A stretch of 64,000 nt of DNA from Asterochloris sp. CNOR1 (Eukaryota > Chlorophyta > Trebouxiophyceae > Trebouxiales > Trebouxiaceae), in NCBI GenBank assembly GCA_963969365.1, contig OZ017756.1:2108001-2172000 (forward strand). Direction: 5' to 3'. Position numbers and translations under genes: made by a program. The notes beneath the pieces are model-generated. The model saw only the letters and a list, made by a program, of their open reading frames with translations, was not told the origin of the DNA and did no database searches. This document shows, piece after piece, positions 1 to 64,000 of the stretch. The stretch's first letter is position 1. Each line of letters begins with the position of its first letter.

Positions 1-3000
1 CGTTTCAGCTCTCCGTAAAGCACGCGCACAGCGTGTGGGCAGCAGGCAAGCAAGACTGCACGCAGATTATGAGACACTACAGAGTAATAGAGCATAGTGT
101 CCAGACATGAGCTGCGTGTGCCCCCACCTGAGGACAGCCACAATGGCACGACCCAGCTCCCAGGACATCAGGTGCACCGCCGTGGAGCTGCAGGCAAAGC
201 TGCCTGCGCGCTGCAGCTCACGGCAGGCGGCCAGCAGCAGCATGAGCATGGCTGGCGAAGCTGCCGCTGGCAGGCTAAAGCGCATCTCCACTGCGCCACT
301 ACCCATGTCTGCTTCCTGCAGCAGAGGCAGCATGTGGGCGGTCAAGGGCTGCTGTGTATGACAGGTGAACTGTGAAGGGTGCATGGAAACGCAGCTGAGG
401 CCAGACGTGTCCCTCCTGCAGTTGCAGCCGCATGTGTGCAGTCAGAGCTGATGCACTGACAGATCTCTGGCAGGGTCTGGGGAAGCCACAGAGCAGCAGT
501 GTGCCGAAGGCTGTGGGTTGGGTGTTGACGATATAGGTGCTCCTGCAGCTGTGCGTTGGCCAACACAGGGGGTGGGAGCAGCTATTGTAAGTGTGGCTGG
601 GGTGTTGATGCAGCTGACACCAAAAAGCCAACAACCCATCATCTGTGGCTGAGATCTGGCGTGGCTCCACAAATGAAGCACTACAGGTGCGTAAAGCTGC
701 CATTCCTGCCTCACCTGCTGGACAACTGTCTCTGCCCATGTCTTGAGCACAGCAGTGGCTGAGAAGACAGGGTCCTTCCCCAGAGCAGCTGCCAGCTCCA
801 GCGACAGCCCTGCAGCGGCCCAGGTAGCCCACGTCTCGTAGCTGGCTGTGCTGACCTGCCTGCAAAGCAGCTGGGGCATGGCTGCAATGAGCATGAGCCT
901 GCTGCTTCTTCTGGAGAGCCGTGCACATGGCCATGCTTCACAGAAGTGGAAGTTGAGGTGCCCCATGCCTGGGAAGCCAGATACTATCAGTGCTGAAAGC
1001 ATGCAGATCCCAGTCTTCAGAGATGCAATGCTGCTCCTGGCAGACTGCACAGGCCGCTCCAGCACTCGCATGACAGCTTGGGCAGCATTGACTGACTGCC
1101 AGCACTGTGTGAAGTTTGCATACATCATCCTTGAACAAGCTGGTGCAAAACAAAGTGACGGGACACCTCTCCATGATCACCTGCACTTTGCCCGGAGTGC
1201 TGTGAGCTCCTTACTGTCGTGCTTTGCCCGGCGGCTGGATGGCCGGCCCAGCTGGGCCCCTGCAGCGCTGAAAATCTGCACAGCTGTGCTCTGCTGCGAC
1301 TGCCAAGCGTCCGGCGACGATAGCACCAGCTGTAGCGCGGGGCTGCTGCCCAGTATCTGGGCTACACTGCCTGCAGGCATGGTAAGGCTTGCTGAGCATA
1401 AGCACTGCAACAGCACCATGAGGCTAGATGTGTTGCCTGTTGACCCCAGACTGCATGGCAAACCCAGGCAACCAGCAGTGTTGTTTGCATTTCAACCTCA
1501 TGCACAGACTTGTGTTACCTGCAAATTACTTCAGGTGCACATGATGTTGGCTGCTTGTCAACCACAGCGCAGAGCAGTGCAATGCAGGCAGACTGAGCCC
1601 GTCTGCAGGTCCAGCAGCTCCCCTGATCCCAGCCTTGCACAGAAGCACATCTGGCTCAGCGCTCTGCACTGAGCCCTGCAAACACGACCAGCTGCCAAGC
1701 ATGTCAGATTCTGCAGCTGGAGCTGTAAGAACCCACTCAACAGCAGGGCCTGTTCAACAGCTGGGAGCCTCTCAGTCAGCAGGGCCTGCTAAACAGCTGA
1801 GGCACCACTAAACAGCAGGGCCTGCTCAGCAGCTGGGCAACTCACCAATCAGCAGAGCCTGCTCCACAGTGCCCGCCCCAGCCACATCGATGCCGGCCTC
1901 AGGCAGGCTCTCCAGCTGCTGCTGGAGGTGGGTCAGCACGGCATGAGCCATGGCTGAGGCATGCTCCAGAATGGAAGGCTCCAGAGCTGCTGCACGTTTG
2001 TGCATGGCACGATGAGTGCCTGGCTTGGAGGCAAGAGGGGGCATGTGCGCCTCTGCAGACGCTGAATGGTCCTGCAGAGGGGATGTTAGCACTACTTCAT
2101 AAACATAAAGGTTTTTGAACTGGTGTCCATCAGAAGAGAGCATCGAATACGCTTTGCCAAGCACTGGGACACTGCCATGTAGCGTTGATGCTACTGATAG
2201 CAAACGCTGTCATGTCAGTGTGGTACTTTTGAGCAGTCTTGCACAGGTGCGCAGCATCAGCCAAAGTCAAGGATTGTGTCCTGACGTGCTGACGTGCTGC
2301 CTGCCACTGGGCCCACAGGCTGTTGCAGCAGTGCGGTGCATTAACATGGATCAAGTCATGCTGACCTGCTGGCCTGCCAGGAGGGCAGCAGCCTGCAGGG
2401 CCTCCTGCAGTTGAGCGTCCACCCGGCCGTGCATGAGCTGTACCTCACTACGCCAGTCAGGGACCTCTGCCAGCTGCTGCCCTGTCGAGGCATCTGTAGA
2501 CTCAGCGCCCTGCACAGAGGCAAGCAGGCATGCTTCGCACAGACTGACTTGCAGCAGACAGCAAACTACGAGCAGCTGATGTTGGCTTCCCCTGAAGGCC
2601 TCACCATCCCTTGTGGCCGTGCTGCTTTGTATGTGTAGGAGCTGCTTCAGGCAGGGCTTCCCAGCATCACAGTTGCATGACCCGTCACTCGTTGCCAAAG
2701 CACCTCAGGTACAGTCACGCTCACCTCAGCTGCTGCACGGCGCCTTGTGCTGTAGCCCAGCTTCTGCCTCTTTCGGGCAGCTGGCCCCTCCAGCAGGGAT
2801 GGCTCTTCTGCATCGGCGCCCGGCCACTGCTGGGCCTGGAAGGCTCCAGGGGCGGCTGGCTCTGCCTTTGCCGCGTAGCTCAGTGCTGCTGTCAGGGGCT
2901 CAGCAAAGCCCTCTGCAATGCGCAAGAAGACGCCGGCCAGGATGCGCCTGGCTTGCTGCAGTGAGGAGTACATGTCAGCGTGTGAGAACATCTAGGTGTG

Positions 3001-6000
3001 AGTCCTGCCACAGATGCCGTTGTGACCGGGTACGAGTATGCCATTGTGTGGTGCTGCACCTAACAAAGCCACACCCAGCGTGTCAGCTGGGATCTGTTGA
3101 CCTCTGCTCCAAGCAATGCCTGCTTCCAGAGACTCAGGTGTGCACTTCAATGCTGACGAACATGTTGCTCTGCCAGTGACGCTGGCAAGCTGTGGGACAT
3201 GTCAGCCTGACAAATGATGCTGGGACGACCTTACATCTCCAAACCTGAACTGGCTCCCTGTCTAGCGCACATTCATGCACCCAGTCACAAGTTGAGAGGT
3301 TGGGCTGCATCACCTGCAGGAAGGCTGCCTCGTACAGCTGGTCCCAGGGGTCGACCTGCTTGGCCAGCACCCAGTCGCACACCCCCTCCCAGGTGTCTGG
3401 CAGGCCAGCAACCTCTGCAGCAAGGGCCACAAAGGGGGCGAGAGGAGTGCCCCTGGGTGGTGTTGTTGGGGCAAGCTGGGACGCAGTGCCTGCAGCAGCA
3501 ACGAGACCAGATGGTTGTTGGCTGCCATGGCCTGCAGATGCTAAGGACGGCAGCCGCTGCCGAAGAATCTGTCATACATGACAAGTATGCCTGGAGCATC
3601 GCTCCAGTCTGATGCAGCAAGCCTGCTCTTTGCACCTCCAGCATGGTGCTGAAGCAGGAAATCCTTTGCTGTCTTGTGACACTATGCACTGCTCAGCCTG
3701 TCTGTGCCCAGCTAGGTCATGCCTTGGGGGTGCTGAATTGAGTACAGGGCTTTGCAGCTGAGGCCATCAACATCCTCCGGCCCACCTTGATGCTCTGGTG
3801 CCCATACAGCCAGCCCCTGCGCAACAGCCATTTCTACCGCAGCAAAGACCTTGGCTTCACTGCAGGATGTCATCAGGCCTGCGCCCTGCTGCCCAAGGGC
3901 TGCCTCCACCTGCTTCAGCCACCTTGTGCAGGCGGCACCCACTTCTGACTGAGACAGGGCTGCCAGCGCTGCACGCGCCTGTGTCACCACACCCTGCAGG
4001 CAAAACCCCTAGTTAGCAACACTAAGGCGCTGTGCAGCCTTTGTTGACAGCTTGAGCCCCAATGTGGTGGCTGGCTCAATGAAAAGCTGTGCCATGACTG
4101 AACTTACACTTGAGTGCAGGGACCTCATGGACATCTGAAGCTGTGGAGCTACATGCAACTGCAGGGAAGCCCTCGCAGGAATCTGCGACCTCAGACTCAT
4201 GGTGAGCACTGTCAGGCAACTAACTCAGGCACATTTCTGGCAGCAATTATAACGATGAAATCATGATTGTTACCTGCCAGGCCTGGAGCTCCGTCTGAGC
4301 CTGCTGTTGTCCAGGCAGTGGGCCAAACAGCAGCTCGCTGGCCACGCTGCTGTCAGTCGCCTTCCTGCTCAGCACAGGCTCCCCTGACCCCATGGGCGGG
4401 CTGAGAAACAGCTGACCCACCTGGAAGATGGCGTCCTGCAACGTGCAGACCAAGCCCATTATTCAGGCAGGCTGCAGTATCTACACATGACCCAACTGTT
4501 GAAGACCATGCTGCACAGACTGAATCCTGTTGTCCTGCTCAGGGTGCTCAGGAACATTGTGTTGCAGAGCACAGCACACAGCACATGTAGCACAGGCCCA
4601 GGGAGCATCTGCCATGCACAATGAGCATGCAGCACAGGCGCAGGGCAACCACTGCTCAGGGTCCTCAAGCACACAATGCTGCAGACCACAGCAAGGGTCT
4701 GCTGCCTGCTCATCAGCCACCCAGGTGCTGTAAAAATTATCATCTGATGACAGCTATGTGGCCAGCACCTGCTGCATGGTCGCAGCACCGCAGGCACTGT
4801 TACCTGGACAGCATTGCCAAAGCTGGTCAGCTCCTGGCTGATGCTGCTTGCTGACAGGGACCCCTTGCCTGCCGCTGCCAGGGATGTCTGCGCCCACCCC
4901 AGCCTGGCATCCAGGTACAGCTGGAGAGCCTGCAGCACAGGAGCAGTGAACAATTCATGGGGGGGCCTGACAGACAGGTGGCAGTAGAAGCCGTGAACCT
5001 GTAGTTTGAGGTTGTGCGGGATGTTGGCGCCTGAAGGCAACAGCCAGGTCCCTGACATTCACAAGGCTGCGGCCTTCTGAGGGTTTGAATCACTGAGAGG
5101 AGTGGGGCAGCTGGGAGGACATCTGTGGTTCTCACAAACCCAGGCTCCGTGCAGTACTGCTGAGTGGCATGTAGCTGTGTCAGCATCGCCGCAGAGGGGT
5201 GCGTCCAGGTCTAAAGAGCACCCAACTCTGGCAGGGCACTGCCAGCAAGCTAGAACCACCTGTGACAGCGCATCTGAAGGCAGCTGTCATGTAGCCATGA
5301 GCAAAGCACACCTGCTTGGATGAGTGGCCTTGCAGAAAGGCACAGGCAGCTACAGCCGCTGCTGCATCCTCAAGGGCCAGGCGGGCACCTGTGGAGAGGC
5401 GCTGCGTGGCTTGCTCAATAATCTGCTGCCTGCACAGCACAGTCACCCTCTCATACCCAATAGGCTTGGCATTCTGTTGTGTTTGCTGTGTTATTTCTTA
5501 TCTAGGTAACATGAAGACAACACCCTATCCATACCTACATATCTGTAACAAGTACCATGCACAGTCAGTGAGTACCATGCACAGTCTCTGGGCTCACTCA
5601 GACTGCGCACACTCCCTTGGGGTGGTCCCAATTCTTTGCAAGGCAAAGTGATAGGAGCCTGGACATGTTACACAGAGGCGCACGCATGTGAGAGAGTGGA
5701 CAGGGACTGTGATGCAACACAGCAGCGACATCCTGAAAGCATGTTGCTGGCTACACCAGTCTGCACGAGTCGCCAGCATTCAGGGCTGTTCAGCTGTGTG
5801 CGGGGCCGCCCGCATGTAGATCTGCACAGCAGGTCACTTCTGCTGCAGCAGGGGCAACCTAGTGGCCTGCTTACTGACTAACAACCCCACAGGAGGCCGG
5901 CCAACCCCACAGGAGGCCAGCATGAGGACTTGCTCCCCAGTGCGCAAGGCGCTCACCTGAACATCTGCACGGCAGGCCACTGCTGCTGCAACAGTGGGAA

Positions 6001-7250
6001 TCTGGCAGCCACCTCCTCCCGCCCTGGCCCCTCCAGTGCCTGATGCACCTGCTCAGCGCGCAGGTAGCGGTGGGCAGCCTCCAGAAAGTCGCCCACATCC
6101 AGGCAGCCCCAAATGACCTCAGGGGTGTCCAGCAGATACTTGACTCGACTGCCCACAGCTGCGAGGGCAACAGGAGGTGTCAGCTCGCAGGGCAGGCACA
6201 ACAACGATTGAGGTGGTGAGGGCCATGGCAGTTCCTGCTTGATGTGACCACCGGGAGGCGGATGAGTACTTGAATCGAACCCACTACAGCAGCAGAGGCA
6301 GCAGGAGGCGTCTCAGCAACCATTGAAGGATGAGTGAGATGTGCTCGACGAGACAGCCAAAAGCTGCAGGTCCACAGCAACAAAGCCATAAATCATGAGG
6401 CCAAGGACATGATACAGCGTCCCTTGTCCTGTGCAACCCACCATACAGCTGCTCCTTGGAAGGGCCCCTGAGGGACGAGTCCTGCCCTGTTGTGCTGTGG
6501 CTGTTGACGCGGGCCGCTAGCTTGGCCAGGTCACCCTGCAGCAGAGGCATTGGCACATATGTGTTTGAGAAGCCAGCGGGGACACTATGATAAGAGCTTG
6601 CCCTGTGCTGAGTCTGCAGATGGCAGAGCACTGCCAGACGTCTTGAACAAGAGCCAGCAGGCATGCCACTGATGATGATGTGTGTACTGCAGGACGTGCT
6701 CTGAGCTGGGGCGTGTCTTTCGCACATCGGGACATGGTCACAGTCTGCTGTGGCACCAATGGTGCCTCTTTGCCTCAGCTGAGATGTCTTTTGAGCATTG
6801 CAAGCCCCACAGAACTGCTTGGCCAGCAGTGGGTCCTGTACAGCTTGCCTGCACTGTGGAGACATGGTCCACCACTTTCTGGCAGCTCTGGACCATGCTG
6901 AGGATAGTGTCTGCGCTGGAAATGAGATCCCTGCAGCCAGAGCATGGCATCAGCAGCCTACAGCCATGCAGACCTGCCCTGTCTCACCAAAGGGTGAGCT
7001 GAACAACTTTTACTGTGCATTGCCTGCCTATAGGATCCTCCCACCAGCTGGCGCAGCTGCCTCTTCTTGTCCTCAATATCTGATCTGGTCCTTGCCTCTA
7101 TCTGCACACGTCAAAGCCCCAATCAGAGCCTTTCTGCAAGTTCTGTGATGCTTTGGCAGGTGTTCAAAGTACCTCTCTGATCTCCACAACGCTCCGGGCC
7201 TCAAACAATGCCTCTGCATTGCGCGCGGCATCGCTCATGCTGCCTTGCAT
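1..7250 (-). CDS. COG1: Conserved oligomeric Golgi complex subunit 1 (COG1), 3' end outside window
   Basis: COG1 is a lobe-A subunit of the COG tether for retrograde vesicles at the Golgi. The ATG at 7248-7250 opens exon 1 (7173-7250), which carries the family's N-terminal block ending VVEIRE. Exon 2 (7028-7101) reads IEARTRSDIEDKKRQLRQLV and exon 3 (6849-6930) reads DLISSADTILSMVQSC; together they match the COG1 N-terminal Vps51-like helices. Exon 5957-6158 holds SRVKYLLDTPEVIWGCLD, a hallmark COG1 stretch. Later matches are the RQQIIEQATQRLSTGARLAL exon near 5.3-5.4 kb, IFQVGQLFLSPP near 4.4 kb, WEGVCDWVLAKQVDPWDQLY near 3.3-3.4 kb, and exon 128-315 with RFSLPAAASPAMLMLLLAAC, a C-terminal block. 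The stop lies beyond base 1. Many middle exon borders are unresolved. Two introns, after exons 2 and 3, appear to use GC donors. It is divergent from the GNAT gene, with 151 bp between start codons. Family identity is seen in sequence; function is by homology. Confidence 0.9.
1739..1865. repeat. Tandem copies of a COG1 5' splice junction
   Basis: About four degenerate units of 35-40 bp share the core cagcagggcctgct followed by a cagctg-like segment. The leftmost-transcribed unit coincides with the end of a COG1 exon and its donor near 1846-1850; the other units lie in the following intron. Confidence 0.75.
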
Positions 7251-7401
7251 GCTAATCAGCTGGGGATCTGTAGGCCTGTCCTAGCTGATAAGCGGTCACA
7301 ACAAGACTATCTGCATGGTAGCCCCAGGGGAAGCAAGCCTGCCTGATAATGTAACATTTCCTTTGCTCGAATACAAGTGGCCAGGCTGAACTGCATCTCA
7401 A
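7251..7401. promoter_or_regulatory. Short divergent upstream region between COG1 and the GNAT gene
   Basis: 151 bp separate the COG1 start codon (minus) from the proposed GNAT start codon (plus). No TATA box or other motif is recognised. A shared bidirectional promoter is inferred only from the layout. Confidence 0.35.
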
Positions 7402-9163
7402 ATGCCGGTGTGCACCCCATTGCGGACGACAGCCAGAGCTCTGCTCAGCCTGCCTGCAGCAGAGCCCTTGCATTTTCAGGGGCAGGCGTTGAGCTGGCAC
7501 CGCAGCCTGATCACCGTTGAGACTGCCCAAAAAAAGCGCAGGAGCTGCTTGCACCAGTTCTGTAGTGCTACAGCTGACCAGGCTGTTTCAGAGCGCCCCA
7601 CCTCTCCAAATGCAGCAGAAGATGTTGTGACTGTGAGAGTAGCGCAGGGGCAGCATGAGGTTGAGCAGGCAGCTGTGCTCCGTGCCGATGCATACTATGA
7701 GGTGATTCAGCCCAGCAAGCTTTAGCAAGAAACATGTCTGAAATGTGCTTGTTTGTTGACCCAGCCCCTTTGGCTGCCACAGGCAATGCCTCAGCCTGCC
7801 AGGGAGCAGGCCCGTCTCCACAGACAAGCACAGGCATGTGCCTTTGCAGCCCTGCTGGCTTATCCACAGCATGTCCCCTTTTGGCACATTGATGGATTTC
7901 AGCAGGCATCAGCAAAGCCATCGCGCTCCATGCAGTGCAGGAACAGCCCTACACGCGATACGTGAGCTCTTTCAAAAAGCAGCTGGCCACCAGCTTTGCG
8001 CAGCAGATAGCAAGAGACATGCGCATTTGCAGACCAGGTGTTGCTCCCCAGGTCAGCTTTGCCGTGCCCCACGGCAAAACAAGCACTTGTTGCATATACA
8101 AGCCTCATTATGCCCTTTAGAGGGAGCCATATACTAGCTAGTAGCCACTGCCCTGCCTGGCACATGTGCCATGCACAGCAGAGCTGCCCAGTTGCTCCCG
8201 TTGATACATGAACTGCTCATTTCCTGTGCAGGCGGCATGCATGGTGGCAGTGGACACGGCAGCTGACAGGGTCCTTGCCACTCTAGACATCAGGCCGCCA
8301 TGCTGCATGACTGGCCAGCCAGTGAAGGGTGTGCCAGAGGTGAGCTCGTGCAGCATGCTAAACCTTGACAACTAGTCCTTGCATGCAGCCAGCACACAAG
8401 TGCAGCAGCTGAAGGCAGCATGGTCTGCCAGCAGAGGCAGCAGGCTGTTCCAGCAGCATGTAGCAGACGCCTCATGCAACGCAAGCCGGCGCAGGTTGCC
8501 ATGCGTACCATGCAGGGCAGCCCTTGATCTGCAGATGCGTGCTCCTGCAGGGGGAGGATCATGCTGCCTATGTCGTCAATGTCGCTGTCAATGCTCAGAC
8601 GAGGGGCCAGGGCATCGGATTTCAGCTGCTTCTGGGCGCTGCTGAATTTGCAGCGCAGCACTGGCAGGCCCAGCAGATGTACACGCAGGTTGAGAACTGG
8701 AATGAGGTGGGTGGATGTCTGTAAAGCTTGAGACATACAAGTGCATCAGCTCAAACATCTGTTTGATGTGGGCTTGGGCTTGCTCCAGCAGCATCAGCGC
8801 GAACAGGTGGCTCAGTGTGCAAGCCTGCGGCCCCTTGCTGTCATGGTGCGTTTCCACTTTGGGCGCATTTGAACAGGATGCGCCTTGCCCAACAGGTGGC
8901 CTGTATGCAAAACGTGGCAACTGGTGCCTGGCCCATCCTGCAGGCTGCAATAGGTCTGTACAGCAAGTGTGGCTTTAAAGATGTCACGGAACAGCTTGCA
9001 CCCAGCATGGATGGCCCAACTCAGCTCAAACTAGGTGAGCTGCCTCATTGTCGCTGCAGGCTGCCTCAAGCAAGGCGCAGAGATGATTCCCGCTGTCATG
9101 CTCTGGCCTGCAGGTCAAGTCAGATTACTCAAGGCCAAGCTGCCACTCTCGTGCCAGATTTGA
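7402..9163 (+). CDS. GNAT-family N-acetyltransferase, probably plastid-targeted
   Basis: Probable acetyl-CoA-dependent N-acetyltransferase; substrate unknown. Proposed exons are 7402-7701, 7941-8051, 8232-8339, 8551-8706, 8944-9034 and 9114-9163, with phases that fit throughout. The first ~60 residues are rich in Arg, Ser, Ala and Leu and poor in acids, like a plastid transit peptide. VTVRVAQGQHEVEQAAVLRA and EQPYTRYVSSFKKQLATSFA form the N-terminal part of the fold. Exon 4 has VVNVAVNAQTRGQGIGFQLL, in which RGQGIG is the acetyl-CoA pyrophosphate-binding motif A (R/Q-x-x-G-x-G/A). Exon 5 has LYSKCGFKDV, the usual late GNAT strand. This arrangement resembles plant plastid GNATs that combine Lys- and N-terminal acetylation. 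The last intron (79 nt) is a choice: reading through instead gives a longer tail ending at 9195. It converges on CAP-D3. Confidence 0.87.
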
Positions 9164-9272
9164 CTGCATACAAGTTGCATAGTTTACTGACATGAATTTG
9201 TTTCAATCAAGCATACCAAATTGGTCATTGATTGTCTCATTGCTGACTGTCCCGCTTGCTGCCTGCTCAATA
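9164..9272. other. Convergent gap between GNAT and CAP-D3
   Basis: 109 bp between the two stop codons; both 3' UTRs must overlap or be very short. No poly(A) signal is confidently identified. Confidence 0.5.
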
Positions 9273-12200
9273 TCAAGCAGCTGCTTTCTGCCCTCGCTTG
9301 CGCTTTGGCTTCTTGGTATTATTTTTGTCAGAAGTTGAACTGGCCAGCTTGGACAGAGGCTCTGTCTTGACGACAGTGTCTGCCGGAATGGGCCACTTTG
9401 CTTTGGGCTCTGCCTGCCTGAAGGGGCTCTGCAGCTGCACATCTGCCGGTCTGTTGTTGCTGTCCAGATTCTCATCTCTTTCAGCTGCTGCCTTATCTGT
9501 GGAACCTGCACAAAGGAGCACTTGGGGAACAGTCCACATCTCTGGGAAGAGCAAATTGCAGGAAGCTGGCTTTTGCAGAAGTCCGACAAGAAAACATCAC
9601 ACACCCAGCTTTACTATAGCTCGGGCGGTGGTGGCAGGCTCACCTGACTGGGTGTGCTGGCGCCTAGGCCTGATGCGGGGCACTGAAGACATTGCCAGGG
9701 CTTCAGCGAGGCCACTGTCACCAGCCTGCACCATGCAGTGTCAGCAGTAAAGCCTTTTTGTCACACTGTAACGTAGTGAAGGGCATTAGACTCAATGGCA
9801 GCAGGGCTCCGCCTGGCTGCTGGGGAAGCAGTCAAGCTCCTCATGCCTGTCACGCCGAGCCCTCACCGAGCTTGCCTGACCGCCTGGGCCTGGCATCCGC
9901 CCAGGGGTTGCCAGCAGTGCAGCCCTGGATCCAGACACCCGTTGGCTGCTCCCTGGCGCCTGCCTCAAGTCGCTGCCATTAGCCGGTCCCAGCGACCTGC
10001 GAGCCGGGCCGCCCCCAGGGGTCAGCTGGTCACTGCGGGCCACCGCCTTGTGGGGAGTCGCGGCTGCCTGTGCTGGCTGGCAAGGGCCGGCGCCTGCTCC
10101 TGCCAGGCTGCTGGAAGGTGCTGCATGGCTGGGGTGGAAGCGGGACTTGCGCTGCTGGGCTGCCAGCACCTTGGCAGCCATGGGCGAGTCTGGAGTGGAT
10201 CCTGCAGGTAACTGCCCTGCACAGGCACTTGCCAAAGTCACCTCAAGAGGCCACTGGAAGGCCAGTCTGACAAAGTGCTCCCTCTGCTGCAGGGTGCTGT
10301 CTGCTGCCTGAGTCCAGGTGCTGGGTGTGGGCCGGCCTTGCGAGGAACAGAGAGACACAGCGGCAGCCCCAGGCATGACTGAGCCCAACACGGGAGCCTG
10401 TGCTGTATACATGACCCAGGCATGAGCAGGCCCGACGGCGACCTGCCCCATCTGCCCCGCTGCTCTCTGGGCCTGCTCCCGCCGCCCGACCTCCTCTGCT
10501 GAGCTGCTGGCTGCCTCACCCCAGGAGGCCCGCATCACCGGAGCCCGAACTCACAGAGTCTGTTGCACAGGTCCTTACCTGGCCTGCTGCCCCCCTGTCG
10601 CCTGTCCGTCCTTGGCTGCGCACTCTGCTGAGCCGGCTGCCCCGACATTGAGGGCCCCTCAGAGCTCTGGGCAGCTGGTCCCTGCCCTGAGGGGCCTGCA
10701 CCCACGCCGCCCCCTCCTGGCGCACAGGGCTGCCCGGCAGCAGTTGCCGCCGCCCTCTGCTCGTCCTGGCGCAGGTCGTACATGATCTCGCGTGCCAGCT
10801 GCTTGTCTGCCACCAGGATGTCCTCAATCTGCAGGAGGGTGAGTGCAGTGCTGTCAGACACAGCAGGGTTGAGGTGGGTGCTGTGGCACGAGCACAGAGA
10901 CGCAGGTTGCTGCCACTCCTGGACCAGTGGCCCAGCCCTGCTCAGCCATTGGCCCACCCATCAGGGCCTAAACTCCTTGAGCAGCATGCACGTGGCTTTG
11001 GTATTTCCCAGCCAGCCATGCTTCTGGTTTGTGGCTACTGGCCTGCGTTTGGGGCTTGTTGTTATAACGCAACAGGCAGCCGGCTGCCAGCAGGTCCTTT
11101 TAACACTCTGACATTGTGCACACTTTGACCTTGGCGAGACCTGTCCATCCAGCGCCTGCTTTGGCTGCCCAGTGGACCCCAGGAGTCGCCCAAATGGCCC
11201 AATATGCGCTTGCCAGCAGCCCACTAAGCTGTCTTTGACTTCTGCATGCGTGCACTCCACGCTCACCTCATGCTTGTAGTCCTTGAGCAGCATGCGAATA
11301 GCTGCCAGCAGGTCCCTCAGCAGCCAGTGCTGCTGCCCCTCCAGCGCCCTCTTCAGCTCGATGAGCACCGGGACCACCCCCTCCACCAGGTGCTTCTTCA
11401 TCATTGCACTGACCTGCAGGCAGCGGAGGAGGGAGCTGACTGCTGCAGCTGCATGATGATAGCTGTCGGGGGCCAGACCGATCAGGGAAGCGGGGGGAAA
11501 GGGGGTGGAGGTGATATGTGTATGACCTGTTCTGCCAGGACAGGCAGGTGGGGGGAACCTCAAGGCTACCGCAGCACACTGACATGCTGGCGCTGACACA
11601 CCTCCATGGCTGAGTTTCTTGCAGGGTTTGCAATCGCTGCAGCTAATGGGGACTGTCTGCTGCACGGCTTCTTGAGGTGTGCAGGGAAGCATCAGGGAGA
11701 TGACGCCCCCATCTGTAATCATGCCGTGAAGGGCTCACCAAGCGGCCCTTGGCTGCGCTGACCACAGCTGCAGCATCTTCCTCGTCCCCAGCGTGCTTGG
11801 CGGCCGCCGCAACCTGCACGCGCACAGCGGAACACTGGTGAGCAGAGACACATGACATGCGCTCCTGCCCCACAAAGGAGGGACACTGCAGCTTGAGTGC
11901 AGTGCAGCAGGGCCAGACTGGACGACAGAAGGTGCTCGGCAGACCTTCATCGAGTGTTTTGACATAACTCCTCCCACGACACGTCAGGCAGCGCAGTACA
12001 TCAAGCAGCTGCTCCTCACAGAAGCCCAGCTGGAACTTACAGCAGGCCAGCCATCATGCAAAGGGGATAGGTTAACTCGACGTGCTCTCACCTCTGTTGC
12101 ACAACAGGACAGATAGCGCAGTGCATCGCTCGGCACGCCTTGCAGGCGCTCAGCTGGAGCTGGAAACAGGATGACAAGAGCTCACCTTGATCTCGCGGCA

Positions 12201-15200
12201 GGCCAGGCAGCGTAGTGCATCGCCCAGGACCTCCTCGCAGGCAGAAAGTGGCAGCGCCCCGTCTGCCACGCCTCCCAGCACCTCGCTGCACAGCTTAGCA
12301 GCCGTGGCAAACTTGTGCTCGGGAGCCATGCGGGACAGCAGCGTCCTGCACAGGCAGGCGAGGCCTTCAGTGCAGCACAGCAGGGCCTGGAAGACCGCCT
12401 TCAGCTCTGGGAGCACTGCAGCTGCATTGTCTATGGCTGCCACCGAGAGCATGAAACACAGCAGCAACAAGGTCGTCCTCTGGAGTAAGGGGAGGCAAGC
12501 GGAATGGCGCCAGCTCAGGGCAAAAACACTCAACACTGCATGCCAGCATGCACACCGCCTACTGTGCACAGCCCTGCCCCACCTGTAGATTGTATCCCGC
12601 TTGGCCCTCAGTTGCGGGCATGATCCCTGCAGCTGGTGCCCTCCCCCCAGCTGGCTGTGGGAGAAGGCGTCTCCCACATCAGCCATGGCAGCAGCACTGC
12701 CTCCCCCATGCAGACCCTCTCGGCAGTCGTTCAGAACAAAGAGGGCCTCCACAAAATGATTGTATGCCAGGAGGGGGGCCTGCACACAGCAGGCTGCAGA
12801 TGCTAGTGCTGCGAGCACCATGTCAGCTGATTAAGCAGGCCCCGGCTCTCTGTACAGCCTCACAGGCTGCAACTTAAGCAGGTCAGGAGAGTAAATCGCG
12901 CTGCACTTTCCCAAAAAATAGCATGGGACAAGCTTCTTGCAGACCACTGCCAGAACCAGGTGCACCGCAGACCTCCCTGCTGTGATGCCCTTGCATCGCT
13001 GAAGGCACCACTCCACTGGCTGCAGCCACTACTGTGTACATTGACAGCCAAAGGGGCTAGACAGAGGGCGCAATGGCAGAGCAAATACCCCAACGAGCAG
13101 CCCTTGAAGTGGTGCAGAGCCCACCTTGGAGGCCAGGGTGTCAGTCAGAAGGTACTCCGCCAGAGAGCAGACAGAGGAGGACTCATCAACCAGGGCAAGA
13201 AGGAAGTGGTGGAACAAAGGACCCCGCCACTTGACATAGTCCTGCAGGCGCAGCAGGGAGGCCCTCTGACCGGCGTACTCAGGCCTCAAATTTGCTGTGT
13301 GCCACTGGTGCAGCCTGAGGCACACATGTCTGCATTTCTGCATGCCTGCTGGACCAGGGCTCGGCACAGCTCCATGCCCCAAATGAGAGGTCTCTCAGAC
13401 GCTGAGCAGCCCCGAGCACTTGGGCTCAGGCAGTCAGACCTGCCCCTGAGTCTTGGCTCACCTTCTGGAGTAGGTTGGCCAGCAGCGCCAGGGCCTGCCG
13501 GCGCACTACCTCATTGGCATCCCCCAGACAGGCCGCCAGCCGCGGGACGTGCGTGTCCACCAGTGCAGTGTACTGCAACGAGATGGGGGCAACATGTGAG
13601 GCATGTCTCTTTAGAGCGTGTGCAGGCCAGACTGCTCAGTCCGCTGGGTGTGTGCTGAATCCACGCAGTGCCAGGTGGTGCTGAATGCAGTAGCTCAGGA
13701 ACGGATTGTCAGACTCACTTGGACACACATGTCTGCCAGCGCAACAATGATGTTGTTGCGCACTGCTGGAGCATGTGCCCTGCCCAACTCTTGCACCAAA
13801 AGGGGCATGCACTTCTTGGCCAGCCCCTCATCTGTCAGGCAGATTTTGCCAAGTGCGGCCCAAGCATGCGCCTGCACAGCAGCAAAGCGGGCGGCTGCAT
13901 CATTATGCAGAGCCGCATTGGCATCAGCATGCAACTGGGCTAGGGCACCGAGAAGGAGCCTCTCTTGAGAATTGCAGATGCCGCACCTTTAGCCAGGACC
14001 TGCATTTGCAGCTGTGTGGGTGATGCAGCTTGCAGAGTGGCCACCTGGAGCTTGTCCTGACCTGTATCCTGATACATGCATTACCGGCTGCCCAATAGCG
14101 GCTTATATGTAAGTGGTCACCTGCACAGCTGTTGGGACTGCTGTCCCATCCTGGAAGCCGCCACCCTCAGTATCTGCAACTGCCAGCCGCGCAGCCGTGA
14201 GGGCTTGCACCAGCACAATCAGCCTGCCAGAAGGCTGGGCAGCACCCAGCAGCGCCACCTGCAGCCACAGCAGCATGCCGCATCACATGGCACACTGTGG
14301 CCACCACGATGCAGGTCCCTACAACTTGCAGCGGGCACTACAAGGTGTCTACTGAGCCTTACGTCAGATGGAAAACGCCCTTGCCAGTGACCCCTCACAA
14401 CAGAAATACAGCCAGCCTGAGCAGGCGCTGCTCTCAGCCCCGTCTTGCACCCTCTGCAGAGCAGCGGGTGGCAATGTCCCTAAAAACGCGAACAAACTGA
14501 TGGATGCCAAGCAGTGCCTACAGCATGAGGTTCAGCACCTTATGTCATCCGACTGCATGCAGCGCCTGCACGGCGTGCAGTGGTTTGCTGTAAATTTCAA
14601 TGCACCGACCTCTCCCACGCTCTACAGGGCAGTGGCTGGCTGGATGCCGCAGTACACCCCCCTTCCTGGAGCAGTGGCCACCCAGGAACCCACACACCCA
14701 CCTCTCCTACGCTCTGCAGAGCAGTGGCTGCCCTCAGGTTGGCATCACCCCCCTGCTGGCCAGCACTGCCCTTCACTGCTGCTTTGCCCTCCACATAGGC
14801 GCCCAGCAGCTCCTCTGCTGCAGACAGCACTTGCTGGCACCCGGCGCCCGCTGCACCCTCCCCAGCTGCGCTGCTGCCAGACAGCTGGCACAGGGCTGCA
14901 ATGTGGGCGGCTGCAGCCGCAGGGGCCAGCAAGAATGTCTTCACGGCCTGCAGTGGTCACGCAGCGCAGGTGGGTGTCTCAGCAGGGGCACAACAGACAT
15001 CAAAAGGGGCTGCTGCAAGCCAGCAGAACCATGCAGACATGGTCACAACCTGTGAGGTCAAGTGGTGGATCAACGCCTTCAGAGCTTGCTTCTGTGTTTG
15101 TGCAGTATATTGTGTTGACAGAGCCCAAAAGCTGTGGGAGGATGCCGACACACCTTGAGCATCCCCTTGGCCAGCTGCCTGGCCTCCGCTGCTGGGCACC

Positions 15201-18200
15201 TGGCTGCCATGCAGGCAATGACTTTGAGCAACTGGGGCCCATGGGTGTCCTGGGCAGCTGCTGCATCGCTGCTCTCCTGCATGTGCTGCCAGCATTCCTG
15301 CAGGGGAGTCATGTTGGGCTGTGCTGTCTGCGTCTTCTGCTCTCATGCAAGCCTGCCAGCACATTTGCAAAGGAGATGAAGCAGTGTGATCTGCTCTGTG
15401 CTGTCGATTGCTGACGATATGTTGGCAGAGAAGGGGCTCAACAGGCTGCCTCTCAAGCAGAAGTCTCAGGGGTTTGTGCCCATCAATGTTCCCCGTCTGT
15501 AGCCTGCAGCAGCTGCTGACCTGCAGGACTCTTCATGAAGGCAGAGCAGGACCCTGCTGCAGGGGGTTGCGTGAAGCTTGTGCGTAGCAGAACACGCATG
15601 CCGATTGCATCTTGCCACCCCATTACGTGCAAGACACTTCTCAACAGAATGCAGTTGACATGATCTCATTTTGCAAGGGAATTGCTGCAGGCTTCAGCTG
15701 CTGACCTGCAGGAACTTCCATGAGGGCGCAGCAGGGTCCTGCTCTGCCACACCCGTCATCAGCAGCCAGGCTCCACTGGCTGCCTGACTCCTGGGCTGCT
15801 CTGAACACATGTTGACAATGAACACGGTTTGTACGGGTGCAGTGCTGCTCGACGAGACACAAGCAAAGTGGTCTGCCTGCATGTACAGAAGCAGGCCAAT
15901 ACAATGTCTGTACATGCACTTGCCTGCAATGCAGCTCTCCAGCCCCGCCGCGACGGCCCGGCCCTTCAGCCGTTTCTTTGCCTGCAGCGCGGCACAGGCC
16001 CGCCCCACACAGGCAGCCCCTGCAGCCCCACTGGTGCTCAGTGCAGCCAGCAGCGGCCGCAGCCTGGCTGCTGCCTCCTGCGCCTGGCTGCCTGTGGCCT
16101 GATGAGTGCCCTTCGGCACTGCCGCAGCTGCTGCTGCAAGCAGCCTGTCATTGAACTGGTCCAGCAGCTGTTCCTGCAGGCAGGCCTCGACATCGCGCAC
16201 CTGCAGGGCAGACCTGAGTCTGCCAAGGTACAACCTTCCAGGGTCCAAAGCTAGCACATCAAGACCAATGCCATGCACGGGCGGCTCGTGATGCAGGTGA
16301 TCCGCCAGCAACTTGGTAAGTTTGCTGCCTGCATGGATGAGGCAGTCACGCACTCATGACTTCAAGGATGGGTGCAATGGACCAATCATGGAGCCCAGAG
16401 CAGTCCAGGCCACAGGCCTCACCATTGGCAGCGCAGCTCGCACCCAGAGCTCAGCCACACACTCCAACCCTGGCAACTCCTGCAGCAGCCTGCTGGCAGC
16501 TGCCAGGCCTGCCTTGCGCACAGTGACCTGCAAGCAGGGTGGCTGTCTGCAGAGGAAGCTGGACTCTGCCTCTCAGAGAAGGCTGAGACATGCACACAGA
16601 GCCCGTCACTTTGCATGGTATTTAGGAGGGTGTTTTTGACCAGGTACATCCAAGCCTGCACCCAGTTGACCTGGCCGCCAGCCATAAACGACGCATGAGC
16701 CGACGCCTGTCAGGCCAGCACACCTGTTGCTAGGTCAGGCAGTCAGCTGCTGCATACAAGCTCCTACTAGGGCATCTGCCGTGGCCAGCTCAATGGCCTG
16801 AATGTCCTGCTCCCCTGGCTGCTCTGGGTCTGCCCCGCCCATGCCAGCTGCCCTGAGCAGCAGCAGACCTTCCAGCAGCTGCAAGCCAGCCTTGCGTACT
16901 GCTGCCTTGTCGTCGCGGCAGCGGCGGCGGGCCAGCTGCACCAGCGGCTCCACATCCTGCGTTCAGGAGCTCATCGTGCTTGCACTGCACATGACTTGTG
17001 GAGCTGCAACTGGACGCACCAGCAAGAGACGCCTTGTGGCTGCCAACCCCGTGCAGATGATCTGGACAAGGTCACATCTTGCAAGAAGACAGGTGCCATG
17101 GTTGCCCACCCACCAGGTAAAGAGTGCTCCCGGCCACTGCCCCCCTGCAGGCCGCCTTGATAAGGTCAGTGTGGTGCCTCTGGCGCTGCACCCCTCCCTT
17201 CTGCAGGTGGGGCCCCGTCGAGATGGGATGGGTGTGCACCATCTGCAGGAAAAAGTACCCTCAGAATCAAGGAGGTGGTATAAGGATGCTCCTGCACAGT
17301 TCAGAAAACCAACACACCACAAGCTGCAGCACAATTGGGACAAGTGGCAGCAGCCGGTCGGTTCTAGCGTGACAAGCTGACACTTTGCTGCTTCTTCGAA
17401 GCATAAGGGGTGAGACTGAGGGAAGCCAAAAGCATGTGAGGCTAGCTGTGTGGCAGAGCCAGATGGGTGGGCTGTCAAACAGCCATGGTGACTGATGCCT
17501 TCGCGGGCCTACCTCAGGGCTGTGCTCTGACATTGGGCTCGCCCCAGGCTCGCCCGTCCTGGCGGGCGTGACACAGGGGGGTGTGATGATGGCTGGCGTG
17601 CGGCCGGAAATCCCGCCTTGCAGCTGCACCAAGTGAGCTAGAGCCAGGGCCTGCAGAGCATGGTTGGGAGACGTGCAGCCAGCTTCTGGGAGGCCAGCCA
17701 CGATGCACAATGCAGGGTGCTGCCAGCGCGGGCCGAATGCACACTGCCATGTTCTCAGAGCAGGCAAACGGGTTGGAGCGTGAGGCAGTTGAAGTGGATT
17801 CCTGCTACAGCAAGCCCAGCAGGGACATGACCTCTTGGAAGCGCCCTGGCTGGGCAAAAGAGTGGCCATGCCTGCCCAGAAAGCCTGCCTCACAAGCACG
17901 GCTAGGCAGCCCGGAACGCGGGGTCTCTCCTCCAACAGCAAGTGAAGCAGGGGCTGACTGTCCAGCAAAGTGGTTGAGCCTGCCAGCCACGCGTCCACAA
18001 GCCTGCCCAACTGGGTCCACAGCAGTGAACTCTTCCTTCAGCATCAAGCCAGGCATGTGCTCACCTCTCTGAAGGGGCCTGGCTGAGCACCAATGCTGCC
18101 GGGCTTGCCAGTCAGCCCCGCCTCCACCAAGGCTGCCAGGTTGGCGACTGCCCTGGCCCGCACGCTGGGCGCCTTGTCTGAGCAGCGGTGTACCAGCAGA

Positions 18201-21200
18201 GCGATGCACACCTGCCCCCAGGCAGCTGGCAGCTTCAGGGACTCACTCGCTGCAGGCAGGGGGCCGTAGCAGTGCACACAAGCTATCACCCAGACCAAGG
18301 CTGGGTGCTGATGAGGGTGCTGGCCACACACATCACCGATCAAGACAAGGCTGGGTGCTGATGAGGGTGCTGGACACAGTCATCACCACCCAAGCCAAGG
18401 CTGGGGTGCTGGCCACACAATGGCTAGCGAAGGCAAGGCCAACTGCAAATGAGGGTGCTGAGCAGACGCAGCGCAGCCCTGCTGCTGGGGAGGCATGCAT
18501 GACACACTGGGCCACTTGAGACTGCTCTCAGCTGTGATGGACACACAATGTAGGCAGGTTCCCCCAGCCGGCTACAGTAGTGCGTGCACAAGGTGCGGTG
18601 CTCACCCTCAGTGGCAGCTGGGGCTGCTGTGCTGGGGGCCTCTGCACATGACGAGGTGCTTGCGCTGCTGGGGCGGGCAGCTGGTGTGTCCTGGATGCTG
18701 CCCCCAAACCCAGCCTGCACGGGGAATGTCAGGCTGGGTACCTTGTACCCGACGCCCATGCAGGCTGCATCGGCATGCAGAGGTCACAATCTGGTCAGGT
18801 GCAGAGCAGCGCTTGTCAGACTGCTGCTTTGGGCAGGGCAGGCACAGCCGCCTTACCTGCAGACCCTCAGCATCAGCCGCTTCTGGTGCTGCAGGCACCA
18901 CAAATGGGTCTGGCAGCGCCTGCAGCAGGCCAGCTGCCAGGTCCACAGCCAGCATGCGCTGCGACACCTGCAGACCGGGTCACACCGTGAACAGAGCCAT
19001 GTGCTCATGCTTGCTGGCAGCAAAATTGCATTGCCACACATGGGCTGCACTGAATGAATGCAGCTTCCAGCAGTCCAGGTCTTAGGACTTGACGATGGGG
19101 CAAGCTCTGAGACAGCAGGCAGCATGAAGATGCTGGCACCTTGGATGTCTGAGCCAGCCGTGCTGTGAACAGCACATATTGGTTCTGGTGCACAGCTGGC
19201 AGCTCTGCAACCAGCACAGCAGCAGCATCGACAGCCACAGCCCTGAAGTCTGCCTTGTCAGGTGTGCGCAGCACCAGGTGCTTGGCCACTGCCAGCACAG
19301 CATCCCTCCCCTCTACTGTCTTCCTGCAGCCAACAATGCCGGCAATGCGGACAAGGGCACTTGGGGTTGCAGGCTCAGCAGGTCTCTACACTCAACAGGT
19401 AGTTCAAACAGCTGGTGAATGGCCAGCAGTGCTAGACAGCAAGCCACTTCATGGCTGGCCTGTGGCTGGCTTAGTCTGGAGCATGTCTGACAACGGCAGT
19501 CCACTCATTGATGTCTGATGCATTCATCGCAATCCAGCTTGTGTCACTGCTGCGGCAGCACTGCTTTTGATCTCACTGGACAACACACCACCAGATGGCA
19601 GCCGGCAGCCAGCAGGCCCACCTCTGCACCTGCAGCGTGAAGTCCAGTGCTGCTGCCCTGACTGCAGCCGCATGCCAGGAGTCTGCCACTGCGGCCACTG
19701 CTGCAGCCCTACCGCCTGCAGCTGATGCTGCCGCCTCAGTCACTCCCAGTATGCTGGGCGTCATCTGGCGCAGCAGAAGGGCCGCTGTGTCTCGCAGGCT
19801 TCCATGCCGCGGCTGAATCAGGTGCAGCAAAGCTGTGTATGCTGCCACAGCAGCACCTCCTGCACCAGGGAGTACTAAAATTGAGCAGCACTACACATTC
19901 TGAGGTGCAGATGTCTGGCAGCCTGATGCTCCCTGACAGCACAGCTGAGCTCAGCATGTCTGCTGAACATGCCTTGCTGCTTTTGGATACTTGTCATGCA
20001 GGCTATCTGACTGCAGGCAACATCCTGAGACCAACTTTCACTGCATGCGCAAGCTTCCTGAAGGAGTCAAGCCGCCTCCAATGCTGTTACCGGCTTGCCT
20101 GTGCAGCTAGGTGCCCTCGTCACTCCGGCCAGAGTCTCAATGAGGGACTTGATCATGTCGCGCCTGCTGTGCAGGCCAAAGCTTGCCATGAGGGCAGCAA
20201 GGTTGCTCAGCACCTGCATGCCCCGTGTGTGATCATTGCGTTGTCTAACATAGTGGTGCCATTATGCCTGATGCTGCACAACTAACCCTGCTCTGTGCGC
20301 TGTGAGATAGCTGGAAGTAAGCCAGCTGATGGCAGGCATCCTGGGTGTTAGAGCCCTGTTTCTCTCTGGTGCACATCTTCAGGCGAGGCAAGATCGATCG
20401 CCCTCTTAGCATAGCAGCTCTGCAATGCAATGCGTCAAAGCAGAACAGGCAAGGAGCTTGTAAGCTGCTGGGCAAGCAGCTGCAGGAGGGTCCAGACTCC
20501 TCAACTTCCCCTTGGCTTCACGGCAGTGTTGCTGTCAAAAACAGGCCAGCGACATGCTGAAGTCCCCGCCAGGTGCGCACCTGCACAAGTGCCTGGTAGT
20601 TGTCTGGGCTCAGCTGCTCCGTAGCGCTACCATTGCCCTGTGAGCAGCCCTCTGCCTGGTCATCTTGCGACCCCGCCTCCCATTGCATCTCTTCTGCCGC
20701 AACATCTGGAGACTGCTGCCTCTGCGCCTTTGTCTTGCCACCCTTCTTGCCTACGGGCCTCTTGCCCTTCTTGGCCTTGGGCCCCCCCTGTGACCCTGCT
20801 GCAGCTGCCTGACGCAGCACCTTGAGGAGAGCAGCTGAGCTTGTGTCGTCCAGGATGCTGAGCACCTGCAGAGGAGAGGCGTTGCTATGACACCTGCAAG
20901 CTTTCATAACGACCATGGCTGTGGCTGTGCGGCCTGGCAGGTGCTGACGAACGCGGGTGCCCACTGTACCGAGCAGTCTGGTGTCTTAAGCAGCGCTGTG
21001 AAAATCGTGGCAGCCAGCAGAGCTTGCTTCAGCGGCCCAGCATCCATTTTGCTGCTCAAGCACCTGCAAAGGCATGCAAGGCATACGTATTGCAAGCAGG
21101 CATGGCAACAGTGGACATCGCCATGATTGACTGCGCGATGCTTACCTGACAACATATGCCAAGGAGACGTCATGTTGGGGCAGCAGCTCCCAAAATGAGA

Positions 21201-21330
21201 GCTGCCCCACAACCTGTCTGTCAAGGGCTTGCAACACATCAACCTGCTCAGGCTGCAATGTGATCAGGGAGGGGTTGTCACTCCTCCCTGTAGAGCCCAG
21301 TTCCTGCAGGACGCTCACAACGTCCTCCAT
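9273..21330 (-). CDS. CAPD3: Condensin-II complex subunit D3 (CAP-D3), HEAT-repeat protein
   Basis: This is the non-SMC HEAT-repeat subunit of condensin II, acting in mitotic chromosome compaction. Exon 1 (21146-21330) starts MEDVVSVLQELGSTG; the Met at 21330 was chosen because it begins the conserved helical region. Diagnostic CAP-D3 blocks appear in order: a Lys/Gly-rich linker (~20.6-20.8 kb); CSDKAPSVRARAVANLAALV (~18.1-18.2 kb); RRRCRDDKAAVRKAGLQLLE (~16.9 kb); ALGKICLTDEGLAKKCMPLL and VRNNIIVALADMC (exon from 13719 upward); exon 13462-13572 with YTALVDTHVPRLAACLGDAN; exon 13125-13241 with DYVKWRGPLFHHFLLALVDE; ADGALPLSACEEVLGDALRC (~12.2-12.3 kb); VVPVLIELKRAL (~11.35 kb); and VADKQLAREIMYDLRQDE (~10.8 kb). 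These track human NCAPD3 nearly block for block. The last exon ends in a basic tail, KKPKRKRGQKAAA, with its stop at 9273-9275, plausibly a nuclear signal. Many intermediate borders were not fixed. Confidence 0.93.
11978..12242. repeat. Three tandem copies of a CAP-D3 exon end
   Basis: Segments 12186-12242 (the functional exon end encoding ACEEVLGDALRCLACREIK, followed by its donor), 12100-12150 and 11978-12027 are clearly related (shared core gcagtgcatcg and its variants). They are spaced about 100-120 bp apart. The two copies downstream in the transcript are diverged and lie in the intron. Confidence 0.75.
14604..14732. repeat. Duplicated 5' splice junction in CAP-D3
   Basis: The segments at 14604-14638 and 14699-14732 are near-identical (acctctccta/c, acgctct, cag, gcagtggctg), 95 bp apart. 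On the minus strand both read as an exon end followed by a donor (GAG then gtgggt, and GAG then gtcggt). Only the upstream one fits the reading frame. Confidence 0.7.
15497..15750. repeat. Duplicated exon/intron junction in CAP-D3
   Basis: About 60 bp at 15497-15560 are repeated at 15685-15750 (cagctgctgacctgcagga, then tcatga-like and agcagg-like blocks), ~190 bp apart. On the minus strand each carries a cag followed by gtcagc donor. Confidence 0.6.
18296..18430. repeat. Tandem repeat of about 58 bp in a CAP-D3 intron
   Basis: About 2.5 copies of a unit containing caaggctgggtgctgatg and agggtgctgg lie just upstream, in transcript order, of the exon carrying the DKAPSVRARAV block. No coding role is seen. 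Confidence 0.75.
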
Positions 21331-22981
21331 GCTGCAAATGAGCTGTGGCCTCGCACGCACAAAGCAATTCGGCTGTGACAGCATTTGACCCAGTCAACGA
21401 TGCCATTTTGTTTGCTTGAGCTGTCGAGCTTGGCGATCCTGGCAGTCCTCTGCGCGCCCTCACATCATCAGATGGGGGACGATGCAGCTGCAGTCTCGAC
21501 TCATTGACATAACGCCTAACACTTGGTACTAGTGATGACCCTGGTGCCGCGTGCTGACACTCACCGGCTGACACTCGGTCATAGGTCGGGTGTTCCCTGC
21601 AGGCATCAGGCAGTTCCTGCTGGCAGTCCAGCCTCTGCAGGATGCTTGATCTGCGCAGCGTGCACGGCATGTGCCCTTGTGTGCCTTGCCTGCAGCTGCC
21701 AGGCAAAAAGATGGTTTGCAAGCCGCTGGTCTCTTGACGCCAGGCACTGGTGGGTTACTTGATAGACGTGCTGCCCCTGTGTTCTGCCCCATCTACTAAT
21801 GTGTGTAGCTGGCTAATCTGTGCAGAAACAGGGAGAAGCCATGTCCTCCTTAGCATGACCAGCCCGTGTCTTTCAGGTGGCACCGTGCACCTAGGCAAGA
21901 GCAATGAGAACATTGCCGACCTGCGGTACGCTGATCAGTCATGCCAGCATCACGCATCCTGATCGCTTTGAGAAGCTGAGAGCAACGCCCAGGACGAGGC
22001 AAACTGTGCAAGTGGGCTAGCTCTGGGAGGTGATGTGTGCCTGCCACTTTTGGCAGTGCCTGCTGGGCACAGCGGGCAGATGGGAACACTGCAAAGCTGC
22101 TCCGTACGCAGCCAATCTCATCCCTGGCATGCACATAGACTTGTCTGCTGTCCCATATGGCTATTGTGTGTAATCTTCACATTGGCCATGTGTAAGTTGC
22201 TATCCTGATGACCTGCCCCTGATGGAAGAGGAGATGTGTGGCCTCAAAAGTGTTGGGCATGACATGTCCTGCCTAGAAGGTGCTCGCTCAGTGGTGGCTG
22301 GAAGCATGCAGCAGCTCCACAGAGATGAAGCCAGCCCTGATCGCAAGGACATCGCTCACGCCCGTTTCTGTGCCCAGCATGGGGCTGAGAGTGATAGTCT
22401 GGCAGACAATGCAGCACAGCTGCAGTCTGCCATGCCACATGGAGCGCAGTATTCACCTCATGAACCCCATGTAGGCAGCATGCTTGTTGCGAACTCTCTT
22501 GTTAAGATGTCTGGTTTGCTCATTGTCAGAGTTCATGTCTCCTGTGTTTTTGTGATAATGAGGCATAGAAAATTCATCTCAGGCATGTCCACTCATCAAC
22601 AAAGGATGGAACACGGAAGTCCATGAGCCAGCACCTTATGCGCCAGAGCCCTCGCCACCACCGCCAGCCTGTGTCCCGCCCTCCCGCTTGGAGGTGTAGG
22701 GGCTCTTCTGCAGCAAACATGCATGCCAGACTCAGCCTGACGGCTGCATGCCCACAATATTTGCATTGCAGCTGGTGCTGCTGCAGGCACACGAGCCTAG
22801 GCCTGGCAAGTGCAATTTGCATGGTGCTCTGGCATGTCTGATGCCAGACTTGCATTCTCAAATCCGCACTGATTTGGTCTCCAAAGCACTAGCCAACAGC
22901 ACCCTGACAAACCACACTCTCATATCATAGTCCCAGGCCAGACGCACTTGCATTGCGCCCAACTACACACCCAGCAGCCTG
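21331..22981. other. Interval between CAP-D3 and the small minus-strand gene
   Basis: About 1.65 kb with no gene that I recognise. It contains a plus-strand exon-like stretch near 21875-21940 (GGTVHLGKSNENIADLRYAD after a tttcag acceptor-like site, with no obvious partner exons) and the intronless 134-codon frame listed separately. It presumably also holds the upstream region of CAP-D3. Confidence 0.4.
22222..22626 (+). CDS. Intronless 134-codon open frame, hypothetical
   Basis: Starts MEEEMCGLKSVGHDMSCLEG and ends with a TGA after MEHGSP. It is unusual here because it is uninterrupted among genes that are otherwise heavily split. A hydrophobic stretch near residues 100-112 (LLIVRVHVSCVFVI) could be a membrane segment. 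No family is recognised, and chance openness cannot be excluded at this GC content. It lies in the gap between two minus-strand genes and would be the only plus-strand gene there. Confidence 0.22.
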   Translation: MEEEMCGLKSVGHDMSCLEGARSVVAGSMQQLHRDEASPDRKDIAHARFCAQHGAESDSLADNAAQLQSAMPHGAQYSPHEPHVGSMLVANSLVKMSGLLIVRVHVSCVFVIMRHRKFISGMSTHQQRMEHGSP

Positions 22982-24149
22982 TCATGCTATGCCCCAGGCT
23001 GAACATGAAGCGACCTGCAGGGCACATTTCCTCCGTCCCCAGGCCTGCGACACTCACCTTGCGCCTCTCCTCCTGGGCCTTCTTCACCTCAGACTCGCTG
23101 GGGCCCCTCACGCGCTTGCCACCCTCAAAGTTTGCAGGGTCGTCCTCTGGGCGGGGGGCGCCATGGCTGCAGGTATGCAGACTACGGATAGTGCCACTGC
23201 CCATGGCAGCAGGGACAGGCACGACATGGCGCACGGCAGGGCATTACCCTCAGGGCAGGAGTTGCCATGACAGCGGCCTGACAGTGAACCCATGACACGA
23301 AGCAACAGGGCTTCAACCTCCAGCAGGCAGGCCCTGTCACAGCAGCAGCCTCCCACATCAGGCAGTCTGACCAGGCCCATAGGCTGCCTGCTACAGCAGT
23401 GAGGCGATGCACTACAAATGACCGACCAGGCAGCCACTCACTCTGTGATGGGCTTGGGAGGCCACTGCCTCGCAGCAGCTGCGACACCTGCAGACCAGCA
23501 GGCCATGGCTGAGGACGAGGTGCTGCGTAGTGCACGCCTGCCAGACGACCTCTCGTGCTCTGAATATAGCCTGCTGTGGCAAACTGCAGGAGCATGCGGA
23601 TCACAGCGACTCACCCTGGCGGCCCTTGGTCTCAGCTGTGTCCCAGGTGTTTGTGTCATCAGCGGGTCTGTCCTTGCCAGCATTCAGGAAGGTGCTGCTG
23701 CGGGCAGTGCCTGCAGCAAGTGGCCAGGCTACTTCAGCAAGGCAGGCTTGTGCTGCCACATGGCATCAGATCCTTGGCAAGCATGAGAATCTCAGGGCAT
23801 GGGCATTGCCTCAGAAGCCGTGTGGCATCTGAGCTGCATCTGCTGTCTGCTGCAGCCCTGGGACGGGCAGCCAGCTACAGCTGAGACTCCTGACAGCAGC
23901 AGCTGATCACTTGGCAGCCCTCAGCATACCGAACCACATCTGCTGGATGTACTGCAGCATGGGTGATCTGCTCTGCCTCATTGCCCACTGAATACATCAG
24001 GTCCGCCATTCAACCTCCCAAAGAGAGTCAAGCCAGACTGGTATCAATGCGGGGCCAGAGTATTCGGCCCAGCACCCACCTGGTTGGCGAGCGACAGTTG
24101 CGGACCTCGAGGGCACCACAGGACGGGTAAGGGTTGCTGAAAGCTGCAT
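22982..24149 (-). CDS. Small hydrophilic protein with a possible organelle-targeting N-terminus, unknown function
   Basis: Proposed exons are 24080-24149, 23615-23710, 23550-23583, 23058-23166 and 22982-23014, giving about 113 residues with matching phases. The N-terminus MQLSATLTRPVVPSRSATVA is Ser/Thr/Arg-rich without acids, like a plastid or mitochondrial presequence. The remainder is highly polar: NAGKDRPADDTNTWDTAETK, then EDDPANFEGGKRVRGPSESE and a basic helical end KKAQEERRK. The third exon (34 nt, donor gtcgtc) and the short last exon are the weakest parts. I do not recognise the family. It is divergent from the FKBP gene, only 81 bp between start codons, so the two may share a promoter. 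Confidence 0.5.
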
Positions 24150-24230
24150 GACGACAAGCCGGGTGTTGCTGTCGGAGTGCAATTCAAGGGATTCTGAGGA
24201 TAAGAAGAAGGGAAAGTGGCCCATACTCTC
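24150..24230. promoter_or_regulatory. 81-bp divergent upstream region
   Basis: This is the entire sequence between the start codons of the small minus-strand gene (24149) and the FKBP gene (24231). Both 5' leaders and any core promoter must lie here or overlap the opposite coding region. No motif is recognised. Confidence 0.4.
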
Positions 24231-25568
24231 ATGCGACCCCTGCAGCAGCTGCAGTCATCAATCCAGGCTCCACCACAATGCCTTCAGCGGCATTCAACAG
24301 CACGTTGCCAGGCTTTTAAACACGATGGTCTGGGCAGGCCTGCACTCTGTCATAGGAGGGAGCTGCTGGCATGGGGCCTAGCAGCTGCAGGACTGGCACC
24401 AGCATGGTAAGTGCTGGCCATCAGGCAGTCATCTGGGCAAGCAAATGCTGAGGAGTGTCATCGTCGATCAGGGCAGCATCTGCCAGAAGTGCACCAAACA
24501 CAGTGCGTGGGGACCGGACCTCGCCTGGACTGGAAACCCCAGTAGATGAGAGTGCTCCCAAGTATGCAAAGCTTGCAGGCTGTGTTCCGCTCACTGCTGT
24601 AGCATTGCTAGACATACTGCTTTTCCTACAAGTCTACTGGTCGGCATGTTGCTGCCACTCTGCAGATTCAGCAAGACTGCTTCAGGAGTGAAGGTGCAGG
24701 AGCTTGGCCTTGGGAAGGGGAAGGAGGCTCGTGCAGACAGCACAGTTGAAGTGGACTTTGTGCTAAGGCGTCCCAATGGCTACTTCATCTATAGCACAGT
24801 GCAGGGAGTGAGCTTCCAGCCTAAGGATGTGCCAATTGGACCGCTTGATCTCAACTTGGTAAGTGCCAGCACAATTGTGCTGCTTGTTGAGACAGGTTGA
24901 TGCAGGTGTTTGAAGGGTCCCTGGCCAGCTTGAACCAATCTCATAGGCTGTGCTGTTGAGCACTGCATGTCATTGTGCAACGACAGTTTTGTGTTGCAGA
25001 GTGATGTGTGCCAGCTTTCAGCCTCAAGATGTGCGCACAGGATCTTTGGATGTGAGCTGAGTGGCAGGGTCTGGACTGCAAGCCAGCCTCCAATGTTGGG
25101 CATAGCACCTCATGCTGGGCAGCCTCTTCCTTGTGGGAGGGCGCTGGGCATCCGCTGCCAGGGAGCATACACAGCTTTCTCAGCCGGATGCAGTGAGCCT
25201 CATGTGGGACGTCCAGACTTGTGGCGCTGCAGTCCTGCACCACAAGCCAGCAGGCCCTCTCAAGTGGCAGATTACAAGGGTGCATGGCATTGGCGGCTGA
25301 GCTTTGTGCAGCACCCTGCTATGCTTGGACTGTCACCATCCCTTCATGGCTGCAGGGAGATGGTAGCACCATCCGAGGCCTGTCAGAGGCGGTGGCTGGC
25401 ATGAGGGAGGGCGGCAAGCGCAGGTGCCTCATTCCCCCCTCAGTTGGCTATGCACATGGGCGCTCAGAGCTAGCCCCTCAGATGCCAACCTTTGCCACCA
25501 AGCGCCAGCTCCTCAACCACTCTAATGAACCCCTGCTGTTCGAGATCCAGCTCCTGAAAGTAAGATGA
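24231..25568 (+). CDS. Thylakoid-lumen FKBP-type peptidyl-prolyl isomerase-like protein
   Basis: The ATG at 24231 opens a bipartite presequence: a basic Ser/Gln-rich transit region, then CHRRELLAWGLAAAGLAPA, a twin-arginine (Tat) lumen signal ending in an A-x-A-like site. The FKBP domain follows: TASGVKVQELGLGKG and VEVDFVLRRPNGYFIYS (exon ending 24858), then exon 25356-25568 with TIRGLSEAVAGMREGGKRRC and LIPPSVGYAHG, ending FEIQLLKVR and stop. Compared with FKBP12, the catalytic FD pair (F36/D37) is replaced in YFIYS and W59 by Leu, as in several plant lumenal FKBPs. Low isomerase activity and a chaperone or assembly role are therefore likely (inference). The borders of the exon(s) between 24472 and 24666 are not settled. 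The downstream neighbour is convergent. Confidence 0.87.
24811..25057. repeat. Decayed copy of the FKBP exon end in the following intron
   Basis: The exon end at 24811-24856 (agcttccagcctaaggatgt and onward) recurs with substitutions at 25012-25057 (agctttcagcctcaagatgt and onward), about 202 bp downstream in the intron. Confidence 0.7.
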
Positions 25569-25751
25569 CCCTCCTTGCCTCTTCCCTCGGACTACTCAGA
25601 AAGACTCATTGACGCTAAAGTGCTGGCCCGCCTGTTCACCGTTGGCTCCCTCATAAACTGATTCAGCCGTTCCATTTTACACTATCAGACTGATGACTGA
25701 TCAAAAGGAGAGTGTCAGTGAGGATTTGGGAGCGTCCAAGTCACACAGCAG
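25569..25751. other. Convergent gap between FKBP and the helicase
   Basis: 183 bp between the two stop codons, presumably overlapping 3' UTRs. No gene seen. Confidence 0.5.
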
Positions 25752-28700
25752 CTACAGTATAATGCGTGATGGCACCTCCTCCCCACCCATGCTGGCATAA
25801 AACTCCTCGACTGATTCATAGTGTAGCAGGTCTGCGTCCCCTGCTCCCAGCACGCTCAACTCAGCCAGCTGAAGGATGGTGTCCGCCAGCTCAGCTGGTT
25901 CATCCCTCTCAGCACCTGCACTCTCCAGAGTGGGGCTGCTGGAGTCTTGTGTGCTCCACGCCGAGCCAGGGTCATGCCCTGAGCGAAGCAGGCGGCTGTA
26001 GCTCTCTGACCCTGCCCCCCTGAAGGCTCCCCGAGCTGCACAGAACTTGAGCAGCTGGCGCCAGCTGGCATCCTGCAGGCACAAAAGGTGCCAGCTGATG
26101 GTCAGCTGTGTTGAGATGAGCACAGATGCAGACATAGCCTGGCAGCTTCAGCCAAGCAGCATCACAGGTGTTCACGACATCAAACGCAGTTACCACGGGG
26201 CAGCGGCAGTCACGCGAGACTGGCTGGTGAGACCTCAGCATACTTGAGGCTGGCTCTCCCAAGCGGTCAGCAACAGCTTGTTGCCTGTACAGAGATTGTC
26301 CCACCACACAGCCATGCCATTGGCTTAACACCAGCCACTGGCGACCACATGCAGTGTGTCCCATCCTGGGATCTGTTGATCAGGGTCTAGGGTGGGACAG
26401 GTGCCTCAGCATGCTGAAGGCAGGAGCCAGTTGCGGCAGCAGCTTGGTGGCCGCACAGAGCGTCTGACCTGCCACAACACCACTGGGTGTCCGATCACCA
26501 CCAGCAACGCCTTTGCCCTCGTGATGGCCACATTGAAGCGCTTGGGGTTGCGCCACCACCCCATGCCAGAGTCCAGACTCTGGGGACCTGCACAAAATAG
26601 GGAAACTCAGCACGCCAGACGAATATGTGAACAGCCCAGGGGGCTAGGCTCCATGGACCTACAGGGCATGCCTCAATTGTGCAAAGTAGCTCACAACTTG
26701 GTGGGTCTGCTAGGCATGTGGGGTCTGCTGGATCCAGGCTGTTTGACCTGCAGGGTATGCCACAAGTGTTGAGGCTAGCTCAATGGGCAGAATGCAAGTC
26801 GATGCTCCTGCTGTGGTCAGTGCTGATGTGCGCAGATGCGGCGCTGTGTCTTGCTGCTCAGTCATTGCCCCACAGATTGGCAGTGCTCACACCTGGACTG
26901 CTGTCTGTGCTGTGGCTCCCAGGCAGAGATTCTGGCTTGCTCAGCACCGTTGAGATGAATACAATCCTGGCCTCCTGCAGTGCATAGGGACGTGCAATCT
27001 GCAGAAGGGCTCTGCGAACCTTCCTCTCTGTCAAGCGGAGTTACATGTGAAGCATGGCCGTGCTTCCATGGAAGAAAAATTAGACTGCTGGTGGCAACAG
27101 GAAGAAGGAAGGCAGGCTCATTCAGCGGTGCACACTTGCCTGTCCTTGGTAGTCATCTACAGTCCCCATGCGGACCTCCTTCAGGTGGCTGTCGCGAAGG
27201 AGCTGCCTTACTTTCAGGACCTGCGGGCAGGCATCAGGGTGCTGGCGCAAGCTGTCTCATAAATAAAGCTCCTCTGGCAGGTGCCTTGCACTAGTGTCTC
27301 AACTTTGCCTCAGACTCTCTGTCTGCAAATCTGCCAGGGTTGCATGCACAGCTCTGCTGAAGCACTGTGACCATGCCAAAGACTTGTCTGCTGCTCAGTC
27401 CTAAGGGTGTTCCCTGCCAGCTCAGGCTGCCACAGCGCAAGCAGTTGAACGCTTTGGGTTGCCCCCACCTGCCGTCGGTAGGTGCAGATGACGCCAATGT
27501 CACTCTGCTTGACAGCGCTCTTGCCCTTGGTGTATGTGAGGAGGCCCTTCAGCAGCTGCAGCAGGGCTACAGCCTCCTCTGCATTGAAGAAGCTTGGGGC
27601 GTCCCCTTCCCTCCTCTGCAGGGCGCAGCAGCAAAGCTTGGGCAGGGCGCATATTTAGCAGGAGGCCATGCGCCGTCAGCAGGAGGCCACTTCGCATTCA
27701 GAATGCTCTGAGTGCAAGCGGCCTGATGTTCTGATGCCTGTCTGTGCCTGCAGGCTGCTCAGCACGTATGGCGCGCCCAGCTGCTCCAGCCTCCCTCATT
27801 CGAGCAGGTGGAGGAGGGGCAGCACAGACTGCTGGGGCTCTTCATACAAGATGGTGCATCTGCTCCAAAACAAATACCACAGAAGCAAGAGACAGATGGC
27901 AAGGTAGCCTCAGCGTGCAGCAGCAGATCCTCAACAGGGATGCACAGCACTTGCATGAGTACGCCCTTGTGAACCTCCAGGTGGTGCAACAGACGTCAAG
28001 AGGCGTGTCCATCTCACAGCCTGGCTGTTCCAGAGCAGCCATGCAGCCATGGTTGCTGGTCACCTGCAATGGGATGGAACAGAAGGCTTGCACTGCAGGA
28101 CAGACCCACACCTGCTGACCGCTGACACCGTAGAAGAGCGTGTTGGTAGGCAGCAGGTTCTCATCAAGCCCACCATCCTCGTTGCTGCCAGTGTCCCCCC
28201 CCTTGGGTTCTTCTGCACCAGCAGAAAGAAGGCTTGATGCCCAAGCTGACATCAGGCTCTTGGAATGTTTTGGGGTGCCCTTGCTAGCCCACTACAAGTG
28301 CTCATCGGCTTACTCAACTGCATTGCAAAGCTATGCTGCACTGCCGAATGGAGACCTAGCTCAGATGCAGCTAGACAGAGCAAGCAGGCTGCAGCATGCT
28401 AACTGCTGGTACCACACACTGCAGAGTAGCAGGCGAGGCTGACAGTAGAGAAGACCCAGGCTCCATAGGCGCATCAAGCCACAAGCCCCCGCTGCAAGCA
28501 TGAAGTAGCACTGTGCTGCAGCTCACTAGATGCTGGCGTGCAGAGCTGCACAGAGTCTGGGAAGGCCACCTGTCTGGCAAAACACTGGTCCAGGTAGCCT
28601 ACCTGGGTCCTGGCCATTGCACTGCAGCTTGCCGGTGGCAGTATCTGTAGCTCTGCTGGCAGAAAACATGATAATCTGCTCAAGGAATCCTACCTTCTCC

Positions 28701-31700
28701 AGCACTTTTACGCTGCAGCTCGCTCCAAGGTGGGGCTCGGACCTTGGCAGGGTCTGCTGAAGCAATGAGCCTGTCCTGGTAGAACATGCGCGAGGACAGC
28801 TCTATCAAGCGGGGGTGGCTGCGGTAGTTGCGCCTCAGCATGCCTGCAGGGCTCAGATCTGATTTGACAGGGTTCTGACACTGGGCGACTTCATGATATC
28901 AGCAGCTTGCGCTGCATCCCAGGAAGCGCTTTGACAGCGAGCCTGTGCCTGGCAGCAGGCTTGCTGTGCACCTGCCTCATGCAGCAAGGCTCCGCCCGTC
29001 CGCCTGGGGACAGGGCTCAAGTGCTGCACCCATCAGAGCTCCGGCCGGTACTGAGCTCTCGATCAGGCTTGCTGACATGCGGCAAACCGCTCTCCTCCTG
29101 CTTGAATGCTCTGATCAATAAAAATCAAACTCTGCAGGACCAGCGTCGGCAACCTGCACTAGCCCCGCGACAGGCTCACAGAAGGGAGGAGCCCTCCCCT
29201 GCTGCTGCGCACAGTCTGCCCTATACTGCGCAGCCCTGGGCCAATCGCTTGGTAGAACTTTGGGAGCAAGCAGCATGCTTTGGCATCAGCAAGACTGGCT
29301 CACACATGGGTGGGGCTCTCCCCTGCTGCTGCCAGCTGTCCGCTTCTGAGCCATAATGTGCAGCCCACCCCTCCAGCAGGGATGTGGCCAGCCCGTGAGC
29401 CTGGCAGTCCCCTGAGCGCACAGCGGGGCCCAGCTGACGGGGGTCCCCGCACAGAACCACCCTCGCCTCAGGCCCTGCTAGGGTCATCGGGATCAGGGTT
29501 TCTGGCGGCAGCGCCTGCAGGGCAGGGGCACAAAGTGGGTGGCAGATTGGGGGCTCTCACACCAGGCGCCAGGGCAGTAGATTACCCCTTTGAGCAAGAT
29601 AATACACCGATAACCCCCTGGAGATAGCTTCTTGTGCTGGAATTTCTTGGGAAAAGGGTACTTCTGGGGACCGGCCTGCTGATGTTGCAGCAAGAAAGCA
29701 GAACCTCTATGCCTCAAGGGAGCTGGAAGCTGTCTCAGTGGACCCTTGGAGGGCTGGCCCCTGCAGCGTAGTTGAGCTGAGGTGCAATGGGCTGCACCAA
29801 AAATGCATAGGGCGGGCTAAGTGCATGGGTATGTGATGGAGCAAAGCTTGCACATTGCTTCTCTCACAACATGCCTCTCCACACATCAGATGGCGCCCAT
29901 CAGATGTTGGTTGTCTGCTAGCTCAGCAATGGAGGCTGGCTCTCAGGCAGCAGTGCTTTGCTCATGACGTGCACTTGAACATAGCAGGTACCTCTCCAGC
30001 CTCATCGATCATCATGTGGGTGAACTCCAGGGGCGTATTGGTTGAGTCGTACGCAATCCCCCGCAGCAACCCTGCAGGCAGGCATGGCTGTGAGGGGGAC
30101 ATGCTTGAGCACCCTGCACAGCCGGCAGCAGCAATATGCAGGCGAACTTGGATGGGCCTGTGACCTAGACTGCATTATTAACTCGAGGTGTCAGCAACAA
30201 CTGCTGTCAACGTGAAGTCAACGCTGCTGCGCCTGCAGCTAATTTGCTCAACAGTGTCAGCGACAGCAGACGTTCAGATGAGGCCAATGTTGTCAATTGT
30301 GCAGCTGCTGTCACAGGCTGCACTCTTGCTGAAAATTGCAGGAATGGGCCAGTGCCTCGGGGGAGCGCAAGCCTCACCTGCTGCGGCGCAGGTGCAGATG
30401 ATCACCCTGTACCCTGCCAGGACGTCAGGCTGTGGCAGCTGAAAGCAGCCCAGCTCAGTGTCCAGGTTGCAGTAACCCAGCACATCACTCTTGACCTGCA
30501 CATGCAGCAAGCCAGGTGAGGCCCAGGCAGCATACAAGGTCCCAAAGGCATCAAGAGCTCATGCAGGTGGTGGCGGGCAGCAGGCTGTTGTCCCACAGGC
30601 GCTTTGTGTCCCGTCTGGCATGCATGCTGCTGTAGCCGCATGATGCTCCAGGCCCTTGTTCAGGAGGGGCCATGCAGCACCATAAGGCACCTTGAAACCA
30701 GGTCACCTGAGTCTTGAGCAGCAGGGAATCTCAGTTGGTGAGCCTTCTCTATGCAGATGACGGGCTTAGCACCCCGTGCCAGAAACCCCGGCAAGACTCC
30801 TGTGCCGGCTGCACATACACAAGATGTTCTGCAGCAGGGCAATCACCTGCGGTGGCGGGTGTCGAGGATCGTTGAGGCGCAGCATGGCCTTCTTTGTGAT
30901 GCCTGCCTGCCCCAGAGCGCTGCACAGGAGGTCAGCACTGAAGTTCTTGGGCGCACACATCAGCAAGCGCACCCCCTCCTGCTGCAACACCTGCAGGGGT
31001 CAGAGGCATCGCTGAAGACAGCAGTGAGGGAAATGCAGCGCAGCAAGCATGCCTGCTGCCTGTGTGAGCCGCTCTGGGTAGCCGGTCCTGCGGCGTGGCA
31101 CACCGGCAGTGGGAGTCTGTTGCAAGCGATCTGCAGGCTGGTGCTTGCAGACCCGTGAGAGCGGCTTCGGGCAGATGTGTGCAGCTTGCGGCAGACCGCA
31201 TGCTCTTCATGGGGTGTATTCTGTACATGCAGAAAGGGTATTCAAGCCAGCCATGAATGCAGATGCCTCCCCAGTGCCTGGGTCCCCCAGAGAGCCATTA
31301 GAGACATGCTTGCTGTTGCAACACTGTGGTCCCAGTCAACGCTGGCTCGTGCTGCGCAATCAAACACCGCTGCCTCAGCCAGGCTTGGCGCAAGTCTCAC
31401 CTGCAGCCCCATCTCCACCAGTGTCACCGTCTTCCCGGTGCCTGGGGGTCCATTCAGCGCGAAGGGACGCGCCCCTGCCACCCCCAGCAGCATGCTGGCC
31501 ACTGCCACCTTCTGCTCCTCATTCAGGTGCTGCTGCCCCAGCTCAGTCATGGCCCTGGCCTTCTGCTGAACATCGGACCAGGCCTGCATTGGCAGGGACA
31601 GGGCTGGTGTCAGTCACCCCGGCGCTGGTACCTCAGTCAAGTCATGCCCCTGGTTGTTTGCTAAGAGTCAGAAGGGACCTGCATCACAGGCAGCACCATG

Positions 31701-34700
31701 ACTCAGTCTCCCCTGCATCAACTGTCAAACTAGGCCCGCATTGCACCACATCAGGGGACGGCCTGATGCAAGTCCCAGAGGCCTTGCTGTCCCTTTTGGG
31801 TGTCTCTGGCCTTCTGTAAGACATCGACGTTGGCCTGGTGTTTAACGATCCAGGCAGTGTATCTGTGCAGTGTTGCACATGGTGAGTTGGCAAAGCTACC
31901 TCACAGAGCACACAGCAGCACCACCAGATGCGCCAGGCAGATGCTGCCCAGCCACCATATTTGCAAAAGAGCCGCAGCACCTTGGCCACCACCTGCTACC
32001 TGCATCCTCCGACGGGGAGCTGGTCCTCCAGGGCCCCATGAGCTGGCCTCAACATCAAGGTTGCTGGGCAGGCCAAAGTCATCTTTTTCGTCAATGTGCC
32101 CTGGTTGCAGAGCTGCGCAGCAGACAATGCGCGAAAGTTGCATTCAACAAGCGCATGCATGACAGCACTGAACAGCATGTGCACCTCTGGGTGCAAAATT
32201 GCATGATACGTGGGACCACGAGTTTCACAGTGGCATTTCTCAACATGCAGCCTTACTCAAGCATGCCAAAGCTGCCAGACATTCATGCAGGAGCTGCAGT
32301 GCGCCCAGAAGCCCTCTTCAGCGCAGCCACCAGCACAAGGAGCAAGCAGGCGCCCACTCACGCAGCAGGTGCGCTCTGCCCAGAAGGCCGGCTGTCCGCG
32401 CCAGGGCGGCATGCATGTGCCTAAAACCCGAGCGACAGATGCCAAAGCGGATGTGCGCCACAAGTCGGCCACCAGCCTTTGCCCTGGGCTGTCCCTCCCC
32501 TGCCTCTACGTCTGCCCCTGTCTCTGCCCCTGCCTCTGCACCCTCATCGCCATGGTCTGCACTGAAGCTATGGTGGTCTGCGGCAGATTTGGGTTCTGGG
32601 CAGCGCCGCCAGTTGGCAGAGTTATTGGCGTGCCTGACATTGAGCACAGGAGAGGAGCTCTTGGACAGCTCGCCACCTGGGGCTGACAGCCCCTGGCCTG
32701 GGCTGGAGGCAGCAGAACCCCGCGGGGAGGTGTGGGGCGGCGTCCTGGCATCCGAGTTAGCTGCTGCAAAGTCGCTCTGTTGCTTCTCCCAGAAGGCATG
32801 GGGCATGGCCACCAGGCACCTGCAGAGAGCGTGTGGCACCGGCTGAGGGGGAAAGATTGGGTTTGCAGCAGCAAGTCAAGGGCAGCAGAGGCTGATGCAT
32901 ATTTGTATGGGACAAGCAGAGCTGCCCAGCTGCTTCTGCCACAAGGGGTAGGGCATGGCCACCAGGCACCTGCAGAAAGCTTGCAGCATAGGCTTAGAGG
33001 TGAACCTGGTCATTGTCGGGGTTAGAACTATTGCCCTTCAAGTCCACCAGCCTTCTGTGGAAGCCTGCTCCACACTCTCTCATGTTGGGCAAGCCCCATA
33101 CCCTCAGCAGGTCCTGACTTGCCTGGCCAGCAGGCAAGTCAGCCCTAGTTGTTCTGATGTTACTGCAAACATGACCAGCGCAGCAGAGGCCAGCAGCATG
33201 GGTGCATCTCTTATCAGAACAGGGTGAGCAGGCTCAGGTACCAGCGCGGCAGCTGCAGAGGGTCTGCAGTGCACCAGGCTCCAGCGCGCCATGGGCTGCT
33301 GCTGAAGGCATACGTGAGATCCCCACCTGGTCTGTTCAGTGGCAACCACAACACCTGCCCACTCTGTGTCCAACTCGGCCACCAACCTGTAGGCCATTTG
33401 GGTCGTGAAACGTTAGAGAGGATGCCTATTTTTAAGCCCATTGTCAAACATGGTGGCAAGTCAAGTGAGCTCCGATACCAAAGAGGGTCACTGTACCGCG
33501 GCTTGCGCATGCAATATGCAGGAGTATGCAATAGAAGGGAGCCATTGGCAATTCATAATGCATCGGGCAAGTCAGCAGTAGCACAGCAGAACCGCAAGCC
33601 CAGTGTGGTGATGAACTGCAGAGCAGTGCAGGCAGAGGCGGCTCCGCTGACCTGAGGAAGACGTTGTCCCCCAGCACCAACGTTGGCCTGCCCTCTGGCA
33701 GCCCTGGCACCTGCAGTGGCGTGCATGCTCCGAGAGGGGGACCACAAGTCGAGTGAGTTGATGCCCAACAGTGTCTGACAGGCAACATTCACATGTGCTG
33801 GCTGTCAGACAAGACAGGGTGCAGCAACACTCAAGCTGCAGCATTGGGGATGTGATGCTTCCTGCAGGGTCCTCCAGCAGTGTCAAGCTCTGGCTAGCTG
33901 CGTGTTGCACGCTTTGAGCAGAGCCCTGGTGGCGCCCACCTCTAACACGAGCACTTGGCGCGTCACCAACACAGACTCGGCAGGGAAGAGAGCCTGCAGA
34001 AGAGGGCCTCTGCAGCACAATCAAAGGACAAGCCTCACAAGAGTGCAGACCTAGCCAAGACAGGTGCTCTTCAATACAGTTCGTCCAGACGGGGTGCCCG
34101 GCAACAGGGAGATGGTCATTTTGCCCCCAAAACATGTGAAAGTGGTCAACTGGCATCGTCACATGGGGTTCAGGCTGCTCGCTGATGTGCTGGGCAGTGG
34201 TGGTCTGTGCAGGAAGAAGAATGCTATCACACCCAGACTCATGATGAACTTCAGGCTGCACGCTGATGCGCTGAGCACTGGTGGTCTGTGCAAAAGCAGA
34301 CTGCTCACCTGTAGATGAATCGCCTCAGTCCAGGCTCACTGCCCGTGGGCTGAAACCCAGGCCCGCCCTTTAACCCCAGCAAGTGCCAGTCCTTCGACAC
34401 CAGATAAGCCCGTGGACTGGGCTGCACAAAGGCAAACTGCAGCCGCTGGTTGAAGAGGTCGTGCCTGCAGCCACAGTGAAGCTGTTCAGATGCAGCAGCA
34501 CGCATGAGCAGCATTGCAACAAGCTCCAGCCACAAGTACAGCCGCAGGCTGGGCCAGATGTGCCTGCCTGAGGGAAAGCTAGCACTCCTGCCCCTGCCAA
34601 TCAGAGTGTCAGCGTCTCAACCCAGAAGGGCAGATGCAGGCGTTTGATGCTTCCCATTCATTGTCTGCACGTCAACAGCGCAGCAGCTCACCTGCTGACG

Positions 34701-37202
34701 TCCTGCTCATAAGTGGACTCCTCGAGCATGAGCAGCCTGCTCATCTTCAGGAGGACAGACACTTGCTGCTGCAGCTGCTTATCTTCTGTCTGCAGGGCGT
34801 CCTCAGCACGCTCAATCTGCAGACAGGCACAGCGTACCGACTCAGCACCGGACCAACCTGCACAAATGGTCAGGAGCACTGTGAGATTCAGGTCTGGCAC
34901 ACGGCTGGGGCCCAGGCGCAGGCTGGTGTGGGTTGCGCACAGGCAAGCATGGTGCTCAAGGTCACGCTGCAGGTGCAGTCGTAGGACCAGCAGAGGTCTG
35001 GCACACGGCTGAGGCAGTAAGCAAAGGTAGCTTCATCTGCAGACAGGCACACAGCCCACCCAGCACATGCTGCAGAGTGCCTGGCGCGGCAGGGCATCAC
35101 CATGTCATTGCCTGTCGCCTCGCTTCAGACACCAGCCAGCGAGCACAAAAGTTGCGGAGGGTCGGGATGCAGGTGCGGTCAGAAGCTGGCATACACTTCA
35201 GGCGGCAGGCAAAGCTTCACACAGGTCTGATGGAGCCCAGACAGCCTCACCAGCTCCAGATCAGCATACGCAACTGGCCATGTGCTGGACAGCAAACACA
35301 TGCAGTGCGCGGTGCTGACCGACAGGCAAAGGGGCAGGCCAGGATTCATCCTGCCGCCAAAGGGGCAACCTCGGCGAGAATTGGCTACACAGTGGACGAA
35401 CAATGGCAGGCCCTGGGCTTGCCATATGGATGAGGTTACTCCTCTCAAATTGGTGCACTCTGGGAGCCAGCCCAAGGTGCACGGCAGCAGGATTTGGGTC
35501 CTCCTCTGCTGATGGGTGCCACCTGCAGCATGACAGGCGCAGGTCAGACTTAAGGCCATTAGCTCAGCAGTCAATCCCTTGCACTCCTAGCAGTCTCAGG
35601 CCACTTGACAAGCTCAAGGCAATGATCTCAGATCTCTTAACACCGCATGCAGGCCCAGCGTCTGTCAGCGCCAGCCGGCCTCACCAGGACCCAAAGATGG
35701 CCCGGGTTGGTTTTGGCAGGACCTGTAGACCTGCTGGCAGGGTATTGAAGAGGCTCCTGAGGGTGTGAGACACGAACGGCCTGGCATCAGCTGATAGCAG
35801 ACGCTTCTGGTGCTCCTGCAGTGCCCTTGTGACCAACGCGACAGACACTTGCCGGCCTGCAGGAAGCAGTGGGTGCGTGGTGGTGTTGCCGAGAGCAGCA
35901 GGATGGTATGCAGAAGAGATGACTGTAGCAAGCGCCGGATGAATGGCAGCATCGTCTGCTGCTGCGTTACAGTGCACCAGCAGTGGGGCCAGTAACAAGA
36001 TGCCAGCAAACATTGCATTGGTCCAATCTGCCACGAGACACCCACCTGCCACAAAGATCCTGAAGCGGTGATCTGCAATGTCGATGTCATGGCAGCACGC
36101 CTGCAGCCTTGGAGGCAGGGGCTCTGCCCCAAACTCCAAGGGGATTGCAAAGGTGACGAGCACCAGCTGCTGCACCATACCACTCTCAATACTGCAGAGA
36201 ACAAGCAGGCTCAGCTGGTCAGTGACCTGTTCAATTCAGCAACAGTTTCACAGGCAGTGCCCTGCAGCAGGCAGGCCATGTGTGCTGGAGGCAGGAGACA
36301 TGTGTGTGTCGTGCCCATAGGCATAAAGGAAGGCCCGAGAGGCAGCTCGTCACCTTCTATGAGGGCCGTCACTGCTGTCCAGCACAACAGTGGCTGTGTA
36401 CATCTGCCCCTGCTGCAGCAGCACTCCCTCGCATGCTGCTGAGTCTCCACTGGCAGCGGCGCTGCCTAATCTGCTTTGTCTGCTGTGTTGGCTATAGCCT
36501 GCACTACCAGGCCTGCTGGGGGAGATACCAGCACTGCCAGGCCTGGTGGGGGGTTCTGATGCCCCAGGAGTTTTGCTAGGTGAAGATGTGGCGCTCTCGG
36601 GGCGCCTGCTGCTTGCTGTTTTTGTGAGGTTGAAGTCGTCAAGTAATGCAAAAGTGTCTGGTCTACAGGGCACTGCCCTGCAGCAAGGCAGCAGTGGGCG
36701 TCAGCAGCCCTGATGCAGCTCAGCTGGCTGGGTAGAAGGCGAGCTGAGGTGCCGTGAGCAATGCATGCGACTGCAGTGCTCACGGCCCAAAGAGCAGCGC
36801 TTGAAAGGCGCCCACTTCAGCAGGGCCCCTGGCAGCCTGCAAGCCGCCTGGCAGCCACTGAGCAAGCACCTCGGCACCGTTCAGTGTGAAGCAGCTGATG
36901 TCCGTGCCGGGTATAGGGACCCACCTGATGTCTAGCAGATGTACTTTGTGGTGACTGCTGGCTGGAACCTGGAGCCCAAGCCCTCTCATGTAAATGCCAG
37001 GCCTGCCTGCCAGCTGTTCAAGGTAAGACTGTGGCTTGCATGCAGAAGATGCTAATGGTAGAAGGAGGTCTAGTGGTGTCCCTGTGCTGTTGTGGCTGGG
37101 GTCTGTGATGCGCCTGATTCCAAAGTCTATGTCTGAGCTGATCCGAAGGTAGTTGTTGCTGTTGTCTGAGAGGAGCTGCTGGGGAGCCTGCAGGGTGCAC
37201 AT
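25752..37202 (-). CDS. SDE3: SDE3/MOV10-family superfamily-1 RNA helicase
   Basis: UPF1-like SF1 helicase of the SDE3/MOV10/Armitage branch, which works with Argonaute in RNA silencing. Motifs by exon: VPGLPEGRPTLVLGDNVFL (33652-33710); HLNEEQKVAVASMLLG and Walker A GPPGTGKTVTLVE (31401-31583); MCAPKNFSADLLCSAL and RLNDPRHP (30847-30990); YRVIICTCAAAG (30378-30495); FTHMMIDEAGE, the Walker B DEAG (29992-30071); VVLCGDPRQLGPAVRSGD (about 29374-29514); LRRNYRSHPRLIEL (28694-28843); FYGVSGQQ (low border 28112) and REGDAPSFFNAEEA with SDIGVICTYRRQ (27469-27615); VRMGTVDDYQGQ (27140-27220); EARIVFISTVLS (26893-26974); and RNPKRFNVAITRAKALLVV, motif VI (26469-26587). The C-terminal exon 25752-26072 starts DASWRQLLKFCA. 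All SF1 motifs are present, so it should be active. Upstream exons at 34.3-37.2 kb include NYLRISSDIDFGIRRI (ASH/MSP-like) and a Ser/Pro-rich linker. The true N-terminus is uncertain. Confidence 0.92.
32760..32995. repeat. Duplicated 3' splice junction in the helicase gene
   Basis: The stretches at about 32773-32845 and 32930-32995 share gggcatggccaccaggcacc plus flanking sequence, ~158 bp apart. On the minus strand each is a ctttctgcag- or ctctctgcag-type acceptor followed by GTGCCTGGTGGCCATGCCC. The copy giving CLVAMPHAFWEKQQSDF is coding; the other lies upstream in the intron. Confidence 0.75.
34165..34305. repeat. 82-bp tandem duplication next to a helicase donor site
   Basis: The segment ttcaggctgc, cgctgatg, gctg, tggtggtctgtgca occurs at 34169 and again at 34251 with a few substitutions. 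It directly abuts the donor of exon 34309-34436. Confidence 0.65.
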
Positions 37203-37477
37203 CGGTGCAGAGGGCAGGCAGAGGGCAGCAAGGGTGAGGGTCGCGGCGGGCTCCAGGTGTAGACAGGATTGTTGCGTCGCCGCCTCAGCCAGCCCCGAAG
37301 CCTAGCCCACGGGGCAGGGATGCCATTGGTGTCAGCTACACTGGCATACCTTTGCCTGCTCCCTTGTATTGTAGGTTGTCGTCCCTGTGGGACACCTTCA
37401 GACGGGCAGCCATGGCCAATGACCCCGACAAGGCTGCATCTTGCCAGGCTGCTGGACAAAGGCACATTCCCACTCAT

Positions 37478-37945
37478 TAGTTCTGCAGCATGCAGCCTCA
37501 TTTGCTGATGCCCCTGGCACAGCTGCTTGGGCAGGGCACTGCCCACCTGGACAGCTGCAACAGGCAGCCTTTCAAGCCCAGTGCCCTGTTTGCGACCCCA
37601 CATTTGGGCAGGGACACCCACCTTTCCTGCTGCAGCATGCAGTCTCACCCAGCTTGCTCCCCTTTTCAAAGCTGGACAGGAACACCAGTTCCCCACCACC
37701 TCGCCAGACCGCCAGACTGGGGGGTCTCGCCCACCTCATCGGCGCAGTGTACAGCCATACCACATCGTTTCACTCCCCCGATTCCACTGATGGCTATGTA
37801 GAGGCATCACTCCTCATTCCAGCAGCATGCAGCCTCACAAGCTCACTGGCCCTTTTGCATTCCCACACCCAGGCAGGGCACACGCCCACCTTCATTGCTG
37901 CAGCATGCAGCCTCATCAGCCCAGTCCCCTCCTTCCACTCCCGCA
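37478..37945. repeat. Degenerate ~76-80 bp minisatellite carrying donor-like sites
   Basis: About five units share gcagcatgcagcctca, then agctcactggccc-like and caggcagggcac-like blocks and cccacctt. On the minus strand each unit has a potential donor of the form AAG or CAG followed by gtgggc/gtgggt. The rightmost unit forms the end of exon 37890-38172 (coding LMRLHAAAMK). Confidence 0.7.
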
Positions 37946-40442
37946 ACTCCTGCGGCAGCTGCTGCAGCCTCTGGCCCGAGGGTGCAGGGGCATGTGAGGG
38001 TGCAGGAGGGCGCCCCACTGCAGCGTCAGCCGCCAGGCGGGCCAGCTGAGGGCTGCTCAGCAGCTGCTGCAGGCCAGCCTCCAAGTCAGCAGCCACCAGC
38101 AGGATGCTGATCAGCCCGGGGTGCCCCCTAACCTGTGCAAACAGGCCTGCCATGGGGCTGCCTGCCAGGTACCTCTGCAAACACAAACACAACCTCATAA
38201 TAAACATAGCAACATAAGGGCAACAGAGTTTGAGACCCCATTGTAGGTAAATGGCAACTAAAGTAGGTGGTTGAGCAACTTGTCTTGCTTCGTACTTTCT
38301 CAAAGGAGTTGTTCCAAGCTACCTTCCCCTCATGAGCCAGTGTACTGCTGGCAGCTGAAAAGCTGGTGGTACATCTCACTGGGAGCCAGCAACCAGCATG
38401 CAATGTACGGTTTGACAGGTAGCAGTGTAGCAAGCTACACATCAGGGAATGCGAGGGGAGCTGGGAACTCTCCTGAGCAGCAAGACATGCAAGAATCAAC
38501 CCTTGGAGGGTGGCTTTCAAGCATAGGCTTCTGTCTGGAGGATGCGCACATGGCCCAGCACAAACTTTACAGGGTGCCAGACCACAAGGTGAACACGGGG
38601 TGAGAGGCGCCTGTTGCCTCTGCACAACCCAGTGCGGACCTGCTTGAGCTGCTTTAAAGCCTGCCTGCCCTTGCTCTGCAGCTCGACCTCTGGCAGCATG
38701 CCAGCAGCAGCCGCAGCGTGCCACTCCAGGACGAGAGCCCCTCTGCAGGCAGTGAAACGCACAATATCAATAAGCACCGGACTGGAGGTCATGACCTCAT
38801 AGTGAAGACAGGGCCTGGGTCAAGGTGGCGGTGCAGGCACAAACGGGAACCTCCTCGACCAGGACCTTCTCAATCAGGAAAAGAGCAACGACCAGTAGAC
38901 AGGAGATGGGTGGTGCAGGCACAGGATGTGCAAGGCTTTGTTAGCAATGGGCTGGAGGCAAGAACATCAGACCAAAGTGAAGGCATGACCTGGGGTGGGA
39001 GGCATTCAGCAGCCCATACCAATGCAACAGCATCTGACTGTGGACAGCCAGACGGCAGCCCTGCTGAAGCATTTTGCGCATCTCAGGAAGCGCCACATGG
39101 CGGTCATGCTGAACCAGACTGGCCATTGCAGGGATCTTCGTTCATTCAACAGTGCCGCGCATTCCAGGGACACTTCAGGAGCGCATGGCCCCCATGCACG
39201 CTCAGGTTCGTTTAATAGCGGACCTTGCGCTGGCTTCAAACAGCTGCGTGGCAGCAGTGCCATCTGTCTCGCCTGAGCCCAAGCCCCTCCATATGTGCAG
39301 CTCCATGTACATGATCAGGGCTGGCTCCACCCCCACAAAGATGGCCTGCACAAAGCACATGGCGGAGGAGTCTGCCTGGCCAGAGCTTGTGAAAAGGGAG
39401 GACGGGCTGCAGTCCCACAAACATGATGCGTGCAAAGCACAGGCAGATGAGGAGCAATAGCATGTCAGCAGCGAGGGCTGGCGTCCCACTCCAAGCTCCA
39501 CTGCCTGAAGCAAGCCTGTGCTCCCTTGGCGGGACACCGCCGTGTCTACAGCAAGCAACTAAGCTCCAACATAAATCTCCTGTTGCTTGCCGCCAGGGCT
39601 CTTGCAGACAGGCAGGTGTTTCTTCTGCCTGCAGCTTTTAACTTCCCCTCAACAAGTCATGAGCCTACAGCAAGAGCAGCATGATACTCTGGTAGGGGAG
39701 TCACCATCTTTGCTCGTTGACTGGTACTCTTGCAGACAGGCAGGAGGTGAGGAACCATCAGCCAGTGCAACCTACTCTCTCTCAGTAGCCCACAAGGAGG
39801 TTCCGTGGCACAAATACCTCTGCCATCTGCTCAGCTGCCTTAGCTATTGTCGATCGCACCCAAGATGACATGCAGCTGCTCTTCCAGCTCTTTCTTGTAG
39901 GGAGAGTACTTGTCGCCGCCGCTTGATGGCACTCCAATATCAGTGGGCATATTGGTTGCTGCCAAGTTTGTCTGTCACCCACGCTTGCCTGCAGTGCCTG
40001 CTGCAGGGGCCTGTCCCCATTCAGCATACCATTGGCTCTGGGTGGTGGCGGCGGCCTGCCTCTGTAGCCACTGCCGTGCTGGTGCTGAGGCCAGTGCTGC
40101 TGAGGCTGCATGTAGCCATCGTAGCCCTGCTGCTGGAAGTGGGGGTCATAACGTGGGCCTGGCATGAACCCAGCTGGCCAGGGGTGCATGCCGGGTGCGA
40201 TCTGCACCCAGAGTGTGGGCATTGACAGGGCTGCGGCAGGGGTGAACGCAGGCAACCTGTTATCTCTGCAGGGCGGACGCCAAAGGAAACGGGGAGGGCC
40301 TTGCCTGCATTGGGTAGGTCATGGGCAGTATCATGCCAGGAATGGGCATGCCAAAGGACATGGGGGGCATGGGCTGTAGTGGCCAAGCTTGGCTTGCAGG
40401 CACCTGGCGCCAGTGGCCATTGCTCCTGCTGTGACCGTCCAT
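37890..40442 (-). CDS. Unassigned minus-strand exons: separate gene or N-terminal extension of the helicase
   Basis: A Met at 40442 opens MDGHSRSNGHWRQVPASQAW followed by a Met/Pro-rich stretch (PMPPMSFGMPIPGM). The next exon (~40.0-40.2 kb) is Gln/Gly/Pro-rich (HWPQHQHGSGYRGRPPPPP) and looks disordered. Near 39.85-39.93 kb a frame reads GDKYSPYKKELEEQLHVILG. Exon 39224-39406 has a hydrophobic helix-rich stretch (FVQAIFVGVEPALIMYMEL). Exon 38640-38781 has VLIDIVRFTACRGALVLEW. Exon 37890-38172 has LAGSPMAGLFAQVRGHPGLI and a helical Leu-rich segment. I do not recognise the family. No convincing stop separates these exons from the helicase's first accepted exon near 37.2 kb, so one long gene is possible. 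The low-complexity N-terminus would suit an RNA-binding or granule protein (inference only). Confidence 0.45.
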
Positions 40443-40750
40443 GATTGCCCAGTGTGTTGCTCAGACTCGGCATGTGCTCAGATCAATGTCAGGGTTGATG
40501 TCAGATCAGCAAAGTGTAACGTCCTCTGCCCATAGACGCCTACCAGGGCAAGCAGTGTAACCGAAACACAGTCGAGCACAGGTGGACTCTTTTGAGCTTG
40601 TGAGCCATCTGTCAAACAACAACTGAATATTAGAAAGGGAGTGGGGTTTCTTGAAACCACACAGACTCACAAGGAAGATCACAGCCGCTGGGAAACGATC
40701 TGCGTGTCAGCAACCAGGCAGTGAGCAGGTGAACACCAGCAGCAGGCAAC
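40443..40750. promoter_or_regulatory. 308-bp divergent upstream region
   Basis: Lies between a minus-strand start at 40442 and a plus-strand start at 40751. No recognisable core-promoter motif; a bidirectional promoter is inferred from layout only. Confidence 0.35.
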
Positions 40751-43700
40751 ATGAGCAGCGAGGACGGTCAGAAGAAGCAGGGCATCGTTTCTAAGCTGGC
40801 AGACAAGCTGCACATCGGCCATAAGAAGAAGAACAGCACTAGCTCTGCAGGCACCTCGGATGACGTTATGAGCGAGGTGGGGCTGAGTGCCAGCTGGTCT
40901 TCATCATGCTTGAAGCAGCATCTAGACCTCAGGCTTTCACTGCAAAGAAATTTGTGCTGCCACCTCTCTGCTGTTGCATAGCTCTGACTGGCTGTGAGTT
41001 GGGTGGCTTCTCGGCAGGTGCAGGGCAATCTCTCAAGGATAGGGCTGCTGCAGGGGAGCCTCTCAGGGCTGATCTGAACTGGCTGCAGGCTCCTCTGGCA
41101 GCAGGGGCTCAGCATGGGCACTCGGGCGCGCACAGCTCGGCTGCTACCCCAAGCACAGGCGCTGGCAGCGCTGCCACAGGCAAGTCCCTGCCATCCATGC
41201 TCCAGGCGCTGCTGGCCTGTACAGCTGCTCCAGCTAATTTAGTCATAAGCCCTCTGCTGGCCACCAATTGCAGGTCGCAGGTTCCTGGCAGTAACATCGG
41301 GTGCCCTGCTTGCAGGACTTCACAGTGGGTCTTCAGCGCCCGGCTGCTGCATCCGTGTACTGAGCCCAGACATATTATGTGCTGCAGGCAGCAACAGGTC
41401 CCCTGCTACCACTGGGGCTACCACTGGGGCCACCACTGGTGCAGGCTCCACTGGTGGGGCCACCACTGGTGCAGGCTCCACTGGGGCAGGCACCACTGGT
41501 GCAGGCTCCACTGGGGCAGGCACCACTGGTGCAGGCTCTAAGGCCAGCAATTCCCAGGGAATTACCTCCCGGGACGCCAGCTCCCATGCCCCCACCTCCC
41601 AGAGCACCAGCTCCCAGGGGGGTGCCATCCAGCACGGGCAGGCCCGCCAGGCCCCGGGAGCCACGCCTGGCATGACCAAGGAGGCCTACAGCGGCAAGCA
41701 CACCGAGGGAGACGTGAAGGAGGCGGGGCACAATGAGCAGTTCTCAGCCAACAATGCTGAGTTCCAGCGTGCCCGTTCCCTGCTGGACAAGGCCTCCAAG
41801 GAATCTGCTCAGGCCGACGCCTACACCAAGCAGGCATATGAGAAGTGAGATGCCTTGCTGTCACTTTGTGCTGTGTGTCTGTCTGGTTGGGGCGCTTCCT
41901 GCTGTCAGGAGCTGACCGCCTGGCCAGTGGTACCAGTCCTGTCAGATGCCATTTTTGGCACTTTGGTTGCAGTCAGTTCAGCCCTTTAACACCACTGCGC
42001 CCCTGTGGGCTGGCGTATCTACTGCAAACAGTCAGGAGGCTGAAGTCCGCCTGCATGGCGCTGCCTGTGTGTCATCATGACAGTGCACAGCTGCAGTGTT
42101 CAGGTTGCTGGGGCTGATGGTTTGTACATGTGGCCCCATGTTAGGACCACTTGTGGGGCATGAGGTGCTGCTGCGCAGCTCCTGGCATGCTGCTTGCTAT
42201 TGTCGCTTCGGTGTTGGCATGCTGGCTGTACAGTGCCCCCTTGGTGCAGGGCCACTGAGGCCAACCGCTACAGGCAGGAGGCTGAGGGTGCGGAAGCCCA
42301 GATGCATGAGAGGGAGAGGGAGCTGAGGTGAGGTCACTGTCAAGTCCCAGGTGTTGCTCACGCTTGACTTGCAAGAAGGAGCAGCAGATTGCAAGACACG
42401 CTGCCTCACCGGATTTGAAAGGAGCTGCAGCTTCCAGGAGCTGCAACACAGCCCAGCCTGCCTCAGCTGCTCTTGCTGATTTTCATGACCATGATGACCA
42501 GCCTTGCCCAGGGTTGCAGGTGCTTGTGTGTGGCACAGCAGTGCAGGTTTGCTTCTGATGCAAATGGCTGCCGTGCAGGCAGCACCAGGCCGTCGCGAAC
42601 GCTGCCAAGGGTGGTGAGCAGGGGGTGGAAAGGGCCCAGGGCATGGTGGGGCAGAATGAGCGCCTGGCCAATGAGGCTGTCAGGTGGGCACACTGCTCTC
42701 TCTGTTTGTGCATTTGCTGGTGTGGGGGATGAGCGCTGTGCTCCTCATACCTGTGATGTTGCCTGCAACTGTCGTGGGCCCTTGCAGTCTCAAGCCCAGC
42801 GGCAGCTGCTGTGCTGTCAGCGTCAGCTGAGAGGGTAGGCACCAGTCGTAATAAGCTTCAGCAGCTGCTGCGATGTTATGGCTGCCAGCCCGGCCACGGG
42901 AGTCTAGCAGCTGCCAACTCTCGGTGGGTGCCGTACATCTCGAAGCATAGCAGCTGGAGTTCTCCTAGCGCCTGTACAATGAAGAAAGTGAGCTGCTCTG
43001 TGCTGATCTCAAGGCCCTGGCTGCAGGGTTGCTGAGGAGGCTGCCAAATCGGCTCGGGAGAAGTACAACCTGGCTAAGGCTGCAGCTGAGGATGCAGAGC
43101 AGAAGCGGGCGGCGGCTCAGAAGCTGGCGGACGAGGCTGTTGCAAGTGAGTCTCCTGGACTGGGCTAGGCTTGGTGGCCCACCGCTGCAACATCACTCCA
43201 AGCCTTGCCCTGCTGTTGCAGACTGCTGCACAGTCGACCCTTTGCAAAGCGCATGTTGCTTGGGCCATCTTCTCGCACCTGCGCTTTGCAAGACTGGACC
43301 TAGCTCACCTAAGCTTTCAGCTGCCAAGTGTAGCACATCCACCAGCAAGGCAATGTACCTGTGCAGGGCTACATGTGCTAGTATATTCCTCCATGCATGT
43401 GCTGGGCTGCTGCGCCAGCTGCTGTGCAAGAAGCTGCTGCCTGAAGCATGGCCAGCACAGAGCCTTCCTGTGAGCATGGCTGTGCAGCATTGCAAGCTCC
43501 TAGACTCTGGTGTGTTGGCAGGCATACGAGCATAGAGGCCAGTGCGTTGGTCAAAGTCAGGTTGTCTGACAGGCTTGGCAGTCCTGTGTGCACAGAGCTG
43601 GTGATCCTCGAGACTCTACCTGAGGGTGTGGCCGGCACCTCCAAGACCCAAGTCTGCTGCTTGTCCAGTAGCTTCACAACTGCTGTTGCTCCTGCGCAGG

Positions 43701-46700
43701 GCGCAGCGAGCTGGAAGGTATTGACCAGAAGGCAGCCCTGCTGGCAGAGGAGGCCAAGCGCCATGGGGACCACGCCCGCCAGCAGCAGGCAGGTCTGGCA
43801 GCCATCGCTGGGCAGGCTGAGGAGGCCAAGGTGAGCTGGGACAGAGCTCAGCTTGAAGTGCCCGCTTCTCGATTCAAAGGGGGTGAATAGCATCAGGGCT
43901 GGTGTGTGGCATGCACACAGGCTATGCCGGAGACATAGCTTGCGAACCAGCTTGTCAAGCTGCTTTCTGCATCCTTTCTGTCTACCTGGCATTGGCAGCC
44001 AATCAAGGGTGGCCTGGCTCTTTCGATATGTGCTGCCTACCAGAGCGGCCATGTACCTGACCAGTATCAGCCTGCCTCATGCAATGCTGACGGCCATTGC
44101 AGCCCAGAGGGCTGCAGGAGAGCAGGGTACCCTGCCCATACGCTCACCTGGCACCTCCAAGTGCTGCAGGCCATTGCCGCCCAGAAGCGCCGCGAGGCTG
44201 AGCAGGCTGAGGAGATGGCCAACAATCGGGCGGCGGCACTGGCAGCTGGGCAGCAGGCTGTGCAGCAGCACCAGAACCAGTCCCAGACCAAGATGGAGGA
44301 GGCACGGGGCCATGCCCTGAACGCCCAGCAGGCTAGGTCAGCATCAGGGGTGTTGACCTTGCCAGCCAGCAGCACAGAGTTTTCCTAGCACCTCATAGGT
44401 TGCTGCCTTGGGGCCTGCACTCGTGCCTGGTTACATGACACAGCTGGCATCATAGCGTGGGTTGTGTCCCAGTGCCAACGTCTCGCTGTGTTGCAAGCAT
44501 GTGCACCGCTGTCTCGTCTCAAACCAGACATCACCTGCAGCAAGCCGCCTGCCTTCATCCAGAGAACCACACTTGGTGGTGGCACACAACAATGCCGATT
44601 TGTCAGGCATAGTCATGACTGGCACTATGCCTGACAAATCGGCATTGTTGTGTGCTACCACCAAGTCTGCATGACTCAACCCTACATGATGCGCTGCCAG
44701 GAGAGCCTCCCAGCCTTGAGTGTCGCCTGGTTTTGGCAACCTGTGCACCTCCCTTCAGCCCTGCTCTCTGCACTGCAGTGAGATCCCTGCCAGCACTGAG
44801 GAGTGCTTGGCTATGGCCACCTCTGCTGCTGGCCTTGTCAAGCCCTGCTGTCCGCTCTGCAGGGAAGACCTGGCCAGCATTGAGCGCCGCCTGGCACTGG
44901 CCGAGGATGAGGCACGCCAGGCCAAGGCGTCCACCCTGGAGTACGCAGACGTGGCCAAGATCGAGCGCGAGAGGGCATTGGCTGCACGCGCGGAGGCTGA
45001 GAAGGCTGGCAAGAACCTGCAGTCTGCCAGGTTAGTGCCCACTTCACTTTTGAGGGCATACTGATGGGCAGTTGGGGAGTAGGGTGTCTGAAGGGGCACC
45101 TGCAGGTAAGATGGCTGGCAACAACCTTGAGTCTGTGCCAGATCTGTAAGGATCTGTGCTCGTCACAGTGCTGGATTGAGCAGGTGATGGGCAACTAAGA
45201 AGTGGAGAAGGGAAAGTGGGTTGCATTGGAGAGGGGCTTGAGAGGGTGTCCGCAGCTGTGTAGAGGCTGAAGATGCTACTGTGGAAGGGTCGCCTGCAAC
45301 AGTGCTGGATATATATATACAGGAACATGTGCCTTTGCAATGGTGTTGCCTCAAAGGAGCAGGCACACAAGGCCAGCAAGCTGTGCTGCTCCTGGTATTA
45401 TGGGTGAGATGCTTCTGCTGACAATGTGCCTTGCATGAGGTGGGCCCTGCTCCCTTTGGAAACGTCATTCACATTGTGCTCCTGCGGGCATGCCCTTGCT
45501 CAGATTGCGCCCCTGAGCATGTTCTGCTACTCCTCGCTTACGTGCTGTGTGGTGCTGATCAGTCTCTACTTGTGTGCAGGAACCTGGCTCAGCAGAAGAT
45601 GCAGGAGCTGGAGGCCTCCAGGGCTACCATTGCAGAGCAGGAGGCAGCCATGAAGCCCCTGAGGTAGAAACATACTGCAGTCCGGCATGATGCTTGGTGG
45701 CACCGTCTCCTGGACAGATGGCAGGGATGACTCGCAGGACCCGAGTACCTGGGGTATGACCATGCTCCGCCAGAAGTGGCAGGCATCACTGGACAGCATA
45801 CACAGACACACATCCTGCAGCGTCTTCAAGAGTGCATGATGGGTGCCACTCTGCTCAGCAACTGGCCGCAGCGCCAGCCTGGGTGTTTTGCTGAATGCTG
45901 AGGGGCTGGGCCTGCTGCTGCTGCTGCTGCAGATGTGTGCATGTCCATGACACACTTGACTTGCTTGCAGTGGGCAAAAGCTGGCTGGCTCCAACGTCAG
46001 TGGCCATGCCTGCTGCTGCTGCAGAAGCGTTCATGACACCCTTGACTTGCGTTGATGGGAGAAGGCTCGTGAAGCGCTCAGGGGCTTCGCCGCCAGCTGC
46101 TGCTGCTGCTGCAAGATGCTCGTCACATGCCTGCGCACCTGCAGGGCTCAGATTGCTGAGCTGGAGGAGGCCTGCAGCAGGCAGTACGCCACCGCTGAGG
46201 AGAGCGCACGCGAGTGGGCGGAGGTGACTAACAATGCCAACATCCACAAGGGTGAGCCAGCTCTGTTGGAGCGTTGCTGCTGTGCAGCGAGGGCAGGGGA
46301 GGGGGGGGGGGGGGGGAGGGGGGGGGCACATGGTGGTCGTCTCTGCATGCTGCAGGTGGATCATGTATGGAGAGCTGCTTGCCCTGCTGCTGACGACTTG
46401 TACTGCACAGCAATTGTGCACTGCCTGTCGCAGCCGAGAATCCCACTCACTGCACCAAGCTCACCAGCTCCTATGCTGTGAGGGCAGGCCCTTGCAGAAG
46501 CACCTGCTGCCATGCCAGATTACTGCACAGTGCAGTGTAATTGTAGCCTCACCGTGTGCAGTTGGAGGAGCCCTGTGCACTGTACACGCCTGAACTGCCC
46601 CCCCATCAGCTGCGCTGCCCCTGGCTCTCGACTGCGCAACTTGCTCCTGCAGGCAAGTGGCACGAGTACTGGGAGGAGGCCAAGGCCCACGGTGACGAGG

Positions 46701-47529
46701 GGGACAAGACCGCCACCCAGCACTATGAGGAGATGACTGCCAAGGTCAAGGACCTGGTTCCAGACGCTATCAAGAACATGGTCGGGGGCACCAACAATGA
46801 GATGCACACCTCGGTGAGGGCCCCTGCGCTGCCCCGCAACATGTGGTTGCATCCATGAGATGGAGGTCAGGGCAGCCTTTGACAGCATGCACACGCTGTC
46901 AAGGGCATCGCTGGACCGCACATGTGATGTGAGGCTGCAGCAAGAACTTGGGGCCTGGCTGGACAGCGTGGATGTCTTGCGCGGGCAGCAAGGCCGTGGT
47001 GCAGGGCAGCAACGTCGTGCACATGTCTCAGGGGTGATGTGCCAGTGTGGCACAGAGCAGCATGATGACATGCACCCTTCGTCGGGGGGCATGCTGTGTG
47101 GCCCTCCTGTCCCCGCCATCTGCAGGATGGGAAATGTCATCTGATGTTCTGCTGTCCTGACTCAGCCAAGCCAGCGCAGTTAACATGCCTGGAAAAATGG
47201 TTTGCCCACCGCAGCCTTGTATGCCCTGTTTTGATCTGACCCTGCTGACACCATGCTGACCTTCATTTGAACCCTGCCGATCATGTACTGATTGCAGCGC
47301 TTGCTGCACCCTGCAGAACACCACCAAGACCTCCCATGAGAGCACTGTGGGTAAGACCGAGACGGGCCGCGGGGGCAATATGAAGGATGCATACAATGCA
47401 TCTGCCAACACCAAGGGCGGCCAGATGGTGGAGGGCGCACAGGAGCGCCAGAATGAGAAGCTGGGTGCCAACTTGAGCGCAGCTCAGGCTGGCCCTGTCG
47501 GCGCTTCGGGCCCTGCTGGCCGTCAGTAG
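40751..47529 (+). CDS. Alanine-rich coiled-coil/LEA-like protein with a dehydrin-like N-terminal segment
   Basis: Exon 1 (40751-40876) encodes KKQGIVSKLADKLHIGHKKK, close in layout to the dehydrin K-segment (Lys-rich, Gly-hydrophobic, amphipathic helix, then His/Lys). Exon 41388-41844 encodes a Thr/Gly-rich repeat tract, then GMTKEAYSGKHTEGDVKEAG. Exons 42250-42327, 42579-42683, 43027-43145, 43700-43830, 44170-44336, 44863-45030, 45580-45663, 46145-46251, 46653-46813 and 47317-47529 follow in consistent phase. They encode long Ala/Glu/Lys/Arg helices with heptad character (for example ERRLALAEDEARQAKASTLE), ending QAGPVGASGPAGRQ and stop. The link between exon 1 and 41388 needs another small exon, because the phases do not match directly. 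There is no signal peptide or membrane segment. LEA-type stress protection or a structural coiled coil both fit. Homology is not recognised, and function is inferred from composition. Confidence 0.8.
41408..41538 (+). repeat. Coding minisatellite (Thr/Gly-rich)
   Basis: Near-identical 12-36 bp units built on accactgg(g/t)gc and aggctccactgg are translated in the gene's frame as TTGA and TTGAGSTGAG repeats. Units differ by very few bases, so recent expansion and length polymorphism are likely. Confidence 0.85.
44091..44206. repeat. Duplicated 3' splice junction in the coiled-coil gene
   Basis: Segment 44091-44125 (cggccattgcagcccagagg and onward) is a diverged copy of 44168-44206, the acceptor and start of the exon encoding AIAAQKRREAEQAEE. 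It lies 78 bp upstream in the intron. Confidence 0.7.
44570..44665. repeat. Near-perfect 43-bp inverted repeat with 10-nt loop, inside an intron
   Basis: The left arm 44570-44612 and right arm 44623-44665 are reverse complements with one mismatch; the loop is catgactggc (44613-44622). It lies in the intron between exons 44170-44336 and 44863-45030. It could be a foldback/MITE remnant, a small-RNA precursor, or a recent hairpin-forming rearrangement. Confidence 0.9.
45903..46144. repeat. Tandem units with CTG runs ahead of an acceptor
   Basis: Three diverged units of about 80-95 bp each begin with a (ctg)4-5 run and continue with gatg/tcatgacac- and cttgacttgc-like sequence. The last one ends in the cacctgcag acceptor of exon 46145-46251. 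Confidence 0.55.
46291..46326 (+). repeat. Poly-G tract in an intron
   Basis: A run of 16 G (46301-46316), one A, then 9 G, preceded by gggcagggga. It can form a G-quadruplex on the transcribed RNA and lies about 40 nt after the donor at 46252. Its exact length is likely unstable or prone to sequencing error. Confidence 0.9.
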
Positions 47530-48031
47530 GCCGCGTGTGCAGCAGGATCTGCCATCAAGCCAATCTTGATTCAATTTCAGTGACCCCTTTCGTAGATTTG
47601 GTTCAGCAACACAGCACCATGAGAATGTCAATACCCTGCACAGATGACAATGCACTAGCGCTTTGAAGCTCAATCTGATTCATCCAACCCCTCTTGATGC
47701 TTGAGTTGTCCTTGCGAGGCCAAGATGCCTCACCCGCTTTTGACGACATCTTTGACAGAGACCCATTCATTCAGTTACATGCGTATATGTTTGTGGCCTG
47801 TTAGCGTATATGTCTGTGGCCCATTCCACTACTCAAAACAAATCCTTTAGGGATTCGCATGGGAAGCCCAGCAATGAGGGGGATGAGCTGGCTGGGGGTA
47901 CTGGCCCACAGCATGCTGGTGTTCATGGAGGATTCCCGTATGTCACAACAGAACATTTCTGCAGCCTGCAGTACTCTGTGAAGGTAGTGGGCAACTAGAT
48001 GGCACAGGGAAGAAGCCTGGTGAAGGCCATG
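47530..48031. other. Convergent intergenic interval
   Basis: About 500 bp between the stop of the coiled-coil gene and the stop of the zinc-finger gene. It is relatively AT-rich for the window and presumably holds both 3' UTRs. No gene was seen; short frames here have no recognisable content. Confidence 0.6.
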
Positions 48032-48853
48032 TCAGCCTATGTACCCACTCCCGCCACACTTGCTGCACAAGCAGAGCCCGCTGCCGGTACACACTCGGCA
48101 CGCTGTAGGGTCTCTCACACGCCCTACAAAGTCTCGCTGGGGCCGCTTGGGCCTGAGCTGTTGTTGCTGCTGCTCCTGAGCTGCCTGCAGAGTTGTAGTG
48201 CATGCTTGAACCACAATTCGCTTGCCCAGCTGGCAGCTACACAAGCTCCACGCCGGTATGAGACAGGCCATCCCACCTGAGACTTGCCAGAGCCGTTGCA
48301 GGCAAAGCAGGTGGCTCCCCCTGTGCCCTTGCACAAGGGACACTGCTGAGGCTCAGCCTGCAGGGCACCAAAAGGCTGCTCACTGCCGCCACTCTGTGCA
48401 GCAGTTGACCCGGCTTCTGAGGCAAGGGTACCTTCGTTCCAGCAAGAAACGCAACACTGATGGCCGTCACAACTGCGCCGCCAACCAGAACATCCTGCAA
48501 CGCTGTGGGTGCAGTCCCCGCCAGATCTGCCATGTGTTGTATTGCAGCCTGCATGGGCACAGCATGCCTGCTGAGGGGCTTCAGTGTGGAGTGCAGGCAT
48601 CCAGCCTGGAAGCAGCTGGCAGAAAGCTCTGTCTAAACAGTCTTGAATCTTCAGTTGTTTGAGTGCGAGGCCTCACGCATGGCGTCCCTCTCCATCTAGC
48701 ACGAGGCGCAGCCCCACATTGCACAAGGCTTGGGAGGCTGTATAGCTCCACACCAGCCACACAGCCCCAGTGCCGATCTGATGTGAGCAATGGCCTGCTG
48801 CCTTGTGCATATGGACAGCATCTCAGCTGCTGGGCAAAAGTGGGATGATGCAT
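48032..48853 (-). CDS. Plastid DnaJ-type zinc-finger protein (HCF222/BSD2-like)
   Basis: Small membrane protein with a DnaJ-type cysteine-rich zinc domain; plant relatives assist assembly of thylakoid complexes (HCF222 for cytochrome b6f) or disulfide chemistry. Exon 48432-48548 encodes AAIQHMADLAGTAPTALQDV followed by a hydrophobic helix LVGGAVVTAISVAFLAG, a single transmembrane segment. Exon 48277-48357 has CPLCKGTGGATCFACNGSGK. Exon 48032-48184 has KRPQRDFVGRVRDPTACRVC and then CTGSGLCLCSKCGGSGYIG and stop. All four CxxC pairs (eight Cys for two Zn) are intact. Phases agree across these three exons. The upstream exon with the transit peptide lies between 48549 and about 48853; its start and donor are uncertain (one candidate begins at 48853). 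The assignment to HCF222 rather than another member rests on the single membrane helix plus short length. Confidence 0.85.
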
Positions 48854-49202
48854 GCAATGTCACAGAGGGACTCTGATCTGCCGGGCAGGCCTCTTTCAGT
48901 ATTGAGATTCCTAAGTGGTTTAAGCTCCCTGTTCACAGAGCTGCACAGTCACAAGGCGTGCTGATTTGCCCGCTGGCTCGAGACAGCCGAATCCACTGCT
49001 GAGCTGGTAGGCAATCCACTACTCTACAACAGAGCGGGGCAGTCGGCCAGCTGCACTGTATTTGAAAGCTTTCGGGCTCCTTTGCCGCTCATTCACCTGC
49101 TGTCAGCAGCATTCAGAGCAGCTGAGTGCACCTGCTGGTGTCACCTCCTCAATCAGCTCAGCTCACACTGCCAGTTGTCCTCATCTACCACCCTGAGGCA
49201 GC
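48854..49202. promoter_or_regulatory. Divergent upstream region
   Basis: About 350 bp between the 5' end of the zinc-finger gene (minus) and the AP180 start codon (plus). No gene and no recognised motif; presumed to hold both promoters. Confidence 0.35.
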
Positions 49203-52200
49203 ATGGCGTCCATGAGCGCGGCTCAGTCTGCCAAGCAGACAGCGCGCCAGATGCTCACCATGGCGCAGGACAAGGCGCGCATCGCTGCTGCCAAAACCAT
49301 GAAGGGCGAGACGCACGTGAGCAACCCTGCAGTTGGCACAGCCTGCTATATGCATATGGATGCTACGTCCTTCCCTCCTGCACTCTTGATTGAGTCTGCT
49401 GCCTGATGCAATGCTTGCTTGTTCCAGATCAGAGCGGACTACAGGCAACGTCTCCCGCTGCTGCGCACCATTCCTCCTCAACTTCCTGCAGGAACTGGAC
49501 ATTGCAATCGTGAAGGCCACCTCTTCATCATTCCATGTGGTTCCCAAGGAGAAGCACGTCCGAAGTAAGTGGCCGGACGCTGGCCAAGTCCTCTGTGGCC
49601 CAACTCTGTGTACCGCAACAGGCTGTGCTTGGACTGCCATGCCTCACAGAGGAGCCAATGCTTCAGAGCTAAAAAGCAGCATCTGTCAAATAGGAGCATT
49701 GGCCAGCCGAGCTCTAGCAGCTGCATCGTGCCCTGTGTTGGCAACTCCCTGTTGCCCTGCACCTGCCTGAGTGCTCAGCATGCTAGCAGTGCTTGCTGCC
49801 AGAAATACAAAGCCATTTCATGCCTGCACTGCAGCGCTCAAGGGCGCCGTTCACCCAGCCAGGCCCCGGCGGGAGGTCCAGTATGTGATCAGCGAGCTGG
49901 TGCACAGGCTGCACCACGCCAGCGATTGGCTGGTGAGTCTGTGCCCAGGGGTCCTGCTTGGCTTTGGGCAGTAGGCTATGCATGCCATCAAAAACTGCCA
50001 GCAGGCAGTAGTTCACCTTGCAGCGCCTGGCTGATGAGGTCTGCCTTGCAGCCTGGCTGCTATCTGTGGCTTGCTTGGCCTTGGCACCAGTCCACAACCC
50101 CCTTTGCCTGGGCCTAGCAGCAGGCTGTCATGTCGTGTTGCTCCACAGGTGGCGGTGCAGGTCAGCAGGGAGCGCTGCATGCACGCCAGCTGGACCGAAG
50201 CCCTATCTCAACTGGGCCAGCAAGCTTGTAGGGGCAAGTCTGCGTACCCTCTGGCTCGCACCTGACCTGTTTGTGCCGCCTGCAGACTGCCTTGAAGTCC
50301 CTGATGACCATGCACCGCTTGATGCGTGAGAGCGACATTTCCTTCCTAGAGGAGGTGAGCCGCGCTCCTTGCTCTCACAATTGCATGCTATCTGGGCTCC
50401 TGTCAGCTATATTGAGTGAGACACCAGGGCAAGGCAGGCTGTGTCTGCTTCGGGCAGCGCGCCTGCCCCTGTTGGGCTGCTCTGGTGCAGCTTTGAGCCT
50501 GGCGTTCAGGCGCACTGTGCAGGTGGTGCCCCTGCGTGAATCAGGGGACCCTGTTTTGCTCCATGCCATCGAGGCCAGCTGGTCGCACACAGCATAGGCC
50601 CTGGTGGTGCTGCTCTGAGGCACATCGGCTCAGCCAGCCAGGCACTGCTCACTGATGTGCTGACAGCTCCTGCAGCTGCTCAGGTACAGTCAGGCAGGCT
50701 GACAGATGTGTTGCTGGCTCCTGCAGCTGCTTCAGCCTGCCAGGCACTGCTGACTGACATGCCAAATGCTCCTGCAGCTGCTCAAGTACAGCGAAAGCGT
50801 GACCCAGGGCAAGGGGCACGTCCTGAACATGGACAACTTCATCGACACCACCAACATTGAGGGGCGTTTTGAGTTCAGTGAATGGGTGAGGGCTGCTGCA
50901 AAATTCGTGTCTTGCTGCTGTTCAGTTTGTGTTAGGTGTGTTGCATGACTGAGAGCAGTCTTTGCATTGCCATGGTTGCTGAGCAAAGAGGCAAGCAGTG
51001 TGCTGATGTGGTGTACTGTGCTGCTCACCAGCAAGCTCAGGGGCACGGGGAGCCCTGCAGCAGGTGGTGTGTGCTTGTGCCGTCTATCACGTAAATTTTG
51101 GCATCACTTTACTCAAACCGCTTGCCAAATGCTTACTCAGGGGCAGGCCTCACATCTGGCAGCGAACTGTGCTGAGCTGCAGCCAAGGAAGCTGTGACCT
51201 TCTGCTAAGCTTGAGCTGAGTCCTCAGGACACAGTATGCTTCTGGGCTGGCTTGTCCTGTTTCTTGAGCTATGACAGAGCAGCACCAGGCCCTTGCTTCC
51301 CACTTGCTGCTAGGGAGTGCATCGTCGCCCCAGTAAGCACAGCAACCGGACCTGCTGTTGCCCTGACAGCCACCCTGCAACTTGGAAATGTTGGAAGTGA
51401 GAGGATTTCAAGGCACACTTTGAGCAGCTCCCCTTAACTCAAATGCACCCCCCTTGCACGTGCAGGGCTTCGAGGAAGAAGTTGGACAAGCTCACGCTCA
51501 CTGCCCTTCAACTGCAGGTGCGGGGCTATGGGAAGTACCTGGACGAGCAGCTGGAAGTCTACCAGAAGGTCAGCTTCTACCAGGAGCAGGAGCGTCCAGG
51601 GGATGCCTCAAAGCTGCGCAGCATGCCTGCGGCACAGCTGCTGTCACAGCTGCCCCACCTGCAACGTCTGTTGCAGAGGCTGCTGGACTGCAAGCCAGCG
51701 GGGGCAGCCTCGCATGACATAGTGGTGCAGGTGAGATGCCAAAGATCTTGTTTTGACTGAGTCATGTTGATCTTCAGGGGGAACTGAGAACAGCGCAAGA
51801 CATGGTACAGGTGTGAGTTGAACACAAGGCCATGTGTCTACCTTAATGAGCAGGACCCCGCTGTGCACAGGCATGGGGTGCATCGCAGGTTTGAGCAGTG
51901 CCTGCATCCCGGAGCTGCTCTGTTATGCCATAACTTGGGAGCTCCAGGCTGAAGCTGTGCTCTGCAAACTCCCTGCTGCCGTGCAAAGCTTGGGTTACTA
52001 TTGACAAGCCTGGCTTGGCGGGGCTGCGAGGCCAACATGCTTAATGGTGTCACAGTAAGGCTGATTCTGTGGCGCTGCAGATGGCTGAACAAGATGTCTG
52101 AAGCCTACACAGATCCTTGCATACCTACATTCATTGGCCCCATATGCTGGGCTGTGCTGTGCCTAGGCGTCCAGTGTGTGGTACTGCGAGAGAGCCTGCT

Positions 52201-55200
52201 GAATTCCCACAATGGAACGTGCTGAGGCAGATGACTGTTCTTGCAGTGGATCTGGCTCCTTGCCTTGTAAGTAAGCTTGAGCAGCAGCATGCCTTGACGG
52301 CCTCACACACTCATTGATAATGCGGGCTGCTGTGCCACCCTGATTCTGTGGCACTGGAGGTGGCTAAGCAAGCAGTTGATGTCACACTAGAGCCTGCTGA
52401 GGCAAACAGCCATCTCTGCAACACTCATTCCATGTCTTGCAGGAGAGCTTGCTGACAGTGCTGAAGGAGTCGTTCAAAGTGTACAAGGCCATCAGCGAGG
52501 GGCTGATCAACCTGGCTGATCACTTTTTTGAGATGGAGTATCTGGAGGCACACAAGGGGCTGGACATCTACAAGGAGAGCATTGCAGCCAATGAGCGCCT
52601 TCAGGTGGGCGCTGCTGTTTGTGACTCGTTTTGTGCTCTGATCCATGCTTTGCCGTGGCAGTTCTGAGTGGCAGACGTAGCATGTGATGCATGGCAGCTG
52701 GCTGGGATCAACAAGGGCCTGAGGTGGCTGCTAATGAAATGCCAAGCAGCTCTGTCATCTCCTCTTGCGGGGCATGAGGTTGCAGCCAATGGCAGGCTGC
52801 AGGTGGCTCTAGCTGCTTGGATAGGCATTGCATTACTTTGGTCTTTGGGCTGACGAAACCCCTGCAACCCAATATTGTTAAGGCAGGCTGCAAGTTTGTG
52901 CCATGTTGCGGCCTTTGGTTCCACCACCTTGAGCATGCCCTGCTGTGCATGAGCACCTTTCTGCCAGATGCACAGCCTCCCTGTGCATCTGCTGCAGCAA
53001 TACTACACCCAGATTGAGCAGATCGATGAGCTCAAGCGCAGCATCACCTTCCCCAAGCTGGAGAGCCCCCCAGCAGATTTCCTGCATCAGATGGAGGCTT
53101 ACGTCAAGGAAGCCCCTCGGCCCATGGACGAGGCCATGATGAGTGGGGGAGCCCATGCCGGCAAGAAGGTCAGGCTCCTCCAGAAGCTTCAGTGTGTTGT
53201 GTGGGAGTCCTCTGAAAGTTCTGATGGCCTCTGCTGGGTGAGCTCATGCTGATTGTGTCGCACCTTTGCAGGGCAGTTGCATATTGGAGATGGTAATGCG
53301 TCACAGGCCTGTGTGGGTTGTACGGGCACCTGCAACCATGGTGGTTGGTGCGGCCACGAATGAAGGGCAGAGTCAGGTGCCTTCCTGCTGCCAGTGCCCC
53401 TTTGCTCACATGGGGACCTGCTTGCGCTGCAGAGGAGCTTGCCCTGCGGCGGGGCATCAAGCAGCCGCAGCACTCAAATGGCTGCCCCCTGATGCTCACT
53501 TGGTGCCCGGCTGCTCTGCAGAGGAGCCCGCCCCTGAGGCGGGGCAGCAAGGTTGCACCCCGCCCTGCAGCCAAGGAGGCCCCGCAGAAGGACCCAGCGT
53601 TGGCTGTGGCTTTCGAGAAGGGAGTTGAGGACCCCAGCCAGCCGGCGCAGGAGGCTTCGCCGGACCTGCTGGACTTTGATGGGCTTGGGGTCAGTGAGGG
53701 CGCCCCAGCGGCAGGCGGGCCGCAGGTGGGTATCCTATCCTGGGGTCATCTGACTGCTGTGCTGGACTTGGGTGGACAGGGAACGCGCCTGCGGCAGGAG
53801 GGCAGCAAGTGCCCCTCTGCTCAAGTGGCAGCCCCGTACAAGCCAGAAAACTTTGCTAAGGATCTGGGGGCCCGGCTTGGCAGAGAGCTTGCTGTGAGCT
53901 TTTACAGTGTTCTCCACTGGCTGCAAACACCCTGTGCTACATTGCTACCTGTTCGTCGACCAGAGTCACAAGGCAAAGTGCAGCCCAACTGCGAGGCGCA
54001 TTGGAGTGTATGCTGCAGTAGACAAAGCTCACATTTGGATTGCCAATGCAGGCTCCAGTGAACAACGGTGCTGCAAAGGCTGGGGGCCCCATGAGCTACA
54101 CTGACCTGCTGGCCGATGCTCCAGCTACCAACTTCCAGCCGGCGGCGCCAGCCAGCAATGACCCCTTTGCCAGCAGCTTCCAGCCCCAGCCTGGCTTTGG
54201 GGGGCAACAGGAGCAGCAGCAGCAGCAGCAGCAGGGAGCTGCAGGGGCTAGGCCCCAGGCTGGCTCACCCGCCCCTCAGGGGAACAGCTTTGGTGGACAA
54301 CGTCCGGCAGGTGAGAGGCCCTCGTGGTGAATGGGTCGATTTATGGGTTGACAGCTTTCCTGACGACGCCTGGCAGGTGAGGGATTGTGGGCTGGTGCTT
54401 GGATGACGAGTCTGCCAGGGTATAATCAATCAGGCTTGCTCAGTGAAAGGCTCGGTGCTGTTCGAAGCAGTGTCTTCTCTCACAGGGCAGCAGCTTTGGG
54501 GGCATCAAGGCCCAGCAGGTGAGGGCAGCTGTGACAGGCTCTGCTAAAGGCGTCCCTGCTCATCCACATCTGCAGCAGGAGCACTGCCGTCTCCACAAGA
54601 AGGACCTGCCTTGCTGTCATCTGGTCATGCCCAGGTCCCTGCTCTGCTTCGTCTTGCCGCTCAGCTGCGAGCCAGGTTCAAATGCTTTCCATGGGATAAA
54701 TTTCCTGCCAGCCGGCTATGACTGATTTCCTTACACTATCCTCAAGCTGGTGTCACATGCGCACATACAGGCTGCAGTGACGTCATGCCCTGCTGTAAGA
54801 GCCGGTGCGTATGGCCTAGGCTGCAGCGGAGAGATCTCTGCCGACTTTTCAACAATCAGCCATAGCCTGCCCTCATCGAGTGTGCCTCAGCTGCAGGCAG
54901 CAACCCGTTTGGGACTCAGTCATTTGGGGGCGGCAGCGCTGCGACAGGCGCTGGCAGCGCAATGGGGCAGGGAGCCAACCCCTTCGGCGCTCCCCAGACC
55001 TTTGGGGGCGGCCAGCAGCAGGGGCAGGGCAGCTCGCCTTTCACCAGCACAACAGCTGCGCCTGCGCCATCTGCCATGGCGGGGCAGGGCGCGGCATATT
55101 CCCAACAGTCCTCGCAGCAGCAGCAGCAGGCATCACAGGGCGCTGCTACCCAGCAGAAGCCCACGGCTCAGGCTGCATCATTCAAGAAAGAGGGGGCGGT

Positions 55201-55507
55201 ACACGACCCCTTTGCAGAGCTGGAGGGGATTCCCAGGAAGCAGGAAGTCAAGGTTTCGCCGCCACTGAGGGCCTCCCCAGCCACCTCAGGCTACTCCAGC
55301 CCTGTGCCTGGCGGCGGTTCCTCCGGCCCTAAGCAGCCCCCCAGCGCTGTGCCGTTCTCTGGCTTTGGGGGCCAGCCCCAATTCTCTGCTGGCAACGGGC
55401 AGGCCACACAAGCTGCCCAGCCGCCTGCTGCAAAGCAGCCAGCTGCCGCACCCAAGCAGGAGCACTTCACTGCCTTCGTCAGCAGTAGTGACGGTAGCCT
55501 CATTTGA
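49203..55507 (+). CDS. AP180/CALM-type clathrin assembly protein (ANTH domain)
   Basis: Endocytic adaptor that binds phosphoinositide membrane through its ANTH domain and clathrin/AP-2 through a disordered tail. Exons: 49203-49316, 49492-49564, 49835-49932, 50286-50354, 50778-50885, 51528-51730, 52443-52604, 52998-53168, 53522-53725, 54052-54310, 54897-55507; all phases fit. The PtdInsP2-binding motif is intact (KATSSSFHVVPKEKH in exon 2). TALKSLMTMHRLMRESD, GYGKYLDEQLEVYQKVSFYQ, DHFFEMEYLEAHKGLDIYK and ESPPADFLHQMEAYVKEAPR match plant ANTH proteins in order. The tail has DLLDFDGLG, MSYTDLLAD, NDPF, GSNPFG, GANPFG and HDPFAEL: acidic DLL-type clathrin/AP-2 motifs plus NPF (EH-domain) and DPF (AP-2 ear) motifs, and a short polyQ run. 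An optional 33-nt cassette at 54487-54519 would keep the frame. A stop at 55505-55507 ends the gene. Confidence 0.94.
50641..50793. repeat. Three tandem copies of an AP180 3' splice junction
   Basis: gctcctgcagctgctcaggt (about 50666), ggctcctgcagctgcttcag (50716) and gctcctgcagctgctcaagt (50769) all carry acceptor plus exon start. Only the last opens exon 50778-50885. The flanking sequence (gccaggcactgctgactg-like) is repeated as well. Confidence 0.8.
52045..52410. repeat. Duplicated segment in an AP180 intron
   Basis: ctgattctgtggc(g/a)ctg and tggctaa/aacaag-like sequence at about 52062 recurs at about 52338, followed in both by a gagcctgctga block. No coding content is seen. Confidence 0.5.
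53403..53552. repeat. Duplicated acceptor and exon start in AP180
   Basis: 53403-53462 and 53492-53552 (about 89 bp period) both read tgctcac, then a ctgcag acceptor, then AGGAGC and a gaggcggggc-like block. The second copy opens exon 53522-53725; the first is a diverged copy within the intron. Confidence 0.75.
54487..54519 (+). other. Possible 33-nt cassette exon in AP180
   Basis: Flanked by a ctcacag acceptor and a gtgagg donor, with length divisible by three. Its natural-looking frame (GSSFGGIKAQQ) does not match the phase left by the upstream exon, so inclusion would read a different frame. It is optional or a decayed exon. Confidence 0.3.
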
Positions 55508-55607
55508 CTGAGGAATGGCCTGAGATCTCTCAGCGCAGCACAGAACCAACATGGCCACTCTCTGAACATGCTGAACATGATGACAGTGTGACTATATTGC
55601 AACAGAG

Positions 55608-58600
55608 TTGAAGCGGGAGCAGGCCGCCCTATGCAAAGCCTCTACGCGTCTACCAAACAGCAGCAATAGACACCGAATTGCCTGCGTTTGTCACACCGGA
55701 AAACCTCTCACCCCAGGATCTGTTCCAGCGGAGGGCCCAAAGATTGGGTCATCTCGCCCTCGGCGCAGTGATCCAGCTTGCTGTACACAACACTAGCTCA
55801 GATCATCGGCGGGTGGCACTGCCACAGGAGTGACAATGCAGGAGCTGCTCGAGCGTGCTTTCAACGAAGGCAAGGCACCAGCACATGCAGCTCTTCTGGT
55901 CAGAGGATTCAGTTCAGCATGGCTGGGGTCTGGCATCAGAAAGGGCTGGCATGAGCCCTTTGGCCAGCGCCAGACTGATGATGCATCTCCCTCCCTCTGC
56001 AGGCCAGCCAGCTTGCGTGCAATTGTGAACATGAATCAGGCAGCTGACACACACCTCTTCAAGGTAGGCCAGCAACCACCTAACCAACTTCATGTGCCCA
56101 AAGCTTTGGTGCTGCCACACCACCAACATTTGCCACTGCAGCTGCCTTGGAAACTGGCGCTTGTCAAAGGCCTGTTGTAGGCTTCCCCCAATACTCCCTC
56201 AATATTGCTTGTGCAGACCAATCCTGGCGCTCAAATCATCCAGTTCATGAGGGCTCAGATTGAGCAGCACCACGCAGTGCTCCACGGCGCCCCCAGCTTT
56301 GGCATGCCAGTCTGGGAGCAGGACATTGCCGTGCAGCAGCAGAGGAGGAGTCCCCGTCGCAGAGCAGAGCAGCCTGCATCGGCCCAGAAGGGGCTTCACA
56401 GACAGCACGATGAGGTGTGGTGAATGTTGTTATCGTGGACTGAAAGCTGGTGCCAGCTAGATTAGCTGGCACATTGCCTACCATGTGATTTTCATGACAG
56501 CGTTTGGCATCTGATCTTATTGTGCTGCCTAATGCAGGAGCTGAAGACCACAGCTGCAATGAGTCCAACAGGCACAAAGTGCATGTCTTCGAAGTGCTTG
56601 CTGCAGGATGAAGAGGACTCAAGGTGAGGATGCCCCATTCGGCGTGTGCTTCATGCACAAGCATCAGCAGGAGTCTCATGCAGGGTTTGGCATCAAATGC
56701 AGATGTTGGTGTCAGCAATTGTGGCTCTGTGCAAACTCAGCTGCCTGCAGTGCCTGAGCCCTGGGATCTGCCAGCAGCTGTGCTGATATGGCTCGTGCCC
56801 TTCAGGGGCCATGCGGGCGCACTTGCAGGATGCGCTTTGGCCTCATGCAGCCCCTCCGTGTTGGTTGGCTCCTAATCAGTGCTGAGTTTTTCAGACTGCA
56901 AAAGTCAGCGAGCTGAGGCCCGCAACAAGCCATGGCCCCCTCACATGGGCAGCACTGTGGGCGCCGGTATTTTGCTGGCTACTTTGATGCAGAGGCACAG
57001 GTTGCGCAGCAAAGCAACAGATGACCTTCGTTTCTACAGCACACACCCTTGCTTCTATGGACCCCTTCAGTGAATAGCAAACGATGGCGTGCAGGGGCTG
57101 CCCAGCGCTGATGGGGTGGCGTACAGCGTTTGCTACTCATGACGACCCTGCATGATGTGCCTGATCAAGCCTGGGGTCGTCTGCAGGCACTCGCAGGGCG
57201 CTGAACAGGTGACCAGGCGGCCAGCCGCACTCCGCCCTGGGTTCCAGCCCGCGGCTGGACGCAGCCACAGCTGCCCCAACGGCATGAAGGCAGAGAAGAG
57301 GGACGAACAGCAAATGCGCAGGCAGCAACTTACACAGACAGCGCCGGCCGTCGCCAACACGCAGGTGCCGGCCAGCCCTTGCTTTGCCTGCGGCGTCATG
57401 CCAGGCATCTGTGGCTGCAGGCTGTGCAAAGTGCTGCATGCTCCGTGTAAGTGGCTTCTCCTGTGTTTGTGAAGGCTCAGGAAGCAGTAGCTGGGTCAAA
57501 ACAGCCCCTGCACAATCGAGCCTACACCCAACCCAGGTGAAAGATGCTGCACAGCTGCTCACCCAGAAGACCTGCCTCACCGCCTGTGCCTCCCCCTGCG
57601 TGCAGGCACTGGCAGACCTCATCTCCAGTAGCAGCAGCGAGAGTGAGCACGGGCGCCGAAGCAGCAGCTGCGACGGGCGAGACTCCCTCTCGGCCGTGCT
57701 GGCTGCGGCAGAAGTCACCTTTGGGGGCAGCAGCAGCGGTTCATGCAGCAGCGAGGACCCACCGCGGGGCAGCAGGGGCAGCTCTGGGCGCGATGCAGAT
57801 TATGACAGGTGTGCATGCAGGGACAGTAAAGAGTTACAACGTCTATCCTGCTGTACACAATGATTCTGGCTATATGTAGCAGGTGACAACCTCATGTAGG
57901 GCAGCAGGTGAGCATTCAATTCATGGCAGCAGGTGAGCATCCTATGCTCCTTGTAGTGCAGCAGGTGAGCCTTCCATGTACGACAGCAGGTAAGCATTGA
58001 CTGATTCTGGCAGGGCAGCTGGTGAGCATTCCATGTAGGGCGCCAGGTGAGCATCCTGTGCTTCTTGTGGGGCAGCATGGGGATCGGTCAGCATCTGCAG
58101 CCAGGTCCCACAAACCAGCTCTGATGTTCACTGCAATGCTGGGAAGCTCCACCGATTTGGTGCAGTTCAGCTGCTGATATGTTAGGGCTTCAGATGCCTA
58201 TATTGGCCTGCTCGATTCTGTCACTTCACAACCTCTCCTCATTGCCTGACAGGGTTGGCCAAGGTGCCCAGCGCACGTCACGCACAGACAGGGAGGTGGC
58301 TGACCTGGCCACTGCCAGAACAGCTGCAGCAGCTGCTGTCGACCGCCTGCTGCGCCACTGCCGGCAGTCCACTGACGCTTCTGAGGTTGCAGCCGCTGAG
58401 GCGTCGGCTCTGGCCAAGGATGGGTCTGGGGCCCTCAGCCTGCAGAAAAGCAATGAGCACTGTGGCATTGAGAGCACGGTTGCCGCTGCTGAGCGCGGCC
58501 CTTTCCAGAGCAGACCAGGTGCGTTGCAGCCAGCTGCTTGTGGGGATGACCACACTTGGGACATCTGTGTCCTTGTCTGCTGCACAATTTGCTGGCCTGC

Positions 58601-61600
58601 AGCTTGGGCCTGCAAAGCTGAAGCTGCTGGATGGGCTGTGCCACGAATCTGGTCTGCAAGTGCTTTCATAAGGACATGAAGAAACTTAGCTTCACCTTGC
58701 AGGTGGTGCCCACGGCACCCCCTCAGCACAGCCCGCTCTGCCGTCTGCACAGAGCCCAGATGCTGCTGCCGTCGTTGTGACTGGCAGCAACAGAGTTGCT
58801 GGGTCGCCCAACATGGACAGGGCTGCTGCCGGCCGCTCCCCGGGGCATGGCAAGGAGGCAGGAGGTGCGGCTGCTGTCGGAGCCAGCGCTGCAGAAGCAG
58901 CAGCAGAGGGCAGCTCGCCTGCTGTAGAAGCAGGCTTGACCCACAGCCCTTTGCACACCACACCCAAGGCTGAGCTGCCCAGCGCCAGCCATGGTGCCAC
59001 TGCTGACAACTCAGCAGCAGCAGCCAAGCTGCTAGCAGAGGACAGCAACCAGGCAGCTGAACCAACGGACGTCGAGCCTTCTGACGGGATGCACTCCAAG
59101 GCTGTCGGAGAGCTGCCAGCAAAGCATGATAGCTGGGCAGCAGCATCAGGGGATGCAGGGCTGTCTGAGGGGCTGCACCCTCACGCCGTCAAGGGGCTGC
59201 CAGCTGAGCATGGCAGCCAAGCGGGAGCGCCAGGGGCAGACAACGATGGTCAAAGCTCTGATGGGACTCGGTCCCTGCCCTCAGGAGAGCTGCAGGACAT
59301 CGACGTTGCAGGCGCCTCTGCTGCTGAGATGCTGTTGGACGATGAGCTGGCAGGCGCTTTAGGTGAGTACATTGGTCAGGTGTGGGTGTGCAGGCTGCGC
59401 CTGCTGCAGTTGACAACAGAAGTCCAGCTGGCATGGTTGTTGGCTTGTGTGTCATGATGGCAATCCATGGGGCCAGAGGTGGATCAGTGTTGGGCATGCC
59501 CTTACCTGCACAGCATAGGGTGGGGTCCCAGCTGGGATCTCATACGATTTGTACTTTGCCCGTAAAGGGGGGCCAATGGTATAAAACGGCAAGACAGCGT
59601 CAAGGCCAGGCTACTCAGCCTGTCAAACCTCTTTGTGTACAACCACTTGTGCTTTTGGGGGGTAGTGAGGCATCCTTCTGGCACTGCAGGTGCAGGCTTC
59701 CTGGCTTACCAATGAGGTGTTGTCAGCCCAGACGCCAAGCTTCTCTGGCTCTGAGCCTACCTCCCTACTGTGCTGCCAGTGTAGACTCCAGGGCTCTGCT
59801 GTCCTAACATGCTGACTTTCCTTGCACTGAGCTCATTCTGCAAGCCGCAAAGCAGTGAGGCCCTCTTGCAGGTGCAGGATTCCAGGCCGACCCATGACCT
59901 GCTGCCACCCTAAACCTGTCCGCCCAGGCGCTGGCTTGTCCTGCCTGAGCTGGGTTCTATACACCGTGTACTGTCACTGGCCCCTGCAGGTGCTGGTCAA
60001 AAGCCCACCAGGGCCACGTTGTCCCCCTAGACGCCCACTTGATTTCCAATGAACACATGCCCTCTAACACTACAGTCGCCAACCCCTGTCACCCAGACTT
60101 TGCGCTGAGCTCATTCCCAAGCAGTGACCATTGATGCCCTTCTGAAGGTGCAGGCTTCAGGCCGGCACAGGCCCTGCTGTCCGCCAAGTCACTGAACTCC
60201 GCCGCACTGAGTTCACCTCCGCGCACCAGGGATGATCTCTTAGCGTCCTTCTGTGGGTGGATGGGGGCTGAGCCTGACTCCACGGCACTGGGCCCCCGCG
60301 GCTCCCCGCCTCGCGCGCTGCTGTCGCATGTGGAAGGCATGGCAGGTGTGTTCTGGCAACCAAGGACTGGGCCTGAGCTTTCCTCAAGTTGGTGGGGCCT
60401 GAACCCCACCCCTCAGCGCTGGACACCCCCGGGATGTTGACGCAGGGCTCTGCTTATTCCAATCGGCAACTGGGTCTGGCTCATCACATCTCTGCTTGGA
60501 TCTTGAGGCTGACCCCTTCATGCTGGGCAACAGTGCAGAGTACAGCTGGCTGGCCTGAAAGGCATGCGCAGGATGATTGTGCTATACGGTGCCATGTTCC
60601 ATGCTGGGTGTATGCCGCACCTCATATTGGCTGCGCCATCAAGTCATGGCTGCAGTGTCATGCAACATGCCTGGTGGTCAGTACTTTATGCACGCCTGAT
60701 CCTGCATGGCACATGCGTGCTGCAGCCTGGTCGCTCAGGGCATGCGAGCTGTGCCGGCAGGCATAGGCCTGGAGCGCTGCATCTGGCAGCTGGTTAGCAC
60801 AGTAGTTGCTTGGGGGTCGCAAACGGGCTGCTGTGCGCCAGCCTTGACACCGGGCATGCAGCTGAGGCATTTGACCTCGTGAACCTTGACCAGCCAGTGT
60901 CAACGCCTGTTGGCTCACAACTGTGCAGCTGGCCACCATGTCCCTGTGCCAGGATGTCTCCCTCCTGCTGCCTGCTATCCTTAGAATTGGGGAGATGCTA
61001 TGCGATCTGGAGATGAGGCAACACAGTCCTGCGTCTCAGAATGTCATAGCTTCTGACGCCGGGAAGCTCACCACTGTTCCAGACAGGCAGCTCACCAGCA
61101 TTCTGGAGGGTTCAGAGGATCCCTTTGCAGGCTGGGATGCCTGGTGGCAGGACGTGGATCTGTGCCTTTATACCAATCACCAAGGTTGCCCTGTACCCCT
61201 GTACTGCCTGGGCCATTTGCAGCAGTCAGCCCTCCATGCACACGCATCCCTGGGGAGGTGTCTTTGCGCACCACCAGCCTCTGCCCACCTTGCGTGGGCT
61301 GCCCTAATGGGTTCCATGCCTCAATGTACCAGCATGCCTACAGCATGTGTATGGCTCCTGAAGGCTCCCCTGCACCATGTGCAGCTGAGGAGGGCATCAG
61401 TCCTCACATGAGCGCAGAGACACTCAGCACGCCCAGCCCCCCGCACAGCAGCTCCAGCGGGGGGAGCCCAGATGCTGCGCAGGCTGAGGCGGCCTACTCA
61501 CGCCAGAAGCTCAAGGGCAAGGCAGTCATGCGCCTAGGTGAGGCCAGATTGCAGTCTGTGCCTTGCGGAGATGGATCTCATTGGGGCACGTCAAGGCCAG

Positions 61601-64000
61601 AGCGCCCAGGCCTTGCTTGGCCAGCTTGTAATGGCCCGGCAGTGCTATCACCTTATGGGGCTCTGGGTGCATGGGCATGTCTTGTAGTTGTCGCTTCCCA
61701 CACATGACAGCTTCTTCTGCAGCTACTGTGGGAGCCTTGGTGCTTGAGACCCCTCGTGTGATCAGAAAGGCAGCGCATGCATTCTGCACAGGGCCCAGAG
61801 GCTTCAGAGCTCACTGGCACCGTTGTCGAGCATTTGACTCTTCTACCACTCGGCACAGCCTCACATCGTCTCTGCTTATGACAGTGGCAGCCCTGTCATA
61901 TACCACACAGCATCATTGCCTGCGGAAGTGGGGAGTAGCCTGGCTGCAGCATCCCCTGGTAGGTAGTTCAGCATGCACCTAACCCCAGGCCTCGACTCGG
62001 ACTCAACATCCAGTGGCAAGTGTGATCACTTCGTTCACTGCCTCCTCCTGCTGCAGAGGATGAGCCTGCCTGCGGTGCCTCTCTGGGGAATATTGCAGCA
62101 TTTACCCGGGCCGTGCAGTCCTGGTGACTTGGTCTCAGTGTTGTTTGCTGCAGGATGCTGCCCTGCCTACAGCAGCTCCCTGTGGCACCTTGCAAGTCTC
62201 CAACTCAGCTCTACAATTAGTCTGCTCACCTCCCCCCTGCTGTCATGAGCTACAGAGGATGAGAGTGCTGCCGCAACTCTCTGGAGGATTCTCAAACCTC
62301 TACCCTGGCCAAACCTTCATGTTGGTTCCACAGACCTCCAAGACTCATTGTGCTGCTGCAGCAGATGAGGCTGCCTACGATGCCCCTCCGGAAGACACAT
62401 CTGTCTCCACGCTGGCCCAGCAGATGTCCCAGCTCATCAGGCAGGTGCAGCCCGCGGGGGAGGAGGAACGCACAGCCATGGCCGCCCTCGCCCAGGGCAT
62501 TGCAGAGCAGGACGACATGGCGGTGCGCAGCCTGGCTGAGCTGATCGCAGAGCAGGAGCGGGCTGCCGCTGCCAGCCTCGCGCAGGGCATCGCGGAGCAC
62601 GTGTGCGGGCCACGGGCCCGGGGAGACCCTGCCATGGAAGAGACCCTGGGAGTGGTGAGCTGCTGGGGTGAACTGGACCTCTGATGCCAGGACCTGATCC
62701 CTGATGCCAGGGCTTGATTCCTGATGCCGGGGTTGCAGTCTGGCGCTGCACATCTCATCTGGGTTCTGACGTCTGACCTTCTGCCTATGAGGCATGGCTG
62801 GCGGCCCTGGGTGTGGGCAAGCTACCAGGGCTTGTGGTGCCTCCAAGTACTGGTGTTGGTGGTGCAACTCAAGGGAGACCCAGCCAGAGAGCCAATCCTC
62901 TAGAGTGGTAGGCACAGTTGGTACAGCATACATGGAGGAGCAAGGTGCTTTACTGCTCGCGGTGAAGCAGGTGCTTTGAGGTGGCAGCACTAGGCATTAG
63001 AGAAGCTTTGCAGGGGGCCGCTGAAGGCATGAGAGAAGTACCGTGCGTGGCCTGGTCGCACATTCGTGTGTGCCGTCCATGGGCTGTGACTGAAAAGGGA
63101 CCCGGTCAAGGATCTTCCCCTGGAGCGGGCGCCCTGACCCGGACAATAGCTAAAGGCCTGCGCTGCTCAAGATGCACTGCCACACTGCTGCAGGTGGAGG
63201 CCTTGTGCCTACAAGCGCTGCCAGCGCTGCACATGCCCCAGCACTTTCAGCTCTTCCTCCTGCTGGGTTGGTCAAAATCTTAGTGCCCCTGCTGCAGGTG
63301 GAGGCCATAGTCAATGCCTGCGAGCGGCGCCAGCGCCGCCGACGCCCCAGCAGCTCCAGCTCGGGCTCCGCTCGCGCAGACAGGATTGTGGAGCTGCTGG
63401 CTGGCCAGGGGGAGGGCCTGGCTGCAGCAGCTGAGGGGCAGGGCAGGCGTACCCCCTCCCCACAGCTGGCACGGGCCATCCAGCTGGCCAATGCAGAGGC
63501 GCAGGCCCTGCTGGAGAGGCAGGAGGAGAATCGGCGCAACAGGCGGCGCACCAAGTGAGTTTTGATAAGCTTCAGCATCTCATGCTTACCCAGGCTTGCA
63601 AGCCGGGCAAGCCTGCCAGACACAAGGCAACACACTGCGTGTCTGGCTGCCTTGTTGACCCACAGTGAGGCAGCGGGGAGCCCCATTGTCTGCCATGCAC
63701 AATCACAGAAGCATTTGCATGCCGCTGAGGGGTTCTGCTGGGCGCCCGAGAACAGACTGCCTGCTCCTCTAGCCGCCAGCGAGCTACTCTATCACTTTTA
63801 CAAGGGCCTGGCAGCTTAGTGGGGGTGCCTGCCACCATGCAAAGCTTGCCATCTGGGCTGTTGAGCCAGTGGCAGGATGTCTAGGCCGCCTGCATGTGCC
63901 TGCCAGGCGCGCACCGGCTTACTGAGACAGGCCAAGCGGCCCCTGCCTCTGCAGGCAGCCTCAGGCAGACGCGCTGCAGTTCAGCCCCCAGGTGCAGCAG
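55608..64000 (+). CDS. Large Ser/Ala-rich, partly coiled-coil protein of unknown function, runs off right edge
   Basis: The start is unresolved (candidate exons from about 55.6 kb, one frame reading TELPAFVTPENLSPQDLFQR). Supported exons include 56217-56414 (TNPGAQIIQFMRAQIEQHHA), 57.18-57.45 kb (Arg/Lys-rich, then a Cys cluster CFACGVMPGICGCRLCKVL), 57607-57807 (Ser-rich, ALADLISSSSSESEHGRRSS), 58253-58518, 58703-59362 (long Ala/Gly/Ser-rich tail-like exon), 60154-60345, 61083-61184 (EDPFAGWDAWWQDVDLCLY), about 61.25-61.54, about 62.34-62.66 (heptad-like LAQGIAEQ repeats), 63298-63555 (RQEENRRNRRRTK) and 63959 to the edge. Phases from 57807 through 61184 link cleanly, so at least these form one gene. 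No domain is recognised. It could be two genes. The composition is typical of a scaffold or nuclear regulatory protein, but that is only inference. Confidence 0.55.
57880..58052 (+). repeat. Array of seven donor-like sites in one intron
   Basis: Seven cag/ctg followed by gtgagc, gtaagc or gtgaca sites have their GT at 57883, 57908, 57933, 57965, 57990, 58022 and 58047. Spacing is 25, 25, 32, 25, 32, 25 bp, each followed by cattc/catcc-like sequence. The array lies between the donor of the exon ending near 57807 and the next exon at 58253. Confidence 0.85.
58985..59300 (+). repeat. Degenerate coding repeat of about 24-27 residues
   Basis: Within exon 58703-59362, blocks such as AVGELPAKHDSWAAASGDAG and AVKGLPAEHGSQAGAPGADN alternate with SDGMHS, SEGLHP and SDGTRS spacers. 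This indicates internal tandem duplication. Confidence 0.6.
59643..60200 (+). repeat. Tandem copies of a 3' splice junction, period about 190-275 bp
   Basis: gtgcaggcttcctggc (about 59688), gtgcaggattccaggccgac (about 59870) and gtgcaggcttcaggccggca (60148) are related; upstream flanks such as actgagctcatt at 59827 and gctgagctcatt at 60103 match too. Only the third opens an exon (60154-60345). Confidence 0.75.

What the first reader, a model, noticed from the sequence alone, without database searches (positions are those of the whole stretch)
1739..60345. Genome-wide-looking habit: exon/intron junctions tandemly repeated inside introns
In COG1, CAP-D3, FKBP, the SDE3-like helicase, the coiled-coil gene, AP180 and the last gene, a splice site with 20-60 nt of adjoining exon is duplicated one to six times, and the extra copies lie decayed in the neighbouring intron. 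Both donor-side cases (1739, 11978, 14604, 15497, 24811, 37478) and acceptor-side cases (32760, 44091, 50641, 53403, 59643) occur. Ordinary microsatellite slippage would not be expected to centre on splice junctions so often. Tandem duplication containing an AG/GT junction is a known model for intron gain; here it may instead lengthen introns or shift splice sites. Whether the enrichment is real needs a null model.
Basis: partly seen in the sequence, partly recalled or inferred. Interest (0 to 1): 0.85.

Follow-up and report, generated by a model that had tools for sequence, protein, structure and literature searches.

The report
Decayed tandem duplications lengthen algal introns
In this green alga about one in nine exon-intron borders has an old, decayed copy of itself inside the neighbouring intron, which is what ordinary local duplications leave behind when mainly those that splicing can hide survive; the borders themselves do not clearly look like special targets.

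Summary
A self-trained gene finder on 294 kb (window plus 23 ten-kb stretches from 18 large contigs) gave 513 introns. Against fair nulls the junctions are not clear hot spots: junction and intron-interior probes are repeated about equally often (ratio 1.15, 95% 0.89-1.44), and repeat pairs touch junctions only slightly more than with shuffled exon positions (132 vs 117 +- 9). What is not random is polarity: the extra copy lies on the intron side in 96 pairs (44 expected), in exon in 10 (26 expected). Best explanation: short tandem duplications survive when the outer splice site stays in use; the extra copy becomes intron and decays, while the conserved exon keeps the pair recognisable. Introns grow: 0 of 124 junctions in 80-150 bp introns, 28% of 78 in introns of 600 bp or more. 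Tandem-duplication intron gain and introners are not supported. Unexplained: 1 of 170 pairs is at least 90% identical, so the wave is old; intergenic DNA has few repeats. Junction targeting of about 1.3-2-fold is not excluded.

The parts
1731..1869 (-).
   Evidence: score 269, 80% identity, shift 36; TRF row 1733-1869
11981..12255 (-). CAP-D3-like gene: donor of exon 12186-12345 copied in intron 11814-12185
   Evidence: score 151, 70% identity, shift 95
14603..14771 (-). CAP-D3-like gene: donor of exon 14702-14947 copied in intron 14259-14701
   Evidence: score 176, 77% identity, shift 92
15498..15743 (-). CAP-D3-like gene: donor at 15706/15705 copied in intron 15298-15705; the acceptor of the same intron also has a copy (15301-15412)
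   Evidence: scores 170 and 143
24788..25062 (+). FKBP gene: end of exon 24700-24858 copied at 24990-25062 in intron 24859-25355
   Evidence: score 131, 64% identity, shift 202
37555..37930 (-). SDE3-like gene: donor of exon 37890-38174 with three decayed copies in intron 37396-37889 (one copy, at shift 415, lies below 37555)
   Evidence: scores 261, 149 and 122 at shifts 265, 415 and 153
32766..33015 (-). SDE3-like gene: acceptor and first ~54 nt of exon 32358-32819 copied in intron 32820-33326
   Evidence: score 257, 73% identity, shift 150
44030..44208 (+). Coiled-coil gene: acceptor of exon 44170-44336 copied in intron 43831-44169
   Evidence: score 147, 82% identity, shift 77
50604..50791 (+). 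AP180 (ANTH) gene: acceptor of exon 50778-50885 in an array of about 51 bp period reaching into intron 50355-50777
   Evidence: score 230, 79% identity, shift 102; TRF 3.1 copies of a 51-bp unit, 50628-50784
53349..53551 (+). AP180 gene: acceptor of exon 53522-53725 copied in intron 53169-53521
   Evidence: score 197, 73% identity, shift 90
59803..60233 (+). Last gene: acceptor of exon 60154-60345 copied in intron 59363-60153; a second weaker copy lies at shift 457
   Evidence: score 243, 70% identity, shift 276
34163..34353 (-).
   Evidence: score 223, shift 80
44706..44941 (+).
   Evidence: score 253, shift 84
63158..63394 (+).
   Evidence: score 230, shift 108

Best explanation
Short tandem duplications (shifts mostly about 40-300 bp) arose in and around the introns of this alga, mostly during a past episode. 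One that crosses a splice junction leaves two splice sites. It survives when the spliceosome goes on using the outer one (upstream donor or downstream acceptor), because the extra exon fragment and splice site then simply become intron and the protein is unchanged. Freed of selection, the extra copy decays; the exon copy is held by selection, so junction-spanning pairs stay recognisable longer than intron-only pairs and look over-represented. The net result is intron lengthening. Shown here: the copies, their polarity, their non-coding decay, and the lack of a clear junction excess under symmetric controls. Inferred: that the outer site is the one spliced (from coding potential, not RNA), and tandem duplication as the DNA event.
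For: Polarity: copy on the intron side of the true junction 96 vs 44.4 +- 6.3 expected with shuffled exon positions; junction with a copy in exon 10 vs 25.7 +- 5.3; copy beyond the exon, in the next intron, 2 vs 14.4; binomial 1e-10 and 9e-10 against the null splits. Junction contact as a whole is close to the null: 132 vs 116.9 +- 9.1. With symmetric +-400 bp targets, hit rates at score >=105 are donor 8.6% of 408, acceptor 7.0% of 414, intron interior 6.8% of 6238; ratio 1.15, bootstrap 0.89-1.44, against neutral simulations giving 0.58-1.95 in five settings of age and exon constraint. With ages fitted to intron-only pairs, four settings of the neutral model predict 101, 140, 299 and 317 junction-plus-exon pairs; observed 129. 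Copies decay as non-coding DNA: mismatches flat over codon positions (.293/.288/.304), 148 of 166 gaps in the exon part not a multiple of three, shift modulo 3 even. Copies look local: a 16-kb window query lists only two short matches elsewhere (that search skips common words). Share of junctions with a copy rises with intron length: 0 of 124 in 80-150 bp introns to 28.2% of 78 in >=600 bp introns.
Against: A first simulation with uniform ages predicted a junction/intron pair ratio of 0.59-0.76 against 1.50 observed (102/68), and one of four fitted-age settings leaves a 1.28-fold excess; for junction pairs alone the four predict 65, 84, 120 and 131 against 102. The fitted settings predict more exon-only pairs than seen (36-185 vs 27). 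In the window by itself, junction pairs with a copy in exon are not depleted (7 vs 7.0; others 3 vs 18.8). Exonic mismatches show no third-position excess, although the exon should collect synonymous changes (simulations). The exon part of the copies is short and clustered: 27 of 60 at 30-45 nt vs 12.7 expected, 3 vs 15 above 75 nt (expectation for 57 matched cases). Intergenic DNA holds far fewer repeats (9 vs 25 pairs; 2.6% vs 9.6% of random probes), which a generic mutation process does not predict.
Confidence: 0.7

Rival explanations
1. A duplication mechanism aimed at splice junctions (for example breaks or template switches linked to splicing or paused transcription) that copies about 40 nt of exon plus adjoining intron.
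For: Junction/intron pair ratio 1.50 vs 0.59-0.76 in the uniform-age simulation; junction contact 132 vs 116.9 +- 9.1; exon part at 30-45 nt in 27 of 60 vs 12.7 expected; repeats are intron-enriched over intergenic.
Against: Junction and interior probes are hit about equally often; interior CTGCAG sites are repeated more often than true acceptors (15.6-15.9% vs 10.4%); three of four fitted-age neutral settings reach or exceed the observed number of junction-plus-exon pairs.
Confidence: 0.12
2. Intron gain by tandem duplication of AGGT-containing exon segments: each intron is itself one half of a duplication.
For: The model exists (PMC3443670, PMC4974935; passages read) and the copies carry splice sites. 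Out of register there is a slight 5'/3' similarity excess (19 vs 10.8 +- 3.2 at >=80, 7 vs 3.1 at >=90).
Against: In register there is none of note between 5' and 3' junctions of the same intron: 0 of 331 at >=90 vs 0.3 expected, 3 vs 1.1 at >=80, 20 vs 14.2 +- 3.1 at >=60. Copies lie at a shift of at most half the intron in 90 of 103 hits and are absent from 80-150 bp introns.
Confidence: 0.03
3. The copies are functional: alternative splice sites or regulated decoys kept by selection.
For: Decoy AG kept in 31 of 43 and GT in 20 of 44 spanning cases; 11 of 44 decoy acceptors score above the true site.
Against: Identity at decoy donor GT is no higher than around it; decoy donors are weaker (median -6.9 nats, stronger in 2 of 48); copies lose frame freely. 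The AG excess may come from the commonness of CTGCAG.
Confidence: 0.06
4. Gene-finder artefact: wrong junctions, or unrecognised coding repeats taken as introns.
For: Models rest on a self-trained HMM without RNA; some exons look wrong (for example 9884-10510 and 15706-16200); random exon probes also recur in 10.0% of 221 cases.
Against: Pfam matches run across predicted junctions (ANTH model positions 1-275 of 276, FKBP_C 3-94 of 94, AAA_12 19-193 of 195). Copy rate is similar for strongly coding exons (94 of 702, 42 of 334, 9 of 66). Copies are frame-broken.
Confidence: 0.06
5. Introners or other dispersed elements inserted near junctions.
For: PMC9860276 (passages read) says introners were found primarily in lineages that evolve rapidly, such as green algae.
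Against: The repeats match their own locus and not foreign introns; a 16-kb own-genome query lists two short matches.
Confidence: 0.02

Closest known systems
Internal tandem repeats at human exon-intron boundaries (PMC2812944; passages read)
   Same: Tandem repeats crossing an exon-intron boundary, partly spliced out, with exon and intron elongation.
   Different: There: recent minisatellites, on average 30-bp units repeated 4 times, in segmental duplications, often polymorphic. Here: mostly one extra copy (77 of 97), median shift about 112 bp, old and decayed, at about a tenth of junctions.
Tandem duplication across an intron-exon boundary in potato RdRp (PMC4974935; passages read)
   Same: The duplicated unit holds the 3' part of an intron and the 5' part of the next exon, with its acceptor signals.
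   Different: There a new intron formed with a donor activated from a cryptic site; here the extra copy seems to be absorbed into the existing intron.
Tandem genomic duplication model of intron gain (Rogers 1989, as cited in PMC3443670 and PMC4974935; PMC2891723 for Drosophila; passages read)
   Same: Tandem duplication that carries splice signals and is hidden from the protein by splicing.
   Different: That model makes a new intron from an exonic AGGT unit; the 5'/3' junction homology it calls for is not seen here.
Introners (PMC9860276; passages read)
   Same: Repeated sequence in introns; green algae are among affected lineages.
   Different: Introners are dispersed families of similar introns; these copies look local and specific to each junction.

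Membership tests
Tandem-duplication intron gain | 5' and 3' junctions of one intron homologous in register | tested here: not met
   0 of 331 at >=90 vs 0.3 null; 3 vs 1.1 at >=80; introns under 120 bp not tested
Tandem-duplication intron gain | intron absent from relatives at that position | not testable with these tools
   no related genome is held
Introners | similar intron sequences at many unrelated loci | tested here: not met
   16 kb of the window: two matches elsewhere, of about 45 bp; only this stretch and 301 bp were searched against the whole genome, with common words skipped
Introners | target-site duplications or terminal inverted repeats | not tested
   not searched, since no dispersed family was found
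Tandem repeats at exon-intron boundaries that lengthen introns | direct repeats crossing the boundary | tested here: met
   87 of 950 junctions at score >=120 and spanning
Tandem repeats at exon-intron boundaries that lengthen introns | extra copy lies in the intron and is spliced out | tested here: inconclusive
   position met (96 intron-side vs 10 in exon); splicing inferred from coding potential only
Tandem repeats at exon-intron boundaries that lengthen introns | longer introns carry more copies | tested here: met
   0 of 124 junctions in 80-150 bp introns to 28.2% of 78 in >=600 bp introns; short introns also offer less room for a copy
Tandem repeats at exon-intron boundaries that lengthen introns | copy number varies between relatives or individuals | not testable with these tools
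   no strains or relatives held
Functional tandem alternative splice sites | decoy sites conserved above their surroundings | tested here: inconclusive
   donor GT not (20 of 44); acceptor AG 31 of 43, above neighbours but confounded by CTGCAG abundance
Functional tandem alternative splice sites | transcripts using the decoy | not testable with these tools
   no RNA data

The most novel reading that the evidence does not exclude
A past burst of duplication confined to transcribed, intron-bearing DNA and coupled to splicing or splice-site-linked breaks, copying about 30-45 nt of exon with the adjoining splice site. It would explain the intron bias, the near-absence of young copies, the narrow exon extent and a residual junction excess of up to about two-fold.
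Probability: 0.12. Interest if true: 0.8.

Novelty: new member of a known kind. Interest (0 to 1): 0.4.

Why it matters
Where intron length comes from is a standing question. Here about a tenth of junctions carry a readable fossil of one route: a duplication across a splice site, hidden from the protein by continued use of the outer site. It also shows how a pattern can look targeted when selection on one copy and short introns do the work. If the past-burst and intron-only signs hold, the alga offers an episode of intron growth that could be dated and studied.

Tried and rejected
Junction hot spot: the first profile showed about 14% at donors and 13% at acceptors vs 4-8% inside introns, but its targets were own introns only, so an interior copy could not match its exonic partner; with symmetric targets the peak was gone. 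The first event simulation suggested a two-fold excess; fitting ages to intron-only pairs removed it in three of four settings.

Copies born diverged: suggested by flat codon positions and by the true-junction copy having the fewest private changes in 20 arrays of three or more members, but calibration put the intron part between the one-sided and two-sided models; not pursued. Repeat-induced C-to-T mutation: transitions are only about 42% of mismatches. CTGCAG-seeded duplication: CTGCAG ranks 3 of 60 common 6-mers, not unique. Long unit extents from permissive extension drifted and were replaced by stricter scoring (where two rows of zero shift are trivial self-matches). Paralogue comparison through the LHC family was not possible because no loci were cut.

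Corrected on re-check: the line 'ANY junction-touching 159 vs 146.9' wrongly counted the class 'exon + intron (no junction)'; the right figures are 132 vs 116.9 +- 9.1, and my confidence in the best explanation went from 0.72 to 0.70 for that reason. The number of intron or junction pairs at 80% identity or more is 13 of 170, not the 17 that stands in my notebook.

Rows left out: 495 of 513 introns had both flanking exons; 440 (>=120 bp) went into (>=80 bp, 950 junctions) into, 408 donors and 414 acceptors into; one search used 60 of 87 spanning hits with a clean exon edge (57 of them matched to simulations), and its simulation modelled donors only.
Full report
Setting. The window lies in an unnamed 56.4-Mb genome of 21 contigs, at C11:2108001-2172000. 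GC is 57-61% and light-harvesting proteins are numerous (PF00504, 31 matches), so it is most likely a green alga. Size, GC and a 110-kb small contig (C20, 110,056 bp) fit Asterochloris glomerata as described in PMC6652019 (56 Mb, GC 56-62% in 98% of the genome, mitochondrion printed as 11,0932 bp; passages read). The genus is an inference. No annotation, RNA or related genome is available.

Gene models. I wrote an HMM gene finder and trained it on the window plus 23 ten-kb stretches (294 kb). It settled on 513 introns with donor CAG|GTGAGC (7% GC donors) and acceptor YTGCAG|, and gave 87 gene models. Proteins of 8 of the 12 window models were scanned against Pfam, three of them trimmed: ANTH over model positions 1-275 of 276, FKBP_C 3-94 of 94, AAA_12, AAA_11 and MOV-10 beta-barrel in three adjoining models that are probably one SDE3-like gene, Cnd1 in the CAP-D3-like gene, and a GNAT domain. 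Some exons are imperfect.

Are the copies real? Each junction with its flanks (up to 100 nt of exon, 80 nt of intron) was aligned to its own intron and, as a null, to foreign introns. 103 of 950 junctions scored >=120 against 5 in the null and 4.0 +- 2.3 over 12 nulls; 87 of the 103 span the junction. Alignments run through exon and intron alike. The copies look local: 16 kb of the window searched against the whole genome lists two matches of about 45 bp (the search skips common words).

Are junctions special? A first profile seemed to say so: about 14% of donor-centred and 13% of acceptor-centred 60-mers recur in the own intron, 4-8% of interior 60-mers, about 1% of controls. That comparison was unfair, because an interior copy could not find its exonic partner. 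With +-400 bp targets on both sides, the rates at >=105 are 8.6% (donor, 408), 7.0% (acceptor, 414) and 6.8% (interior, 6238 probes); ratio 1.15, bootstrap 0.89-1.44. At >=95, interior CTGCAG sites are at 15.6-15.9%, random intron sites at 9.6% and random exon sites at 10.0%, against 12.1% and 10.4% for true donors and acceptors; interior AGGTRAG sites are too few to judge (2 of 14 sense, 0 of 11 antisense). So there is no clear junction hot spot in this measure.

Pair level. 279 local repeat pairs (shift 18-700 bp, score >=120; 26 of 7278 foreign-null windows reach 120) were classified and compared with rotations of the annotation (300, 600). Junction in at least one copy: 132 vs 116.9 +- 9.1 (6.2% of rotations reach it). 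But the arrangement is far from random: copy on the intron side of the true junction 96 vs 44.4; junction with a copy in exon 10 vs 25.7; copy beyond the exon in the next intron 2 vs 14.4; intron-intron 68 vs 74.9; exon-exon 39 vs 19.9; intergenic 9 vs 25.2. This is what selection would leave if the outer splice site continues in use. The intron-side excess holds in the window (25 vs 12.2) and in the other stretches (71 vs 32.2); the shortage of exon copies holds in the others (3 vs 18.8) but not in the window (7 vs 7.0).

How much junction excess can remain? Neutral duplication with conserved exons and uniform ages predicts 0.59-0.76 junction pairs per intron pair; observed 1.50. But the pairs are old. 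With ages fitted to the intron-intron identities, the same model predicts 101, 140, 299 or 317 junction-plus-exon pairs for four parameter sets (junction pairs alone 65, 84, 120, 131), observed 129 (102 alone). An excess of up to about 1.3-2-fold can be neither shown nor excluded.

Decay. In the exon part, mismatches are .293.288 and .304 at codon positions 1-3; 148 gaps are not multiples of three and 18 are; shift modulo 3 is even. The copies evolve as non-coding DNA. Decoy GT is kept in 20 of 44 and AG in 31 of 43; decoy donors are stronger than the true donor in 2 of 48 cases, decoy acceptors in 11 of 44; the latter are the best candidates for alternative splicing.

Consequence. The share of junctions with a copy rises from 0 of 124 (introns 80-150 bp) through 3.7, 7.1, 18.1 and 25.0% to 28.2% of 78 (>=600 bp). 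A duplication adds its own length, so this fits intron lengthening, though short introns also offer less room for a copy. It does not fit intron gain: the 5' and 3' junctions of an intron are not clearly homologous in register (0 of 331 at >=90, 3 vs 1.1 at >=80); out of register there is a slight excess (19 vs 10.8 at >=80).

What stays odd. (1) Age: 1 of 170 intron-intron and junction-intron pairs is >=90% identical and 13 are >=80%, whereas the uniform-age simulations leave over half of detected pairs >=80%. With constant birth, density cannot rise with age, so the wave has ended, or early divergence is unusually fast. (2) Place: random intergenic probes are repeated in 2.6% of 270 cases, intron probes in 9.6% of 677. 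(3) Exon extent: 27 of 60 clean cases hold 30-45 nt of exon (12.7 expected), 3 hold more than 75 nt (15 expected); long exon copies may have been called exons by the gene finder, or may be selected against. (4) The exonic partner shows no third-position excess. Points 1-3 are the reason to keep a splicing-linked burst as the bold reading.

Literature. Closest precedents are human internal tandem repeats at exon-intron boundaries (PMC2812944), the potato RdRp duplication across an intron-exon boundary (PMC4974935), Drosophila novel introns (PMC2891723) and the review PMC3443670; for all of these I read passages only. Of the papers listed by nine full-text searches (the first listings only, one of them empty), none by its title or abstract start describes this pattern in an alga; the library holds only openly licensed papers, so this is no proof of absence from print.

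Noticed in passing
whole sample (window and L002-L024): Intergenic DNA carries several-fold fewer decayed local repeats than introns (2.6% vs 9.6% of random probes; 9 vs 25 pairs expected).
   Followed up: partly
whole sample: Only 1 of 170 intron or junction repeat pairs is at least 90% identical, while intergenic (3 of 9) and coding (1 of 39) pairs include some: an ended wave or fast early divergence.
   Followed up: partly
window:41405-41540: Tandem repeat of 15/30 bp inside a coding exon of the coiled-coil gene, encoding a TTGAGS-type repeat, 94% identical between shifted stretches.
   Followed up: no
L016:4444-4846 and L016:7030-7179: Near-identical (91-95%) tandem repeats in predicted intergenic DNA, among the most alike in the sample.
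   Followed up: no
whole sample: Acceptor consensus CTGCAG is very strong, 7% of predicted donors are GC, and K/E/Q codons end in G about 86-89% of the time.
   Followed up: no
window:25752-39360: The three adjoining minus-strand models (AAA_12, AAA_11, MOV-10 beta-barrel) are probably one SDE3/MOV10-like helicase gene split by the gene finder.
   Followed up: no
whole sample: Exon-exon repeat pairs are twice as common as with shuffled positions (39 vs 20); protein repeats or missed introns were not told apart.
   Followed up: no
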